A stretch of DNA of 64,000 bases from Yponomeuta sedellus (lineage: Eukaryota; Arthropoda; Insecta; Lepidoptera; Yponomeutidae), in NCBI GenBank assembly GCA_934045075.1, contig OW203722.1, positions 15,798,986 to 15,862,985 of the forward strand, read 5' to 3'. The notes below the pieces were generated by a model that was not told the origin of the DNA, searched no databases, and saw nothing but the letters and a program-made list of their open reading frames with translations. The first letter of the stretch is position 1. Each line of letters begins with the position of its first letter. The translations under genes were made by a program, and so were the position numbers. Positions 1-64,000 of this stretch are shown one piece after another.

Positions 1-2585
1 CTCTCAATCATCAGAACATGCTTGGCTTCTCGAGGGTCCCAAGTAACTGCACTGTACTCCAGTTTACTACGAACGAAAGCATTATACAGCATAATAGCCA
101 CCTTGCTATCTCGAAACTGAGAAGCAGTCCGCAATATGAAGCCCAATATTTTATTGGCATTTTTACAAATAGTTGTCATATGTTCGCGGAAGTTAAGTTC
201 AGAGTCTATAAGCAAACCTAGATCTTTTATGCAGGTTACTCTTTCCAACACTGCACCGTCCAGAGAGTACTTTGTGACAATTGGCTGGCGCGACCTTGTG
301 AAACTGACCACCTTGCATTTATTGACATTGAACGCAAGCCCATTTGCCTGGCTCCACTGCCTCACCCCGTCAATATCCTCCTGCAGTGCTCTACAGTCTG
401 TTTCCTCCTTAACAGGTAAGAAAATTTTGAGATCATCGGCAAACATTAGACACCGGGCAATTTTAAGAACCCTAGGGAGGTCATTGATCATTATAAGAAA
501 AAGAGTTGGCCCGAGTGTACTCCCTTGACTTACTCCCGATCTAGTGTAGTATTCTTTTGATTGATAGGATTGGAGCTTTACATATTGCCTACGATCTTTA
601 AGGTAATTCGCGAAAAATTTAAGAAGTCCTGGAGTGGCACCAAACGATGAAAGCTTTTTTAATAAGATATCGTTATCTACCATATCAAATGCACGCCGAA
701 AATCCAAAAATACTGCGTCAGTCTGCCGACCATTATCCATCTGGGCCAACGTATAATCAACAAAGTTTATATGATTTGTGGCCGTGGAGCGAGCGGCACG
801 AAACCCATGTTGCGAATCGTCAAAAAGAAAATTTATTTGGCGAGTAATATGAACATTTAAAATAGATTCAAAAATCTTACCAAATGCAGATAATACTGCT
901 ATGGGTCTATATGTTGTAATATCTGTTGACGAATCGTCCTTGGGGACTGGAGTCACCCTGGATAATTTCCACTTCATAGGGTATTGACAGAGTCGCAAGG
1001 AGAGATTGTAGATGTGAACCAATGGTTCTTCCAGTACACATAAACAATCCTTGACTAAGAAGGGAGGTATGGCGTCGGGACCGGCTGCAGAATTAATTTT
1101 AAGCCGGCGTACTGCTCTACGCACATCGTCCACCGCAACACAGTCCACTCGCACTGCCAATTCGTCACCACGGCCACCCGCGCACCGCTCAGCTGCGCCC
1201 GCATCTAAACAAGGCACGTCACTAAGAAATACCGAGCTGAAATAATTCGCGAATGCTACAGCGGCTTCTTGGCCCTCCACCTTCTTGTCATTATGCGTAT
1301 ATTCCTTACATTGCTGACCGTTCTTACGTTTATTTTTTACGTGTTTCCAGAACTGCGCCGGGTCCTCTCGAATATTGCACTTAACTGAGCTTATATACTG
1401 ACAGTACGCAACATCGACCAACTCTTTGATGTGGCTTCTATAGTATTTATACACCTCCCGGTTAAAATTTAGACCCTTTTCCTTAAATTTACGATGGTGG
1501 AAAGATTTGATTTTGATTTTCAATATGATTTCCTGGGAGTACCACTCTGGATATAGTCGATGTTGTTGTGTATGACTACTTCTTTTCACAGGGACATTGT
1601 TACTAATGGCTGTATTTAATTTTGCGTATAATAATTCTGTAGCTAAATTTATATCTTGCTGATTTAATACTTCGGACCAATCGGTACTAGCTATGCTAGA
1701 GTAGAGACTATTGTAATCTGCTTTCCGGAAATTCCAATTTGGGGCGTAAGAATGCGACGTTACAGCAGTTTGAGGCCTACTAATAACCGGTTGATTGCCA
1801 CGCGGTAGAGATAGAGTGATTTCTAAAGGTAGATGATAAGCGTCTACCGGCACCAGTGGCTCCACGTCTCCGGACACGGTCACACTATCAGGTTTCATAT
1901 TCGATAATACAAGGTCCAACATACCGTCAGAGCTGTTATAAACATTATTATGCTGGTGCAGTTTACAGAATTTCAAGAAACAATCAAATTGAAGCTTAAC
2001 ACTTACGCTACACGAATTCAGATTGAAATCACCAATTATCACAATGTCTAAAGAGGAATATTTGCAAACAGCATTTTCCATACACGTCAAAACTTCCAGG
2101 TATTGTTTATCGCTGTAACTAGGGGGCAAATACACTACACATACTAATATTTTCATGTTTCTCCATGATACAAGAGCGATTAACACTTCCTTATCATCCG
2201 TTAGGCCATCCACGTCTGTCAGCATACGAACAGAATAAGTGTCTTTTACCGCCAGCAAAACTCCTGCCCATCCAGCTCCACCAGCTCGGTCCTTCCGCAG
2301 TACTGTGAATCCACACGGAAACAGTTCCGCGTTCAGTACAGATGCATTGAGGAATGTCTCAGTTAAAACGATGATATCGCCGGAGAAAAGTGCAGATACA
2401 TTGTTAGAGAACATCACAGTTTTACTTCGTAGTCCTCTGACGTTCTGATAAAAGAACTCTATATGTTTAACATTGTTATTGCCGGATTTCCTAGCTTTGC
2501 AGACGAAAGGACCGCCCACGCGGATTCTGAGACCAGGGTTTAATGCAAATATCTTCAGCCCAGTTTTCAGGAGACATGACAGCAT
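1..2585 (-). CDS. LINE ORF2 (endonuclease + reverse transcriptase), open at left edge
   Basis: Minus-strand frame read from an ATG at 2585-2583 to base 1 with no stop: 861 codons, C-terminus outside the window. The N-terminal half is an APE-type endonuclease (FYQNVRGLRSKT near 2445, LTETFL, VVYLPPSYSD, IIGDFNLN near 2035). The second half is a reverse transcriptase with YRPIAVLSAFGKIFE near 900, LDFRRAFDMVD near 690, GVSQGSTLGP near 520 and the catalytic FADD at 432-443, followed by thumb sequence. This protein nicks the target and copies the element's own RNA. Motif order and the PHD-type ORF1 beside it indicate a CR1/Jockey-group LINE. The start overlaps the end of ORF1 by about 95 bases in another frame. 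The reading frame looks undamaged, so the copy may be young. The exact start is uncertain because the frame is open further upstream. Confidence 0.93.
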   Translation of the reverse strand, partial: MLSCLLKTGLKIFALNPGLRIRVGGPFVCKARKSGNNNVKHIEFFYQNVRGLRSKTVMFSNNVSALFSGDIIVLTETFLNASVLNAELFPCGFTVLRKDRAGGAGWAGVLLAVKDTYSVRMLTDVDGLTDDKEVLIALVSWRNMKILVCVVYLPPSYSDKQYLEVLTCMENAVCKYSSLDIVIIGDFNLNSCSVSVKLQFDCFLKFCKLHQHNNVYNSSDGMLDLVLSNMKPDSVTVSGDVEPLVPVDAYHLPLEITLSLPRGNQPVISRPQTAVTSHSYAPNWNFRKADYNSLYSSIASTDWSEVLNQQDINLATELLYAKLNTAISNNVPVKRSSHTQQHRLYPEWYSQEIILKIKIKSFHHRKFKEKGLNFNREVYKYYRSHIKELVDVAYCQYISSVKCNIREDPAQFWKHVKNKRKNGQQCKEYTHNDKKVEGQEAAVAFANYFSSVFLSDVPCLDAGAAERCAGGRGDELAVRVDCVAVDDVRRAVRRLKINSAAGPDAIPPFLVKDCLCVLEEPLVHIYNLSLRLCQYPMKWKLSRVTPVPKDDSSTDITTYRPIAVLSAFGKIFESILNVHITRQINFLFDDSQHGFRAARSTATNHINFVDYTLAQMDNGRQTDAVFLDFRRAFDMVDNDILLKKLSSFGATPGLLKFFANYLKDRRQYVKLQSYQSKEYYTRSGVSQGSTLGPTLFLIMINDLPRVLKIARCLMFADDLKIFLPVKEETDCRALQEDIDGVRQWSQANGLAFNVNKCKVVSFTRSRQPIVTKYSLDGAVLERVTCIKDLGLLIDSELNFREHMTTICKNANKILGFILRTASQFRDSKVAIMLYNAFVRSKLEYSAVTWDPREAKHVLMIE

Positions 2586-3882
2586 TAGCTTGCTTAGAGG
2601 GCACGTCCAGTTTAAATGAGGTATAGTTTCCTCTAGCCTTAAGAGCCACTACAGTGCATGAGTCATCATTGCAAATTGTCATTAGGTGGTCTCGTACCTG
2701 TTCCACAGTCGTACCAACCTTGACGAAGTAAAGATGTAGGTATTGCCGCCTCTCCGCTGCTTCAAGTCTAGTGGCGCCGGGTGCAGCTGCTCCGCGAGTG
2801 ACGCCGGCTGGGGCGGACTGGCGACTTTTCCTTACTACTTGCGTCCACTCAAGCTCTGGCGGTTTGTTTGTGACAGGATCCAATGCATTACCCACTGGAG
2901 CCACAGCATTGGTCGATTTGGGGATGGGCAATTTGTCGCTCACGCGCATTACCTCCTCGGCTGTTTCGAGGCTTATACTTTGCGCCTGTGCTTCTCCGGT
3001 ATGTAGAGTTTGGGAAGATCTTAAAAGCCCCAGGTGCAGTTGTTCGTACGCGCGCGTCTCTTCATGCGGTTTTGACAATTGCGAAGCATCTTTTTTGGCA
3101 CGTGGAAACTTGACGCGATCTATTTTCTTGTCAGTCTTGTTAGGCTTTTCCAAGCCGCTATCCTGCAGTTTCCCCGCATCGCAAACCTTCACTTCCAAAA
3201 GCTGTAATCTTCTCTCAAGTTCCTTGATGTACTTGTTCATTGGCGCTGTTAGCTCTGTAAACAACTGCCCTATGATAGCCGGCAGGCGGGTGCTGATGAC
3301 ATTTTCAAATTCTTCTCGCACAATTAATCGTAGCCCATCCATGCAGAAAGTATCATCAGTGTATGACAAGTCATAGGTTCTCTTTGGAGCACTTCCGCGC
3401 CGCGTGGTGACGTTTTCATTAGTGCTACCAGGAAAGTCTCGAAGATCAATCACCGTACTAGCAATTGCAGGCTTGCATGATCCTGCGCTCTTATCAGGAG
3501 ATGCTTCTTTAGAGATTATATCACCGCCCTCAGCCTGCGCGGGAGCGTTTGCGTACTCGCGTGATAATACTCTTTCGTCAGGCGAAACTTCCTTAAAGAC
3601 ACCTCCTCGCTCAGCCGCCATGTTAGCGTTTGCGGGCTCGCGTGGTGTTATGTTCTCACTGGGTAATGTTCCCTGAGCCTTGCGCACAGAAGTGTTATCA
3701 TTGCATCCGCGCCTAGCGCCTTTATCACAACAGGGACATTTCCAGTTGACCTTCAGTCGATGCGAATTCTCCCTGAAATAAGCTGATGCTATATTTAGGC
3801 ATTGATAGTGATAATTACCTTTACACTCTCTACATGTTAAGCGCTCAGTAGGCAAAGAGGAGTAAACGAAAGTGCATAACAC
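2491..3882 (-). CDS. LINE ORF1 protein with PHD-like zinc finger
   Basis: 463-codon frame directly upstream of the ORF2 above and part of the same element. The N-terminus has a PHD-like cluster (CREC, HYQC, CPCC), followed by a low-complexity region, a helical stretch around the middle (MNKYIKELERRLQLLEVKV) that may form a short coiled coil, and a basic C-terminal part. ORF1 proteins of this type bind element RNA and form the ribonucleoprotein. The first cysteine pair looks incomplete (Cys-x2-Val) and the frame has no clear ATG before the finger. Just outside, the sequence becomes the tail of a different LINE, so the 5' end of this element is probably truncated at about 3882. Internal ATGs exist further down. 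The product is clear as a class; whether a functional protein is made is not. Confidence 0.8.
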   Translation of the reverse strand: MLCTFVYSSLPTERLTCRECKGNYHYQCLNIASAYFRENSHRLKVNWKCPCCDKGARRGCNDNTSVRKAQGTLPSENITPREPANANMAAERGGVFKEVSPDERVLSREYANAPAQAEGGDIISKEASPDKSAGSCKPAIASTVIDLRDFPGSTNENVTTRRGSAPKRTYDLSYTDDTFCMDGLRLIVREEFENVISTRLPAIIGQLFTELTAPMNKYIKELERRLQLLEVKVCDAGKLQDSGLEKPNKTDKKIDRVKFPRAKKDASQLSKPHEETRAYEQLHLGLLRSSQTLHTGEAQAQSISLETAEEVMRVSDKLPIPKSTNAVAPVGNALDPVTNKPPELEWTQVVRKSRQSAPAGVTRGAAAPGATRLEAAERRQYLHLYFVKVGTTVEQVRDHLMTICNDDSCTVVALKARGNYTSFKLDVPSKQANAVMSPENWAEDICIKPWSQNPRGRSFRLQS

Positions 3883-3886
3883 AAAC

Positions 3887-3965
3887 TCACGCCTGTATCT
3901 CAGACGGGTAGGTAGACACTAGAGTCTGCCACTTACTACGATTCTGATAGATCTCTTTTGCTTCA
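3887..3965 (-). pseudogene. C-terminal end of a LINE ORF2, tail fragment
   Basis: The minus strand reads AKEIYQNRSKWQTLVSTYP and ends SEIQA-stop. Two more copies of the same end occur at 13482-13570 and 49658-49745. These are the last codons of an RTE-like LINE ORF2, 5'-truncated as usual. It abuts the 5' end of the neighbouring CR1/Jockey-group LINE. Confidence 0.6.
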
Positions 3966-4231
3966 TAAACACAAGATAATATAAGAATATTCTTTACTAC
4001 ACGCAAGGAACCAAAGACCAATAAAAATACATCAAACTCGTACATAGTACTTGCAAATAAGTTTAACAATCGATGGATCGGTAGGCAAACCAGTAACCCG
4101 ATGGGTCGATGACATTACTAAAGCCGTCGTGTCTAATGGACGATTGGCAAGGGACCGAGAGGGTTAGTGTGATAGGCAAGAGGTATACGCCCAGCTGCGG
4201 ACTATGTTCTTGGGCTGGATGAACAGATTGT

Positions 4232-4350
4232 TTTATAACCCTATTTTAGAGGCTAAAAATTCAACCCATGCCGGGATTTGAACCCGCGATCGTGCCGAAA
4301 AATAGGTTTTTAAAATTGTCCTTAGCACGGGTTCGTGCATTAAAAATTAT
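4232..4350. repeat. SINE-A copy 1, twin-primed (inverted 5' part)
   Basis: Flanked by the 13-bp TSD ATGAACAGATTGT (4219-4231 and 4351-4363). The right part is the forward SINE tail (TCCTTAGCACGGGTTCGTGCATTAAAAAT). The left part is the same family in reverse (tRNA-like CATGCCGGGATTTGAACCC). The inverted arm starts next to the TSD at the sequence equivalent to GGTTTTTAA of the tail. Such 5' inversion between TSDs is the known signature of twin priming in LINE-driven retroposition. Confidence 0.75.
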
Positions 4351-4363
4351 ATGAACAGATTGT

Positions 4364-4690
4364 GTGAGTAGACTTTTAGCCCGGATCTACGTACGGGTGT
4401 TGTTATATCGGAAGAGTCCCACCAGGTTTCTCTAAAAGTCTACAATGTTATACTACTTTTATTTTTAATGCACTAACCCGTGCTAAGGACAAATTTAAAA
4501 ACCTATTTAGAGGCTAAAAATTTCACCCATACCGGGATTCGAACCCGCAACCTCTGGCTATCCGTGCCAGATAGCCGTGGCACGGATAGCCAGAGGTTGC
4601 GGGTTCGAATCCCGGTATGGGTGAAATTTTTAGCCTCTAAATAGGTTTTTAAGTCTACAATGTGTTGTGCTTACGAAAGTTTTAGTTCAA
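4364..4690 (+). repeat. Dispersed repeat G, interrupted by SINE-A copy 2
   Basis: Shares GTAGACTTTTAG, GGGTGTTGTTATATCGG and a GTGTTGTGCTTACGAAAG end with the copy at 14302-14485 (opposite strand). This copy lacks about 100 bases in the middle relative to that one and is split by the SINE at 4449-4650. The uninterrupted copy shows exactly what the site looked like before the SINE arrived. Confidence 0.65.
4449..4650. repeat. SINE-A copy 2, near-perfect foldback
   Basis: Flanked by the 13-bp TSD AAGTCTACAATGT (4436-4448, 4651-4663) and inserted in repeat G. The true 3' tail (TTTTATTTTTAATGCACTAACCC, minus sense) is at the left. The right arm is the inverted copy and stops at GGTTTTT beside the TSD. 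The arms meet near 4570-4577 in the anticodon-arm region of the tRNA-like part (spacer about 8 bases) and match almost perfectly for about 75 bases. Confidence 0.85.
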
Positions 4691-6037
4691 AAATTGTGTG
4701 AGTAATTAACATGTAATATGTATTTAATAATGCCATCTATTTAGGTTCATTTATTTACTCTTGGTTTTAAGCAAAGACGTAAAAAATCGTATATTAAACT
4801 GAGAACCGGCGCATCATTCAGACTAGCTACTAACATAGGAATTGTTGTGTGTGTGTTGATATACTTTTGGAAAGTGACTTATTAAAAAAAACTAACTGTC
4901 ATAGCTATTGTTAAAGCATGTTCATTTTGCTAAGGCTTTCAAACAACAAAATTCATTATTCTACGGATTGAATGTTATTTTAATCATTCTGAATTAAATG
5001 CTGCAACCTCGGATGGCATCAACCTTATGACAGTAATTTATTTAAACTTCAGTTATCATAATAATCTTAGAAGTTATAGAAATCTGTGTACCCACAGATT
5101 TCTGTAACTTCTACGATAATTATATACGATATGCAAATAAGTTTTATATTTATCCGAAACAAACACCAAGATCTTCGTCATTTACACGAGATTGTCTTTG
5201 AAAGGTATATAAAAGTATAAAAAAGTGTTTGCAATTTTCGTTTCCGAACGCCACTTCATCATGCCGCAATTAAAGTTACGCAAACGGGTGTAACACTCCA
5301 GCTTGCGATGTCCAGTATGTGCTTTGTACTTACGCTGTATGTATGTATGTATGTATGTATGTATGTACACTGGACCACGTATGCAATTAAACGCAGGCAT
5401 GGCGGGATAGTGTAGCTACAGTACACTCACTGACTAGACTTAGTTTAGAGGCACTTATTAATAAAAATATGATTCCTTAAAACACTCAGATACAGTTTAA
5501 AAAGTCTATAGTAAAATGCAAAACGTAACCAACATATTTATTTAAGTGGCCGTTGTTTACGATGGATCATGTTTTTATACATAAGATAAGATAAGCATAT
5601 TCTTTACTGTACACCAGAATACATATTAAAAACATGCAAAGATACAGAGTACAATTGGCGGCCCTATTGCTAAAAGCAATTTCTTCCATACAACCTTATG
5701 ACGGAAAGTTGCTGAAAGAAATAAGACCGTAATTATACCTAAATATACTTTAGACATCACATAACGAATTTTATATACTCCAGTTCTAGTTTAGAAAGCC
5801 TTCGCCTTGATAGTTGAATAAAATTATTTGATTTAGTTGTCTGAGTAACGTATCAAATCGGCTTTGTAGCCGGGTACTGGATAATTTTTCAGTTGACCTA
5901 AATAGCGTATACTGGCCTAGAGCTGCTATATAATTTATAGATCTACGTGGACTGAATCATGAAAAAAGCTTTATGTTACTTTGTGAGTCTAATAAAAAGG
6001 GTTCTCTCTCTACAGTAGAAAATGTAAATTTTTCTTC
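4691..6037. other. Unassigned noncoding sequence
   Basis: AT-rich with no convincing gene. Holds a short (TATG)n tract at about 5337-5366, which resembles the tail repeats of RTE-like LINEs, and a small inverted repeat around the ACAGATTTCTGT motif at 5094-5105. Nothing else recognised. Confidence 0.5.
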
Positions 6038-6172
6038 TTCTTCTTCAGGCTATATTAGTCTACTGCTGGACATAGCCCTCCCCTAATGAGCGACATAGCG
6101 CCCTGTCTTTAGCTTGGCGTATCCAGCAACTGCCTGCAGTTTTTCGCAGATCGTCATCCCACCTGGTAAATT
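6038..6172 (-). repeat. 3' end of an RTE-like LINE
   Basis: In minus sense this ends TATAGCCTGAAGAAGAAG, a short trinucleotide tail instead of poly(A), as in RTE elements. It carries the CTGCTGGACATAGCC and CGCAGATCGTCATCCCACC segments shared with 26188-26384. Severely 5'-truncated. A short possible duplication (GTAAATT) lies at each side. Confidence 0.65.
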
Positions 6173-6229
6173 CTACTTGATTAATTTATTTACGCAATTT
6201 AAGTAAGTTGGAACTAAACCTAAAACATT

Positions 6230-6913
6230 CTAAGATAAATAAAATATTTGAGCCAGATCGCTGTCGGGCGGCAGAGTACCAAGAAGGCTGGCGGCATTGC
6301 CTCGCTGTATGGCTAGGCTTATTCTTTGGCCAAAGTAAGCACCAGCCCTCGGGTCTCCTGAGGCGACGACTAGGCGCGACGAGATCTCCTTAAAGAGGAG
6401 TCTCGCCTCCGGACCCCATGGCCCCAGAGTCTCGACTCCAAAAGGCACAAATATATAGCCCTGCCCTATGGCTGCATATTTGTGCCTCTTGTTCGACTCT
6501 GCGTTAGACGCCGCCGCCCCTGCATGGCAGGCGGTCGCATGGATATGGGACTGTGCAAGCGTATCAACACAAGTTGCGTCCCAGACCAGCGACCGCCCAT
6601 TCTTCCATGGAATGAGAGTCATTCCGTCAGGCCTCTTGCCATCGTCGCGCGCAATCCCAGTGGGCTCCAGGACTGCAGGCACGCCTACGCTGGCAAGAGC
6701 CCGACGGATTATGTCATTCAGGGCAGCGTGTCTAGACAGACGTCCAGCGCTACGGCAGCATGCCAGGCCATGGTGACCTAACGCATCGACGCCTCCACCG
6801 CAGCGGCAGCGATGTGGCTCGTTAGTCCTGGCTCCCAACCTCAGACTAACTCCCAAACTAAATGTGGTTCTCTCTAAGAGAGTACCTATGCTCGCCGATG
6901 GGAGGGCCCTCAA
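6230..6913 (-). CDS. Restriction-like endonuclease C-terminal domain, orphan retroposon ORF
   Basis: 227-codon uninterrupted frame. It has a zinc-binding-like CRCGG...HGLACC cluster (residues ~38-53), then RLSRHAALNDIIRRAL, then DDGKRPDG and VWDATCVD, a spacing that suggests a PD-(D/E)XK nuclease core, and ends in an LAIQRGNAASLLG segment. A Cys/His cluster followed by RH..N and a PD...D motif resembles the C-terminal nuclease of R2-type non-LTR elements; exact family membership is my inference. No reverse transcriptase precedes it: the frame has a stop just upstream of GYWLRALPS. An 8-bp repeat CAATTTAA (6195-6202, 6922-6929) may be its TSD, which would make it a 5'-truncated insertion of about 720 bp. 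GC-richer than its neighbours. Confidence 0.6.
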   Translation of the reverse strand: MRALPSASIGTLLERTTFSLGVSLRLGARTNEPHRCRCGGGVDALGHHGLACCRSAGRLSRHAALNDIIRRALASVGVPAVLEPTGIARDDGKRPDGMTLIPWKNGRSLVWDATCVDTLAQSHIHATACHAGAAASNAESNKRHKYAAIGQGYIFVPFGVETLGPWGPEARLLFKEISSRLVVASGDPRAGAYFGQRISLAIQRGNAASLLGTLPPDSDLAQIFYLS

Positions 6914-6967
6914 CCAGTAGCCAATTTAATGTATTTCAAAAAATCTTGAACTATCTCTAGGCCATAG

Positions 6968-7240
6968 AAAATTACTTACTTACTCCGCTGGCTTAGCGAA
7001 CCGGAGTGGGTTTTGGCCTCTAACACAAGAAGTCGCCACTTGTCTCAGTCCTGGGCGGTCTCTTGCCAGTCGCCCGCTTAGAACTCACGCAGGTCCTTGG
7101 CCACTTGGTCCTTCCAGCGATATCTGGGGTGGCCAACCGGTCTTTGGTCTCTTGGAAGCCCCAGGTATGCCTTCTTCACGGCACGATCATCTCCCATCCT
7201 TCCTAAGCGACCAAGCCAACGTAGTCGGTGAGATTTGGTT
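6968..7240 (-). pseudogene. C-terminal end of a second LINE ORF2, with stops
   Basis: Minus-strand translation gives RLRWLGRLGRMGDD, then RDQRPVGHPRYRWKDQVAKD, then DKWRLLVLEAKTHSGSL, a typical non-LTR ORF2 C-terminus. Two in-frame stops (TAA after LREF, TGA after TAQD) show it is dead. Ends in a (GTAA)n-like tail at 6968. Confidence 0.7.
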
Positions 7241-9399
7241 CCTCCGATGAAAATTAGCTATTGGCGATTTAAGATCGATTTGAAACGATGTTAAAATTAT
7301 AAGCGTGTAAACGGTGACGGATCTGGCACGACCTAAAAATTAAATCATCACAGCACGCCTGCAGACAATGTCATATACACTCGTAGTATGATTTGGCGGC
7401 TTTCCATATTTAGGTATTTGTGTCTATTCTAGATAATCTACATACTGTCTGGTAGCGACTACTGTTACTAAGATTCCTTTACAAGACCAAGTCACAGTCT
7501 CATCCAGGAATTCTATTTCAGAGCCTCTCAAACAAGCGCACTAGGTATTATAGGTGATAACCGCACTGTAGCCTTCTCTGGAAGGCAGTACAGCACGTCT
7601 CCGGAGCGTGGGAGCCGGCCGCAGGTGCCTCGCACACAATGCGTTTCCTATGCGACTGGCAGATGCATCTGCCATAGACGGACAAACGCTTAGATGCGAC
7701 TTCGGGTACCTTTGCGGAAGATCCGGAACCGGAATATGTATGAAAAAGTTTTAGAGCGATGACATCGCGTGATATTTTGTTTCTAATAGAGTGGTATTAG
7801 CACTTCATCGCTGATATTTTTGTCGGAGTGTAACCTGGTTGCACTTTTCCGACACAAAGCCCAGTAAGTTTATACGGTTATAATCCAATGATATTTGTCA
7901 TTTTTGTAGTCTATACGAAATAGTTACATTAAAATGTCATTCACATTAGACACATCGAAATCTAAAAGATTTGAAAGCCGTAGTAATGTAATTAGTAATT
8001 GAAAATGCCAATGCCTATTTAGACTATTAGTTTTATTTATAAACGTAATATAAAAAAAAAATTGTTGGAAAATTAAGTTGAGAAATAAAATCTGCTTCTA
8101 AAATGCGCAAACGATTAGTACAAGCACTCCGTCTATTAAAACAATGACAGGTGGACCCGCGGCACGCACGCACTGCTCTGGCTGATTAATGGTTCTTATA
8201 ACCACCCAAGATTCAAGGCGTATACTACGTATGGATAGGCATACGAGTACATTGCGAAGGAAAAATCATAGCGCGAGGCGCCGAGGTTGCACGGGTTATA
8301 CCATCGGAACGCGATTGGTTGGTAGACTATAAACAATCTCAATAAAACAGCAATTGCCTGTCATTTACTAAATGCATAGTCATTCAATAGAGCGTATTCA
8401 TTACCTGTCCATTTAGCAGACTTGAACCCGTAGATATTTAGAATTTTATCGTCAACTACCTGTGCCTGCGATTTTGCACACTTTAATTTCGATGTACTTG
8501 TGGCGAGCACATGTCAACTCTGCGCGCGCGCTACAAACTTCAATATTCCTGCATCGCGCAATCAAAGTGTTTCAATGAAATACCATAAATATAACGTCCG
8601 ACTAACAATAGTCGGACCGGCCGTCCCCAGGCATACGATCTGCCTGGCGGGAAATTTCCGTTTATAGTGGAAGAGCATGATCACCTGCTCTTCCCTATAT
8701 ATTCTTAGGTCCCTCCTGAAGATCGAAATTTTTCAAATCAGATAAGTATTCGGAGATTACCTCCTATAAAAAAAAACATACAAAATTTACCCCTCTGTGA
8801 TATTAGTTTACATTTCTAATAGATTATAGAGTCTACCTACGTGTATGATCGCACGAAGAACTTTTTTTGCAACTTTGTAGATACATTAGAAGTAACGATC
8901 GCTCGCTGCAGCACGGGTACATGTAAGGTCTTATCTTTTGTTTTACTTTATGTTACGTGCCTGCTAACACTAAGATCTGTATCAAAGTTGATACGGTCGC
9001 TCTCGTAACAAATCAGCTTTAGTTAGAAGCGGTGGAAGGGCAATCAGTTGAACGCTTGCCTTATATGCGTTGTGTCTTGGATTCGATTTCCGGCACTGAT
9101 CAACGACTTTGATTACGTGCATTTCTTCAAGGATAAGCTGTCTTATGCATGCCTACTAACCTTAATTATACGTAATAATATATTTAAGAAATTTATTATT
9201 ATCTTTCTGGTGGTGCAACAAAGTGTTCTCTATCTATCGAAATCTAAATAATTAATCCGGTTTGTGAGTTCAACTGTCGTTGTAAGCCAAATATAACTCA
9301 GTAAGCAAACAAGAGAGCAAATGAGCAAGCGAGTAAGTAATTTATTATAATACAATACATCTTTCAATATGTATATTTACTTACATGTATACTTATTAT
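7241..9399. other. Unassigned noncoding sequence
   Basis: No supported gene on either strand. Contains the hairpin cluster at 8596-8694 and several homopolymer runs. A short plus-strand frame at 9048-9251 has no recognisable features and is not called. Confidence 0.5.
8596..8694. other. Cluster of four consecutive hairpins/palindromes
   Basis: Within 99 bases: GTCCGAC/GTCGGAC (8596-8602, 8611-8617), CCAGGCA/TGCCTGG (8627-8633, 8641-8647), palindrome GGAAATTTCC (8650-8659) and GGAAGAGCA/TGCTCTTCC (8669-8677, 8686-8694). All arms are perfect. Could be a structured RNA, a piece of a mobile element or binding sites; the sequence does not decide. Confidence 0.5.
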
Positions 9400-9410
9400 T
9401 ATTATTAATA

Positions 9411-9586
9411 GAAGCGCTCGTGGCCTAGTCGAACCGAGTGATTGAAATCAATCACTTGAGTTAAGCAACAACAGGCGCGGTCAAATGCAGGATGGATGAC
9501 CGTCCCGTAACTACAGCTAGTGGCATTTTTCCGATGCAGGAAGAGACCCGTGCCCCAGCAGTGGGGACATGCAAGGGTTGCTATCG
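9411..9586 (+). repeat. 5S-rRNA-headed SINE (SINE-D), internally deleted
   Basis: TSD TATTATTAATA at 9400-9410 and 9587-9597. The head contains AATCACTTGAGTTAAGCAAC, AGGCGCGGTC and GGATGGATGACCGTCCCG, which line up with 5S rRNA boxes A and C (TTAAGCAGCGTCGGGCGCGG, AGATGGGTGACCGC). The tail is CCCCAGCAGTGGGGACATGC. About 190 bases of the middle present in the 23.4-kb copy are missing here. Confidence 0.8.
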
Positions 9587-9597
9587 TATTATTAATA

Positions 9598-11329
9598 CAT
9601 AATTACATATTTTTTATTATTACAGTTACATCTGATCTACATAAAGATAAGTAATTATAGGAGCTGAGGGCTGAGCTAAATAAAAACTACTTAGTTAAAA
9701 AGAAAATATTTTTTGTATGTGCCTAAAAATATAAAAATTAAAACTGCAAATAAAGGACACACGATAGAAATAAATAATATTTTTTATTGAAATATCTATT
9801 ATTACTTTTAATAATAGAAAGAAAAAGTATCGCCATGAACAAAGGTTACATGTGTGTCTATGACAGCAGACATGTGCCCAAGTACATTTTATATTTTTTT
9901 GTTTCCCTTTTATGTGTAAACAATTTTATTATTTAAATTGCTGTAACAACTGGCTCAAATATCACTCGCCCAAAAAAACAAAAAGTGAAATTAATGGGAG
10001 GAAATCAGCGAAACTCCTTTGCCACCTGTACGGCGGACCCTTTTCAATAAAACCCTTTTTCTGATGGCAACAGATTAGATAGCACAAGGTGCAAAACATG
10101 AAGACACAGAACACCTTATTACACCATCCCTACCCCGGGCGATGTCTTCACTGGATGCCGAAAATAAACCAAATCAATATCCCGATAAAAGGCTTTGAAA
10201 TTATTGCCTTAGTAACCCATTCCTGACCTACCATCAGCTGCCCGCTCCTCGACCCATATGTTACAAAATATAGGTCAATTAGAACACGAACTTCATCACG
10301 ATTCTAAACCTTTGTTGTACTGAGTTATGGGTCACTATTGAATAAATGGGAATCGGTGTAGAATCAGAATGCCAAGAACAAAATTGGACAGTGGTAATGA
10401 ATCTTCTAAAACATGGCACCTGATTTGTATTATTTTATGGGCAAGGAAATTGGTGACAGGTGTTCCACAAGCGGTCGTTTGTTGAAACCGAATCGGAATT
10501 GAGCATCTTCGACATTGAGTTATTATTTAGAGATTAACAATGAAAGTTGTATGGTTTCATTGATGATGAATTATTGCTCGGAGCAACTTAATTTTGGTAG
10601 TCAGATACGACGTTTTAAATTAGACCTAATTAAACGTTCCATTCAAAGTTACTTTTATTGATTCGAATTTATTCATTCTACATATAAATATAAATACTCA
10701 ACTACAAGTCTGTTCATTGATAAAAAATTATAACTAACTTCTACCACTTGGTAGTGAATACTTAATATTCATTTAACACACAGCCTAGAGCGAGGTTCGC
10801 ATAAAGAACAAAACAAGAACTCATTTCACGAACTCGCCGTACAATTAACATTTTGAAGACATGCCGTTGAGACTTACCCACGAGTGGAGCAGTTAAGAAT
10901 GCAAACAATAGCATTTCCCACGTCATAATGCGGTAATATGCGATGCCTTCTAGATAATGCTACAAGGTAATAGGAAAACGTTATTTTTTCAAGTTTACGA
11001 TGTGCGTAGATTGAAAGGGTTCTGCAAGTGTTTGTATTGAAATTCATGTCTCATAATAGTTGGTGAATCTATAATTAAATTGTGTATACGTCTTTGTTAA
11101 GATTATTAAATCCGGTGTACTAACTTAGCAGTGAAATTTAGTTTTATTTTCTTTCTCATTGCTTTTGCGATTTCACTACCAAACAAAAGTTTAGTAAATG
11201 GTTAAAAAGTCGCAAAAAAGCCAGCATGCAGAACTTTGGAGAACAGAAACAAAATACAGACAAGACAAGGCTCTCCGAACCATGTCTAAACGTCTTACAG
11301 CCTACGTCTACGAAGAGGTGATGAGGGAG
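9598..11329. other. Unassigned noncoding sequence
   Basis: Very AT-rich; no gene, RNA or repeat family recognised. Confidence 0.5.
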
Positions 11330-11580
11330 GTGCGCAAAGTTGTTACAATCCAGTTCATTGCTCACTAAATAGATATTTTTACAACATGAAACTGACCGAA
11401 TACCCGCTTTGCCGGGGATGCCTCAAAGAAACACCCGCCCAAGTGACTATTTACTGTGCGAGCGTGGAAAAGCAATGGGCCGCTATCATTGGGTAGCTGG
11501 GATCTCTTCAGGAGGTCTACAGTAACATCAGACTACTGCTGACTTTCTGGAAACAGATAGGCTGGCTAAAACAAACAGCA
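11330..11580 (+). pseudogene. RNase-H-side tail of a LINE ORF2
   Basis: Plus strand reads SLNRYFYNMKLTEYPLCRGC, KETPAQVTIYC and, after one stop (TAG), LGSLQEVYSNIRLLLTFWKQ. This is the zinc-binding end that follows the RNase H domain in some LINE ORF2 proteins (CxxC...H...C); the expected His is not evident here. Decayed fragment with no associated RT. Confidence 0.6.
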
Positions 11581-12711
11581 TTGCTATGTGCAATAGTCCA
11601 ACCATGAGGTATATTGCGGAAATCTCGGGTCCAACTGACTATTGCTTTTGTTATTTCCCAATTTCCGATTTATGGTTTGGCTCATTAGTGTCGATTTTAT
11701 CAGACTATAACCAAGAGTTAGTGTTGAAGACGTAAAGGAGTTGAATAAGGAACCCTATTATATTGTTGAAACAATTTCATCACAGTGAACCGGTACCGGA
11801 TTTTTCCTATAAAGTAACTGCATATTGTATTTTAATTCGCCTTCATTACCGGAGCTGTTCGAATACTTTACAGTGATAACTGGAAATATGTCTTTGGACC
11901 ACCCGGCAGTGTCATTAACAAAGATGGTCTCATCTAAAGATCCAATAGAGAAAGAGTGAGAAATGTTCGGAGTTATTTATTAATCGGGTCTAATCGCGAT
12001 TATTTATAACCGGGCCTTATTACCGGAAGTGTCTGCGGACGTCGTGAGTGTGGTGTGTTGGCCCGCTGCAAAATACTAAAACTGACTTGAGAGTAGACCG
12101 CCTACCCTCACTAGAATAATTGACTCTACTCGCTACTTAAGTCTACCCGTCACCACGGCAACTGGAACGTTGATGAATTAGGGTATTTTCGTTTTACTTA
12201 AAAAATAATCCCGATTACACCCGTTTAATATATTATCATGTATGAGCATCGCGAGTTATTAAGAAAGACTAAGATTCAGAGCATCAATTATGCTATGGTT
12301 TGCAAGACTCTGAAATATATTAATGAATAAAAGGACCAAGATGCCACAAGCATTTGGTATCTGAAAGAAATAAACACATACTGCTACAAGCATTCAGTAT
12401 GTGAAAGGTAGAACTCTTGTTTGACCAGTAAATATTTTACCAAGCGCGCTACGACCTCTACGACCGCTGTGTATATTATGTTAAGTATGTTTAAAATCGT
12501 GTACAGAAACAAGATCTGAATCCCAAACCCCACCCATGTCACGTAGCATCTCGATGAAGTCACTCTGATGGCACGCCGCCATTGTTGACAATCTCGACTG
12601 GTATCGCTATTCGATCGAGCCTCCATATGATGCTTAGCATTGTACTGTGTAAATTACGATGTGCAATAAGTTATTTATGTATTTACTCAAAAAAGGTACA
12701 TAGTATGATAT

Positions 12712-13084
12712 GTCGATATCAACCCTTATACGTCCCCACTGCTGCGGCACGGTCTCTTCCTGCATGGCGGAAAGGTTAGGCCATACTCCACCACGGGGGC
12801 CAGGTCCGAGTTGGTGGAGGATTGTAAGACAGTGGCGGCTCTTACTGTTAGAACGTATCAAGCCCATAAGGCCTCTGACATGGCTTAATGACTTGCATTA
12901 CATGACAGCCGGTACCAACGGCTTGACGTGCCTTGCGAAGCACGGAAGCGGACGGAGAAATGCCACTAGCGGTAGTCTCGTGGTAGCGAGACGGTTACCC
13001 ATCCTGCACCTGACCGCGCCTGTTCTTGTTTAATTCAAGTGATTGATTCCAATCACTCGGTTCGATTAGGCCACGAGAGCTTCG
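12712..13084 (-). repeat. 5S-headed SINE-D, near full length
   Basis: TSD CATAGTATGATAT at 12699-12711 and 13085-13097. Minus sense starts CTCTCGTGGCCTAATCGAACC, has the 5S-like AATCACTTGAATTAAACAAG and GGATGGGTAACCG segments, a middle shared with 23439-23800, and the GCAGTGGGGACGTATAAGGG tail. Confidence 0.8.
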
Positions 13085-14287
13085 CATAGTATGATATATA
13101 GATGGAATATTATTTATCGTACACCACACATAAGACTAAAGTACTCAAAAAAAGACAAATTCAATAAGTACCTAGTTACTTAAGTGTAGTTGCCTTGTCC
13201 GTCTTTGAGATATCTGAAGATGCTTAAGTGTGTACTCAGCAACATTTTCTATTCAGAGACCGACAGTCTGTCTCACTCTTTTAAATACTGTCGCCAACAT
13301 ATGAACTTTTATATTTCAGTTGCAAAAATGTTAAGGTTGATGTGCCGTTGCAATAGATAGGGGCACCATCTAGCACAAGTCTATTTCGAACTCAATTCGC
13401 TGTTGAGTAACTTCCTAATAACATGTAGATGAAAATCATTTGATTCGACGTTTTCAACACACACACAAACGCGCGCACGCATATCAACTCGCACCTGTAA
13501 CTCAAAGAGGTAGACAGATACTAGATTTTGCCACTTGCCACGATCCTGACAAACCTCTTTCACATCATCAACTTTCCTTAGTCTTCACATGCACGCATGC
13601 TCAATATTAAATTGTGACCAATCGGGATTCCGGGCAGTCAAGATGATTACCGTGAGACTGTTTACCTTGCCCGTGATAGGTACTCGTCACAGATTCGATA
13701 CTCCACCCAACATTATGGTATATTACGCCACCAGCGATGCTGCCCAGTGAAATTCAAAGGCCTCTCATCTCCCTACAAACGACCAACAAGCCATCGTCAA
13801 CCAAGAGTAACAAACTGGGGTGGCGATGCACGACAGTATGTGCAATCACAATTACCGAGCGCGGCGTAATAGTTGTGTCGGCGACAACGTAACCGCGGCA
13901 TTACCGCGCCGCGCTGGCGCAATCTTCCGTGATAGTGAGCTTGAGGGGCGCGGCCACACTGGAGCACAGACTGGACTTAAGCAGCCGTTACACATGGCAC
14001 AGCTTCAATATTTCGAGCTACAATCATGTACCACAAATTTCATACTTATTGCTATTGCCCACTTCAGGATTCCGGTAAGATTTAGTGCAGATATTTAGGC
14101 TTCAGATTGATCTCTCGGACACGCGTACCAACTGTCGGGGAACAGTTTGCTAAGACGTGCAAACACTTAGGTTTCTCCGCGATGTTTTCCTTACTATTGT
14201 AAGAGTTTGGATATCCTTGACATTTGGGTTTAGGTACCTGTTTTATTTTAATTGTAAAGAAGACTCACAGCACAATATACAAAATAA
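13085..14287. other. Mostly unassigned; LINE tail at 13482-13570
   Basis: Contains a further copy of the short LINE ORF2 end (minus: MKEVCQDRGKWQNLVSVY) and a patch richer in CpG at 13850-13960. No gene supported. Confidence 0.45.
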
Positions 14288-14301
14288 CAGTAATATAGGA
14301 A

Positions 14302-14485
14302 CTAAAACTTTCGTAAGCACAACACATTGTAGACTTTTAGTCCGGATTTGAGAGTGTGAGACAAGCAACCGACGACGCGAGCTCCGTCTCTGCTCACCAT
14401 GATTAAGCTCTGCGAATCGGAGCGAAACCTGGTCGGACTTTTCCGATATAACAACACCCGTAAGTAAATCCGGACTAAAAGTCTA
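14302..14485 (-). repeat. Dispersed repeat G, complete copy
   Basis: Bounded by a 14-bp TSD CAGTAATATAGGAA (14288-14301, 14486-14499). Internally it carries a 22-bp inverted repeat (TGTAGACTTTTAGTCCGG with ATTT; mirrored by AAAT and CCGGACTAAAAGTCTACA). The long TSD says retroposition, so the inverted repeat is not a DNA-transposon terminus. The source gene is unknown. Confidence 0.65.
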
Positions 14486-15129
14486 CAGTAATATAGGAAA
14501 CGGAAGTCCAATTAAATACTCGAATTCTAAACAAAGTATAATAGGTAGATAGACAAATAAAGATACGGACTGATAAGCAACAGATTACAGATAACAAAAA
14601 CATTAAATGTAACAGACAGTAATTTATAGATTTTTTTTCTACATTGACATCGAATTAAGTCAAGACAAGAACTAAGTCATTTCAGACCATAAAAGATGTC
14701 TATGTCAATGCTTTTCGCATTATTAAAGCATTTTACGGACTCTCCAGAAACATGAATTATGTATACTTATACCTTGTTGAGACACTGTCCAGTTTCCACT
14801 TGATCTATAAGCTTTAATTTGCTATGGACAATCATTTTGACAAATCGCAATTCGGACTAGTAGTGCTAATCTCATATTTCATACCACTCATGAAGTGGCA
14901 AGACGTGATTGTAAAAACCGGGCTTCATTGGGATCAATAGCGTGACCAATGAAAAAAATTATCGCCGTTTATAATTTTTTTTTGCAAAAAGTAGTTCACA
15001 AATGAAAAACATAAAAACTAACCGAAACCGGCGTACGTGCATACAACGACTAATGAACGAAATGAATGAATGAAATAAAATCATGACTGAAATGAACCTG
15101 ATTTTTTCATTATCTTCTGTTTTTCAATC

Positions 15130-15377
15130 TCAACTATGAACGCGCCTTAGCATGATAGTGAACTTGTGTTTTTTCGCGGCGAGCGCACCGTTAGCTTGCG
15201 CTACATTCCGCAGTTGCGGCGGTGCGCCGTGCGGCGGAGCCACCGTCGCTGCCATCCGGCTCGAAGGACCAATAATGAGCGCTTCAAGTATTTTTTCCCC
15301 GACGGCTGTTTTCCTTTTTAGGTGCCTGATGAGGCTGTTTACGTTGCTGAATTGCTTGTAGGAAAAGCTGGTATTGA
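15130..15377 (-). CDS. Candidate terminal exon of a host gene, unknown function
   Basis: The minus strand is open for 81 codons behind a good 3' splice site (ATATATTTGCAG, exon starting at 15377) and ends in TGA at 15132-15130. The first two bases complete a codon from a previous exon. The protein begins NTSFSYKQFSNVNSLIRH, continues LKRKTAVGEKILEALIIG, then an Ala/Pro-rich part (MAATVAPPHGAPPQLRN) and a basic C-terminus (KKHKFTIMLRRVHS). It is clearly GC-richer than its flanks and resembles none of the mobile-element proteins here. An internal ATG could instead start a 43-residue frame. I do not recognise the family; no neighbouring exon with matching phase was proven. A plus-strand frame also overlaps, so the strand is not certain. 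Confidence 0.4.
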
Positions 15378-15399
15378 CTGCAAATATATGCTGATGCTC

Positions 15400-18300
15400 T
15401 AAGTGGGTTACATGTATTATACAACTAATTTACCATAAAATATGCAGAGTTTCCTCGTATTTTTAATGCCCCATAATTATGAAAAGTAGGTACTTTATAA
15501 TTTTTTCCAATAAAAACTAAGCATTATGAAAATATAAGCGACTTTTTACCTACATTAATTACCCTCCTCCAACTAACTCACTAAATCCGCTGAGTAAAAA
15601 AAAAACACCATTCTCGTCCAAACAGACGGACATTAACCACCGACACTTGTGAAAAAACTGCACATTGTGCTTAGAAGTGAAGTAGAATAAAATAGGACGG
15701 AAAATAACACGATTCTAAGCCACTAAGCTGAAGGCTGCGCGGCTGGGGTCGTCGACCTGCCATTGCCAATGTCAGCCATCTTGAGTTCCGCGGTTGCTTA
15801 CGCTCTCCACGTAAGACGCCGTAATGGTTACGTCTGTGTGAGTTGGTCACAGATAACACAAACTAATAGAAGTCGCACAGGAAGCAATAACGCTTTAGGA
15901 ACTAAAATGTTTGCGACCACTACACATACTTACACTGTACTAACTTCACTCCGGAATCACTTACTTCAATTCCTATCTATTTCTTAGTCTAACTTTAAGT
16001 GATTTAGGAATTAGGTTAGTAATAGCAATTTTATCAGGAAGCTGTTGTCTGGTGCTTTTTTTTTTAATTTTAGAAGAGTTTGAGTAGTGTATTCCGTAGC
16101 AACCAATCAAACGACAGAAACGCCTCGATTTAATTAATAAATTGATACAATGTAAATACCTAAAAGTAATATCAAAAAGTAAAGTAATGTAAAACGTCTT
16201 GATCAAACTAGTGAATCAATTTCTGTACAGAGATAAGGTATTTTATCTCTACAAATGCCTTTTTTCTATAAATTTGATAACTGGAGTGTAATAAAGAGTT
16301 ATGTATTTGAGTATGTCGGAACTTTTTATGTCTTTATCAAGTGTCTAATCAAGATGAAGGGATAGCGCAGCATATTTCTTCCTCTGAATTAAGAGCCTTC
16401 ACTATAAGGTTTACTAGCAGCAATAAGTTAAAAAACATGTTTGTTTACTGATATTCAACGATATGTATTTTATGTTAAGTATTTATGTTTTCAGTGGTGG
16501 CACTAGGATTTCCTTGAGTACGATAAGCTTTGATCTCTCTGAACAAATTTCAGGGATGATGTGGGTCAAGAATAAATAAAACAAATAATTTAAAAACATC
16601 GCATATTGAAGTATAAGATAGGTGAGCACGGTAACTACGGCGGTGTCTATTAGACAATACTATCTATGGTATCGGTAATGCTTGTTTTTCTATGCCTCGG
16701 TCTATGTGTGCGTGAGGAATAGATTGATGTTTGATGGTGATGTTACAGGCAAGTCTACAAAGTAGGGGCCTCCCGGTACAAAGTGAATCTACCCAAACTA
16801 AACACGTTTGTTTAATATATATTAGGACTTAGGTTATAATATAACCATTATTTACCCTAATCTACTATATCAACCATCGTCTTAGATGGGCAAGGTAAAA
16901 CTAATACGTATTATTATTATTGTTTTACACTAATTAAATGAGTAAATGTACAAGGGCGGGCTTAATACAAGAAGCATTCTCTTCCAGCAAACCTTTGGTG
17001 TTGAAGAGACTGGCAAAGGGTAGTAATACGTACGTAATTAAAACAAATATTTGTGATGAGTTATATTGAGAAAGAGATAAATTGCTCAATAGAATTGTTC
17101 TCAACACCGTTCATCATAGTTTTTACGTACAACAATTAGAATGCAACAATAATTAAATTACTAGTAACAATGGGGTGCATGTAAGGAGCAAAAGCCTGGC
17201 GCACCTTTTGCAACAATCAGTGAGTCTCTAACGCTGATTGGCAAATCCTTTCATCAACATGGCTTGCCATCGACACGCTAAGAAAAAGATGCAAGCAAAT
17301 AATTCAGGCAATATTTTATTTCAGATTTAATTTCTAGTTTGGCTTTACACTGCCAGGGCATCTTGAACGATGATTATTCAATAGTTAATTGTTGTACCTT
17401 GACAAAACCCAGTTTTCTACTGTTTCAGACTTTTCCTACAACATGCAACCAGTTTCGTCAGTGACTTTAATGTTTTTGTGGGCCCATCACCCGCCGTCGC
17501 AGACAGATGGCGTTGTTTACTGTCTGTAATGCAGTAATTCTCCGTATCGAATGGTACAAATCACGAAACCACTGAGCTTTTGTTAAAGTTTCAGAGCTAG
17601 ATAGATTGGAATTTCGTTGGTAGTTTTTTTGCAAAAAGCCTCTTTGCATTCGTGCCGGGATTTACATTCAAATAGTGCCAGGTACGGTTTACATATTAAT
17701 GTATCACGTTGCTGTATAAAGCACATTCTCAACAACTATGGTTTATTACTTTTTATAGTAAAGATCATAACTAAACCTTAATTCGAACAAAAAATTTTAA
17801 ACATATTTCAATTTGATTTATTTGTCAGCAAAACGGTACATTCATATTGATGTCAAAATTAATTCATGGCACAGGCGTGATGCACCAGCGCAGCTGGTAT
17901 ACAAATATTAAAATGTCAACTTAGAAACTAATACAATACAAACTTATTTATAAATATGTACATACAACATGAAAAATAGATAATTTAATGTCAACCCAAA
18001 ATTATAGTAAATAGTCATGTCACAAAATCAAAATTACATTGCAAAAAATTCGTTCATAGAGTATATAGGCTTTTGGACCAACCATTTATACAGAGTTGAG
18101 GTAAACTGTTTTTCTGGAACAGAACTTATCTTATTAGGTAGTTTATTAAATATTTTTATTGACATGTACCAGCTATTGCGTTTGAATAGCTCTAGGTTAG
18201 GATGGGGATAATTTAATGGTTGTTGTCATAGTTTTCGAAGACCACGCTACTGGAATTTTTCGAGCCTAATCTCGACAGCAGGATACAAGAAATAACGCTT

Positions 18301-18620
18301 CTGCGTAGCTAATCTACGCAAACCTTCCAGAGAATAGAAGTATACCAACTAAAGTTAGTGCAAATTCAAATCGGACGTTCTCATCAGGCCTGGGCCACAA
18401 GAAAGGACATGGAGCAAAAGCGCGGAAAAGACTTTCCGTCTTTCCTATTACTTTCATACAAAATATACTGAAAGGACGCACGTAATTAAGCCTACACAGA
18501 AACGACGGGGTGAGGGCGCGAACTCTATACAAAGCGTCGCGTGTTTTCAGCGCCATCGCCCTACATACTTCCTTTATAACCCAGGCCTCAAGGAGCTTTA
18601 TGAGTGATGGAAAAAACCTA
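15400..18620. other. Unassigned noncoding sequence with one LINE 3'-end fragment
   Basis: Largely AT-rich. A segment at about 16935-17005 (GTACAAGGGCGGGCTT, then CTTCCAGCAAACCTTTGG) matches pieces at 37285-37420 and 61106-61195 and looks like an old LINE 3' UTR. No gene called. Confidence 0.45.
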
Positions 18621-18628
18621 TAATTTTA

Positions 18629-18953
18629 TCAACCCTTGTATGTCCCCACTGCTGGAGCACGGGTCTCTTCCTGCATCGCAAGAAGGTTAAGCCATATTCC
18701 ACCACGAGGGCCAAGTCCGGGCTGGTGGAGGAGGAGACAGGGGCGGGCCTTACTGTCAGAAGTTATCAAGCCGCCCACAAGGCCTCTGACACCAATGCCT
18801 TAACGTGCCATGGAAAGCACGGAAGCGCACGGAAAAATGCCACTAGCAGTAGTCACATGACGGTCATCCATCCTGCTCCTGACTGCGCCTGTTGTTGCTT
18901 AATTCAAGTGATTGATTCTGATCACTCGGTTTGACTAGGCCACGAGCGCTTCG
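18629..18953 (-). repeat. 5S-headed SINE-D
   Basis: Same family and orientation as 12712-13084: tail at left (CAACCCTTGTATGTCCCCAC), 5S-like head at right (CAAGTGATTGATTCTGATCA, GGCCACGAGCGCTTC). TSD not clear. Confidence 0.75.
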
Positions 18954-18968
18954 AACTGTAAAAACAGT

Positions 18969-19145
18969 TCATTTTTGCAAAAAGTGTCACATCATCATCA
19001 TCATTCTTAGGACCAGCGTCCGAGAAGCCAGGACCACGGAGCTGGGACTAGGTAACATTTAACTATCTATTGAGACCTAGTTTTTAGCCTTGAGTTAACT
19101 ATTAACATGGTTGAGAGATAGATCCGACACTTTTTGCAAAAATGA
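18969..19145. mobile_element. Small inverted-repeat element (MITE-like)
   Basis: Perfect 20-bp inverted repeats TCATTTTTGCAAAAAGTGTC at 18969-18988 and its complement at 19126-19145 enclose 137 bases that do not code. An 8-bp direct repeat CTGTAAAA at 18956-18963 and 19147-19154 may be the TSD, though the left boundary is a few bases off. Superfamily unresolved; 8 bp would suit hAT. Confidence 0.55.
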
Positions 19146-19212
19146 TCTGTAAAAGAAAATATATTTTTTCTTTCATTGGTGGCGCTAGAATAATTTATTG
19201 CATGGAGCACTT

Positions 19213-22198
19213 TCTTCTTCTTTTCGTGTCAGCAATTCGACCAATTTATATTTTTCTTGCCCAATAGTTGGCTACTGCGATTGCAGCAGCGTTGGCCTCT
19301 GTTAGGTCCTCCAGAGTGCAGGTGTAAGGGCACAATGGACATTGGAGCAGGTGCACCATGGATTGCGATGAGGCTCCACAATCACATATCTCCTCCGTTG
19401 GTGCAATATAACCCCACCTGCTTAGGTTTTGTCTGCAGCGACCTACTTGGGTCCGGAGTCGGTTGAGTGACTGCCACGTAGGCCATTGCAGATCGGAACC
19501 CGTTGGGAGCCTCTCTTGGGGGTTTACAAAGCCTGTGGGTACGGGATGTTTTAATTTCCACCGCACCACCCTTTCCTCATCTGGGCATTTTTCTAAGGCC
19601 TGTGTGCTGCGGAGAAAACTTTTCCGGATTTTTAGCCTAGCTGGCGGCAGGTCGTACTCATAAAGAGGATGTCGGTCATCGAATTGTTGATTTGTTTTCT
19701 CGATGCTGGAAGCCACATCTCTTCTAACTTCGGGCGGAGCGATGCCAGCCAGCGGATAAAGCAAGCTAAGAGGTGTTGGCTTGAGACATCCTGTTATAAT
19801 GCGTCATCTATCGTTCAAGGCTGTGTCGACGTGTTTTGCGTGAACGGATCGGTGCCACACTGGGCACGCAAATTCACCGACCGAAAAACATAAGGCGGTG
19901 CCTGTTGTCCGGAGCACATGTGGCGCAGCCTTCCATTTCGTGGTGGTCAGACGCCGGAGCAGGTGATTCCTTGAGGAAACTTTCTGCTTAGTTTTGAGGC
20001 AGTGTAATTTGTAAGTCAGAGATCGGTCGAGCGTAATTCCCAGGTATTTAGGGCACGGACAGTGCTCGATTCTGACCTCTTGCCATGATATATGAAGCGT
20101 CCGGTTGGCTTGTGCATTACGGAGGTGGAAAGCACAAGTTTGCGTTTTCGCAGGGTTTGGCCTTAGCCCGTTATCCACGTAGTACTGGCCTAAGATCTTA
20201 AGGGCCTCCACGAAAACCGCACCAGTGACCTTATTTACCTCGTACCCATCCTCTATGTGCTGTGTAAGTCTCAGCGTTTGGTTTACACAGGATTTTCCCG
20301 TCGGAATCCTGCCTGTTCGGGAATTAGTTTTGGGTCTAAAACTGACGTAAGACGACTAAGCAATAAGCGCTCAAAGAGCTTATACATATGGCACAACAGA
20401 GATATTGGTCGGTAGCTCTTTGGGTCATCTGGTGATTTACCTGGCTTAAGCAGAGCGACGACTTTGGATTTACGCCACATTTTTGGTACTTTGGCCGTTT
20501 CCAAGCACGCGTTGAACATAGCTAGGATCCAAGACACTGTGTGTGGGCTAAGGTGTTTTATTTGTTCAACGGTGATGTCATCAATACCGGCTGCTTTCCC
20601 GGTCGCGAGAGACTTGATTTCAAATTTAACCTCAGCAACCGTGAATGAGTTGGTAAGGTCGAATGATTCGCTAATAGGGCTTAGTTCGTGGTGCGCCTTT
20701 TTGAGCCTATGCAGTGGTTTTCCATTAATGAGGAGTCGATGAGCTACCTGATTGGCGGTAACTTTCCCAGGATTAGAAGCAGGGGGAGGGTCACCAGTGA
20801 GCTTTCTGATGGTAACCCACGCTCTTTTGCTGTTGTGGGTCATATTAACATTAGCTACCGTTTTCATCCAGCGCTCTTTTCGTGCCTCGGATGACTGATG
20901 GATGATCAATCGATGACATGAGCTCTTCAGCGACTAATAGTGTTTCTTCCGAGAAAGGGTCTAGATTGTAAAGGGCTTCGTATCGGCTCAGCAGGTTTGC
21001 GGAATCTCTGTTTACACCCGGAATGTAAGAAGAACGGCAGCCCCTCGGAATGGAAAGGCGCGATGCAAATTGGAGGGACTCAACAAATTTGTCGTAATTT
21101 TCTGGTACCGGGTCAAGATGCTCAATGAGATTATCCACACAGGCAGCATACCGTTTCCAATCAGCTTTGAGAAAGTAAAATCTGCGTCTAAATGGGACTT
21201 GCATTGGTCTTACAGCGGCGTGGCATTGGAAAGCGATAGGTCTATGTTGAGTGTTGGGCAGAGGTGCACAAACGATTTTTTGGCTTGTTTGATTTAGGTT
21301 AGTGGAGGTAAATATATCCGTCCGGATATATTTACCTCCGGATTATATCCTCTTTTCCAGCGTCCGCTATTATGATACTTGCTTTACTGATGTGGGAAGT
21401 TTAGAAAGAAAAGAAGAAGAAAGAAAAATATATTTATAGTTTAGCATCATGTAGCAGGTTTAAGTTATTGGCTTCTGCCCATTCTTCGACTGCAAGTCCG
21501 TCGCTATTACTCTCACGGTAGCCCCAGGCCGAGCTATGGCTGTTGAAGTCGCCGATCACTATTCTTGTGTTGTGGTGGTCGAAATTTGATGTTTTGCGAA
21601 ATTCAAACTTTTGGTTCGGGGGCTTATAGACCGATGTTACTGTACATGTGCCGATATCAATTGTGAGGATTTCTATAAAGTTTTGATCAGTGGAGCAGGT
21701 AGAAACTACTGAAATTTCCGGTTACACAAAGACAGCGCTGCCGTATTGGTCGTGTGGAATCATGCCCGGTATTTGTGGTCTTAAGCTGTTATCGCCACGA
21801 TGTGTTTCTTGAACACAGAGTACGTCACACCCTGTCTTGGTATGTAGGTCAGACAGGAGTTGGGATTTATTTTCTGAGAATCCCTAGATATTGATGAAGA
21901 CCACGGTCAAAGCTGGATTTAGAAGCAGGTCATAGCGTTGAGTACCTCTGCAGAGTTGCTTTGCCGACAAAGTCTCTGGAGATGGTCTTTTAGTCTGATT
22001 CGAGAAACCGCCTTGGGTTTTAGACGGCCGTTGATTAAAGCTCTGAAAAGATGGTCGAACCACTGTGTTGAAATGATTAGTCGCCCCACTCCAATACCGC
22101 CTTCTGCGAGGGGGTCTTGGAGTGAGATGTCCAGGGTGCGCCGGATGTTTATGTACTATATTAATAGACATTATAATCACTCAGGGAGGCTCCTTTCA
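19213..22198 (-). pseudogene. Dead LINE with deleted RT catalytic core
   Basis: Bounded by a 14-bp TSD TGCATGGAGCACTT (19199-19212, 22199-22212) with an AAGAAGAAG-type tail at the left. Minus-strand pieces run in order: short ORF1-like/N-terminal part (22180-21890), endonuclease (VLCVQETHRGDNS, VYKPPNQKFEF, VIGDFNSHSSAWGYRE), connector (WKRYAACVDNLIEHLDPVPE), RT fingers (LATGKAAGIDDITVEQIK, SYRPISLLCHMYKLFERLL), then thumb (CPKYLGITLDRSLTYK, ACPVWHRSVHAK) and a C-terminal CDCG...HLLQCP finger. Lesions: TAG after VVFINI, TAA after GSAVFV, a 36-base pyrimidine-rich insertion near 21385-21422, frameshifts near 20300 and 20890, a deletion joining GAVFV to EALKILGQYY that removes the YxDD palm, and TGA after ALNDR. 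I/Jockey-like group; clade not certain. Confidence 0.85.
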
Positions 22199-22212
22199 TG
22201 CATGGAGCACTT

Positions 22213-22985
22213 AAAGCGTAAGTCTCAAAAAAAAAACACCTGTAAATAGACATAAGTAGCGCTGTAGCGCTAGTGAACCTCTTGAGGAAGGGCCAATTAG
22301 ATAATAACTACCACTAACATAAGATATATTCCCACTAAAAGTATCGCGCTCAATTAAATTCGATTCAGCAATAAATAAAATTTAAATGTACAGTCGTTAT
22401 TATTAGAACCGCGGCTGAGATCTCGCGACGCGGAAGCAAAAAGTGTATTAGTGATAAATAAAAGAGGTATCTGGTGAGGCAACCACAAGTTTTTAAAAAA
22501 TGTACAGGGTTACCTTTAATAATGCGCAATTACTAAAACACTTATAGGTACTAGGTATTTTATTAAAAAAAATCTCACATCTATATTTTCCGAAATGTGG
22601 TTAGATAATGTAATGAAGATAAATTCGCGAATTACGCGTTCTACCAACGTCGCAGCCCGTAGTTAATGATTGTCATACAAAAAAGAATATCCGTTGTATT
22701 TACACTAAAAAAATAGCAAATTGAACAAAACAAAAAATATTATTCGTCGTCAATTAGTAGGCGTAGAAAAAAAGTTGTGAATAGCAAACTATCAATCATT
22801 CTACGATTTTCATAGATTACGTGCGAATCGACGGTCATGCGATTTCGAGGGCCATACATACGATTTTCATAGATATGATCAAAGATATTTTGCTAAGAAC
22901 TAAGTTAGTTAAGATTGAGTTAAGGGTGAATTGAAATTTAATAATTAATTACCTTTGCGAAATTATTTGCATCTAATAACTTGGA
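22213..22985. other. Unassigned noncoding sequence
   Basis: AT-rich, with two nearby copies of ACGATTTTCATAGAT (22802, 22861). No gene supported. Confidence 0.45.
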
Positions 22986-22988
22986 ATC

Positions 22989-23317
22989 GCTCGTAGCCCC
23001 GTATCTAAGATCTGAGTGATCTTAATCGATCATGAAGGTTAAGCAACACAGGGCGCGTTCAGTGCATGGTTGGGTAAACAGTCTATGACTAACGCTAGTG
23101 GCATTTTTCCGAGCGGTTCCCAAGGCACGTCAAGCAGTTGGTGCCGGCTGCCGTCGATAGATGGCAGTCGATAAGCCAAGTCAAAGGCCTTAAGCCGGCT
23201 TGAAAATTTCTGTCAGTAAGACCAGCCTCTAGTCTTGCAAGCCTCCACCAATCCGGACTTGGCCCCCGTGGTGGAGTATGGCCTTTACCTTCCTCAGGGA
23301 AGAGACCCGTGCCCCAT
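22989..23317 (+). repeat. 5S-headed SINE, second subfamily
   Basis: Head CTGAGTGATCTTAATCGATC, GAAGGTTAAGCAACACAGGG, GCGCG-like stretch and a degenerate C box (GCATGGTTGGGTAAACAG); then GCTAGTGGCATTTTTCCGAG and the shared middle and tail up to AGAGACCCGTGCCCC. The head differs from the 9.4-kb type but aligns to the same part of 5S rRNA. Confidence 0.75.
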
Positions 23318-23438
23318 GGTATTATTACAAAGTTATTATATGCAATTTCTATTTCAGCAATTTATGTTTTCTTTTATATACGTCCCACAGAGCACAGGCC
23401 TTATCTCAGACAAAAATTTTATCCTTGATTTTAATTTA

Positions 23439-23800
23439 ATTAATGAAGCGCTCGTGGCCTAGGCGAACCGAGTGATTGGAATCAATCACTTGGTTAAGCA
23501 ACAACAGGCGCGGTCAGGTACGGGATAGATGAGAGTCCCGTGACTACCGCTAGTGGCATTTTTCCGAGTGCTTCGCAAGGCACGTAAAGCCGTTGGTGCC
23601 GGCTGTCATATAATGGCAGTCGTTAAGCCATGTCAGAGGCCTTATAGGCGGCTTTATAACTTCTGACAGTAAGGCCCGCCACTGTCTTACAATCCTCCAC
23701 CAATCCGGACTTGGCCCCCGTGGTGGAGTATGGCCTAACCTTCCTGCGATGCAGGAAGAGATCCGTGCCCCAGCAGTGGGGACATACAAGGGTTGATAAC
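23439..23800 (+). repeat. 5S-headed SINE-D, longest and cleanest copy
   Basis: TSD GATTTTAATTTA at 23427-23438 and 23801-23812. Head GAAGCGCTCGTGGCCTAGGC, 5S boxes (TTGGTTAAGCAACAACAGGC; GGGATAGATGAGAGTCCCG), middle with CTTCGCAAGGCACGTAAAGC and a GGTGGAGTATGGCCTAACC block, tail CCCCAGCAGTGGGGACATAC. Best reference for the family in this window. Confidence 0.85.
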
Positions 23801-23994
23801 GATTTTAATTTATATCTATTTATATCACGTTTTGTTTAATTAAACTATCGTAGGTACTTGATGTTTCTTGATGGATAAGCTATTTAAATTGTAAGAAGAC
23901 CTATAATGAGTTTGCTTGCAAGTGAAATGTCTTATCCAAACAATTTATGTTCCCTAATTCTCCCTTTAAATTGGAAATAGAAGCGTAAACTAAC

Positions 23995-24200
23995 TTGAAA
24001 AGCGCCATTTGTGAACCATGTAAAATTCAACGTCTTGGAGACTTGTGGTTGCCGCTCTGTAGGAACAATGAAGGGGTTATCGAACTCTAGTAACATTTTG
24101 GCGCTCGAAGGTCTAGGATTCGAGGTCGAGCGCATTTTGTTACTGACCCATTCACTTGGATAGATTCGCTTGTGAGCCACTTTTCGCTCCAGCGGCGGTG
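23995..24200 (-). CDS. Candidate internal exon of a host gene, unknown function
   Basis: The minus strand reads PPLERKVAHKRIYPSEW, VSNKMRSTSNPRPSSAKM, LLEFDNPFIVPTERQPQ and VSKTLNFTWFTNGAFQ without a stop, between a possible acceptor (CCTGTTAG, exon from 24200) and a possible donor (CAA|GTTAGT, exon end 23995). Length 206 bp. Composition and residue mix look like real coding sequence and match none of the repeat families seen here. I do not recognise a domain. The acceptor lies only a few bases from the TSD of the SINE at 24219-24594. Could belong to the same minus-strand gene as 15130-15377, which is speculation. It may also be a chance open frame. Confidence 0.35.
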
Positions 24201-24218
24201 CTAACAGGTTTTTGTTAA

Positions 24219-24594
24219 TTACACTATTTTTATTTTTAATGCACTAACCCGTGCTAAGGAACAAATTTAAAAACCTATTTAGAGGCTAAAAATTTCACCC
24301 ATGCCGGGATTCGAACCCGCAACCTCTGGCTATCCGTACCAGCGCTCTACCAATTGAGCCAATGGGCGACTCACGGCATCAGTGAAATTTCGAAACTCTT
24401 TACAATATTCTCTGTATTACGTACAGGCAGCGACATCTGACTTAAGCAAATCGCATTACTTACAGCCCCGACTACCTACTTTGCAGTTAGGTTTAACATC
24501 GGAACAATATCACTGTACCCACATGATTACACTATTTTTATTGCACTAACCCGTGCTAAGGAACAAATTTAAAAACCTATTTAGAGGCTAAATT
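24219..24594 (-). repeat. SINE-A copy 3, head-to-tail dimer
   Basis: TSD AGGTTTTTGTTAA at 24206-24218 and 24595-24607. In minus sense: 5'-truncated tail of one unit (from TTTAGCCTCTAAAT region), junction AAAAATAGTGTAATCATGTG, then a full unit: 5' body of about 150 bases, tRNA-like region (GCCCATTGGCTCAATTGGTA ... GGGTTCGAATCCCGGC), and tail ending GTGCATTAAAAATAAAAATA. Box A- and box B-like motifs of a pol III promoter are intact in the tRNA-like part. Confidence 0.85.
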
Positions 24595-24607
24595 AGGTTT
24601 TTGTTAA

Positions 24608-26178
24608 GTTTTGTTTAGGATAACTAAGTATTTTTGGATACATTATATAAGCGGTCAGTAGTTTTTTTTGTAATTAAACCAAATTACTAGGAAGTTTTAC
24701 ACTGATGAGTAAGTTAACATGGGTAATTTGAGTGGATGTAAGTAGAAAAAGAATAATAACAGCATTTCAGTTACACATTTAATTCAATTCAATTAATTTA
24801 TTTCAAATACAAAAAAAATCATATAAATTTGTTAGTAATCTTATTCTAGTGTTAGTACATATGGTTCTTTTAACCATAACTATAGGGCACTATCATTGCT
24901 TGCCACTTGAAGACGGCAATAATGGTTTATGTAGGCACAATCTAATGTAAACATGGTCAGTGTGCACAAACGTGTAAAGATTTGACATCTTTTTTTATTA
25001 ATTTTTCATATAGGCACAACCTCAACTTAATAGTTATCTATATATATATATATATATCTCAATGAGAAAAAGTGATAGTCATATCTTAAAAAGTTCACTG
25101 AGTTCTACCATTTTTAACACAATATTCTTCGCTTTCCAGCTCACGATATAAGTACACTAGATGAGAAGGCTCCACCAAGTATATGGCCCAACGAGTCAGA
25201 CGGAAATAAAATCTGTTAATGGTAACTCCCAGGTTCCAGTCAATATTAGGTGCAATCCGTTAGCTTTTAGGCCATTATAATGGTTACCTCGGCTACTAGG
25301 TATCGTACAGAATCGGATATATTCGTCTCATAGAAATATCGGAACTAATGTGACACTTAATTTCGAAAAACAGAGCAGGAAGTTATATCACACTCGTGTG
25401 CTTTCAACGAAAACCGATGCCTACTCTAGAGTCCGAGGTATATTCTAAAAGTTAACAGACGGTATAACACTTTAAGAGCCAATAATAAAAAAAGGACTTC
25501 TAGCTTGAAAGTAACATTTCTTTACACCACTAGGCTACCACTACATTAAGCTAGATGAGAGCTTATACAATACCAGCATCCTATACGAACAAAAACAAAA
25601 TCCACACACGCATTGTCAAAGCCAAATATAACGACCGATAACGTATTTTTCTTTCATCCCGTCACTACTCACTTCCATCTTATTATTTGTACAAGCTACA
25701 CACCTACATACCACCTGTAGGTAGGTACCCTGATTCACCCCCAACCTCGAAACCTTTTTACGCCGAACGACAGGGGTTGTACACAATGCATCTATAATAT
25801 CTCAACCGTGGGAAACAAAGTTGAATGGAGGTAAGATTTTGTGTGAATGAACGTTGGCTAGCACCTGTATGGGATGTGATTTGAGATCATGACAATTGAC
25901 TACTCGGTTATATGTAATTAAGTCAAATCAGAAAGAACACGCAGAACATATCATAAGAAGCATATACCGATAATTTATTTAAAATAACCCTCAATAAGTA
26001 CTTGGGCCAGAAATGTCACTAATCTCTTCAAGAATGTTTCTATGATAAATGTTAAATTACACAATAGAAAATGAAATATGTACAAAATATATTACAGTAA
26101 TTTTACATAGTTATAGGCAAGTAATTTAGGAATTAATAAGTTATTTTGTAGTGCCTTTACAGGGTGTCATGTACCTCT
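24608..26178. other. Unassigned noncoding sequence
   Basis: AT-rich; includes a short (TA)n at about 25040-25055. No gene or repeat family recognised. Confidence 0.45.
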
Positions 26179-26187
26179 TGAATTACA

Positions 26188-26384
26188 GCATCATCATCAG
26201 GCTATACTAGCCCACTGCTGGACATAGCCCTCCCCTAATGAGCGCCATAGCGCCCTGTCTTCAGCTTGCCGCATCCAGCATCTGCCTGCAGATTTTCGCA
26301 GATCGTCATCCCACCTGGTCGGAGGACATCCTACACTATGTTTGCCGAATCGCGGTCTCCACTCAAGAACACGAACACACACAA
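26188..26384 (-). mobile_element. 5'-truncated RTE-like LINE, last 197 bp
   Basis: TSD TGAATTACA at 26179-26187 and 26385-26393. The minus strand encodes the ORF2 C-terminus VGCPPTRWDDDLRKSAGRCW, then RALWRSLGEGYVQQWASIA-stop, followed by the short 3' UTR and a (GAT)n tail. This C-terminus is typical of RTE-like endonuclease/RT proteins of insects. Confidence 0.8.
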
Positions 26385-26479
26385 TGAATTACATATAAGA
26401 ACTGTAATGACACATGATTATTGCGATACAGAAATCTGAATCTGAATCTAAGGTACGTCTGTAGGACATACGCCTTGTC

Positions 26480-27051
26480 TTTTTATTTTTTATTTTAATA
26501 CAAAACCCACAGCACAAGTAAAATTATAAAAAATGGTTGTGTAGAAAAATCTAAACATAGGCCACTTAAGGGCTTACATTATATTAACTTAGCTACTATA
26601 CAGGAACAAAGGTAGGCTTACATAATTTAAGTTATTAAACAGATTTTACAAATTAGTGGAATAAACAGAAAAAATAGGCTATGGCCTTACATATTTAAAA
26701 CTTATTCGTATATATATAGATATAGGAACAGAGTGTTGTTAAATTTCATGACTGCATAGTGTGTGCGTGTGAGGGTGTGTTTGAGTGTGTGAGGGTGTAT
26801 GTATGTGTGTTTGTGTGAATAATTTTGCCGATGTAAGAATTTTGTACAGTGATGAAAGAGGAAGAAAGAGTGAGGTAAAAATATACCAGAACTCATATCT
26901 TTTCTCCAAGGGAACCTAAAAGTGATCTCCTAAGGTCTGACCTAGACAAATGGAAAATATCCAAATTGGAAAAAAGTTTATTATATACATTCGGCAAACG
27001 ATAGCTCAAGGAGCCTTGCGCATAATTTGTAGTAACCAATGGGTTATCAAA
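26480..27051 (-). other. Probable 3' UTR of the LINE at 27-31 kb
   Basis: Follows the ORF2 stop at 27052 and ends in an A-rich run (AAATAAAAAATAAAAAG in minus sense). Includes a CA-rich stretch (26750-26830). The boundary is inferred; no TSD found. Confidence 0.45.
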
Positions 27052-29780
27052 TTATTTTGTATGACGAGTACGAGTTGTTGGTGTGCGCAGAGTCAAAACT
27101 TCGTTTATCAGGTCAGGACAGTTAATGTTCCCACGGCAGATGTCAGAGAGCTGATACATGTCAATTAAAATACGACGTTGTTCAAGACTCAGGAGCTTAT
27201 ATTGTTGACATGAATCTTCGTAGTTGTCACCGTATGATCTTGTGCGGAAATTCAAATGATGGACAAATTTATGTTGTATACGCTCTATCATATTCTTGTA
27301 AATCATGTATTGTGGGTTCCATACACAACTACAATACTCTAATATACTTCTTACGTATGTGTAGTAGAGCATACGGATACAATCCACATCTTTAAAAGGT
27401 TTAGTTATCCTTAAAATGAAACCCAAATTTCTGTAGGCTTTATTTGTCATAGCCTCTATGTGATCCCTAAATGTAAGTTTCGAATCCAATTAAACTCCTA
27501 AATCCTTAATTACCTCGGCTCTCTGGATGACCTTGTGCTCAAAGTGGTACTCTTGATTTACAGGTTTTGTACGTCTTGTGAATGTAACATGTTTGTATTT
27601 CGAAGCATTGACACTTATTCTATTTTCATTATAATAAATAACTAGTCTATTGAGATCCTCCTGTAAGCGGGCGCAGTCGAGGTCAGAGTTTATTTTCATG
27701 TAAATTTTTTTGTCGTCCGCGTACAGAAGAAACTTTGCATGTTGGAAACATGTGCCAATATCATACAAGTAGGCCACATATAGGAGTGGACCAAGAATTG
27801 AGCCTTGAGGCACGCCCGAGGGGACCAGGATAAAATCTGATTTGTGACCACCAACAACAACTGCTTGACTTCTATTCTCAATATATGATTTAGTCCATCT
27901 AAAAAGGTCACCTTTGATACCTAGCTTTTCCAGTTTGCGTAACAGAATGACGTGATCCACTCTGTCAAACGCCTTCTCAAAGTCTGTATATATAACGTCG
28001 ATCTGTCCACGGTTATCCATTTCCCTAAGCAAATAGTTGGTGAAAATCGCCAGATTAGTAGTGGTGGATTTACCCTTTAAGAACCCATGTTGTTCCACGG
28101 GAATATTTTGTGAGATATTCGAATAGAAGTGGGTGTGCACAACGCGTTCCATAACTTTACTGAAAATGTTTAATATAGAGATTGGTCTGTAGTTTTCCAC
28201 AGCAGTTTTTGTACCCTTCTTATGCACAGGCACAATATGTGCCGTTTTCCAGACAGTTGGGACCACACCCTCGTGAAAGGACCGGTTTAGAATTATCGTA
28301 AGAGGCTTTGTTAACGGTTCCGCGCATTTCGCTATCAGAATAGGTGGAAAACCATCACTGCCGGGGCCCTTGTTTTTATCTATACCCTTCAGGATTTTGA
28401 GTATTTGAGCCTCAGTGACCGTTATACTACTCAGAACGTTTGGGTAAGGGGGTTCCATAAGATTATGAATTGGATAAGAACCTGCTGGAACACTGAACAT
28501 TTTCTTAAAATATTTATTAAATGACGTGGATATTTCCTGTTCAGTGTGTAAATTATTGCCCTCATATGTCATGGACTTAGGATACCCTGTAGGATTCTTT
28601 CGCTTTGACTTAACATAGGACCATAGTAATTTGGGATTCTTTTTTATGTTTTCCTGAGCTCTTATGATATGCCGCTGGTAACATTCATCCTGTACAGTCT
28701 TTTGTCTGCAGCGTAGTAGTGCAAAACTATCGTAGTCGCAAGGGTTTTTGTATTTTTTCCATCTAGTATGGTACTTCGATTTTTCTTTAATAATATTTAT
28801 TAGAGCTCGACTGTACCATATTGGATACTGCTGGGATCCTCCTGCTGTGACTTTAGGGACATGTTTATTAATAGAGTTATCAACCGTGTATAAAGCTCAC
28901 CCACCGCATCGTCAATTGTGACGGATTCTAGAAGACATTTCCAATTGCATCCAGCCAGCTCAAAATTTATTTCATTAAAGTTTGCTTTCCGGAATTGGTA
29001 TTTTAAGCGTTTTAAAGGAGTTATAACTTGGGTGTAGATGTCGTTGGACTCCATTTCAATGGCAGGATGATAAGGATCCTCACTCACCAATGGAAAAACT
29101 GCCTTAACAACATCGAGTTGAAAGTTACAGAAAATTAAGTCCAGAGTATTATTACTGCAATTTACAAATCTATTACATTGCTCCAATCCAATAAATTGCA
29201 TGAGATTTAACAAGTTTGATGCAGAATTTTGCACCTCTACTGAACCTTTTCTTAAACAAATCGGATCGCCAGAGTCCCACCGTAGACAAGGCAGGTTGAA
29301 ATCTCCACTTATTAAAAAGTTATCATCAGAATTTTCTCGCGCAATGTCACCCATCAAATCCAAAAAGAGTTGAACACGTATTGGTAGTTTACGGTCAGGA
29401 GGTATATATAATACTGCTATGTGAATGTTCTGGGTAGAGCCTATTGAAGAACCAGGTATGGTGAGCCACACACACTCTAAGTCATTTCGACTCCATTCCG
29501 GTCTAGGCCGAGCTTGTAGAGCCCGTGCACTCAAGATAAATACACCACCTCCCGCAGTCGAGGAGCCGCGGTCTGCTCTTACCATATCAAAGTTATCCAG
29601 ATCAGCTAACTCCGAATTCAGAATACCTTCACACAGCCAGGTCTCGGTAATTAGGAATAATTCGTAGTTAAGGCCGGCCACATTGTTAAAAAATTCAGTA
29701 GTCTTCGTTCTTAAACCTCTAACATTTTGGTAAAAGATTCGGAGTTTATCAGGGAGGGGAGTTAGGCAGTCTCTTTTCAA
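27052..29780 (-). pseudogene. LINE ORF2 (endonuclease + RT) with one frameshift and one stop
   Basis: N-terminal endonuclease from ATG at 29780: IFYQNVRGLRTKTTEF, LITETWL, VLYIPPDRK, ISGDFNLPCLRWDSGD. After residue ~310 the frame shifts (near 28820-28850): the true continuation is YPIWYSRALINIIKEKSKYH in another frame. RT follows: GIDKNKGPGSDGFPP, NYRPISILNIFSKVMERV, DFEKAFDRVDH, GVPQGSILGPLLYVAY and catalytic YADD at 27712-27723. At 27490-27492 a TAA replaces a Leu codon between IKDLGV and LDSKLTF, then the thumb runs to TRTRHTK-stop. Only two lesions, so decay is recent. Same CR1/Jockey-group type as the element at the left edge but clearly a different family. Confidence 0.88.
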
Positions 29781-30066
29781 ATAGGATGTTACGAATAAGG
29801 TGGTGCATAGATACTATATAATGAGAAACAAAATATTTCTCAGCGAAGGCAAACTGGTGGAGTCTGTACACTTGGTACGGACCTGGGGTGCGCTCACTAG
29901 TTCTATGTGTAATATATGAATTGTGTGTGTATTAATTGTAGAGTGTTATGTGTGTGTGTTTTTTGTAAAGAAGTTTCATGTATATTAGCATGCAAGTCAT
30001 AATATTGCCAACAGCTCACAATTATTATTACAATAAAATTAACTATACTTAATGAGAGAAACCCAA

Positions 30067-31020
30067 TTAGGCAACTATTTTTTTGAGGTCGTTTTCGGAA
30101 GCGATGTTGATTTGCGGGGATTTTTCGTTTTTCCTTACATAAATGCGACAGTTTTTTGTCCATACGAAGGCATATGAGGCCACTTTTGCTTGAGTCTTAC
30201 ACGCTTGAAAGAGCTTTTTGTTGTTCGGAGTAAGATGTTCGTTAACGTAGATACGTTTTATATCGCCCTTTATGCCGATGACGCCCGTGTCCAAGTCACG
30301 GCGCTTACGAGCTTTAGACAGAAACTCATCCCTCACTCGGCGCTGGCGGAGACGAACGACTAAGTTGCGTGGTCGGCCGGGGGTAGCTCGCCTCGGTTGA
30401 ACTCGGTGTGCAAACTCTATGTCATCGTGGCTTAGGATGACATCAACGCTCTTTGCAAGCTTCTTAATAATTTCTACCGTGGATTCGCCCTCATTCTCAG
30501 GAATACCGACGACTTCAATATTCTGAAGGCGTGCCCATTGCTGTTGTTGTTGGTGTTCTCGCTCCAGATATTCCAAGCGGGATTCTAAGTCTTTGCATTT
30601 ACTGGTAAGCTGTGAGTTTTCAGCGCGTAACTCCTTTATTTGCTTGGTTTGTTGCTCAAACGTTCCTCTCATAGCTGAAAGCTCGTCTTGCAACACCTTG
30701 AACTTTGAATCAAAATGTTTGATTATCATCTGAGTATCAAGGCTAACTATAGACTCAGAGGTAAGTGGCTCTACTTCGGGTGTATTGAGAAATACAACAG
30801 GACTCATTGTTTGTTTATTAACTAACGTTGCTTTTTGAGGTTTGCAGGCTGGGCACTTCCACTTCGGTTTATTCATGGGCAGTATTTTCTTGTACTCAGT
30901 TTCAGTGCAATCGGCACAGTAGTAGTGATGATTACATTGACAAGCAGCACATTTTAAAAGTTCGTCATGCCTTACTGCTAAGTTGCATACTTTGCAAGCA
31001 GAAATTGCAGGTGGCGCCAT
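30067..31020 (-). CDS. LINE ORF1: PHD finger plus coiled coil
   Basis: Complete 317-codon frame upstream of the ORF2 above (gap 286 bp, no overlap). Residues ~9-58 form a full PHD-like finger (CKVC, CAAC, HYYC, CPAC). Residues ~85-165 are heptad-rich (LQDELSAMRGTFEQQTKQIK; LEYLEREHQQQQQWARLQ), a coiled coil for oligomerisation. The C-terminal half resembles the RNA-binding part of LINE ORF1 proteins (EVVGIPENEGE, AHRVQPRR, NLVVRLRQRRVRDEFL, IYVNEHLTPNNKKLF). No stop or frameshift. The ATG at 31020 fits the start of the finger. Likely role: binding element RNA to build the retrotransposition particle. Confidence 0.9.
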   Translation of the reverse strand: MAPPAISACKVCNLAVRHDELLKCAACQCNHHYYCADCTETEYKKILPMNKPKWKCPACKPQKATLVNKQTMSPVVFLNTPEVEPLTSESIVSLDTQMIIKHFDSKFKVLQDELSAMRGTFEQQTKQIKELRAENSQLTSKCKDLESRLEYLEREHQQQQQWARLQNIEVVGIPENEGESTVEIIKKLAKSVDVILSHDDIEFAHRVQPRRATPGRPRNLVVRLRQRRVRDEFLSKARKRRDLDTGVIGIKGDIKRIYVNEHLTPNNKKLFQACKTQAKVASYAFVWTKNCRIYVRKNEKSPQINIASENDLKKIVA

Positions 31021-31484
31021 CTCTCTCCGAATGTGACCTAATTATTTACTTGTGTGAACTATTCCCCACTAGGTGTCGCTAGGCTCAAAGTATAAACAGT
31101 AGTGACGGAACTTTTTCTTGAACGCAGCCGTAACACTTGTAAAAAACCAGCTGATTGTGTTAATCTATGATGTTGTGACAGCTTTTGGATCTTCCTGTTT
31201 CTTTTAATGATTAAAAACAGTTGGCCGGTTGTGATGTAATTTCGGTGATGTGTTCCTATTGGATGATGTGTATGTGCGTATTCGAAAAAGTGACCGTTGG
31301 TGGGATCTCGATATATTGATGAAGCTTTTCTCGAGCAGAAAGCTGTGACAGATGTGAATGTCTATCCTACCTCGAACTCCTGCGGCTGCACCTTCAAACT
31401 GGTCACTGTACAACACTCAAAACAAGGGTTTTTCTGGTTTTTACTATTATAATGTCATCGAGATTGATCAAGGACTTAGTGACA

Positions 31485-31660
31485 GCCTCGTCGGTCTAGC
31501 GGTGTCTCGTCTGATTATCATGCCGCGGCTCATGGGTTCGATTTTTACCGGGGGCCGCCGTACATTTGTACAAATGGTCTCAGTCTGGGTGTATTTACGT
31601 GATGTCCTTGCCTGGTCACCATAGTGCAGGGTATAGTAGTTTCTGGATAAGTGATTGTGA
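31485..31660 (+). repeat. tRNA-headed SINE (SINE-F)
   Basis: Head CTCGTCGGTCTAGCGGTGTC followed by GGCTCATGGGTTCGATTTTT, i.e. box A and box B of a tRNA-like promoter; then GGGGGCCGCCGTACATTTG and a body ending near TGGATAAGTGATTG. A reverse copy split by the Gypsy element lies at 53468-53506 and 60590-60642. Confidence 0.65.
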
Positions 31661-32087
31661 TGTGTGGAAGTTATCATTAATTCATACGCGTTTCTACCGT
31701 TCATTAGCTACCTATCTTAAGCGCACTTTGTGAACACTTCAGACACTCGAGTTTCTTCTTGAACACCCATCAATTTTATGTAAAATGCTGAAATAAAATT
31801 TATGAACAACCAGACTGCAGCATTACCATTCTCTGTGGCATTACTTACCTACTTCAGAAACTACTAAACCAGACGAGACTAACCTAGGCGGGTACCTCAT
31901 AATGAGTTATTTATTTATTTTATTTATAGATTTCTAATTTTATACTGTGAAAAATAGCAAATAATAGTTGGGACATTGTATTTAACAAGGTTACATTATA
32001 TTTTTTGTAAGATGTTTCTCTTATTTTATTTACATAAATATAAACTCCAATGCAAAAAAAAAATTGATTCCATGAGCATGTATAAGG

Positions 32088-32132
<45 letters not shown>

Positions 32133-32168
32133 TGTGTGTGTGTATGCGTGTGTGTGTATGTGTGTGAG
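32088..32168. repeat. (GT)n microsatellite
   Basis: About 80 bases of GT interrupted by a few AT and GC steps. Confidence 0.95.
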
Positions 32169-32518
32169 TTTATATGGGTGTGTATGTTTGATCAGTTTTT
32201 ATCACAGAATATAATAATGTTCTGTGGTTTTTATATTGTCTTTATATACGTATCTATTGGCAGGCTCAGTCACATGCATGAAATCATTGTGATATAACAA
32301 AATTTTTTTTTTCTTTTTGTGATGCATGCAGGGCAATACGGCTTTTTTTCTTAGCATATTGTGTGTTTAGTTTTAACCTATGTAAGTTTTAATTTCTGAA
32401 CCGATAATAAATAATTATTTCATGTTCTTTTTTTTCTATTGAGAACTTATTTGTCAATTTTCGAATATTGGTGGAGGAGTTGTGAGGAAAAATAGAATTG
32501 GCAATTTTACCAACATAC

Positions 32519-32788
32519 ACTCATACATACATACATATATACATACATACATACGTACGTACGTACGTACATACATACATACATACATACATACATACAT
32601 ACATACATACATACATACATACATACATACATACATACATACATACATACATACATACATACATACATACATACATACATACATACATACATACATACAT
32701 ACATACATACATACATACATACATACATACATACATACATACATACATACATACATACATACATACATACATACATACATACATACAT
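32519..32788. repeat. (ATAC)n microsatellite, about 270 bp
   Basis: Some 65 tetranucleotide units, uninterrupted from about 32564, with four ACGT variant units near 32551-32568. All reading frames through it are open, giving long YVCM/HTYI-type frames that are not genes. RTE-like tails in this window end in TATG units, a plausible seed. Confidence 0.95.
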
Positions 32789-33244
32789 TTTACTGATAAG
32801 GACGCCGTACTCTACTCATAGGATAAGAAATATCTGCGTCATTTCCAATATTTTTTTAATGTCTATGAAGTGTTCTCTACCTATCTACATACTTACGTAT
32901 ACTTATGTGTGTTTGATTTGTATATACATATATATCAAATCAAACACATTACCTTCCTCCCTTTCGGGCTTCGCCGCAGTCGGGGTCAGGCTGACATATT
33001 ATCCAACAAGAACATCGGAAATTTCGTAACCAAAGTACGAGTATATTAAATAACTTTACCGTCAATTCCATCAATCATCAAGTGGTACGAAGGTAAAAGA
33101 ATGACGTTCGCGTATATTTACATTGTTTGTGTAGGTAACGTTTTATTAATGAATTAACTATACACATTCTCGAACGATGCTTTCTAGTTTTTTTTTTATT
33201 CAAGATGTCGCGAATAAGTTTATAATATTAAAGTCTCGAATGGC

Positions 33245-33550
33245 TCATATCCCCGGCTGCCTGAGTGATCTTAAACGATCACGAAGGTTGAGCAACATAG
33301 ATTGCGTTCAGTGCATAGATGGATGACCGTATATCACTCACGCTAGTGGCAGTTGGTGCCGGTTGCCGTCGATAGATGGCAGTCCTTAAGCCGAGTCAAA
33401 GGCCTTAGGGCGGCTAGAAAACTTCTGACAGTAAGACCAGCCACTAGTCATGCAAGCCTCCACCAATCCGGATTTGGTCGCCGTAGTGGTGTATGACTTA
33501 TACCTTCCGCTGGGAGGAGACCCGTGCCCCTCGGTGGGGTCATAATGGGT
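33245..33550 (+). repeat. 5S-headed SINE, second subfamily
   Basis: Head CTGAGTGATCTTAAACGATC, GAAGGTTGAGCAACATAG, CATAGATGGATGACCG (closest to the 5S C box of all copies here), shared middle and AGACCCGTGCCCCTCGGTGG tail ending in a GATGATG run. Possible short TSD AAGTCTC. Confidence 0.75.
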
Positions 33551-34550
33551 CGATGATGCAGATGATTGAAGTCTCTTACTCCATCACAAACTCACAGGTT
33601 AAAATCTTTTAATGATTCCACGAGCAATTTTACCTACTTTTTAGTTTTGAATGAAGGTCGGCCGCTTTTTTGCATGGCAGATAACCAAATGAATGCCATC
33701 AATAAGTACTACAGGGAACGTACTTGTTACTGCTACAATTACTAAAATTTTACTTCAAGAACTGGTCAAGAGCCTGTCGTACTCTAACACCGCGGGTTCC
33801 GTACAAACGTGTAGGTATCTGATACATCGATAAAAATAAAATTTCTTACCCACGATAATTATTGTAATATCAATGCATGTCAAGGTCAATGAAGGTCAAT
33901 GATGAATTGATCATATTACTATAAATTGCATATTTTTTTTAACTATTTATATTTTGGTGAATTTCCACTAGTGTTAGTAAAATAAACGTTAACGTTGCCA
34001 ATTATTTCCAAAAAACTCCAAAAATACATCGTGTATAATGCCACCCGTAAAATAAAAAAATGGTTGTCATAAAACTAATAACTTAAGCGGTACTTTGTGG
34101 GTAAGTTTAACTACCTAACAAAATTAATGCAGAGGTAGTCGAAAGTGCTCAAACCCCACGATTTCCGCCCAGTCAAGGCGGCTGAGAACTTGGCCTGGTG
34201 CACAGCGACAGATTGCTAATATCGCAGGACATACTGTCTTCGTTGCTTAGAGCTAAAATCTCCCAACATAAGTCAATTCAATCGATTGCGAAATAATTAT
34301 GTGTATATTTTAATTTCCTATTTAAATAATTTATAAACTTTACACATGAAAGCAAAAAGTTACTCAATGTTTCATCATAATAAAGCGCAAAATCATTCGC
34401 AACAGGGAAACGTATCTTACCTATCTATTCTAATATTTTCATTCGCCGAACCAAAAACAACCTAACCTCCCACTCCTGCGCAAATAAAATTAACCTCTAA
34501 CATGAAAACTTTAAGCTCTAAAACCACTCAAAGTACAACCATAACTTAAA
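33551..34550. other. Unassigned noncoding sequence
   Basis: AT-rich; no supported gene or repeat. Confidence 0.45.
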
Positions 34551-34739
34551 TCATTTTTCATGATTTTCCGCAGGTATTGCGCGTAGAATATTGCGCTTGG
34601 CAGGGTCGTTGGCTCCAGCGCGGAGACACGTGACCAGTCCCGTTACACTGGAGCCTCCGCCACGCTCGCAGCCAAGCTGAGTGAGGGAGAGACAGCATAC
34701 AAGGATTAGCACTAGACCAATTGCTTCGGAATCGAACAT
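34551..34739 (-). CDS. Possible small secreted peptide or first exon with signal peptide
   Basis: From the ATG at 34739 the minus strand reads MFDSEAIGLVLILVCCLSL, then TQLGCERGGGSSVTGL, VTCLRAGANDPAKRN and ILRAIPAENHEK-stop (62 residues). The hydrophobic core (GLVLILVCCLSL) with a small-residue exit looks like a signal peptide, and a Lys-Arg pair follows in the mature part. GC content is higher than around it. A longer frame starts at 34769. Could be a neuropeptide-like precursor, the first exon of a longer secreted protein, or chance. No family recognised and no splice site proven. Confidence 0.3.
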   Translation of the reverse strand: MFDSEAIGLVLILVCCLSLTQLGCERGGGSSVTGLVTCLRAGANDPAKRNILRAIPAENHEK

Positions 34740-34769
34740 CTTCTGCCGAAGATTTTTTACTAGGAACAT

Positions 34770-35439
34770 GACAACTTTTACCTATTCACTGCCTTCAGGC
34801 CGCGGCCAGCAAAGGTCGGGCCGGATTATGATTGATTTTAGGCAAATTAATATTTTGTAGCTTGATGGTCGATGATGTGACCGCTCAGCATAAGCGGCTG
34901 TGGCTGAGGCTTGTTTGGTTGGGTGTACTGGGCTTCAGGGCCTGTACTATTTAAATTTAGGAATAAATTTTAAATATACATGCGAGTGAAGTAATCTGTG
35001 GCACCACCAATCCACCCCAATCTCAACTAACTGAGCGTATCAGAACCGCAAGTTTTCTTGTAATACCTGAAAACCCCGACGGCGCAGCGTCTTCGTTGTG
35101 TCTGCGCATTGAAGGCGAGCTCGCTGCGCAAACGCATCGCTGTCAAATCGCTTGCTAATCGTTAGTGTGAGTGCTCTAATTTACTTTTGTTTTTAATTAT
35201 TACCTATAATACTTGCGGTATGAGATCTAGCGAATCAGGTGCTCTGAAGCCTATTTCTTCTGTAGCACTTATGTTTTCACGATATGTGTTACGACTTTTT
35301 TTCTTGATAATTTATTTATGTTTATTTGTGTTATAAAAGAAATGATTCTCACTTTTACTAGTCCTGGTCTTAAACTAGATTTCGAAAAATTATATTCGAA
35401 TAGCCAAATGCATAAATATGTCTATAAGCTTTGGTTGGG
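34770..35439. other. Noncoding; local CpG-rich patch at 35070-35150
   Basis: The patch (TCTGCGCATTGAAGGCGAGC and following) contrasts with AT-rich flanks and could be a promoter or 5' exon on either strand. Nothing further can be supported. Confidence 0.3.
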
Positions 35440-36371
35440 TTATGTAACGTACCTTTTTTTTTTTTTTTTTCACCCAGGAGAAACCCCAATTACGGGTACC
35501 ACCGGCTCGGGGGAGCACAGTGGTTATGTCGGACTCCCCGCCCTGAAAAGGGCGGTATACCGACTAAAACTCTTGGGGTGTTCCTCCGCACCGCAAAGGA
35601 CGGGGCCACGGGAACGCTTGCGCACACTTCCGCGACCCCGTCTGCGGGCGCCCTTTCGGGCACTCCTTCGGCGGCGCTTCTGCCCCGTCGGTGCTCGACG
35701 ACGGGGCTAGAAAGCGCCGCATCTCTTCGTTGGAGCGCATAGGGGCCAAGTGCGTATGATCTTGGCCCCCATACGCCCCAACGCGCCGCCCCCTCCATCC
35801 CATCGCAAGCCGGTCGATGAGACGGGGAGGGCGGCGCACCTCCTCGTTGAGGCGCGTGGGGGCCCAAGCGTCCCGGTCCCCACACGCCCCACACGTGAGG
35901 CCCGTCACGTCGCCCACCAGCACTTCTCTGAAAGCAGAGAAGGCGGTGAGCGACCGCGCGGGCCCCCTCCGTGCCAGAAGGCACCCTCGGAACACGCAAG
36001 GGCGCCTTCCGGCCCGCCGTGATGGACGCGGAGAGTCCCCCGACCCTCCGCGTCCCGGCGGCCACTCTGGTCCGACTGGTACGAGGCGCGCGCGCTTCCG
36101 CGCAGCGGCGCCCCCCCCCAGTCGGTCCTTCATTCGGTTGGTCGCCTGGGTCCCGCTCTACAAAGTGAAACAGGGCCCACGCGACCCCTCCCGCCAGATT
36201 TTTCGCCGCTGGCCAGCAAGATCCCATAAAGAGAAGTTACTGACCAGCGCCCAGGGTGCACCAGCCCTTGCCACTTACCCTTCCTACTGGTTCAAGATGA
36301 ATCAGTAGGAACGGAAGCGGAAGGGCACACGGGAAGGTAATCTGGCATCGCACCCCTTATGTAACGTACCT
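35440..36371 (-). mobile_element. GC-rich poly(A) retroposon (family J)
   Basis: Perfect 15-bp TSD TTATGTAACGTACCT at 35440-35454 and 36357-36371, with a poly(A) tail (T run at 35455-35470) on the minus strand. The 900-bp body is strongly GC-rich. Minus-strand frames of 245 and 189 codons are open across it, the shorter one with two related blocks (APTRLNEEVRRPPRLID and APMRSNEEMRRF) from an internal duplication. The 3' end (GGTACCCGTAATTGGGGTTT, then CTCCTGGGTG) resembles R1-type LINE 3' ends known from moths, which I infer rather than prove. No RT is present, so it is either 5'-truncated or a non-autonomous derivative. Its 5' 170 bases recur at 45610-45840. Confidence 0.75.
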
Positions 36372-36839
36372 GTATCAACACCAGAAAAAAGTAGAGTTAC
36401 AGATACTATGTTATTGAGCCGCGTAGATTTAGATACAATGCTGCAAAAAAAATATTAAATTAACTTTTCTGCTATCGTTTACATAGAGTGAGCTTTGGTG
36501 AATTTCAGACGTTAGCCTATTAGAGACAGGGCTTAAAATGTCATGCTGTCTATTCTTTTAAAGGTGTTGGTGCGAATGACTCGCTCACTCGCACAGTCGT
36601 AGGTAAGTACTACATAATAATAAGTGTCTGTGTACGTGATAACTCGTTTTGTATCCTTGCGTGACCGAGATTCGTATTTGCGGCGATTAATCTAAGAATA
36701 GGTCATTATATTCGCACCGATATCGATAGAAGCTGAAATGGATCGATGAAAATTCCGTTGTTTCACGGTGAAGAACTTTGGCTTTCGTAGTTTGTAATTC
36801 GCTGCCTCATTTCGACATCGATCGAAATCAAGCCTTTGT

Positions 36840-37058
36840 ATGTCCCCGCTGCTAGGGCACGGGTCTTTTCCTGCATCGCAGGAAGGTTTGGCCATACTCC
36901 ACCACGTGGGCCAAGTCCAGCTTAGTGGATTAATGTAAGACAGTGGCGGACCTTACTGTCAGAATTTATCAAGTCGCCCATAAGGCCTCTGACATGGCTT
37001 AACGACTGTCACTACATGACAGCCGGCACCAACGGCTTAACGTGCTTAGCGAAGCACG
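36840..37058 (-). repeat. 5S-headed SINE-D, 5'-truncated
   Basis: Tail and middle present (CTTTGTATGTCCCCGC, CCATACTCCACCACGTGGGC, ACATGACAGCCGGCACCAAC); the 5S-like head is missing. Confidence 0.75.
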
Positions 37059-37284
37059 GATGCCTTACTTGCCTTGTCGTATTTAGCAAATATTCACCAT
37101 CTATTGCCGGGTTTTTCTAACGAATTTTTCGCAATCTTCGCATCTTTCGAATCTTTTGTATAGCCTGCAATTTTAAATCGTCGGCATATACGCAAATACG
37201 AATAGCCAAGAATAATACCAGCACTAGAATATCTAAAAACGAAATCACCATTTGCAGACAAGTCGCTGTAAAGGTTTAGTTTAT

Positions 37285-37420
37285 TATTGTTATCATGCTT
37301 TATTGCACACGAAACATTAAACAGGACATTACATGAGAAATAACATCTACAAATGCGAGCTTATCTCTGTAAGAGATTTCTTGCAGCAAACCTTGGACAG
37401 TCGGAGCAACAGTAAAAAAC
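37285..37420. repeat. Old LINE 3'-UTR-like fragment
   Basis: GCGAGCTTATCTCTGTAAGA and GCAGCAAACCTTGG recur at 61106-61195 and 16935-17005. Such AATAAA-poor fragments are common LINE ends in moths; assignment is tentative. Confidence 0.4.
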
Positions 37421-37923
37421 GGGTCTATATACGTGTACAAAATAAACAACATAGATTGCAAAAACCCTTAAAAATAACCTAAGCAAAAATAATACACTAT
37501 ATACATAGACTAAATACCTGTAAATAGAAATAAATAAAATACTTTATAAATAATAAGTAAATATATAGCTCAAAGATATGATGGACATAAATAGTTCACA
37601 AGAGGATTACCACCTTTGTTTTTAGGTACCTTGGGGTGTTTATACACACACACCGAGAACCACACGATAATTAGAACAATATTTACATAGGAAGAAAAAT
37701 TCCTGGACCATATCAATAAAAAAAACAAAAAAAAGCCCCAGGTCTTGAATTTTTACATGTTTATGATGTTGCTGTTTTTGGTACCCAGGGTATCCTAGTG
37801 AGGGGCCAGAAGCAATGTATGTGCCACTATGTAAATGTTATGTTATTCACTGCATTATGTTGAAAAATTTATTGTTTAAAACATTTGAGAAAAGAAATCA
37901 GCTTTATAGACTGATATACATTT

Positions 37924-38152
37924 TTAAAAACCTATTTAGAGGCTAAAAATTTCACCCATGCCGGGATTCGAACCCGCAACCTATGGCTATCCGTACCAGC
38001 GCTCTACCAATTGAGCTCAATTGGTAGAGCGCTGGTACGGATAGCCAGAGGTTGCGGGTTCGAATCCCGGCATGGGTGAAATTTTTAGCCTCTAAACAGG
38101 TTTTTAAATTTGTTCCTTAGCACGGGTTAGTGCATTAAAAATAAAAATAGTG
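37924..38152 (+). repeat. SINE-A copy 4, perfect palindrome
   Basis: 17-bp TSD TAGACTGATATACATTT at 37907-37923 and 38153-38169. The forward half carries the full tail (CACGGGTTAGTGCATTAAAA...). The left half is an inverted copy beginning AAAAACCTATTTAGAGG right at the TSD. The halves meet with no spacer at CCAATTGAGCTCAATTGG, giving arms of about 90 bases with only one or two mismatches. Confidence 0.88.
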
Positions 38153-38448
38153 TAGACTGATATACATTTAATATATGTTATGCCCTTAGTAACTTATTCA
38201 GAAGTTTATTTTATTCACACACAGTCATAGGTCGTCGGGACTCAATCCGATAATATTTTCTCTCGTTTGGTCAACAACGGAAAATCCCCTGAGAGCACTG
38301 AATTCCAAACTAGAGTTTTACATAATTGCATGATCCTAGACAACTTTCCGACGATTCTATTAGGTCGACATTTTGCTTCAAAAACAAGAAAGAACACTTT
38401 TTATACATTACGGTTTTTTACGTTAGGTATGTTTTATTTACTAACCTA

Positions 38449-38885
38449 GCTGGTGCCCGCGACTTCGTCTGCGCAGGATTAGTATTTTGAGTAGCTTATT
38501 TTAGCGTGGCGTACAAAAGGTTTTGGCAGCGCACGCCAAAATAGCTCGCAGATGTTAGATTTTTTCCTACTTGAAACTTATCGTCATATTTTGGACAATT
38601 CACACAATATCCTCATAAATTGTCGCCTATGTGTTATTCTGATGTATAACTTAAGTTATTGAGTCGCCCATTAGCTAAGTTGGAAAAAGCGCTGGCGCTG
38701 ACAGCCAGAGGTCGCGGGTTCTAATCCCGGCATGGGTGGAATTTTTAGCCTCTAAATAGGCTTTTAAAGCTAAATTATTGTAAAGTTTCATTAAAATCCA
38801 CTCAAGAGAAACAAACATCCATCCATACTTACAAAGTTTCGCGTTTATAATATTAGTAGGAGTAGGATTTGATACTCTTATATAA
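38449..38885 (+). repeat. Lepidopteran-type dispersed repeat with nested SINE-A
   Basis: Starts CTAGCTGGTGCCCGCGACTT and ends GCGTTTATAATATTAGTAGG, both familiar from moth genomes. A forward SINE-A tRNA-like unit (about 38664-38768, TCGCCCATTAGCTAAGTTGG ... AGCCTCTAAATAGG) sits inside, between imperfect repeats of TAAGTTATTG/TAAATTATTG. Confidence 0.6.
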
Positions 38886-38983
38886 CCCCACAACAATTTC
38901 TCAATAGAATATTATTAATGTCGTTGATGATCACCTACACTTAACTACTAACTAGGTGCCTAAAGGTATTTAATAATTAAATG

Positions 38984-39265
38984 ACGAGTGGTGGTAGCGT
39001 AGCGGTAGAGCGCCGTCTTCTCAATTGGGAGGTCGTGGGTTCGAATCCCGGTATGAACCAAGGACTTTGTTTTCTAAGTTATGTATACCACTCGCTAACT
39101 GAGAAGGAAGACATCGCGAGAAAACCTGAGTGTCTGCGTTATTCAGAAACCTCCGCGCTTGAAATTGCCAACTCGCGGTGGGCACGCGTGGCAATTAAGC
39201 CCATTCGCTCTCTTACTGAGAGAATTCCTATGCCCGGCAATGGGACGTATATAAGCTACAAAACA
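38984..39265 (+). repeat. tRNA-headed SINE (SINE-B), complete
   Basis: Head GTGGTAGCGTAGCGGTAGAG and GGTCGTGGGTTCGAATCCCG (boxes A and B), body with CCACTCGCTAACTGAGAAGG and GGTGGGCACGCGTGGCAATT, tail GCCCGGCAATGGGACGTATA. Partial copies: 42888, 45085, 48865, 49845, 62386 and 63415. Confidence 0.75.
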
Positions 39266-39299
39266 TATTATGAATATCTTGCATGTCAACTCATGGTGT

Positions 39300-40396
39300 C
39301 CGTCCAACATACATAGTTGCTGGTTTCTTAACTAGTACAGTCGACAGCACGTCAATCTTCACATTTTAGTTGCAAAGTCGCCCGTAACGCAACGGAGTAG
39401 AGTGCATGGATGTATACCATGATGTGCTGTCCACGGTACAAGCTTACACCTACATCAACTAGCTAGGTACCTATACTTCTGATTCATAAGCCAACCGGCA
39501 AGAGCCAAAATAAGAGCCGGCCCCTCTGTCCCCATTTTCGCCACAAACAACTTTTGAGGGCGTTACCCTCGAGAATAATGAAAACACCTAGTAAATTGAA
39601 TGGCCAGATAACGAGGGTGAAAGAAACGTTGTACATAAGTTTTACAACACGGAAGTAAGCGAATTAGATTGTGTGCACACAAAAAGTTTGCGTTCAAGGT
39701 TGTACAACAGTGCACGGATTTAAATTGTACGAATGTATTTCGGGCCTCCATGCGGGCCTCTTAACAATACAACGAAAACTACGTAAAAAACAGCCTTCAA
39801 CGTAAACAAAAACTTATCCATGTTTATCTGATATGTACCGAAACTACCAAAGCCATCACAGCAAACTGCAGTCAGTATAACAACGACCATCGTGAAGAAT
39901 TGCTAAAATTATACAAGGAAGAATGTGCTGCGGCTAAAATAACTTAGCCTGTCTTTGGAACCACGGCAATTCCCAAATGACCAATGGATTCGCTATTCTA
40001 CATTCAGTGGGGACCTTACCCTAGACATTGGCAACCACAGCGTAGAAAGGTTGTCGCCGGTCATCGGCCTCCCCTCCCGCGCCCCTTCGACCTCGTTCCG
40101 ACACTAACCAGCCATATTCAAGAGGTAACACCGCTGAAAATTTTCCTTCCTAACGCTACCTACTCAAAATAGTCATGTTATGGCACTGGCTATGGAGAAT
40201 GGAATTGCGTTCTATTCGAATTCCAAACTTGAATTTTGAAGTTAGGCGTCGTCTTGGTCATGGAGGTGTAGGTTGGATATGTAGGCTGTGTTTAGTTTAG
40301 TTTTTTTTATATATAAAAAAAAGTTCTCTCAAAATGAGATTTGATAGATATTTTTCTGTTTGCCCATCAGTGAAGTTTACTGAGTCCAACTTTACA
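39300..40396. other. Unassigned noncoding sequence
   Basis: No supported gene. A short frame at 39984-40172 has no recognisable features. Confidence 0.45.
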
Positions 40397-40412
40397 GTAT
40401 TATTATCATTAT

Positions 40413-40576
40413 TTTACTATTTTTTACTTTTAATGCACTAACCCAAATTATTAAGGTTTTTTTTTTAATGTGATAATGATAAATAAATGTTATTTAAATT
40501 TCAATTTCAATTTCAACCCGTGCTAAGGACAAATTTCAAAAACCTATTTAGAGGCTAAAAATTCCACCTATGCCGG
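40413..40576 (-). repeat. SINE-A copy 5, truncated, with a later insertion
   Basis: 16-bp TSD GTATTATTATCATTAT at 40397-40412 and 40577-40592. Tail at left (TTTTTACTTTTAATGCAC), 5' truncation in the T-arm (ATGCCGGGT). The tail is split by about 67 extra AT-rich bases flanked by AACCC on both sides. Confidence 0.8.
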
Positions 40577-40592
40577 GTATTATTATCATTAT

Positions 40593-42730
40593 CACGGTGA
40601 CCGCTATTGGCAAGTATATGAGGTGCCGATACTCAGCAGTAGCTCTTTCTTCGTGTTCACGTCACTTGTTACAGTCCAGTATCACACGCATTTACTGTAC
40701 CTATGTCGGCTACTCGGCCTATATCGTCGGACCATCTGGTGGACTGCCGACTGATCGTTTACTATCTTCAGATTGTCATTCCGTTAGTGCCATCAGCAGT
40801 ATCCCATTCACAATTTTCAAATAATCTCTCATACACATTTCTAAAAATACCAAACATCCTACTGAGTTACCAATTTAAGCGCTGATATTCTAGAAAATAC
40901 GTCAATCGAAAATAGATTACCCTGCTCATATCACTCGCGTGCGACGTTAACATGGCTGGACGCAAATCGATTTTATTGCACAACATAGCTTATAATTGTC
41001 TGCGATAATTATCGCTCGTCGGATTCGCTCCAGTTGTTAGCGATTAAGAGTTTTTACCGACTGAGCTTTACAGTTACCTGGGACTCAAGACGTTGCGAAG
41101 TTATCGTGAGGTGTGTGTTACGGTATGATATGGATCATACAGTAAGCTGTCGACATAACTATATGTAACGACAGCTAATAAGTTTGCATTTATTGTATTC
41201 TACAGTAGACAGCAAATCACGAAAACCGAAAATCTAATGAGTTGGCTAAACTTGAAACTGGCACTTTTACTGAGAGAAAACTATGATTTACTGTGAAATG
41301 TTGAAAAAAGTGCGGATAGCACTCTGCGTATATATTTTTAATAGGTACCTACACTTGAATAAGAAAAAAATAAACCGAGATGCTTTTCCAGGCACATAAG
41401 TGATAGTAATCACCCCGTGATTTTATCTATATGTGACCTAAACAAAGGACGCCTCGGCGATATTTCCTACATTTGTAGCCAGATAACAGATGTTTCGTTT
41501 GAAAGAGGAGCAATTTCACCATCGTGCGTCAGTGCTTTTAACCTATGACTAACTGGGCATAGGTGTTTATTTGCAAACAAACGCTCGTTGAGTCGAGAGT
41601 GATTCTTTCGGAGTACCTGACCGTTAAGGACGCTGATCTCAACCAAAAATGTTGTGCAATCTGGTAAAGAATTGGACAATATTGAAGTAAACTCAGGCGA
41701 CCAGATCAAAGTTCAGATTTTTTCGTGAAGGTAGTTCATCATGAAATCATTGATGAATTATTATAATAATGAAAAAGTTTAAAATAGACTATTTTTAATA
41801 AAAGTTGCACTTAATATTTTGAAAATTTTTTTTTTAAACGGGACCCTTTTCAATAAACTTATGACGTCTGTATGTCCGTTAGTCTGACCTATAAAGGACA
41901 TTTTCTCTTGAACCTTAATCGGTAGACAGTTGACATTATCATAAATGTGTATTTTTATAGCAAATTGACCAACAAATATTAAAAGTAAAAAATAGTGCGG
42001 TAAAAAACACCAGCATCTCCACTTTGTGTTTTGTTTTGCTCTGTCGTGACCAGTATTTTTTTAAATACCTAAGTCATACAATTCTTACGGTGATACCGAA
42101 TTTTCAATGCGCAAGTTCGCCTCACACATGTCCTTTTTTATAACTCTAGCATAGAAATCCTAGAGGCCTAATCAAAGAAAACGCCCCATATCCTTGCAGC
42201 GACAGTTATTTTATAATTACACCTACAATACATCGGGTCTTGTCGTGACCATCGTAAGAGTATTCAGCAAAGGGCTGTAATTAAAACGTCACCAAGCTAT
42301 ACTCGTAGCATTGAACGAAGCGATCGTGAAATAAAAGCAATAGGTAGATAATTAATAACCATGCGCGCGGTTGCGACTATCTAGAGTTACAAAATGGTAA
42401 AGGCAACATTTTTACATATTTATGGTACTCAGGAAGCCATGGACTTGAAGAAATAAAGAATAAGAAGAAATATTGAACTAAAGTCGATAGATGATACATT
42501 TACATGCGTGCTACTACTCGGTTGCATTATGCACGAAATTTCAAAAGAAAGAGTAAGAAGGAAAATCAGCCTAAATATAAAGCAAGTATTTGCAATAACT
42601 CAACCAAATATAATGTAAATAGATACAGATAAACTGTAGAAATGTATCTACTGTGGATAGTGATGGCACATTAAGTAAAAAGCGGCAAAAAGTTTTCAAC
42701 CCGACTAGACTATCGAATATCATTCTTCAT
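40593..42730. other. Unassigned noncoding sequence
   Basis: Mostly AT-rich. A minus-strand 80-codon frame at 41467-41709 is open but has no recognisable domain and no clear splice sites, so it is not called. Confidence 0.45.
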
Positions 42731-42735
42731 CATCA

Positions 42736-42840
42736 GCCTATTATTTCCCCACCGAGGGTCACAGGTCTCTTCCCTAAGGAAGGTATAAGCCATACTTCAC
42801 CACGGGGGCCAAGTCCGGATGGTGGAGGCTTGCAAGATGT
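42736..42840 (-). repeat. 5S-SINE 3' end only
   Basis: CCCACCGAGGGTCACAGGTC, GAAGGTATAAGCCATACTTC and CCAAGTCCGGATGGTGGAGG match the tail of the 22.99-kb copy. Confidence 0.6.
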
Positions 42841-42887
42841 CATCTTTTAATCTGTGATGTCATCCATAACTAAATGTAACTAAATCA

Positions 42888-43060
42888 AGCGGAGGTAGCG
42901 GAGCGGTAGAAAGTCGGCTTCTCATTGGGGGGTTGTGAGTTCGACTCCCGCCATCCACCAATGACTTTGTCTTCTAAGTTACGCACATTTATGAAGTTAT
43001 AGTAGCAATACAAAGAAACCGTGAAGGAAAACATCCTTCACATACCCTTTAATACGTTAA
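42888..43060 (+). repeat. SINE-B, 5' part
   Basis: GGAGGTAGCGGAGCGGTAG ... GGTTGTGAGTTCGACTCCCG ... CTTTGTCTTCTAAGTTACG, same order as 38984-39265. Confidence 0.65.
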
Positions 43061-43580
43061 TTCTGACTTTATTAGAAAAAAATTATGCACACCTGTTGGT
43101 GTGCGGTGTGCCTAATACATACAAACAAACATAAATATAATATATTTTTCAACACACTTGCTCGTAAAGTGACTCTTATAACACCGGTTTAAGAACCATA
43201 ATGCTGTCCATTATACACGCGTGCGTAATAATATTACAGCACAAGTGCTGTAATGAATATAGTTTTAATTTTATCAACTACAGACAAATAATGACAGCAA
43301 AGAGTTTTCATATCTAAAAATAATAATTTAATTTATATTTTATGCACGTTAGTATCAAAATACGATGACTAAACATTTATTTTCATCAAATTGCAATCAA
43401 AATAAGAAAAAGATAGACATATCTAAAAGCCAACTTGTAATTCAGAAATATCGATTTATAGGCTGTATGGAAGTTGTTACATTTGCCTACATTTGACAGC
43501 GCGCAAATTAAAAAAGTAAGCGCGCGCCATTTTCAATCTCAGTTCTCAAGAAATAAAACTTTTCATTGTTTATTGTGAAA

Positions 43581-43832
43581 ATGTCGAGTTCGAGTACTGA
43601 TACTGAAGAGGATATGGTTTTAACTCCGCAAGACATACTTAATGAGGCGCAAAATGCCAATGAAAGTTTGATACCCGAGAAATCTAGGGAAAAATATGTC
43701 GCAGCGTATGAAAATTTCCTAACATGGAAAACGGAAAAGAACGCGAACTCTTTTTCTGAGTCAGTATTTTTAGCGTACTTTTTATTTTTATTTACCTGTG
43801 CTTGTTTTTTATTTTCCTCACAAGTGTGTTGA
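43581..43832 (+). CDS. N-terminal piece of a Crypton-like tyrosine-recombinase protein
   Basis: ATG at 43581. Residues 1-60 read MSSSSTDTEEDMVLTPQDIL, NEAQNANESLIPEKSREKY, VAAYENFLTWKTEKNANSF and SESVFLAYF. The EKSREKY..AYENFLTWK...SESVFLAYF pattern resembles the start of the core-binding domain of Crypton-type tyrosine recombinases and host proteins derived from them; this is recognition by motif, not a search. After LAYF the frame turns into hydrophobic low-complexity sequence and stops, so the catalytic domain is absent. Either the rest is deleted or the frame leaves an exon there. Sequence just upstream (GCGCGCCATTTTCAATCTC) looks like a 5' leader. Confidence 0.45.
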   Translation: MSSSSTDTEEDMVLTPQDILNEAQNANESLIPEKSREKYVAAYENFLTWKTEKNANSFSESVFLAYFLFLFTCACFLFSSQVC

Positions 43833-43842
43833 AAAACGTCGT

Positions 43843-43956
43843 ATGACACTCGTGAGCATTGGTCATTACAGACTCGGTTCCATAACTGCTCTCGCCTTCG
43901 GCTCGAGCAGTAAACCCACCTCGTCTGTAATGACCAACTTAGCTCACTAGTGTCAT
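43843..43956. repeat. Inverted repeat with inner hairpin
   Basis: Arms at 43843-43873 and 43923-43956 (ATGACACTCGTGAGC...GGTCATTACAGAC and its near-complement) enclose a second hairpin CTGCTC...GAGCAG around 43886-43910. Lies 11 bases after the stop of the recombinase-like frame. Could be a small MITE or a transcript structure. Confidence 0.55.
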
Positions 43957-44083
43957 AATGTACTATAAGTTCACCCCGAACAGAGCACTGTGCCCCTAGA
44001 TACAATATAATTTAGTTTGGGGTTCAGGGTAAATTTGTAGTGTATAAGTTTTGTTCTGCTCAATAAACATTTTTTATTTCTTA

Positions 44084-45068
44084 TACTATTTTATTTTTAA
44101 TGCACTAACCCGTGCTAAGGACAAATTGAAAAACCTATTTAGAGGCTAAAAATTTCACCCATGCCGGGATTCGAACCCGCAACCTCTGGCTATCCGTGCC
44201 AGCGCTCTACCAATTGAGCCAATGGACGACTCACCGGCATCAGTGAAATTTCGAACCTCTTTACACTATTCTCTGTATTACGTACAGGCAGCGACATTTA
44301 CGTACAGGCAGCGACATTGGTAGGGCGCTTGCACTGATAGCCAGAGGTTGCGGGTTCGAATCCCGGAATGGGTGAAATTTTTAGCCTCTAAATAGGTTAC
44401 ACTATTTTTATTTTTAATGCACTAACCCGTGCTAAGGAACAAATTTAAAAACCTATTTAGAGGCTAAAAATTTCACCCATGCCGGGATTCGAACCCGCAA
44501 CCTCTGGCTATCCGTACCAGCGCTCTACCAATTGAGCCAATGGGCGACTCACGGCATCAGTGAAATTTCGAACCTCTTTACAATATTCTCTGTATTACGT
44601 ACAGGCAGCGACATCTGACTTAAGCAAATTGCATTACTTACAGCCCCGACCACCTACTTTGCAGTTAGGTACTTTGCGGATAGCCAGAGGTTGCGGGTTC
44701 GAATCCCGGCATGGGTGAAATTTTTAGCCTCTAAATAGGTTTTTAAATTTGTTCCTTAGCACGGGTTAGTGCATTAAAAATAAAAATAGTGTAATCATGT
44801 GGGTACAGTGATATCGTTCCGATGTTAAACCTAACTGCAAAGTAGGTGGTCGGGGCTGTAAGTAATGCAATTTGCTTAAGTCAGATGTCGCTGCCTGTAC
44901 GTAATACAGAGAATATTGTAAAGAGGTTCGAAATTTCACTGATGCCGTGAGTCGCCCATTGGCTCAATTGGTAGAGCGCTGGTACGGATAGCCAGAGGTT
45001 GCGGGTTCGAATCCCGGCATGGGTGAAATTTTTAGCCTCTAAATAGGTTTTTAAATCTCTAAATAGGT
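44084..45068 (-). repeat. SINE-A copy 6, twin-primed, split by copy 7
   Basis: Tail at left (ACTATTTTATTTTTAATGCA), then reverse unit to about 44318, with a tandem duplication of CGTACAGGCAGCGACATT, then a forward arm from about 44319 (GGTAGGGCGCTTGCACTG) to CTCTAAATAGGT at 44397; the same 12 bases recur at 45057-45068 after copy 7. Again the inverted arm ends in the AATAGGT(TTTT) region. Its own TSD is not clear. Confidence 0.75.
44398..45056 (-). repeat. SINE-A copy 7: twin-primed dimer inside copy 6
   Basis: TSD CTCTAAATAGGT at 44386-44397 and 45057-45068, made from copy 6. Left: true tail and a reverse unit down to the 5' body (44398-44671). Right: a forward segment from the tRNA region through the tail (44676-44793), a dimer junction TAGTGTAATCATGTGGG, then a whole second unit (44794-45056) ending at GGTTTTTAAA. 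The right arm therefore read a head-to-tail dimer RNA starting from the internal GGTTTTTAA site. Confidence 0.8.
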
Positions 45069-45084
45069 ATTATTTATTTATTTT

Positions 45085-45190
45085 AATACCTCAGCGCATG
45101 CGGGCGCGGTGGGCACGCGTGATGATTAAACCCATACCATCTCTCTGAGAGAAGGCCTGTGCCCTGCAGTGGGACGTATATGAGCTTCAA
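45085..45190 (+). repeat. SINE-B 3' part
   Basis: CTCAGCGCATGCGGGCGCGG, GGTGGGCACGCGTGATGATT, TGTGCCCTGCAGTGGGACGT. Confidence 0.65.
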
Positions 45191-45527
45191 TGTTATGTCA
45201 TCCTTATTGAGACATCCTTAGTGCCTCCAGCGTTTTACACTATTATTGGCCCCGGTAGAGACAAATATCGCGACATTCAAAGCAGACGTTTTGCCATTGG
45301 TTTAATGCAAATAATAATATCTAGGCTAAACTTCCGGCAATTCAGTACGGGCACCCGCATTATTTGAAAATACGTTTTGCTTGGTGATAGCCAACCTACC
45401 TATATATCGATTTTTTATGCTTCCTGCTCATTAGTCATGTAGAAACAATAGGTACGGAAAGAAGTGTTTAAGCGCGTTAAAAAAAAATTAAAAATACGTG
45501 TTGCTATTAGGAAATTTTTCGAGCGCT

Positions 45528-45840
45528 TCCGTGCTTCTCGGCTGTCATGTAATCTGCTGCTGGCAGTCGTTAAGCCATTTCAAAGGCCTTATAGGCGGGG
45601 TTCTGCGCCAGATAACCTTCACGTGTACCCCTCCACTTCTGTTCCCTCTGATTCTCTGAACCAGATGGAAGGGCAAGTGGTGGTGTCGGTGCACCCTGAG
45701 CGTTAGTCAATAACTTCTCCTTGAGGGATCTTGCTGGCTAACCGCGAATAATCTGACAGAAGGGGTCGCGTGGGCCCTGTTCAAGGAGAGCCCTGCTCTA
45801 TGGAGAGTGAAACAGGGCAGGACTGGGGGGGGGGGATAAG
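45528..45840 (+). repeat. 5S-SINE fragment followed by family J 5' end
   Basis: 45528-45602 matches the middle of SINE-D (GGCAGTCGTTAAGCCATTTC, GGCCTTATAGGCGG). From 45610 the sequence matches the start of the retroposon at 35440-36371 (GATAACCTTCACGTGTACCC; GGTGCACCCTGAGCG; GGGGTCGCGTGGGCCCTGTT). The 80-codon frame here spans both repeats and is not a gene. Confidence 0.65.
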
Positions 45841-46234
45841 ATTTTAAAAACATTGTATTAAAATAAACTAAACAAATGAAAAAAGTTACTTCAAACAATA
45901 ACAGTTTTGTATAACGAAAAACTGAAAATTTTGGCAAAACTCACCTAATTGCGGCAAAGTCCACAAGGAGGTGAGAAGAAACCAAACATTTCAAAGCTAA
46001 TATAACAATGCAACTCAACAGTGCAAAGACTCTCGCACTATTGAAGCAAGTTCATTCACCAGTCCCTCCGAAACTTCACAATTAATTACGTTGTATTTTA
46101 ATTATGAATTAGCCAGCTACGTCACGTAACGTCAGATCCCGCGGTGGGACCGGACGCGGCAGCGCTTCCGCCGGCCATTGTCGATCGGACGTGCCGCAGC
46201 TCGACGTGATGTGGACTAGTTTACCTTCTTTTTC

Positions 46235-46560
46235 AGGCTATATTCGTCCACTGCTGGACTCCCCTAATAGCCTGACGACGATGGCACAACAAGGTTGTGC
46301 CATCGTCGTCAGGCTATACTAGTCCACGGCTGGACAGGACATACCCCTCCCCTAAAGAGCGCCACGTTGTGCTAACATACGGGGTAATGCCCATAATCCC
46401 CACGCTGGGCATGCGGGTTGGGGATCGCAGTTGGGTGGAATTGTACTGCAGGGGGCGCTGCTGCCCACCCCCCGGTTTGTGTCCCTTAGTCGCCTTTTAC
46501 GACACCCGCGGGAAGAATTGTGTTGGTGCTATCTTCTAGGCTGACACCACACAGCAGCTT
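46235..46560 (-). repeat. RTE-like LINE end with a 20-bp perfect palindrome
   Basis: Contains CTCCCCTAAAGAGCGCC, CATAATCCCCACGCTGGGCA and GTCGCCTTTTACGACACCCG, shared with 50030-50294. At 46268-46312 CCTGACGACGATGGCACAAC is followed after two bases by its exact complement, duplicating the very start of the 3' tail. Confidence 0.65.
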
Positions 46561-46704
46561 TTCAAGTTATTGTAGACCTGTTCTTCGCTCGTCCGACTAT
46601 CGGACTGGGTTACTTGATACTAGTACCTAACTATCAATATCCTACGAGTGCACTCAACAACTTGCAAAGCTGAAACATGGTCATAGGAAAACACAAATTG
46701 TGTG

Positions 46705-47141
46705 ATTATATTAATTTTTTTTTAATGCACTAACCCGTGCTAAGGACAATGTTAAAAACCTATTTTAGAGGCTAAAACTTCCATCCATGCCGGGATTTGA
46801 ACCCGCAACCTCTGGCTATCCGTGCCAAAGCTCTTCCAACTGAGCTAATGGGTGACTCACCGGCATCAGTGAAATTTCAAACCTCTTTACAATATTCTCT
46901 GTATTAAGTACAGGCAGCGACATTTGGCTGAAGTAATTTGCATCACTTGTAGCCCACCTACTTTGCAGTTAGGTTTTTACATCGGAATGATATCGCTGTA
47001 TCGCTGTTAATATAATCATGTGGGTACAGCGATATCATTCAGCCCATTAGCTCAGTTGGAAGAGCGCTGGCACAGATAGCCAGAGGTCGCGGGTTCGTAT
47101 CTCGGCATGGGTGGAATTTTTAGCCTCCAAAATAGGTTTTT
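46705..47141. repeat. SINE-A copy 8, twin-primed
   Basis: 12-bp TSD ACAAATTGTGTG at 46693-46704 and 47142-47153. Left: tail and a full reverse unit to the 5' body (to about 47008). Right: forward arm starting at the SINE 5' end ATCATGTGGGTACAGCGATA, lacking most of the 5' body, then the tRNA-like part (GCCCATTAGCTCAGTTGGAA) and ending at AATAGGTTTTT. This copy shows the 5' end of the family is ATCATGTGGG. Confidence 0.85.
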
Positions 47142-47277
47142 ACAAATTGTGTGGCCAGACATACGGATATTACCCGTTTTTTACAAGTCGTAAATGGGTG
47201 TGATCAGCTATGCCCAGTCTCAACTATACGGACCATATGGACAGGGGTCAGCTGTACCCAGTCTCAACCATCTTCTT

Positions 47278-47335
47278 CTTCCTCAGGCTATATTATGTAG
47301 TCCACTGCTGGACTACATAATACAGTCTCAACCAT
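47278..47335 (-). repeat. RTE-like tail ending in a snap-back hairpin
   Basis: CAGGCTATATTATGTAGTCCA is followed after CTGC by TGGACTACATAATA, a 14-bp perfect foldback at the natural GTCCA-CTGC-TGGAC hairpin of the tail. Confidence 0.6.
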
Positions 47336-47889
47336 ATTAGAGTCAAATTCGAGACATATTATCGTAAGGAAGCTTACCCATTTAGGCTTTGACCGAACTC
47401 CTCCTTCGGGCAGAACAGGTAACAGTGTTATTTAGTGATTCGTATTACGTGATCAAATTTTGAGTTAAGCGACTGTTCAATTCAGCCAAACACATGTATC
47501 AATGGATCTTACGCAATGACAATTTTCAATACGGAAAATACCAAGAAGATATTTTGGTGAGACTAAATATCTTTTTCCGCTATTGCAGACGTCATTGTTA
47601 GATACCCTTGAAGTGAACTTTAACTGCGCGAACAAAGATGCGAATTCGCGCTATCCATTAACACATACCCAGTTAGTTTCCGTTCACTGTAAACCTACTG
47701 TGTATTTGGTAACGTTAAATTGTTAAATCATTTATGTGGGTCTTCACAATTACATATCAAACTCTAGAGTAGAGATCGACAGATAACACATACAACCATT
47801 ACAGCGTAACCATTACTTTATGCCATTAGCGTAACCATTACGGTGCCATTCGATATAAATTTTCTTTTTTTGTAACACCCTACCTTTTC

Positions 47890-48010
47890 GATATCAACCC
47901 TTGTATGTACCCACTGCTGGGGCACGGATCTCTTCCTGTATCACAGGAAGGTTAAGCCATACTCCACCATTGCGACCAAGTCCGGGTTGGTGGAGTATTG
48001 TAAGACAGTG
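47890..48010 (-). repeat. 5S-SINE 3' end only
   Basis: CAACCCTTGTATGTACCCAC, CAGGAAGGTTAAGCCATACT, GTCCGGGTTGGTGGAGTATT. Confidence 0.65.
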
Positions 48011-48330
48011 TTTTACCTTACTTTTTATGTTCATCTCATCCAGTTGGACGGGTCACGTAAGCCGCATGGGCCCAGAATGGTAGATAAAAATTGCCAGGTT
48101 CCACGCGAAGTATATCGCAAAACGCAGCCGATGCAAACGGGGCGTGGCTCTGGCTGACGGGAGGTGGCCTTGAACAGGGTAGAGTGCTTTACCCAGCAGT
48201 GGAACACAATCTACACTAAATAAAAAATATTATCTTATCTATTGGTTACTTTGTTATACTTGTGTAGGTACTTGTAGTAATAGAACATATTTATTGATAA
48301 TTTTTGAACCAGGTATTACATCGCAAACCT

Positions 48331-48667
48331 AAAATACGTAGTTCTTGAAACATTTTGGCTAGATTCGGTCACTTCTAAAGCACTTAGTTTCTAAAACATG
48401 TTGGCTAGAATCAGCTACTTCTAAAACACGTAGTTCTTGAAACGTGTTGGCTAGACTCGGTTACTTCTAAAACACGTAATTCTTGAAACGTGTTGGTTAG
48501 ACTTAGTACTTCTAAAACATGTAGCTCCTAAAACATGTTGGCTAGATTCGGTTACTTCTAAAACACGTAATTCTTGAAACTTGTTGGTTAGACTCGGTTA
48601 CTTATAACGCACGTAGTTCCTGAAACATATTGGCAAGTTCCTGAAACGTGTCGGCTAGAGTTTGTCA
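48331..48667. repeat. 46-bp minisatellite, about 7 units
   Basis: Six units of 45-46 bases plus an irregular last one. Typical unit: AAAACACGTAGTTCTTGAAA then CGTGTTGGCTAGACTCGGTT then ACTTCT. Each unit contains an inverted repeat AACACGT/ACGTGTT around a 10-base loop. Units differ by a few substitutions each. Confidence 0.9.
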
Positions 48668-48864
48668 CAACATTTATTTTAAGACTTTTAAAATAATTTG
48701 TTATTTTTTGTTTTCAAAACAAGTTACTGTATTTTCTGCTTTGGGGAGGCGCTGCTTATACAGTATGGTTGTAGAGCGAGTAAACCGCTAATTTATTATA
48801 ATTTTGTCAACTTTTCTATAAGTGTTTTTGTCTGTTATTATAAAATAATATTTTTATGTAGCCT

Positions 48865-48990
48865 ACATATGTCCCACCGAAGGGCACACAGGGTTTTCTC
48901 TCAGAAAGAGAGAGTTTGGGCTTAATTACCCACCGCAGATTAGCAATTTCAAGCGCTGAGGTAGTTCAACACCTCGGACGTTCAGGTTTC
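48865..48990 (-). repeat. SINE-B 3' part, reverse
   Basis: ATGTCCCACCGAAGGGCACA, GTTTGGGCTTAATTACCCAC, AGATTAGCAATTTCAAGCGC correspond to the reverse of the 38984 copy tail. Confidence 0.6.
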
Positions 48991-49657
48991 CTTACGAAAA
49001 ATATTCCAAACACAAACTCTAACGGCGTGTCTCAGAAATTATGAATTTTAGCAAATACCCCGTATAGTTGTGTAGATAAAGAGATAAGAATATTTGTTCA
49101 CAATTTTTTTCTCTTCTATTATCTGATTAATGAGATTTTTCTATTTGATTAATTCATATAAAAACTTCAATCTCACTAAACGAACAACTGTGTACAGTAG
49201 TGTAAGTACGTGCTTATTTCTTTCCACTTGACTTATTTGAAAATTTCACGAAAATGAGTCACATGATACACCATTTGGTCACGGTGTTAAGCACAATATG
49301 ATTAAAAGGTAATCGAAATGCAAACACAGAAGGCTTGTAAATTCGTCACAGGTGCACTGTCTTTTCAAAGAAACAAAAGGTTTTATAAACCTTAGCGGAA
49401 AATATTAAAAACAATAACAAAGTTGGAAAAATACTTTCCTCCTCTGCAAATCGTAATACAGAACAAAATGCCTTGACAGGTCATCGACTTGTGTGCCAAT
49501 GGCCAGCGGAAAAAAAGGAGTGCAACTGCCGACCAACTGCCAGTACACAATTATAATTAACTAGCATTTGCCCGCAACTTCGCACGCGTAAGTGTTTTTT
49601 TTACAAATATCCACGTGTCGTTTCACGCTAACGATCAAGAAAAATACATACATACAT

Positions 49658-49745
49658 AACCTCACGCCTGTATCCCAGAGGGGTAGGCAGAGACCAGGGA
49701 CTGCCACTTGCCACGATTCTGACAGATCACCTTGATCAACGTTCA
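49658..49745 (-). pseudogene. LINE ORF2 C-terminal tail fragment
   Basis: Reverse of CAGAATCGTGGCAAGTGGCA and CTGCCTACCCCTCTGGGATA; ends in a TATG tail (TACATACATA at 49646). Third copy of the tail at 3887 and 13482. A CTAGCATTTGCCCGCAACTT start of the dispersed repeat lies just left at 49559. Confidence 0.55.
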
Positions 49746-49844
49746 TAAGTCGTTGCATGCACGCACGCCGATTCCGGGTACTTATTATCTTTCCCTTTGC
49801 TAATACATCCCCTATCTGGTCGATGTATCAAAGAAAATATTCTG

Positions 49845-49975
49845 AGGTAACCTGAGTGTCTGAGGTTTTCACAAATCTCGCTTGAAATTACCAATTCATG
49901 GTGGGCACGCGTAGTAAATACGCCCTTACTATCTCTCTGATACAAGGTCCGTGCTCGGCAGTGGTAGATTATATC
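49845..49975 (+). repeat. SINE-B 3' part
   Basis: AACCTGAGTGTCTGAGGTTT, GGTGGGCACGCGTAGTAAAT, CCGTGCTCGGCAGTGGTAG. Confidence 0.6.
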
Positions 49976-50029
49976 GAATACATAAAGAAAAATCGTTTCA
50001 GGACGATTATACTTCGATATGAGTAATGT

Positions 50030-50294
50030 TTGCTGTGTGCTGTCGGCCTAGAGAATCGCACCAACCCAAATCCTTCCCGCGGGTGTCGTAAAAGGCGACT
50101 AAGGGACACAAAACCGAGGGGTGGGCAGCAGCGCCCCCTGCAGTACAATTCCACCAAACAGCGATCCCCAACCCGCATGCCCAGCGTGGGGATTATGGGC
50201 ATTACCCCCCAATGATGACACAACCTTGCGCTATGGCGTTCCTTAGGGGAGGGCTATGTCCAGCAGTGGACTAATTAGCCTGAAGAAGAAGAAG
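50030..50294 (+). mobile_element. 5'-truncated RTE-like LINE
   Basis: TSD ATGAGTAATGT at 50019-50029 and 50295-50305. Body CCCGCGGGTGTCGTAAAAGG, GCATGCCCAGCGTGGGGATT, then GGGGAGGGCTATGTCCAGCA and the tail TAGCCTGAAGAAGAAGAAG. Forward orientation. Confidence 0.75.
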
Positions 50295-50883
50295 ATGAGT
50301 AATGTGATGATTTCCTCACACAAATATTACTGCCTCTTTTCGCCTATTTATTAGGAGTGGAGCAAAATGTTCTTTAGTGCCCCATAATAAGGGTACTGTA
50401 ACGATACCTCTTTATAGTAGCTGACCGGTGCAGCTGTTTGGTTAGATTTTAAGTTGAAAGAGATAGTTACTTTTAAAGGTGTCATTCGATACCTAGGTAG
50501 GCTAAGAAATCGGTAAGATACAATGAAAAAGGTATTATTTGCCACTATCCGCATTTCATTCACTCGGGGCGCCACATATCCAAATATTGTTTTTTTTTTA
50601 AATTTTTTTTATCTTTTGGCCCACTAGTGTGTCATTTCTGTCAGTCAGTCACGTAAGTAAATAAAAGAGATCAATTTTAACAAGTGTAATGCTTTACATA
50701 AAATATTAAAAATCATGTTCAATTATTAACATCTATCTTCAGTTGTACATGATTCTTTAAGCGAATGCGTCAAAAATATCACAAAGTAAAATTTCACATA
50801 CGTTTAATTTAATTTCAGGATAATTTTTTTTTATTGCTTCATAAATAGGACTATTGTTGTAGAGATCGGTTAGTTTAAATAAA

Positions 50884-51116
50884 TAAATATTCATGGATAT
50901 ATTACACAGATCTCGCTAGCCCCGTAATAAGCACAACTAAATAACTTGTGTTATAGGTGCTAACTCGACGACAGACTTAATACAATATATGCATAGAACC
51001 ACATCCAGAACCTCTAGAAAAGTTCGTTTCCTAGTTTGACCCGGCCGGGGATCGAACCCGAGACCTTTGGTTTTACAGTCAGGGTGCCAAACCGCTGCGC
51101 CACCGAGGCCGTCAAA
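50884..51116 (-). repeat. tRNA-headed SINE (SINE-C), reverse
   Basis: Minus sense: GACGGCCTCGGTGGCGCAGC, GGTTTGGCACCCTGACTGTA, GGTCTCGGGTTCGATCCCCG, GGTCAAACTAGGAAACGAAC, with tail near ATCCATGAATATTTATT. Matches 61991-62244. Confidence 0.8.
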
Positions 51117-51591
51117 TCTTCCATCCATGTATTCACATTTCTTAATGTTCAATCTGTATTTATCTTGACTCCATAACAATTGTTGCCAATCTACTTCTTA
51201 TCGCCATTTCGAATGTCATTGACTCGGCGACATGCACCAAAAACTAAATTTATTCACAGTACATGCTAAGTTTTCACACTAAATGAAACATTTGGGTTAA
51301 ACCACCATGTTTGACAGCGAAGTGGTCTGCAAACATCTCGTAGAGACCAACGGCCCGTGAAATAAGAAGCTATAGAATGATGAATAACAAAATGGTAAGA
51401 CTCGTTCCAATCTTAGCCACGAAGATACACTAAAAAATTTTTTGGCTAGCCTACTCAGTGTCCCAATACTGGGCAAAGGCCCCTCCTCTAATTCTCCATT
51501 CCTCCCCGTTATCAGCCATTTTCTATCACCCCGGGAGAAAAAGCGTAAGGTCGTCCGTCATTCAATACATATTAATTTTATTTTTATTAAA

Positions 51592-51776
51592 ATACTAGCT
51601 GACCCGGCGAACTTCGTACCGCCTAACAGTCGATTTTTTTTAATTTTCCTCCGTAAAAACCATCCATGTACTTCAAGGAACATTCTAAAAAAAGAATTAG
51701 CGAAATCGGTTAAGCTGCTCTCGAGATTTGCGCTTATCAACACATTCAGTGATTCATTTTTATGTTATAGATAGAT
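51592..51776 (+). repeat. Lepidopteran-type dispersed repeat
   Basis: Starts CTAGCTGACCCGGCGAACTT; contains AATTAGCGAAATCGGTTAAG and GCGCTTATCAACACATTCAG; ends near TATGTTATAGATAG. I recognise this block as very common in moths and butterflies; its class is not settled here. Confidence 0.55.
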
Positions 51777-51879
51777 ATATTTTTTTTATTATTTCCTTCG
51801 GGAGGCCAGCAGTAACATTGGTGCAATGCTGATTTCCTGGAAATAAAATGACTCTCTACCGTAACCTCACAGCTCTGCT

Positions 51880-52090
51880 ACGTACAATAACATAACATAA
51901 CATTTACATACAGGCACATACATTGCTTCTGAATCCACACTACCCAGTGTCGTAGAAACCAGAAACAGCGACTTCAGAACATCTAACATGCAAACATCTA
52001 AGGTTATTTTTTGTCCCGTGCCGGGGTACAAACCCGGGACCTCTCGCAAGTTAGGCAGATACGCTATCGCTGCGCCACAGAGGTCGCCAC
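51880..52090 (-). repeat. tRNA-headed SINE, second type (SINE-C2), reverse
   Basis: Minus sense: GCGACCTCTGTGGCGCAGCG, AGGTCCCGGGTTTGTACCCC, then GGATTCAGAAGCAATGTATG and GTAAATGTTATGTTATTG. The end of the same type is also seen at about 37795-37855. Confidence 0.7.
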
Positions 52091-52183
52091 AATGGCCCAA
52101 CTTTGAGGCTAACTGCGGAAACCTCAGGACAAACTAACCAATTAATTTTTTATTTGGAATTGTTCTAAAGTACTAATTAATTC

Positions 52184-52829
52184 GACTTATTCCCATCTTC
52201 CAACCTAAACTTCCACCCTGGGTTGGAGGTTGGGAATTGTTTGTCCCATCTTCCAACCTATGGCAGGTTGGAAGATGGGAATATATTATCTGAATTATTT
52301 TTGTTCCCTTCTTCCCAACTGACCTTTATGTACAGTGGCCCAATCATGAGTTTGGTCTATTATCGAATCGAGAATAGTATCGAGTAAAAATGTATGAAAA
52401 AAAAGTAGCGCCGCTATTTACCGCTAGGATCGCTGCTTTTTTTTCATACATTTTTACTCGATACTATTCTCGATTCGATAGTAGACAAAACTCATGATTG
52501 GGCCACTGTTGTGTGCATAGGCATTTGGGTTTAGATTGAAGTTTCTTTTATGAATGTGAGAATTATTATAGACCATAATAATAACGAAATCATTATTTAG
52601 GTATGTACTTGGATTTAAAGATTGTATACACATTACTTTGTACAAAATTACATACTAACCCATTAATTTATTGACTGTACCTCATTTATGTCAGTTCGGA
52701 AGATGGGAACAAAAATAATTCAGATAATATATTCCCATCTTCCAACCTGCCATAGGTTGGAAGATGGGACAAACAATTCCCAACCTCCAACCCAGGGTGG
52801 AAGTTTAGGTTGGAAGATGGGAATAAGTC
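52184..52829. mobile_element. Foldback DNA element with about 140-bp inverted repeats
   Basis: 8-bp TSD ATTAATTC at 52176-52183 and 52830-52837. Ends GACTTATTCCCATCTTCCAA ... TTGGAAGATGGGAATAAGTC. Arms of about 140 bp (52184-52323 and 52690-52829) are nearly identical and each holds several CCCATCTTCCAACCT copies in both orientations, likely transposase-binding subterminal repeats. No coding capacity. An 8-bp TSD fits hAT or P superfamilies; termini do not match a family I can name. Confidence 0.8.
52332..52509. mobile_element. Inner palindromic MITE nested in the foldback element
   Basis: Inverted repeats of about 70 bases starting ACAGTGGCCCAATCATGAG and ending with the complement, around a short centre (GCCGCTATTTACCGCTAGGA). 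CAGTGGC termini recall Tc1/mariner MITEs, but the flanks show no clean TA duplication (possible TGT/TGT). Confidence 0.65.
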
Positions 52830-52837
52830 ATTAATTC

Positions 52838-53467
52838 ACAGTGTTAACTCATTCCATTTTTTCCGATTTTCGACGGCATGCCTGATTTAATATAAAAAAG
52901 TAAAATAACTTCCAACTTATACAATCACTTGTCCTGATCTCAAAGTCCTTGTCTGGTTATCATAGCATGGTATCCTAGGACCATGCTATGACAACCATGT
53001 TGGGTAAAGGACCCACTTAAAACTAATACTAAAAACTAATGAGAAAACACTTACAAAGTCTGTCCGTTCGGGATGGGTGCACTGAGGTTTGGGGATCACT
53101 AGACTTCCCCATCTATTCCCAAGAGCTCTTTTCCCTGAAAGCTACCTACCTGCAGTGCACTTTCACGACACCGCGTTTTATCACCAAAATGTGTCTACTA
53201 TTTTAGGCGATCCGTCGCCCGATAACAAAACACTGTCAACATTGGGAACCGTCCCTGAACTTATTTCGTACTCCACACGAAGATATGAGCCCGGCAATCT
53301 AATTGCCTCACAAATTACACATTTCACACGCAAAAAAACAAGATATCAATGTTCCAACTCATCTGACAGCTGTCACGTAGGTACAGTGTTGCCAAAATCA
53401 CACTTCTATTCTAAACAACCAGGTATGGACATCAAAAACATGGAAATACTCCCAGACTGATGCCAAC
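52838..53467. other. Noncoding; 11-bp perfect palindrome at 52961-52990
   Basis: CATAGCATGGT and ACCATGCTATG flank ATCCTAGG. A 123-codon plus-strand frame (53089-53460) has no recognisable features and is not called; it includes the palindrome TGACAGCTGTCA. Confidence 0.4.
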
Positions 53468-53506
53468 TGTACAAATGTACGGCGGCCCCGTGGGAATCCA
53501 ACCCAT

Positions 53507-53769
53507 TGTAACGGTGCAAACCTCTTTACACCATTTTTATTTCTTTTTCCATCTATCATTTTCAAATATTTAAATTATGTATGTCACTCATTCTTCGATT
53601 TCCCTCATTTTTCACACTACTACTTTACCCTTTGACCAGATCTGACTTTTTACCTGCTTTTCCGTTTTTATCAGTTTTCTGTTTTAAAGTTACTAAATCT
53701 ACAAATAAAATCACACCTGAAGTCGTTCCAGAGTTTATTTATTAATTATAAAAGTTATAAAACGTTACA
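53507..53769 (+). repeat. 5' LTR
   Basis: Starts TGTAACGG and ends AACGTTACA, so the ends are inverted (TGTAAC/GTTACA). Contains AATAAA at 53703-53708 for 3' processing and a TATAAAA-like stretch near the end. No difference from the 3' LTR was found by eye. Confidence 0.96.
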
Positions 53770-53770
53770 C

Positions 53771-53782
53771 TGGCGCCCAACG
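53771..53782 (+). promoter_or_regulatory. Primer-binding site, tRNA-Lys type
   Basis: TGGCGCCCAACG, one base after the 5' LTR. It is complementary to the 3' end of insect tRNA-Lys(CUU) as I remember it (…CGTTGGGCGCCA) for 12 bases and then diverges. Confidence 0.75.
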
Positions 53783-54801
53783 ATAATAACGAAACCCAAC
53801 GTCACCCCACGGCTTGATACGCCGAGGCGACAAAGCCCACCCACCGCGATTACGCTGCGAGTGCGAAGGCAAATACGAGTACGATTACCACGATTATACG
53901 TGTGCACAATCATCGAACTGCTGCTGCTGCTTTATACCCACGACCCACGACCTCATTCATCAAATACGCATCCCTTGGAGCTCCACAGCCTTGCTTAAGG
54001 GTTCTGTCGGACTTCTTCCATTTCTGAAGACCTGCAAGATTTTTTTTTTTGTTAAGTGTTTTATAAATAAAATATTAAATTAATTTTAAAGTGCGACTTG
54101 ACTTCTGGACCACAAGGTAATTCATCATAACTACTCATTGACCATTCTTCACTAACTAGATTCACCCATAGTAACAAATTTTTTCGGCCCTAATAAAAGT
54201 CCTATTCTATCTATCTGCACCCCACCTAACCGAAACATACCACAGTTAGTATACACCAACAGTATACAATCAATAACTTCTACACGCATTTATCAGACAG
54301 TTACACAACCACAGGCTGCTCACTAGCAGTTCCATAGACCTCGGTAACCTGGAATTTATAATTCCAGGTGGGACTGGTTACTAACTTACGTTGCCTCAGG
54401 AGAGTATCCTGGGTAATTACACGTAGACAGCCTAGCTTTACCCTCTAGGTCTTCGAGGCCGACTCGAAGGTAAGGCGAAACTGCACTCATACAGTCTATT
54501 GATAACAATATTATATTATTAAAATTTAAAATAAAATTATTTACAAAATCTTTGCAAACCAAATTTCTAGACGTCAGTAATTCTGACACCATTCATTGTC
54601 ATAAAATTTTTCAAAATTCAAAACAAAACCTCCACAGGTTAAACTACAAGGAACTCTTTGGCAATAAAATAAAACTTCACCCTCACCCCATCCTTACCTC
54701 ATTACTAAAATAATTTCCTAACCTCTTTTTTTATAGTATCCATATTCTTTTAAATAATATAATTTTCAACTTGTACAATCGAGTATAAAAGTTTATCCAC
54801 G
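53783..54801 (+). other. Leader region of the LTR element
   Basis: About 1 kb without a gene. Contains a strong hairpin CCTGGAATT/AATTCCAGG (54348-54356, 54360-54368) and many CA-rich runs; packaging or translation signals are possible but not shown. Confidence 0.6.
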
Positions 54802-56076
54802 ATGGACGTTTCCCTCTTGAATAAACCCGAAGTCCTTTATGAACTGCGAATTCGAGGAGTCACAATCCCTTCAACTGAAACAGCAGATAACCTACGCGTT
54901 ATCCTAATAGATGCGTTAAATAATTCAGAAGCCCACCCGATTCTAGAGTCGTCACCATACCAGCTAGAAACTGATTTTGAGGAAATAAATAAATCTCTAA
55001 CCCTAGTGAGTACTCTACTAACTGCATATCCGAGTAGGAAACAAAAAATTCAACCTTATTTACAACATATTAAGGGAAGGTTATCCCACATATCTATCTC
55101 AACCGAAAACACTACACAAGAACTCGATACATACAAAGCACTATGGGAACAATTCAAAACTCACGAAACACACTTCACAACATTAGAATACACCCCAGGC
55201 CCATCACAATACCACTCCACAATAACCACACCAACCACTAACAACCAATTACAAGCAAATGTGTATTTTGAAACATTAACCCAAAAATTAATTAACATTT
55301 CGGACAACAGAACAGGAAACGAATTTAAAAAATATGTATTTAAAGGAGATAGCTGCCCAAAAGAATTTATAAAAAAAATTGAAGAACTTGCAGAAATCAA
55401 AAATATACCTCACACCAAACTATACACTAACCTTTTCGATATTTTACAACATACAGCTTTAGACTGGTTTACATCAAAAAAAGATCAATTACGTGATTGG
55501 CAATCTTTCAAAACAGCACTAGTAACTGATTTTGAAATAGTCGACCACGACTACAAGTTAAAGAAGATTATTGATGAACGCATACAAAAACCAAATGAAC
55601 GTGTGATTCAATACTTCACAGCTATACAATCACTATTTTCAAAATTATACGACCCCCCGTCAGAGAAAGAAAAAATTAATACCATTCGCCGAAATTTAAG
55701 ACACGAATACGCACAGCGCTTATCACCCAGTGACTTAAACTCTATAAATTCTTTGCTAGATGCATGTAAATGGACAGAAAGTTGCTTGGAAATATCCAAT
55801 CCAGCTACTCAAACAGCTGAGTCCACCCATGCTAAGCCACAACCAAATAGGTACATTCCAAACATTCCCGAATACCCATTTAACAATAAAAACTTACCCG
55901 TACATACTATTAAAAAACCTTCTGACTCGCGGCAAACTATATTTACTTGCCCAAGATGTCGAGTCAATACACATTTACTACGCGACTGTACTAGTACACG
56001 CTTAGTCTGTTACCGTTGTGGCAGACCTGACGTAAAATTTACTTATTGCCCTAATTGTAATGTTCCAAAAAACTAA
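54802..56076 (+). CDS. gag: Gag protein of the Gypsy element
   Basis: 424 codons from an ATG in the context ATCCACGATGG. The middle carries a retrotransposon capsid-like region (residues ~185-330; FKGDSCPKEFIKKIEELAEI, TALDWFTSKKDQLRDWQSF, QKPNERVIQYFTAIQSLF), which would assemble the particle. The C-terminus is a nucleocapsid-like part: a CCHC knuckle CPRCRVNTHLLRDC (383-396) and a second cluster CYRCGRPDVKFTYC (403-416) in which the His position is Val, followed by PNC. The frame ends at TAA 56074-56076, directly after a slippery heptamer, so pol is expected as a fusion. No damage seen. Confidence 0.93.
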   Translation: MDVSLLNKPEVLYELRIRGVTIPSTETADNLRVILIDALNNSEAHPILESSPYQLETDFEEINKSLTLVSTLLTAYPSRKQKIQPYLQHIKGRLSHISISTENTTQELDTYKALWEQFKTHETHFTTLEYTPGPSQYHSTITTPTTNNQLQANVYFETLTQKLINISDNRTGNEFKKYVFKGDSCPKEFIKKIEELAEIKNIPHTKLYTNLFDILQHTALDWFTSKKDQLRDWQSFKTALVTDFEIVDHDYKLKKIIDERIQKPNERVIQYFTAIQSLFSKLYDPPSEKEKINTIRRNLRHEYAQRLSPSDLNSINSLLDACKWTESCLEISNPATQTAESTHAKPQPNRYIPNIPEYPFNNKNLPVHTIKKPSDSRQTIFTCPRCRVNTHLLRDCTSTRLVCYRCGRPDVKFTYCPNCNVPKN

Positions 56077-59000
56077 TTAACGAGGATCGTATTTACCCTA
56101 CTAATAATTTTAACGAAACGGATTGGAAAGAATGGCTACAGACCATTACCATATTCTTCAAATCCTATAATATTTCTACTTTATTCTCGAACAAAGTAGA
56201 TACGGAACGCCCGTATGTTCAAGTTAAGGTAAACCAATTAACCTTAAACGGCCTGTTAGATAGCGGTAGCTCACTAACAATACTTGGCGACAACTCCCAT
56301 AAAACTCTCCTAAACTTAGGCTATACTATTGACAAGCAACAAATAATTAAAGCCAGTGTAGGAAACGGCCAATCCATTAGCTCCATCGGCACGATAACAC
56401 TACCAATTAATTTCAACAACAAGTTTTCACTTATGACAGCACATGTTATTCCAGCTATCACCGAATCATTTATTCTAGGGATAGACTTCTGGAAACAATT
56501 TAACCTAGGACCAGATATCCTTTCCAAAATTAGAATCTTCAATTCTTCTACTAACAAATCATTTAATATCACTACCGATAACAAACATATCCATTCCTAC
56601 AATAACCTTTCAGAATGTCAACAAATTACCGCAGACGCAATCATGGCAAAATTCAAAAACATATCCACTGAAGTATTACCACTAGGCAAAACCCATATGG
56701 CAGAGCACCAAATAGATACAGGCGATCACCCCCCTCTTCGTCAACGCTGCTATCGACTCTCACCAGAAAAACAGAAAGCTCTCTGCAAAGAAGTTGACGA
56801 TATGTTGAAACTAGATGTGATCGAACCTTGCGAAAGCCCTTGGCTTAGTCCAGTCATAATTACTCCAAAAAAAGATGGCAAATGGCGCTTTTGCGTGGAC
56901 AGCCGAAAATTAAATTCAATTACCAAAAAAGATGCTTATAAACTTCCCTTTATTTCGGATATACTTGACAACCTTCGTGATGCCAAATATTTATCATCCA
57001 TTGATATCGCTAAAGCCTTCTGGGAGATTCCCCTTAAGCTTGATGACAGACCTAAAACTGCTTTTCACGTTCCAGGTCGTGGAATGTACCAATTTAAAGT
57101 TATGCCCTTCGGTCTCACTAACGCCCCCGCTACCCAACAAAGATTTATTGATAATCTTTTCTCGGCCGATTTCGATAACTCTGTATTCTGCTACTTAGAC
57201 GATATTGTCATAGCCACTACCACATTCGAACATCACGTAGAATTACTCAACAAAATCCATAAAAAACTAATACAGGCAAATATTACTATAAATTATCCCA
57301 AATGCGCTTTCTTCCGTAAAGAGTTAAAATATCTGGGTTATATTATTGATGAAAAAGGTCTCCATACTGACCCTGAAAAAGTGAAAGCAATATTAGATAT
57401 TAAAACACCTGTAACTGCTAAACAAGTTAAACAATTTCTAGGTACAGTGAGCTGGTATAGACGCTTTGTACCAAACCTCAGCAACTTAACAGCTCCACTA
57501 AACAAACTTACTTCTACTAGCAAAAAAGCTCCTCCTTTCAAATGGACACAAGAAGCTGATAAGGCTTTTAACAAAATAAAGGAAGCTCTTGTTTCCACAC
57601 CTATTTTATCTTGCACAGATTTCAATAAACCATTCCAGGTACACTGTGATGCATCAAGCTTTGGTCTTGGAGCCATGCTTACCCAAAACTACGGCGGAGT
57701 CGAAAAGCCTATAGCTTATATGAGCAAATCTTTATCGAGCGCAGAGAGAAACTATTCTATCACTGAACGCGAACTGCTAAGTGTAATAACAGCCTTAGAA
57801 CACTGGCGTTGCTACCTTGATAATGGCAAAAAATTTACCATTTACACTGATCACGCAGCTCTCCAGTGGTTCCTAAAATTGGATAATCCCACAGGTAGAC
57901 TAGCCCGTTGGAGTATCCGCCTTTCAATGTTCAATTTCGACATCAAACATAAACAAGGCAAAGACCATGTAGTACCCGACATTTTATCCCGTTCCATACC
58001 TGTTAACATTATTAACTTTAAGCCTACAGAAACCACTGACAAATGGTTTACCGATATCTTCACTAAATGTAAAACTAATCCAACCTCCACACCTGACTAC
58101 ATGATTAAAGACGATAAACTCTTTAGATATACACGCTCTAATACACCATATAACTCAGAATTTACTTGGAAACAAGTGATTCCCAAAGATCTTATGCATA
58201 CTATTATAACAGAAAACCACTCCACACCCACGGCCGCTCATTTCGGTACCCTTAAAACTCATCACCGTATTAAACAGTCCTATTTCTGGCCAGGCATGTA
58301 TAAAGACATCGCCTCCTTCGTTTCTAAATGCGATACGTGCCTTGCATACAAACATCAAAACCAAAAAACTATTGGCCTTATGGGCAAGCCTAAAACTTGC
58401 TCTCGACCTTTTCAATGCATATCTATCGATCTCATTGGCCCTTTACCTATAACCCGTAAACTTAACAGATTCATATTTGTCGTAACATGTTGCTTTTCCA
58501 AATATTGTTTAATCTTCCCAATTAAACGAGCAACTTCAGGTATTATCAGGCACATATTAGAGAACCTTGTCTTTATGGTCTACGGCATACCAGAAACCAT
58601 AATATTAGACAACGGCCCTCAGATGATAAGCCAGGAACTACACGAGCTATTCACACTTTACAACATACCTAAAATTCACTACACACCACGCTATTGCCCC
58701 CAGGTCAATACGGTCGAAAGATACAATAAAACGATAATTACAGCAATCGCATGTTTTGTCGACGAAGACCACCGCACATGGGACGTTAATTTAAACAAAA
58801 TACAATTCGCTATCAATACAGCAGTAAATGAAACCACTAAATTTACTCCAGCATACTTAGTCTTCGGTCGCGAGTTGCCAGCCTGCGGAACAACATACGA
58901 TTCCAAAGACCTGTCAGACGACCTAATCTTTGCCCCTCGCGACGAGTACGCTGAAAACATTGGTCATTTAAGACCCCTATTCTCGAAAGTACAACATCGC

Positions 59001-59261
59001 ATTTTTAAAGCGCATCAAGCTAATACAAAATACTATAATAAACACCATCTAGACCTCGAATTTAATACTGGAGATGTCGTCTGGAAGCGTAACTACCCCT
59101 TGAGCTCCTCAGACAAGCATTTCACTGCCAAATTAGCTCCGAAATTTACAAAATGTATTATACAAAATAAAATATCACCCCTTATTTACGACTTAATCGA
59201 CCTTTCTAATAAAACTCTAGGTCGATGGCATATTAAAGACATCAAGCCTATACCCCACTAA
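56061..59261 (+). CDS. pol: Pol polyprotein: protease, RT, RNase H, integrase
   Basis: Open in the -1 frame from 56061; the first ATG is only at 56433, after the protease active site, so frameshift entry is needed. Protease: LLDSGSSLTILG, Asp at 56259-56261. Numbering from 56433: RT with GKWRFCVDSRKLN, FGLTNAPATQQRF and catalytic YLDD at 254-257; RNase H with VHCDASS (Asp406), YTDHAAL and the HKQGKDHVVPD end; integrase with an HHCC finger (His603, His610 or 611, Cys633, Cys636) and a DD35E triad Asp666, Asp726, Glu762; C-terminal WKRNYPLSSSDKHFTAKLAP, a GPY/F-like module. It ends PIPH-stop. No stop or frameshift inside. No chromodomain seen. The product makes and integrates the element's DNA. 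Confidence 0.95.
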   Translation, partial: CSKKLINEDRIYPTNNFNETDWKEWLQTITIFFKSYNISTLFSNKVDTERPYVQVKVNQLTLNGLLDSGSSLTILGDNSHKTLLNLGYTIDKQQIIKASVGNGQSISSIGTITLPINFNNKFSLMTAHVIPAITESFILGIDFWKQFNLGPDILSKIRIFNSSTNKSFNITTDNKHIHSYNNLSECQQITADAIMAKFKNISTEVLPLGKTHMAEHQIDTGDHPPLRQRCYRLSPEKQKALCKEVDDMLKLDVIEPCESPWLSPVIITPKKDGKWRFCVDSRKLNSITKKDAYKLPFISDILDNLRDAKYLSSIDIAKAFWEIPLKLDDRPKTAFHVPGRGMYQFKVMPFGLTNAPATQQRFIDNLFSADFDNSVFCYLDDIVIATTTFEHHVELLNKIHKKLIQANITINYPKCAFFRKELKYLGYIIDEKGLHTDPEKVKAILDIKTPVTAKQVKQFLGTVSWYRRFVPNLSNLTAPLNKLTSTSKKAPPFKWTQEADKAFNKIKEALVSTPILSCTDFNKPFQVHCDASSFGLGAMLTQNYGGVEKPIAYMSKSLSSAERNYSITERELLSVITALEHWRCYLDNGKKFTIYTDHAALQWFLKLDNPTGRLARWSIRLSMFNFDIKHKQGKDHVVPDILSRSIPVNIINFKPTETTDKWFTDIFTKCKTNPTSTPDYMIKDDKLFRYTRSNTPYNSEFTWKQVIPKDLMHTIITENHSTPTAAHFGTLKTHHRIKQSYFWPGMYKDIASFVSKCDTCLAYKHQNQKTIGLMGKPKTCSRPFQCISIDLIGPLPITRKLNRFIFVVTCCFSKYCLIFPIKRATSGIIRHILENLVFMVYGIPETIILDNGPQMISQELHELFTLYNIPKIHYTPRYCPQVNTVERYNKTIITAIACFVDEDHRTWDVNLNKIQFAINTAVNETTKFTPAYLVFGRELPACGTTYDSKDLSDDLIFAPRDEYAENIGHLRPLFSKVQHRIFKAHQANTKYYNKHHLDLEFNTGDVVWKRNYPLSSSDKHFTAKLAPKFTKCIIQNKISPLIYDLIDLSNKTLGRWHIKDIKPIPH
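56067..56073 (+). promoter_or_regulatory. -1 ribosomal frameshift site (A AAA AAC)
   Basis: The heptamer AAAAAAC is in the correct gag phase (ccA AAA AAC TAA) and sits immediately before the gag stop. The pol frame is the -1 frame and is open across the site (from 56061), so a single tandem slip joins gag to pol. A downstream stem or pseudoknot was not obvious by eye. Confidence 0.82.
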
Positions 59262-60326
59262 GACTTAGAGAATAAACCCCTATACGACCCTTAAATACGA
59301 TTCCTCGTTTATATTAAATTGTAAATACTTGTAAAATATATACACCTTCATTTATTTATTTTATTAACTACCTTAACGGCTATAAACGCTACCTTTTTAG
59401 TTTTAATTTTTTTATATACACTACATCACCTATTCGGACTCATTTGCATACCAAAGTCTATTTATTTATTCAATCTTCTATTTAATCTTACTTACCAGGT
59501 GTATCTCTAACAAAAACTTAGAGCACCTTTTTAACTTACCTATCCTTTAGTGCGTACTAAGCACACTTATACCACTATCCTCCTGGACATTTACTAACCA
59601 TTTTTTTAGAACATCCAAACTTTCAATCAGGTGCGGCGACAACACGTTAAATAAGCCTAGGTCAACAAATTTATTTATCAATCGCGTTATCTAATTAAAC
59701 GCGTTACGGTGTTTACCCCACCATAGCTCTTGAGAGCACTTCTACGACGGATTCTACCCCGTCGGGTACTATGTACCCAATATTATAAATATTGTTAAAA
59801 TGTAAATAACTTTCATAGAGCGGATTGTGACTCAATAAATAAGCCTTACCACTACCGAATACCAGCGGGTGGTAACTGGCTAAATAAGCCTATTACTAAT
59901 TTAGGCCAGTTTCTGGATAAATCTAATTAATAAAAATAGATTTTGTCTATACTGAATGAACGTCTTCACCTTCACTTTAGATGAAGACAATGCTAGATGA
60001 TGCATGCTAGGGATGAATGATATATGATGAATAAAAGTGGAACTGCCTAATGTAAATATTCATTGTAAATATCATCCACACACTCTAAATTTTTTTCATC
60101 GCCCATCCTTTATATTTTATTTTAATATTTAAGAATAACCATATTTACTTACCATCCCACATCCCCGACCTTCATCGACCTTACTTTGGATTCTCGACTT
60201 TAAATTTTAAATTAAATAATTTTACTTGACAATTTTTTTATAAAAAAAAATTTTTTTTTAAATATATTTTTTTTAAATAAATATATTTAAAAAAAAAATT
60301 TTTTTTTACTGGTTGCCCCCGGGTAG
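59262..60326 (+). other. 3' region of the LTR element, no env
   Basis: 1.06 kb of AT-rich sequence without an open frame. 60230-60310 is a run of A and T blocks able to fold on itself. The bases just before the 3' LTR (CTGGTTGCCCCCGGGTAG) are not purine-rich, so a standard polypurine tract is not apparent. Confidence 0.7.
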
Positions 60327-60589
60327 TGTAACGGTGCAAACCTCTTTACACCATTTTTATTTCTTTTTCCATCTATCATTTTCAAATATTTAAATTATGT
60401 ATGTCACTCATTCTTCGATTTCCCTCATTTTTCACACTACTACTTTACCCTTTGACCAGATCTGACTTTTTACCTGCTTTTCCGTTTTTATCAGTTTTCT
60501 GTTTTAAAGTTACTAAATCTACAAATAAAATCACACCTGAAGTCGTTCCAGAGTTTATTTATTAATTATAAAAGTTATAAAACGTTACA
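60327..60589 (+). repeat. 3' LTR
   Basis: Same 263 bases as 53507-53769, TGTAACGG to AACGTTACA, followed by the TSD CCAT. Confidence 0.96.
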
Positions 60590-60707
60590 CCATGATCTCC
60601 GGCATGGCGATACTGATACCAACTAAACCAACGAGGCAGTCAAGCAAGCGAGGCAGTTAAAATACACAGAACGGTCTATGGTAAAAATAATTAGACTAAA
60701 CCACTAC

Positions 60708-60906
60708 TATATTCTTTTTAATGCACTAACCTGTGCTAAGGACAATTTTATAAAAACCTATTTAGAGGCTAAAAATTCCACCCATGCCGGGACTCGAACC
60801 CGCGACCTCTGGCTAATCGTGCCAGCGCTCTCCAAACTGAGCCAATGGGCGACTACCGACATCAGTGAAATTTCGAACCTCTTCACAATACTTTCTGTAT
60901 TACGTG
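60708..60906 (-). repeat. SINE-A copy 9, monomer
   Basis: Near-TSD TAAACCACTAC (60697-60707) and TAAACCACCAC (60907-60917, one mismatch). Minus sense: part of the 5' body (AATACAGAAAGTATTGTGAA), tRNA-like region (GGCTCAGTTTGGAGAGCGCT ... GGGTTCGAGTCCCGGC) and tail. No inversion; more diverged than the other copies. Confidence 0.8.
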
Positions 60907-61105
60907 TAAACCACCACTTTTGTGACTAATAAAATATTCGCACTACTGAATTAGACAGTTAGTTAATCAGGCTAAGTGGCTATTTGAAACTACAATACAT
61001 AACATCCTTTATACGAAAGTGTTTCTATTTTAAGGTCCATTTCTTGACAATGAAACAACAAAACTCTGGAGCATATTCAGATTAACCGAAGTGTCACTTT
61101 AATTA

Positions 61106-61195
61106 ATCAAATTTTATTGAACACATAATATTTAATAGGAAATTACATAAGCAATAATATGTACAAAGGCGAGCTTATCTCTGTATAACATTTCT
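61106..61195. repeat. Old LINE 3'-UTR-like fragment
   Basis: TTATTGAACACATAATATTT and AAAGGCGAGCTTATCTCTGT match 37285-37420. Confidence 0.4.
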
Positions 61196-61199
61196 CAAT

Positions 61200-61990
61200 T
61201 TCTGAACCTCTATCTTACGAAAAAACTGGAAAACTCTTAGAGATTTCTATGTAATTATTTCATTTTTTTTTTATATAAATCGTTTATTTTCAAAAAAGTG
61301 TAAATATTTATTCTGCTAAGGTAGCCACCCTTTTTCTGATGAGCCCACACACTCGAACTCATTCATTCACACAAATAGAGTAACGACAATTAACACTAAA
61401 CATTTTTCTCTAAAATAATTTAGTCATAAACCGTTATTTACAGATTTTATTCAAACCACCTATACAAGGATTTGCTAATAGTTTTTGTAAACGGAGGAAT
61501 TAACCTAGCACGACAGCGGATGCTAGACAATTTTAATAATAAACTAAAATATATAATGTCAAAAAAAGGTTGGTACGAGTAGGCCTCTTAGGAGAACGTG
61601 CTGCATGCTATATGTCTGAAGTAAGAATAGCACAAGAATGGTGAGGAAATCATAATGAGAATGATCTGTTCAGAATTAAGAATCATAAAAACGGACAACA
61701 GAAGTGATACACAAAATATTTGACAAGTAATTTTAACTGTATTCGCAACATTATATGCGATAAGATCTAATTTATTTGGGATAAAAACCTATCCTGCACT
61801 GGTCTATTATTGTGGAGCAGTAGACGACACTATCTCCATCTTGCTGCAGAGAGCGAACTGACAAGCAAAATTCTGTCTAGCTTGTCGGATTGACCTCTTC
61901 TGCAAGCTAGACAGTAGGGATTCGCTAATTTATGGAAATGAACACATATCGTCATTTCCACGATTTATAAGGTTTCACAAGATTCTTCAA
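61200..61990. other. Unassigned noncoding sequence
   Basis: Contains an inverted pair TTCTGTCTAGCTTG/CAAGCTAGACAGTA near 61870 and 61900. No gene supported. Confidence 0.4.
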
Positions 61991-62244
61991 GACGGCCTCG
62001 GTGGCGCAGCGGTTTGGCACGCTGACTGTAAAGCGGAAGTTCTCGAGTTCGATCTCCGGCCGGGTCAAACTAGGAAACGAACTTTTCTAATTGGTCTCGG
62101 GTCTTGGATGTTATCTATGTATATATTGTATTAAATTTATCGTCATATTAACATCTATAACACAAGTCATTTATTTGTACTTAGTATAGAACTAACGAGG
62201 TACGTGTAATATGTCCATGAATATTTATTCATTTATTTATTTTA
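61991..62244 (+). repeat. tRNA-headed SINE (SINE-C), forward
   Basis: GACGGCCTCGGTGGCGCAGC, GGTTTGGCACGCTGACTGTA, AGTTCTCGAGTTCGATCTCC (boxes A and B), GGTCAAACTAGGAAACGAAC, tail ATGTCCATGAATATTTATTC. Partner of the reverse copy at 50884-51116. Confidence 0.8.
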
Positions 62245-62385
62245 TTTATTCAAAACATATTAGTTTGACCTCCGCTGCGGTTAAAAATGTGCTAAGCACT
62301 TTAGAATGTTAGGTACACATGCAAGAAGGAGACACATTTCACTAGTTCAGTAATATTTTTATAAAAAAATAACATTTTTGGGGCG

Positions 62386-62725
62386 GTGGTGTCTTCACAG
62401 TCGTGACTTAGTTTTTTAAGTTAAGTTTTTTTATGTTTTTAGTTAAGTAGTAGCAACGCCACTCGCTAACTGTGAAGGAAAGCATTGTTAAGAAACCTGA
62501 GTGCTTGAGGTGTTCTGATGTATTTACTAAACAATGAAACAACTACTGCAGTCGGACACTGGTTTATTACTGCCGTTGACAGCAGATCACGCACACATAG
62601 ACACCATGTTCACATACTTCAGCGCCTGAAATTCCCGATCAGTGGGCACGCGAAGTAGTTAAGCCCATAATCTTTTTCTGAGAAAAGGCTTTTTCCCAGC
62701 AGTGGAACGTATATAGGCCTACATA
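62386..62725 (+). repeat. SINE-B with an insertion of about 110 bp
   Basis: Body CCACTCGCTAACTGTGAAGG and AAACCTGAGTGCTTGAGG, then foreign sequence (about 62515-62625), then CAGCGCCTGAAATTCCCGAT, AGTGGGCACGCG and CCCAGCAGTGGAACGTATAT. A further 3' fragment lies at 63415-63480. Confidence 0.6.
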
Positions 62726-64000
62726 AAAAAATATGTTTAATGATTAGAGGGATTTTTGATCTACGTCATTAATATGCTGACACGTACGAGTAATTCTAAC
62801 TTAGTAGTAAATCGATTAACAATGTAGTAAGGATTAACAAGTTCAAACATTATTTCAAAATAATTGAATCATCACATCATTGTACATAGAGCGTGACTGA
62901 CCTAAAACAATGCGATGTACTCTGTACTTGCACAACTTGAATTTTTTACGGTTTACATTGTACTGCTACATGAAATTCATAACTTATCTACGTGGCTAGC
63001 ATAGATGCATAGATGGGTAGTTTCGGACCAGGAAAAAATATTGTGTTGTGTGGGAGTTATTCATTTGTTTCATTTATAACAAATGCAAAGATTGTCAGAA
63101 TCGAAATCCAAGACAATTTGAATTATTTACGGTTCACATTGTATTACTACAAGAAATTCAAAACTTATGTACGTTGCATATTCGTAGATGAGTACCAGGA
63201 AAAAAAATTGAGTTGTGTGGAAGTTATTCTTTTCTTTTATTTATAACGAATGCAAAAATTTACAGAATCGGAATCCAAGACCTCTCTGATTTGAGACGAG
63301 CATCCTACGGAAGGGCTTACGCCGCTTTGGGCTTTCCGTCGTGTAAGAAAACATCATGAAAACACGGAGTTTCAGAGGCGTACATATACATCAACGTTTC
63401 AAGTCGCCAATCACCACAGTTGGTTCGTTTGATGAGTAAGCCTATACTTTCTCACTTTCTGTGAGAGAAGGCCTGTGGTACAATGTTTAAGGTGCTTGCC
63501 CCAAAATTTACAGGCTGCAAAAGCATTGGCGAGTTATCTGTTCAATCCCCAACTTGCACACATACGTACAAACTTTAATATAATCGCATAGAAAAGATAA
63601 TTTTGACAATCGAATGTACCAGGAGTTCACGAGAGTCTCTGTGACAAAGGCTTTGCATGCATATTCATGCGATTCACGGCCTCATTACATGCTAGCCAAG
63701 TTTGCTGCCACTCTAAAAGAACCCTTGGACGCTTCACAATAAATACAGTTATCTTTTGCACGGTTGGCACAGACCAGATAGTCGAATTGTACTAATGTCA
63801 TAGCTAATGTTACGGCGACACAGTTTCTGTGTCGGTCGGACCACCAATTGTTGATAGTGTGATGTATGAATAATAGCTTCATAGTAGTGGGTAGACAAGT
63901 GTGCTACATTACACGATACGAATATGGTCTAGCTGCCTTTTAAAAGAGGGAATGAACTTGACTTCAATGATAATGTCACGATGTAGATATGTTCAAGGAT
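62726..64000. other. Unassigned noncoding sequence
   Basis: Two related segments (62930-63060 and 63110-63240; GGTTTACATTGTACTGCTAC / GGTTCACATTGTATTACTAC, GCATAGATGGGTAGTTTCGG / CGTAGATGAGTACC) form a degenerate tandem repeat of about 180 bp. Short frames at 63013-63246 and 63685-63882 are not supported as genes. Confidence 0.45.

What the first reader, a model, noticed from the sequence alone, without database searches (positions are those of the whole stretch)
4219..47153. One SINE family repeatedly inserted by twin priming at the same internal site
Five SINE-A insertions (4232-4350, 4449-4650, 37924-38152, 46705-47141, 44398-45056) have an inverted copy of the SINE 5' part joined to a normally oriented 3' part, each between a perfect TSD of 12-17 bp. 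The split copy at 44084 looks the same. In each the inverted arm begins at the tail site GGTTTTTAA. Twin priming is known for LINE-driven insertions, but such a high rate at one fixed site would be unusual. The A-rich site next to AAATTTG could pair with T-rich ends of the second target strand.
Basis: partly seen in the sequence, partly recalled or inferred. Interest (0 to 1): 0.9.

Follow-up and report, generated by a model that had tools for sequence, protein, structure and literature searches.

The report
Moth SINE copied around closed RNA
A short, very abundant jumping element in a moth or butterfly genome often inserts by copying its RNA from both cut ends of the target DNA, and the copying can run repeatedly through the same 308-letter unit as if the RNA were a circle, leaving palindromes and tandem repeats instead of ordinary single copies.

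Summary
In the window, 6 of 10 copies of this tRNA-containing element are two-armed. In 364 kb of the same lepidopteran genome, 18 of 32 classifiable insertions are (Alu: 1 of 5,554). All 18 start one arm at GGTTTTTAAATTTG (q254-267). In 17 the other arm starts at the tail; the eighteenth ends at q176 without a target-site duplication.

Classic twin priming on one linear RNA fits at most some of them. Arms overlap by 70 nt or more in 11 of 18 (none in 2), and 6 of the 18 run through a head-to-tail joint into further 308-nt units, up to about four per arm. In one insertion, seven complete units over both arms are identical and carry three variants seen in none of ten other insertions compared. 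Genome-wide, 13,566 of 14,445 unit heads follow a tail in register, and palindrome centres do not pile up at that joint.

Best reading: both nicked target strands prime reverse transcription, at two fixed places, on one closed (circular) or concatemeric RNA. The 'internal site' is also the 3' end of 9 of 14 plain copies. No ribozyme was found. RNA circularity is inferred, not shown.

The parts
4232..4350 (+). copy c1, two-armed: site arm q262>208, tail arm about q248>296; TSD ATGAACAGATTGT at 4219-4231 and 4351-4363
4449..4650 (-). copy c2, two-armed palindrome (75-nt arms 100% complementary); TSD AAGTCTACAATGT at 4436-4448 and 4651-4663; paralogous empty site at 14299-14486
24219..24594 (-). 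copy c3, plain but tandem: q238>308 joined to q1>308; TSD TTAACAAAAACCT
37924..38152 (+). copy c4, two-armed palindrome centred at GAGCTC; TSD TAGACTGATATACATTT at 37907-37923 and 38153-38169
38662..38770 (+). copy c5, plain, 3' end at the site (GGCTTTTAA); imperfect TSD TAAGTTATTG/TAAATTATTG read by eye (one search scored only its last 6 bp)
40413..40576 (-). copy c6, plain, 5'-truncated, ends at tail; TSD ATAATGATAATAATAC; carries a nested insert
44084..44397 (-). copy c7, two-armed (direct arm from q92), interrupted in its site arm by c8 and continuing after it; weak TSD
44398..45056 (-). copy c8, two-armed and rolled: site arm q263>1 then on through the joint q308>192, tail arm q36>308; TSD CTCTAAATAGGT at 44386-44397 and 45057-45068
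46705..47141 (-). copy c9, older two-armed copy; site arm with internal deletion runs about 9 nt past the joint into the copy-specific tail; TSD ACAAATTGTGTG at 46693-46704 and 47142-47153
60704..60906 (-). copy c10, plain, 5' end about q106, ends at tail; TSD GTGGTTTA
44794..45049 (+). reference stretch for most of the 308-nt unit (q1 ATCATG, tRNA-like from q161, start of the site at q253)

Best explanation
A tRNA-containing, non-coding retroelement of a lepidopteran is mobilised by a LINE-type endonuclease and reverse transcriptase. One target strand is nicked near 5'-T/GTTAA-3' (inferred). Its 3' end primes reverse transcription at the site UUUUUAAAUUUG (q254-267). The template is a head-to-tail continuous RNA of 308 nt per round, most likely a circle, so cDNA can run through the q308/q1 joint one or more times. 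If the other strand is nicked, mostly 12-14 bp away, before the insertion closes, its end primes a second cDNA on the same RNA at the tail (about q296-q4). The two cDNAs are joined at variable points, giving two unequal arms that often overlap and sometimes hold several units, between TSDs. If only the site is primed, a plain copy ending at the site results. Shown: two starts, TSDs, arm overlap in most copies, multi-unit arms, exact joint, shared private variants. Inferred: endonuclease motif, order of nicks, circularity of the RNA, identity of the LINE.
For: 17 of 18 two-armed insertions pair site with tail and none pairs two like starts; 9 plain copies end at the site and 5 at the tail. L015 2593-5099: site arm q262>1 plus three full rounds and on to q225, tail arm four full units, TSD ATGAGCATTTTAA. 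Seven full units in it are identical, and the variants 76T, 172T and 205A are in 8 of 8 passes over both arms and in none of the other 10 insertions compared where the position is covered; 9A in L006 8960 is in 3 of 3 passes; 55G in c8 is on both arms. Genome-wide, 13,566 of 14,445 exact heads follow RTRTA (93.9%), against 13,833 (95.8%) for an internal extension. Palindromes with heads 0-12 nt apart: 15 places (1.15 per offset), against 50 at 13-43 nt (1.6). 9 of 9 both-strand clusters among 100 listed heads have the order minus then plus; same-strand spacings peak at 308-309. Circular fold of the unit -94.7 kcal/mol against -73.3 (sd 5.1) for shuffles, 0 of 200 as low.
Against: No RNA was seen; circle and linear concatemer predict nearly the same DNA. 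7 of 18 two-armed copies have arms overlapping by 37 nt or less, two of them by none. Plain 5' ends cluster at q102-109 (L010, L012, L022 3239, L027 1268 of 9 site-ended copies, and c10), which could be an RNA 5' end or a pause; palindromes there are 42 places over 17 offsets, 2.5 per offset. L026 5206 (unclear, complex) starts at q1/2 next to its TSD. L006 8960 has no TSD and stops at q176. Only 9,024 of 14,445 heads follow the exact tail TAGTGTA, the rest of the 93.9% being variant tails. In c3 the two tails differ by a 6-nt gap and one base. In older copies the arms disagree (L029 8739: 11 of 123; c9: 15 of 137). No ribozyme or other circularising signal was found.
Confidence: 0.6

Rival explanations
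1. The template is a linear concatemer transcribed from tandem loci (such as the multi-unit insertions themselves), used from both target ends; no circle exists.
For: Loci with 2-4 units in register are common: 14 of 99 gaps between the first 100 listed tails are 300-315 nt. Units within one locus can be identical, so its transcript would be homogeneous.
Against: The L015 2593 site arm needs a template of more than four units. No pile-up of palindrome centres at the joint marks a transcript end. Parent loci are often palindromic and their transcripts should carry inverted arms into daughters; arm junctions differ among the 18 two-armed copies.
Confidence: 0.22
2. End-to-end template jumping (as known for R2) from q1 of one linear monomer to q308 of the next makes the tandem arms.
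For: Jumping is a property of the R2 polymerase (cited in PMC2718515, passages).
Against: 93.9% of heads are joined to a tail in register, close to the 95.8% internal control, so reverse transcription would hardly ever stop at the 5' end or add or lose bases there, while tail starts next to the TSDs vary by several nt. Private variants are shared by 8 of 8 passes in L015 2593.
Confidence: 0.07
3. Classic twin priming of one linear RNA (L1 type) with an unusually favoured second site.
For: Inverted segment between TSDs of 7-17 bp, often T-rich target end at an A-rich RNA site; 7 of 18 two-armed copies overlap by 37 nt or less, two by none.
Against: Arms overlap by 70 nt or more in 11 of 18 and 6 of the 18 pass the joint. 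The site is the 3' end of 9 of 14 plain copies. Other SINEs hardly do it: Alu 1/5,554, SVA 4/477.
Confidence: 0.05
4. Snap-back: the first cDNA folds and copies itself, making the palindrome.
For: Near-perfect palindromes such as c2 and c4; a short local fold-back at the 5' end of L012 2310.
Against: In c1, c8 and c9 the site arm contains sequence absent from the other arm. The two arms start at different fixed places.
Confidence: 0.02
5. DNA-level amplification or homogenisation after insertion (unequal crossing-over, gene conversion).
For: Could equalise units within a locus.
Against: Arm ends, round numbers and junctions differ from locus to locus, and plain, tandem and two-armed copies lie between their own TSDs.
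Confidence: 0.03
6. Assembly artefact (fold-back reads).
For: Palindromes are a known artefact class (general knowledge).
Against: Arms start at two fixed places, lie between TSDs, and recur at many loci on many contigs.
Confidence: 0.01

Closest known systems
Animal non-LTR retrozymes (passages of PMC7229834 seen)
   Same: About 300-bp non-coding unit, head-to-tail dimers to multimers in the genome, TSDs longer than 4 bp, highly self-paired RNA, non-autonomous.
   Different: Type I hammerhead ribozyme, their defining feature, not found here; this unit has a tRNA-like domain and makes two-armed insertions from two fixed starts. The word 'inverted' has 0 occurrences in that paper's main text.
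tRNA-derived SINEs of Lepidoptera (HaSE, PxSE; PMC3272025 first part and find, PMC8010984 outline and find)
   Same: Lepidopteran host, tRNA-like head, TSDs.
   Different: In the finds, 'inversion' and 'palindrom' do not occur in either paper and 'inverted' only in one reference title; 'tandem' was searched only in PMC8010984. Sequence identity to these families was not tested.
LINE-1 twin priming (PMC2912911 and PMC4245944, passages)
   Same: Both target strands prime; inverted segment; TSDs mostly 10-20 bp.
   Different: Here most arms overlap, some roll through several units, and both starts are fixed.
U5 snRNA/L1 twin-priming chimeras (PMC4476161, passages)
   Same: Second strand primes inside a structured small RNA at one recurrent single-stranded region (four U5 copies).
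   Different: A few chimeras with L1; no multi-unit arms in the passages seen.
circRNA-derived pseudogenes (review PMC5345220, passages)
   Same: Circular RNA as template for genomic insertion.
   Different: A few mammalian gene-derived families, not a high-copy element.

Membership tests
tRNA-derived SINE | tRNA-like domain with internal promoter boxes | tested here: met
   ARAGORN: 7 of 7 tRNA-like hits in the window lie in copies of this family; Rfam tRNA: 9 of 9 gathering hits likewise. Promoter activity not tested.
tRNA-derived SINE | RNA polymerase III transcript spanning the unit | tested here: inconclusive
   Two T5 runs lie between the tRNA-like domain and the tail, and q1-160 lie upstream of it; T5 effectively terminated pol III in a HeLa test (PMC8466645 passages).
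tRNA-derived SINE | 3' tail shared with a partner LINE | tested here: inconclusive
   BLAST of the unit against the window found copies of the family and one 27-nt tRNA-like hit only; the LINE is not identified.
tRNA-derived SINE | TSDs of variable length | tested here: met
   26 of 27 rows given gave a TSD, 6-17 bp; 36 insertions existed, the others are listed under Tried and rejected.
Animal non-LTR retrozyme | Type I hammerhead ribozyme | tested here: not met
   No ribozyme among 11 matches at E<=10 in a multi-unit stretch against Rfam 15; no CUGANGA core in the circular unit, either strand.
Animal non-LTR retrozyme | 150-450-bp unit in genomic tandem copies | tested here: met
   308-nt units, up to four in register per arm.
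Animal non-LTR retrozyme | Circular RNA in tissue | not testable with these tools
   No RNA data.
L1-type twin priming | Inverted and direct segments copy different parts of one RNA with little overlap (recalled; no call) | tested here: not met
   Not met in 11 of 18 two-armed copies (overlap 70 nt or more; ten scored, c7 read); met or nearly met in 7 (overlap 0-37 nt).
L1-type twin priming | Microhomology at the inverted-arm junction | tested here: inconclusive
   Often T-rich TSD ends abut the A-rich start, but exact overlaps are short and were not scored against chance.

The most novel reading that the evidence does not exclude
A high-copy tRNA-containing SINE whose mobile form is a ribozyme-less circular RNA, perhaps closed by the tRNA-processing and ligation machinery that its tRNA-like domain could recruit. 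A LINE enzyme primes both target strands on the same circle at two fixed places either side of a 3' hairpin and runs rolling-circle reverse transcription from both ends.
Probability: 0.45. Interest if true: 0.92.

Novelty: new variant of a known kind. Interest (0 to 1): 0.8.

Why it matters
If true, a very abundant insect SINE-like element (52,589 exact tail and 69,282 exact site 26-mers in 657 Mb) uses a closed RNA template and double-ended target priming as a normal route. That would put a natural, high-copy record of second-strand events, a poorly understood half of LINE integration (abstract of PMC6895275 in the listing), within reach of plain sequence analysis. It would also link SINEs with circular-RNA retroelements that lack a known ribozyme. 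The palindromes are likely sources of hairpin RNA and genome instability (inference).

Tried and rejected
Snap-back self-priming: rejected because the site arms of c1, c8 and c9 contain sequence the other arm lacks. An inverted master copy amplified as such: rejected because junctions differ from copy to copy. A short pol III RNA ending at the T5 run as the only template of the site arm: disfavoured, since c8, c4 and c1 start beyond the T run with matching bases and some arms continue upstream of the tRNA-like domain. Linear RNA with a 5' end at q1: rejected. A 5' end at q102-109: not supported as a dominant end (repeated by mistake, same answer). Hammerhead or other known ribozyme: not found. 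Relatives in IMG/VR (3 patterns) and GTDB contigs (1 pattern): 0 hits (the tool notes that records of the own genome may be left out). DNA query in the own genome: 0 hits, probably because common words are skipped; patterns worked.

One segmentation script failed, one was too permissive; one search replaced them. Of the 36 insertions, 27 rows went into. Left out: L006 8960 and c7 (two-armed), L010 (site-ended), L005 and L006 5413 (tail-ended) and the 4 unclear ones; one further row (L027 1268, site-ended) gave no TSD there. L027 1621, a tandem duplicate of L027 1268, is not among the 36. One search scored 10 of the 18 two-armed copies plus c3; the other 8 include the seven with overlaps of 0-37 nt. 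The T/GTTAA-like motif was read off the same rows on which it was scored, so those p values are not independent; the three tail-ended rows scored 1.33 at the left and 3.67 at the right edge. The 300-kb sample is not random: 20 of 30 loci flank the window.
Full report
What is there. The window belongs to a 657.5-Mb genome (C1:15,798,986-15,862,985). Among the best-scoring named relatives of a LINE reverse transcriptase in it are proteins of Plutella, Euphydryas and Pieris, so the host is taken to be lepidopteran. The repeat is built on a 308-nt unit with a tRNA-like domain from q161, the site GGTTTTTAAATTTG at q253-266, a hairpin GCACGGGTTAGTGC at q274-287 and a tail ending GTGTA at q308. Ten insertions lie in the window. 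Six are two-armed (c1, c2, c4, c7, c8, c9), four plain (c3, c5, c6, c10). The five named copies have perfect TSDs of 12-17 bp, and the TSD of c2 is single in the paralogous repeat at 14299-14486.

Wider sample. I took 300 kb more of the same genome: L001-L020 beside the window and L021-L030 at 5 Mb on ten other contigs. A segmentation against the unit treated as a ring, plus reading by eye, gives 36 independent insertions: 18 two-armed, 9 plain ending at the site (q255-262), 5 plain ending at the tail, 4 unclear (L017 5641, L021 6112, L026 5206, L029 271). All 18 two-armed insertions have one arm starting at q254-267. In 17 the other arm starts at the tail; in L006 8960 it ends at q176 and no TSD is seen. 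None pairs two like starts. With starts drawn independently from the plain classes (9:5) a mixed pair has probability 0.459, so 17 of 17 has about 2e-6. Alu gives 1 of 5,554, SVA 4 of 477 and L1 639 of 2,068 5'-inverted insertions (PMC2912911 passages). Another repeat family of nine copies in the window showed no reversed arm in self-BLAST, but its kind is unknown.

Shape of the arms. In c1, c8 and c9 the site arm contains sequence missing from the other arm, so it is not a fold-back copy. Overlap between arms is 70 nt or more in 11 of 18 (ten scored: 70 to 308 positions; c7 about 81), 15-37 nt in five (L003, L022 2559, L026 1664, L027 2678, c1) and none in two (L002 5284, L019 3539). The last seven are what classic twin priming could make. 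Six of the 18 pass through a head-to-tail joint into a further unit: L015 2593-5099 has a site arm q262>1, then three full rounds and on to q225, and a tail arm of four full units, with a 13-bp TSD; L006 8960, L015 1882, L029 8739, c8 and c9 pass it too, as does plain c3.

One continuous template. Seven complete units of L015 2593, from both arms, are identical; 76T, 172T and 205A occur in 8 of 8 passes and in none of the ten other insertions compared where covered. L006 8960 shares 9A in 3 of 3 passes and c8 shares 55G on both arms. Against this, old copies disagree between arms (11 of 123 positions in L029 8739, 15 of 137 in c9), and the two tails of c3 differ by a 6-nt gap and one base.

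Genome-wide counts. Exact tail 26-mer 52,589; exact site 26-mer 69,282; exact head 23-mer 14,445; the backward-pattern control is 0 each time. Of 14,445 heads, 9,024 follow exact TAGTGTA and 13,566 (93.9%) follow RTRTA; a 7-nt extension inside the unit survives in 13,833 (95.8%). A run-off 5' end at q1 would give many heads without a tail and a pile of palindromes centred there. Head-to-head palindromes number 15 places at gaps of 0-12 nt and 50 at 13-43 nt. At q102-109, where several plain copies end, there are 42 over 17 offsets. Among 100 listed heads, 9 of 9 clusters with both strands (within 1.5 kb) have the order minus then plus, same-strand spacing peaks at 308-309, and 15 of 28 plus-strand heads have an exact 26-mer tail just upstream against 18 of 28 downstream. 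In listed stretches of C1, 31 of 100 exact sites run on into an exact tail, while 31 of 66 exact tails have an exact site before them. Mutation confounds this, but it agrees with many copies ending at the site.

Priming. At the left TSD the two-armed copies mostly read T-rich target, then AAAAACC of the site arm, consistent with target T's on AAA of the site; exceptions are c8 (AGAG) and L019 (TTTC). Both nick edges resemble one motif, T/GTTAA: on average 3.75 of 6 matches at the edge whose strand primes the site, 3.0 at the edge priming the tail (16 two-armed rows), 4.0 at the first-nick edge of 7 plain site-ended copies and 2.3 at their other edge, against 1.70 background. The motif came from the same rows, so this is a lead.

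Template form. The unit folded as a circle is unusually stable (-94.7 against -73.3, sd 5.1, kcal/mol, 0 of 200 shuffles; antisense -63.6), although its last 81 nt alone are not (z -0.75). Its 5' part, q129-160, is a diverged reverse complement of about q216-247 (0 of 2,000 shuffles reach the score), probably a fossil arm now part of the unit (inference). Rfam at E<=10 shows tRNA at gathering, three microRNA models and one lncRNA piece below their gathering scores, and no ribozyme. Animal non-LTR retrozymes are the closest kind (PMC7229834 passages): about 300-bp units, tandem copies, circular RNA probably closed by a tRNA ligase. Their defining hammerhead is not met, so this is filed as working like one, not as a member. 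A linear concatemer remains the main rival. I saw no description of this combination in the listings, but those cover only open-access text and few terms.

Noticed in passing
unit, e.g. 44794-45049 (q129-160 against q216-247): The 5' part of the unit is a diverged reverse complement of the sequence around the 3' end of its tRNA-like domain (0 of 2,000 shuffles), like a fossil inverted arm now part of the element.
   Followed up: partly
52184-52829: Inverted repeats (147-nt arms 97% and 79-nt arms 96% complementary) with many TTCCCATCTTCCAACC-like motifs; another palindromic repeat, unidentified.
   Followed up: no
46250-46330: Short palindrome AGCCTGACGACGATGGCACAAC...GTTGTGCCATCGTCGTCAGGCT at the edge of a different repeat.
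   Followed up: no
4366-4695 and 14299-14490: Two copies of a MITE-like element with ends GTAGACTTTTAG; the first hosts copy c2 and seems flanked by ATTGTGTGA.
   Followed up: partly
27490-31020, minus strand: LINE with a PHD-like first ORF, endonuclease-like and reverse-transcriptase ORFs (labels by eye); named relatives of the RT in Lepidoptera. No shared 3' end with the SINE seen by BLAST.
   Followed up: partly
54802-59261, plus strand: Two long ORFs that look like an LTR retroelement (by eye) in a stretch of strong negative GC skew (-0.22 to -0.25).
   Followed up: no
9396-9596, 12713-13083, 18626-18955, 23012-23809, 33261-33566, 36821-37063, 42719-42837, 47888-48022: Another repeat family (up to about 370 bp, nine copies), without inverted arms; three copies have an 11-13-bp direct repeat at the ends.
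   Followed up: partly
L017 5600-5862: Old tail copies of the family form a palindrome that includes flanking CCTTGTCAC/GTGACAAGG, so it is not a TSD; unexplained.
   Followed up: no
L025 6927-7000: A site-ended plain copy is followed, at its TSD, by a short reverse complement of its own 3' end.
   Followed up: no
L005 9587-9782: A tail-ended plain copy reads on past the joint as ATCATGTG (q1-8) before the flank; no TSD was found, so it could be real read-on or chance.
   Followed up: no
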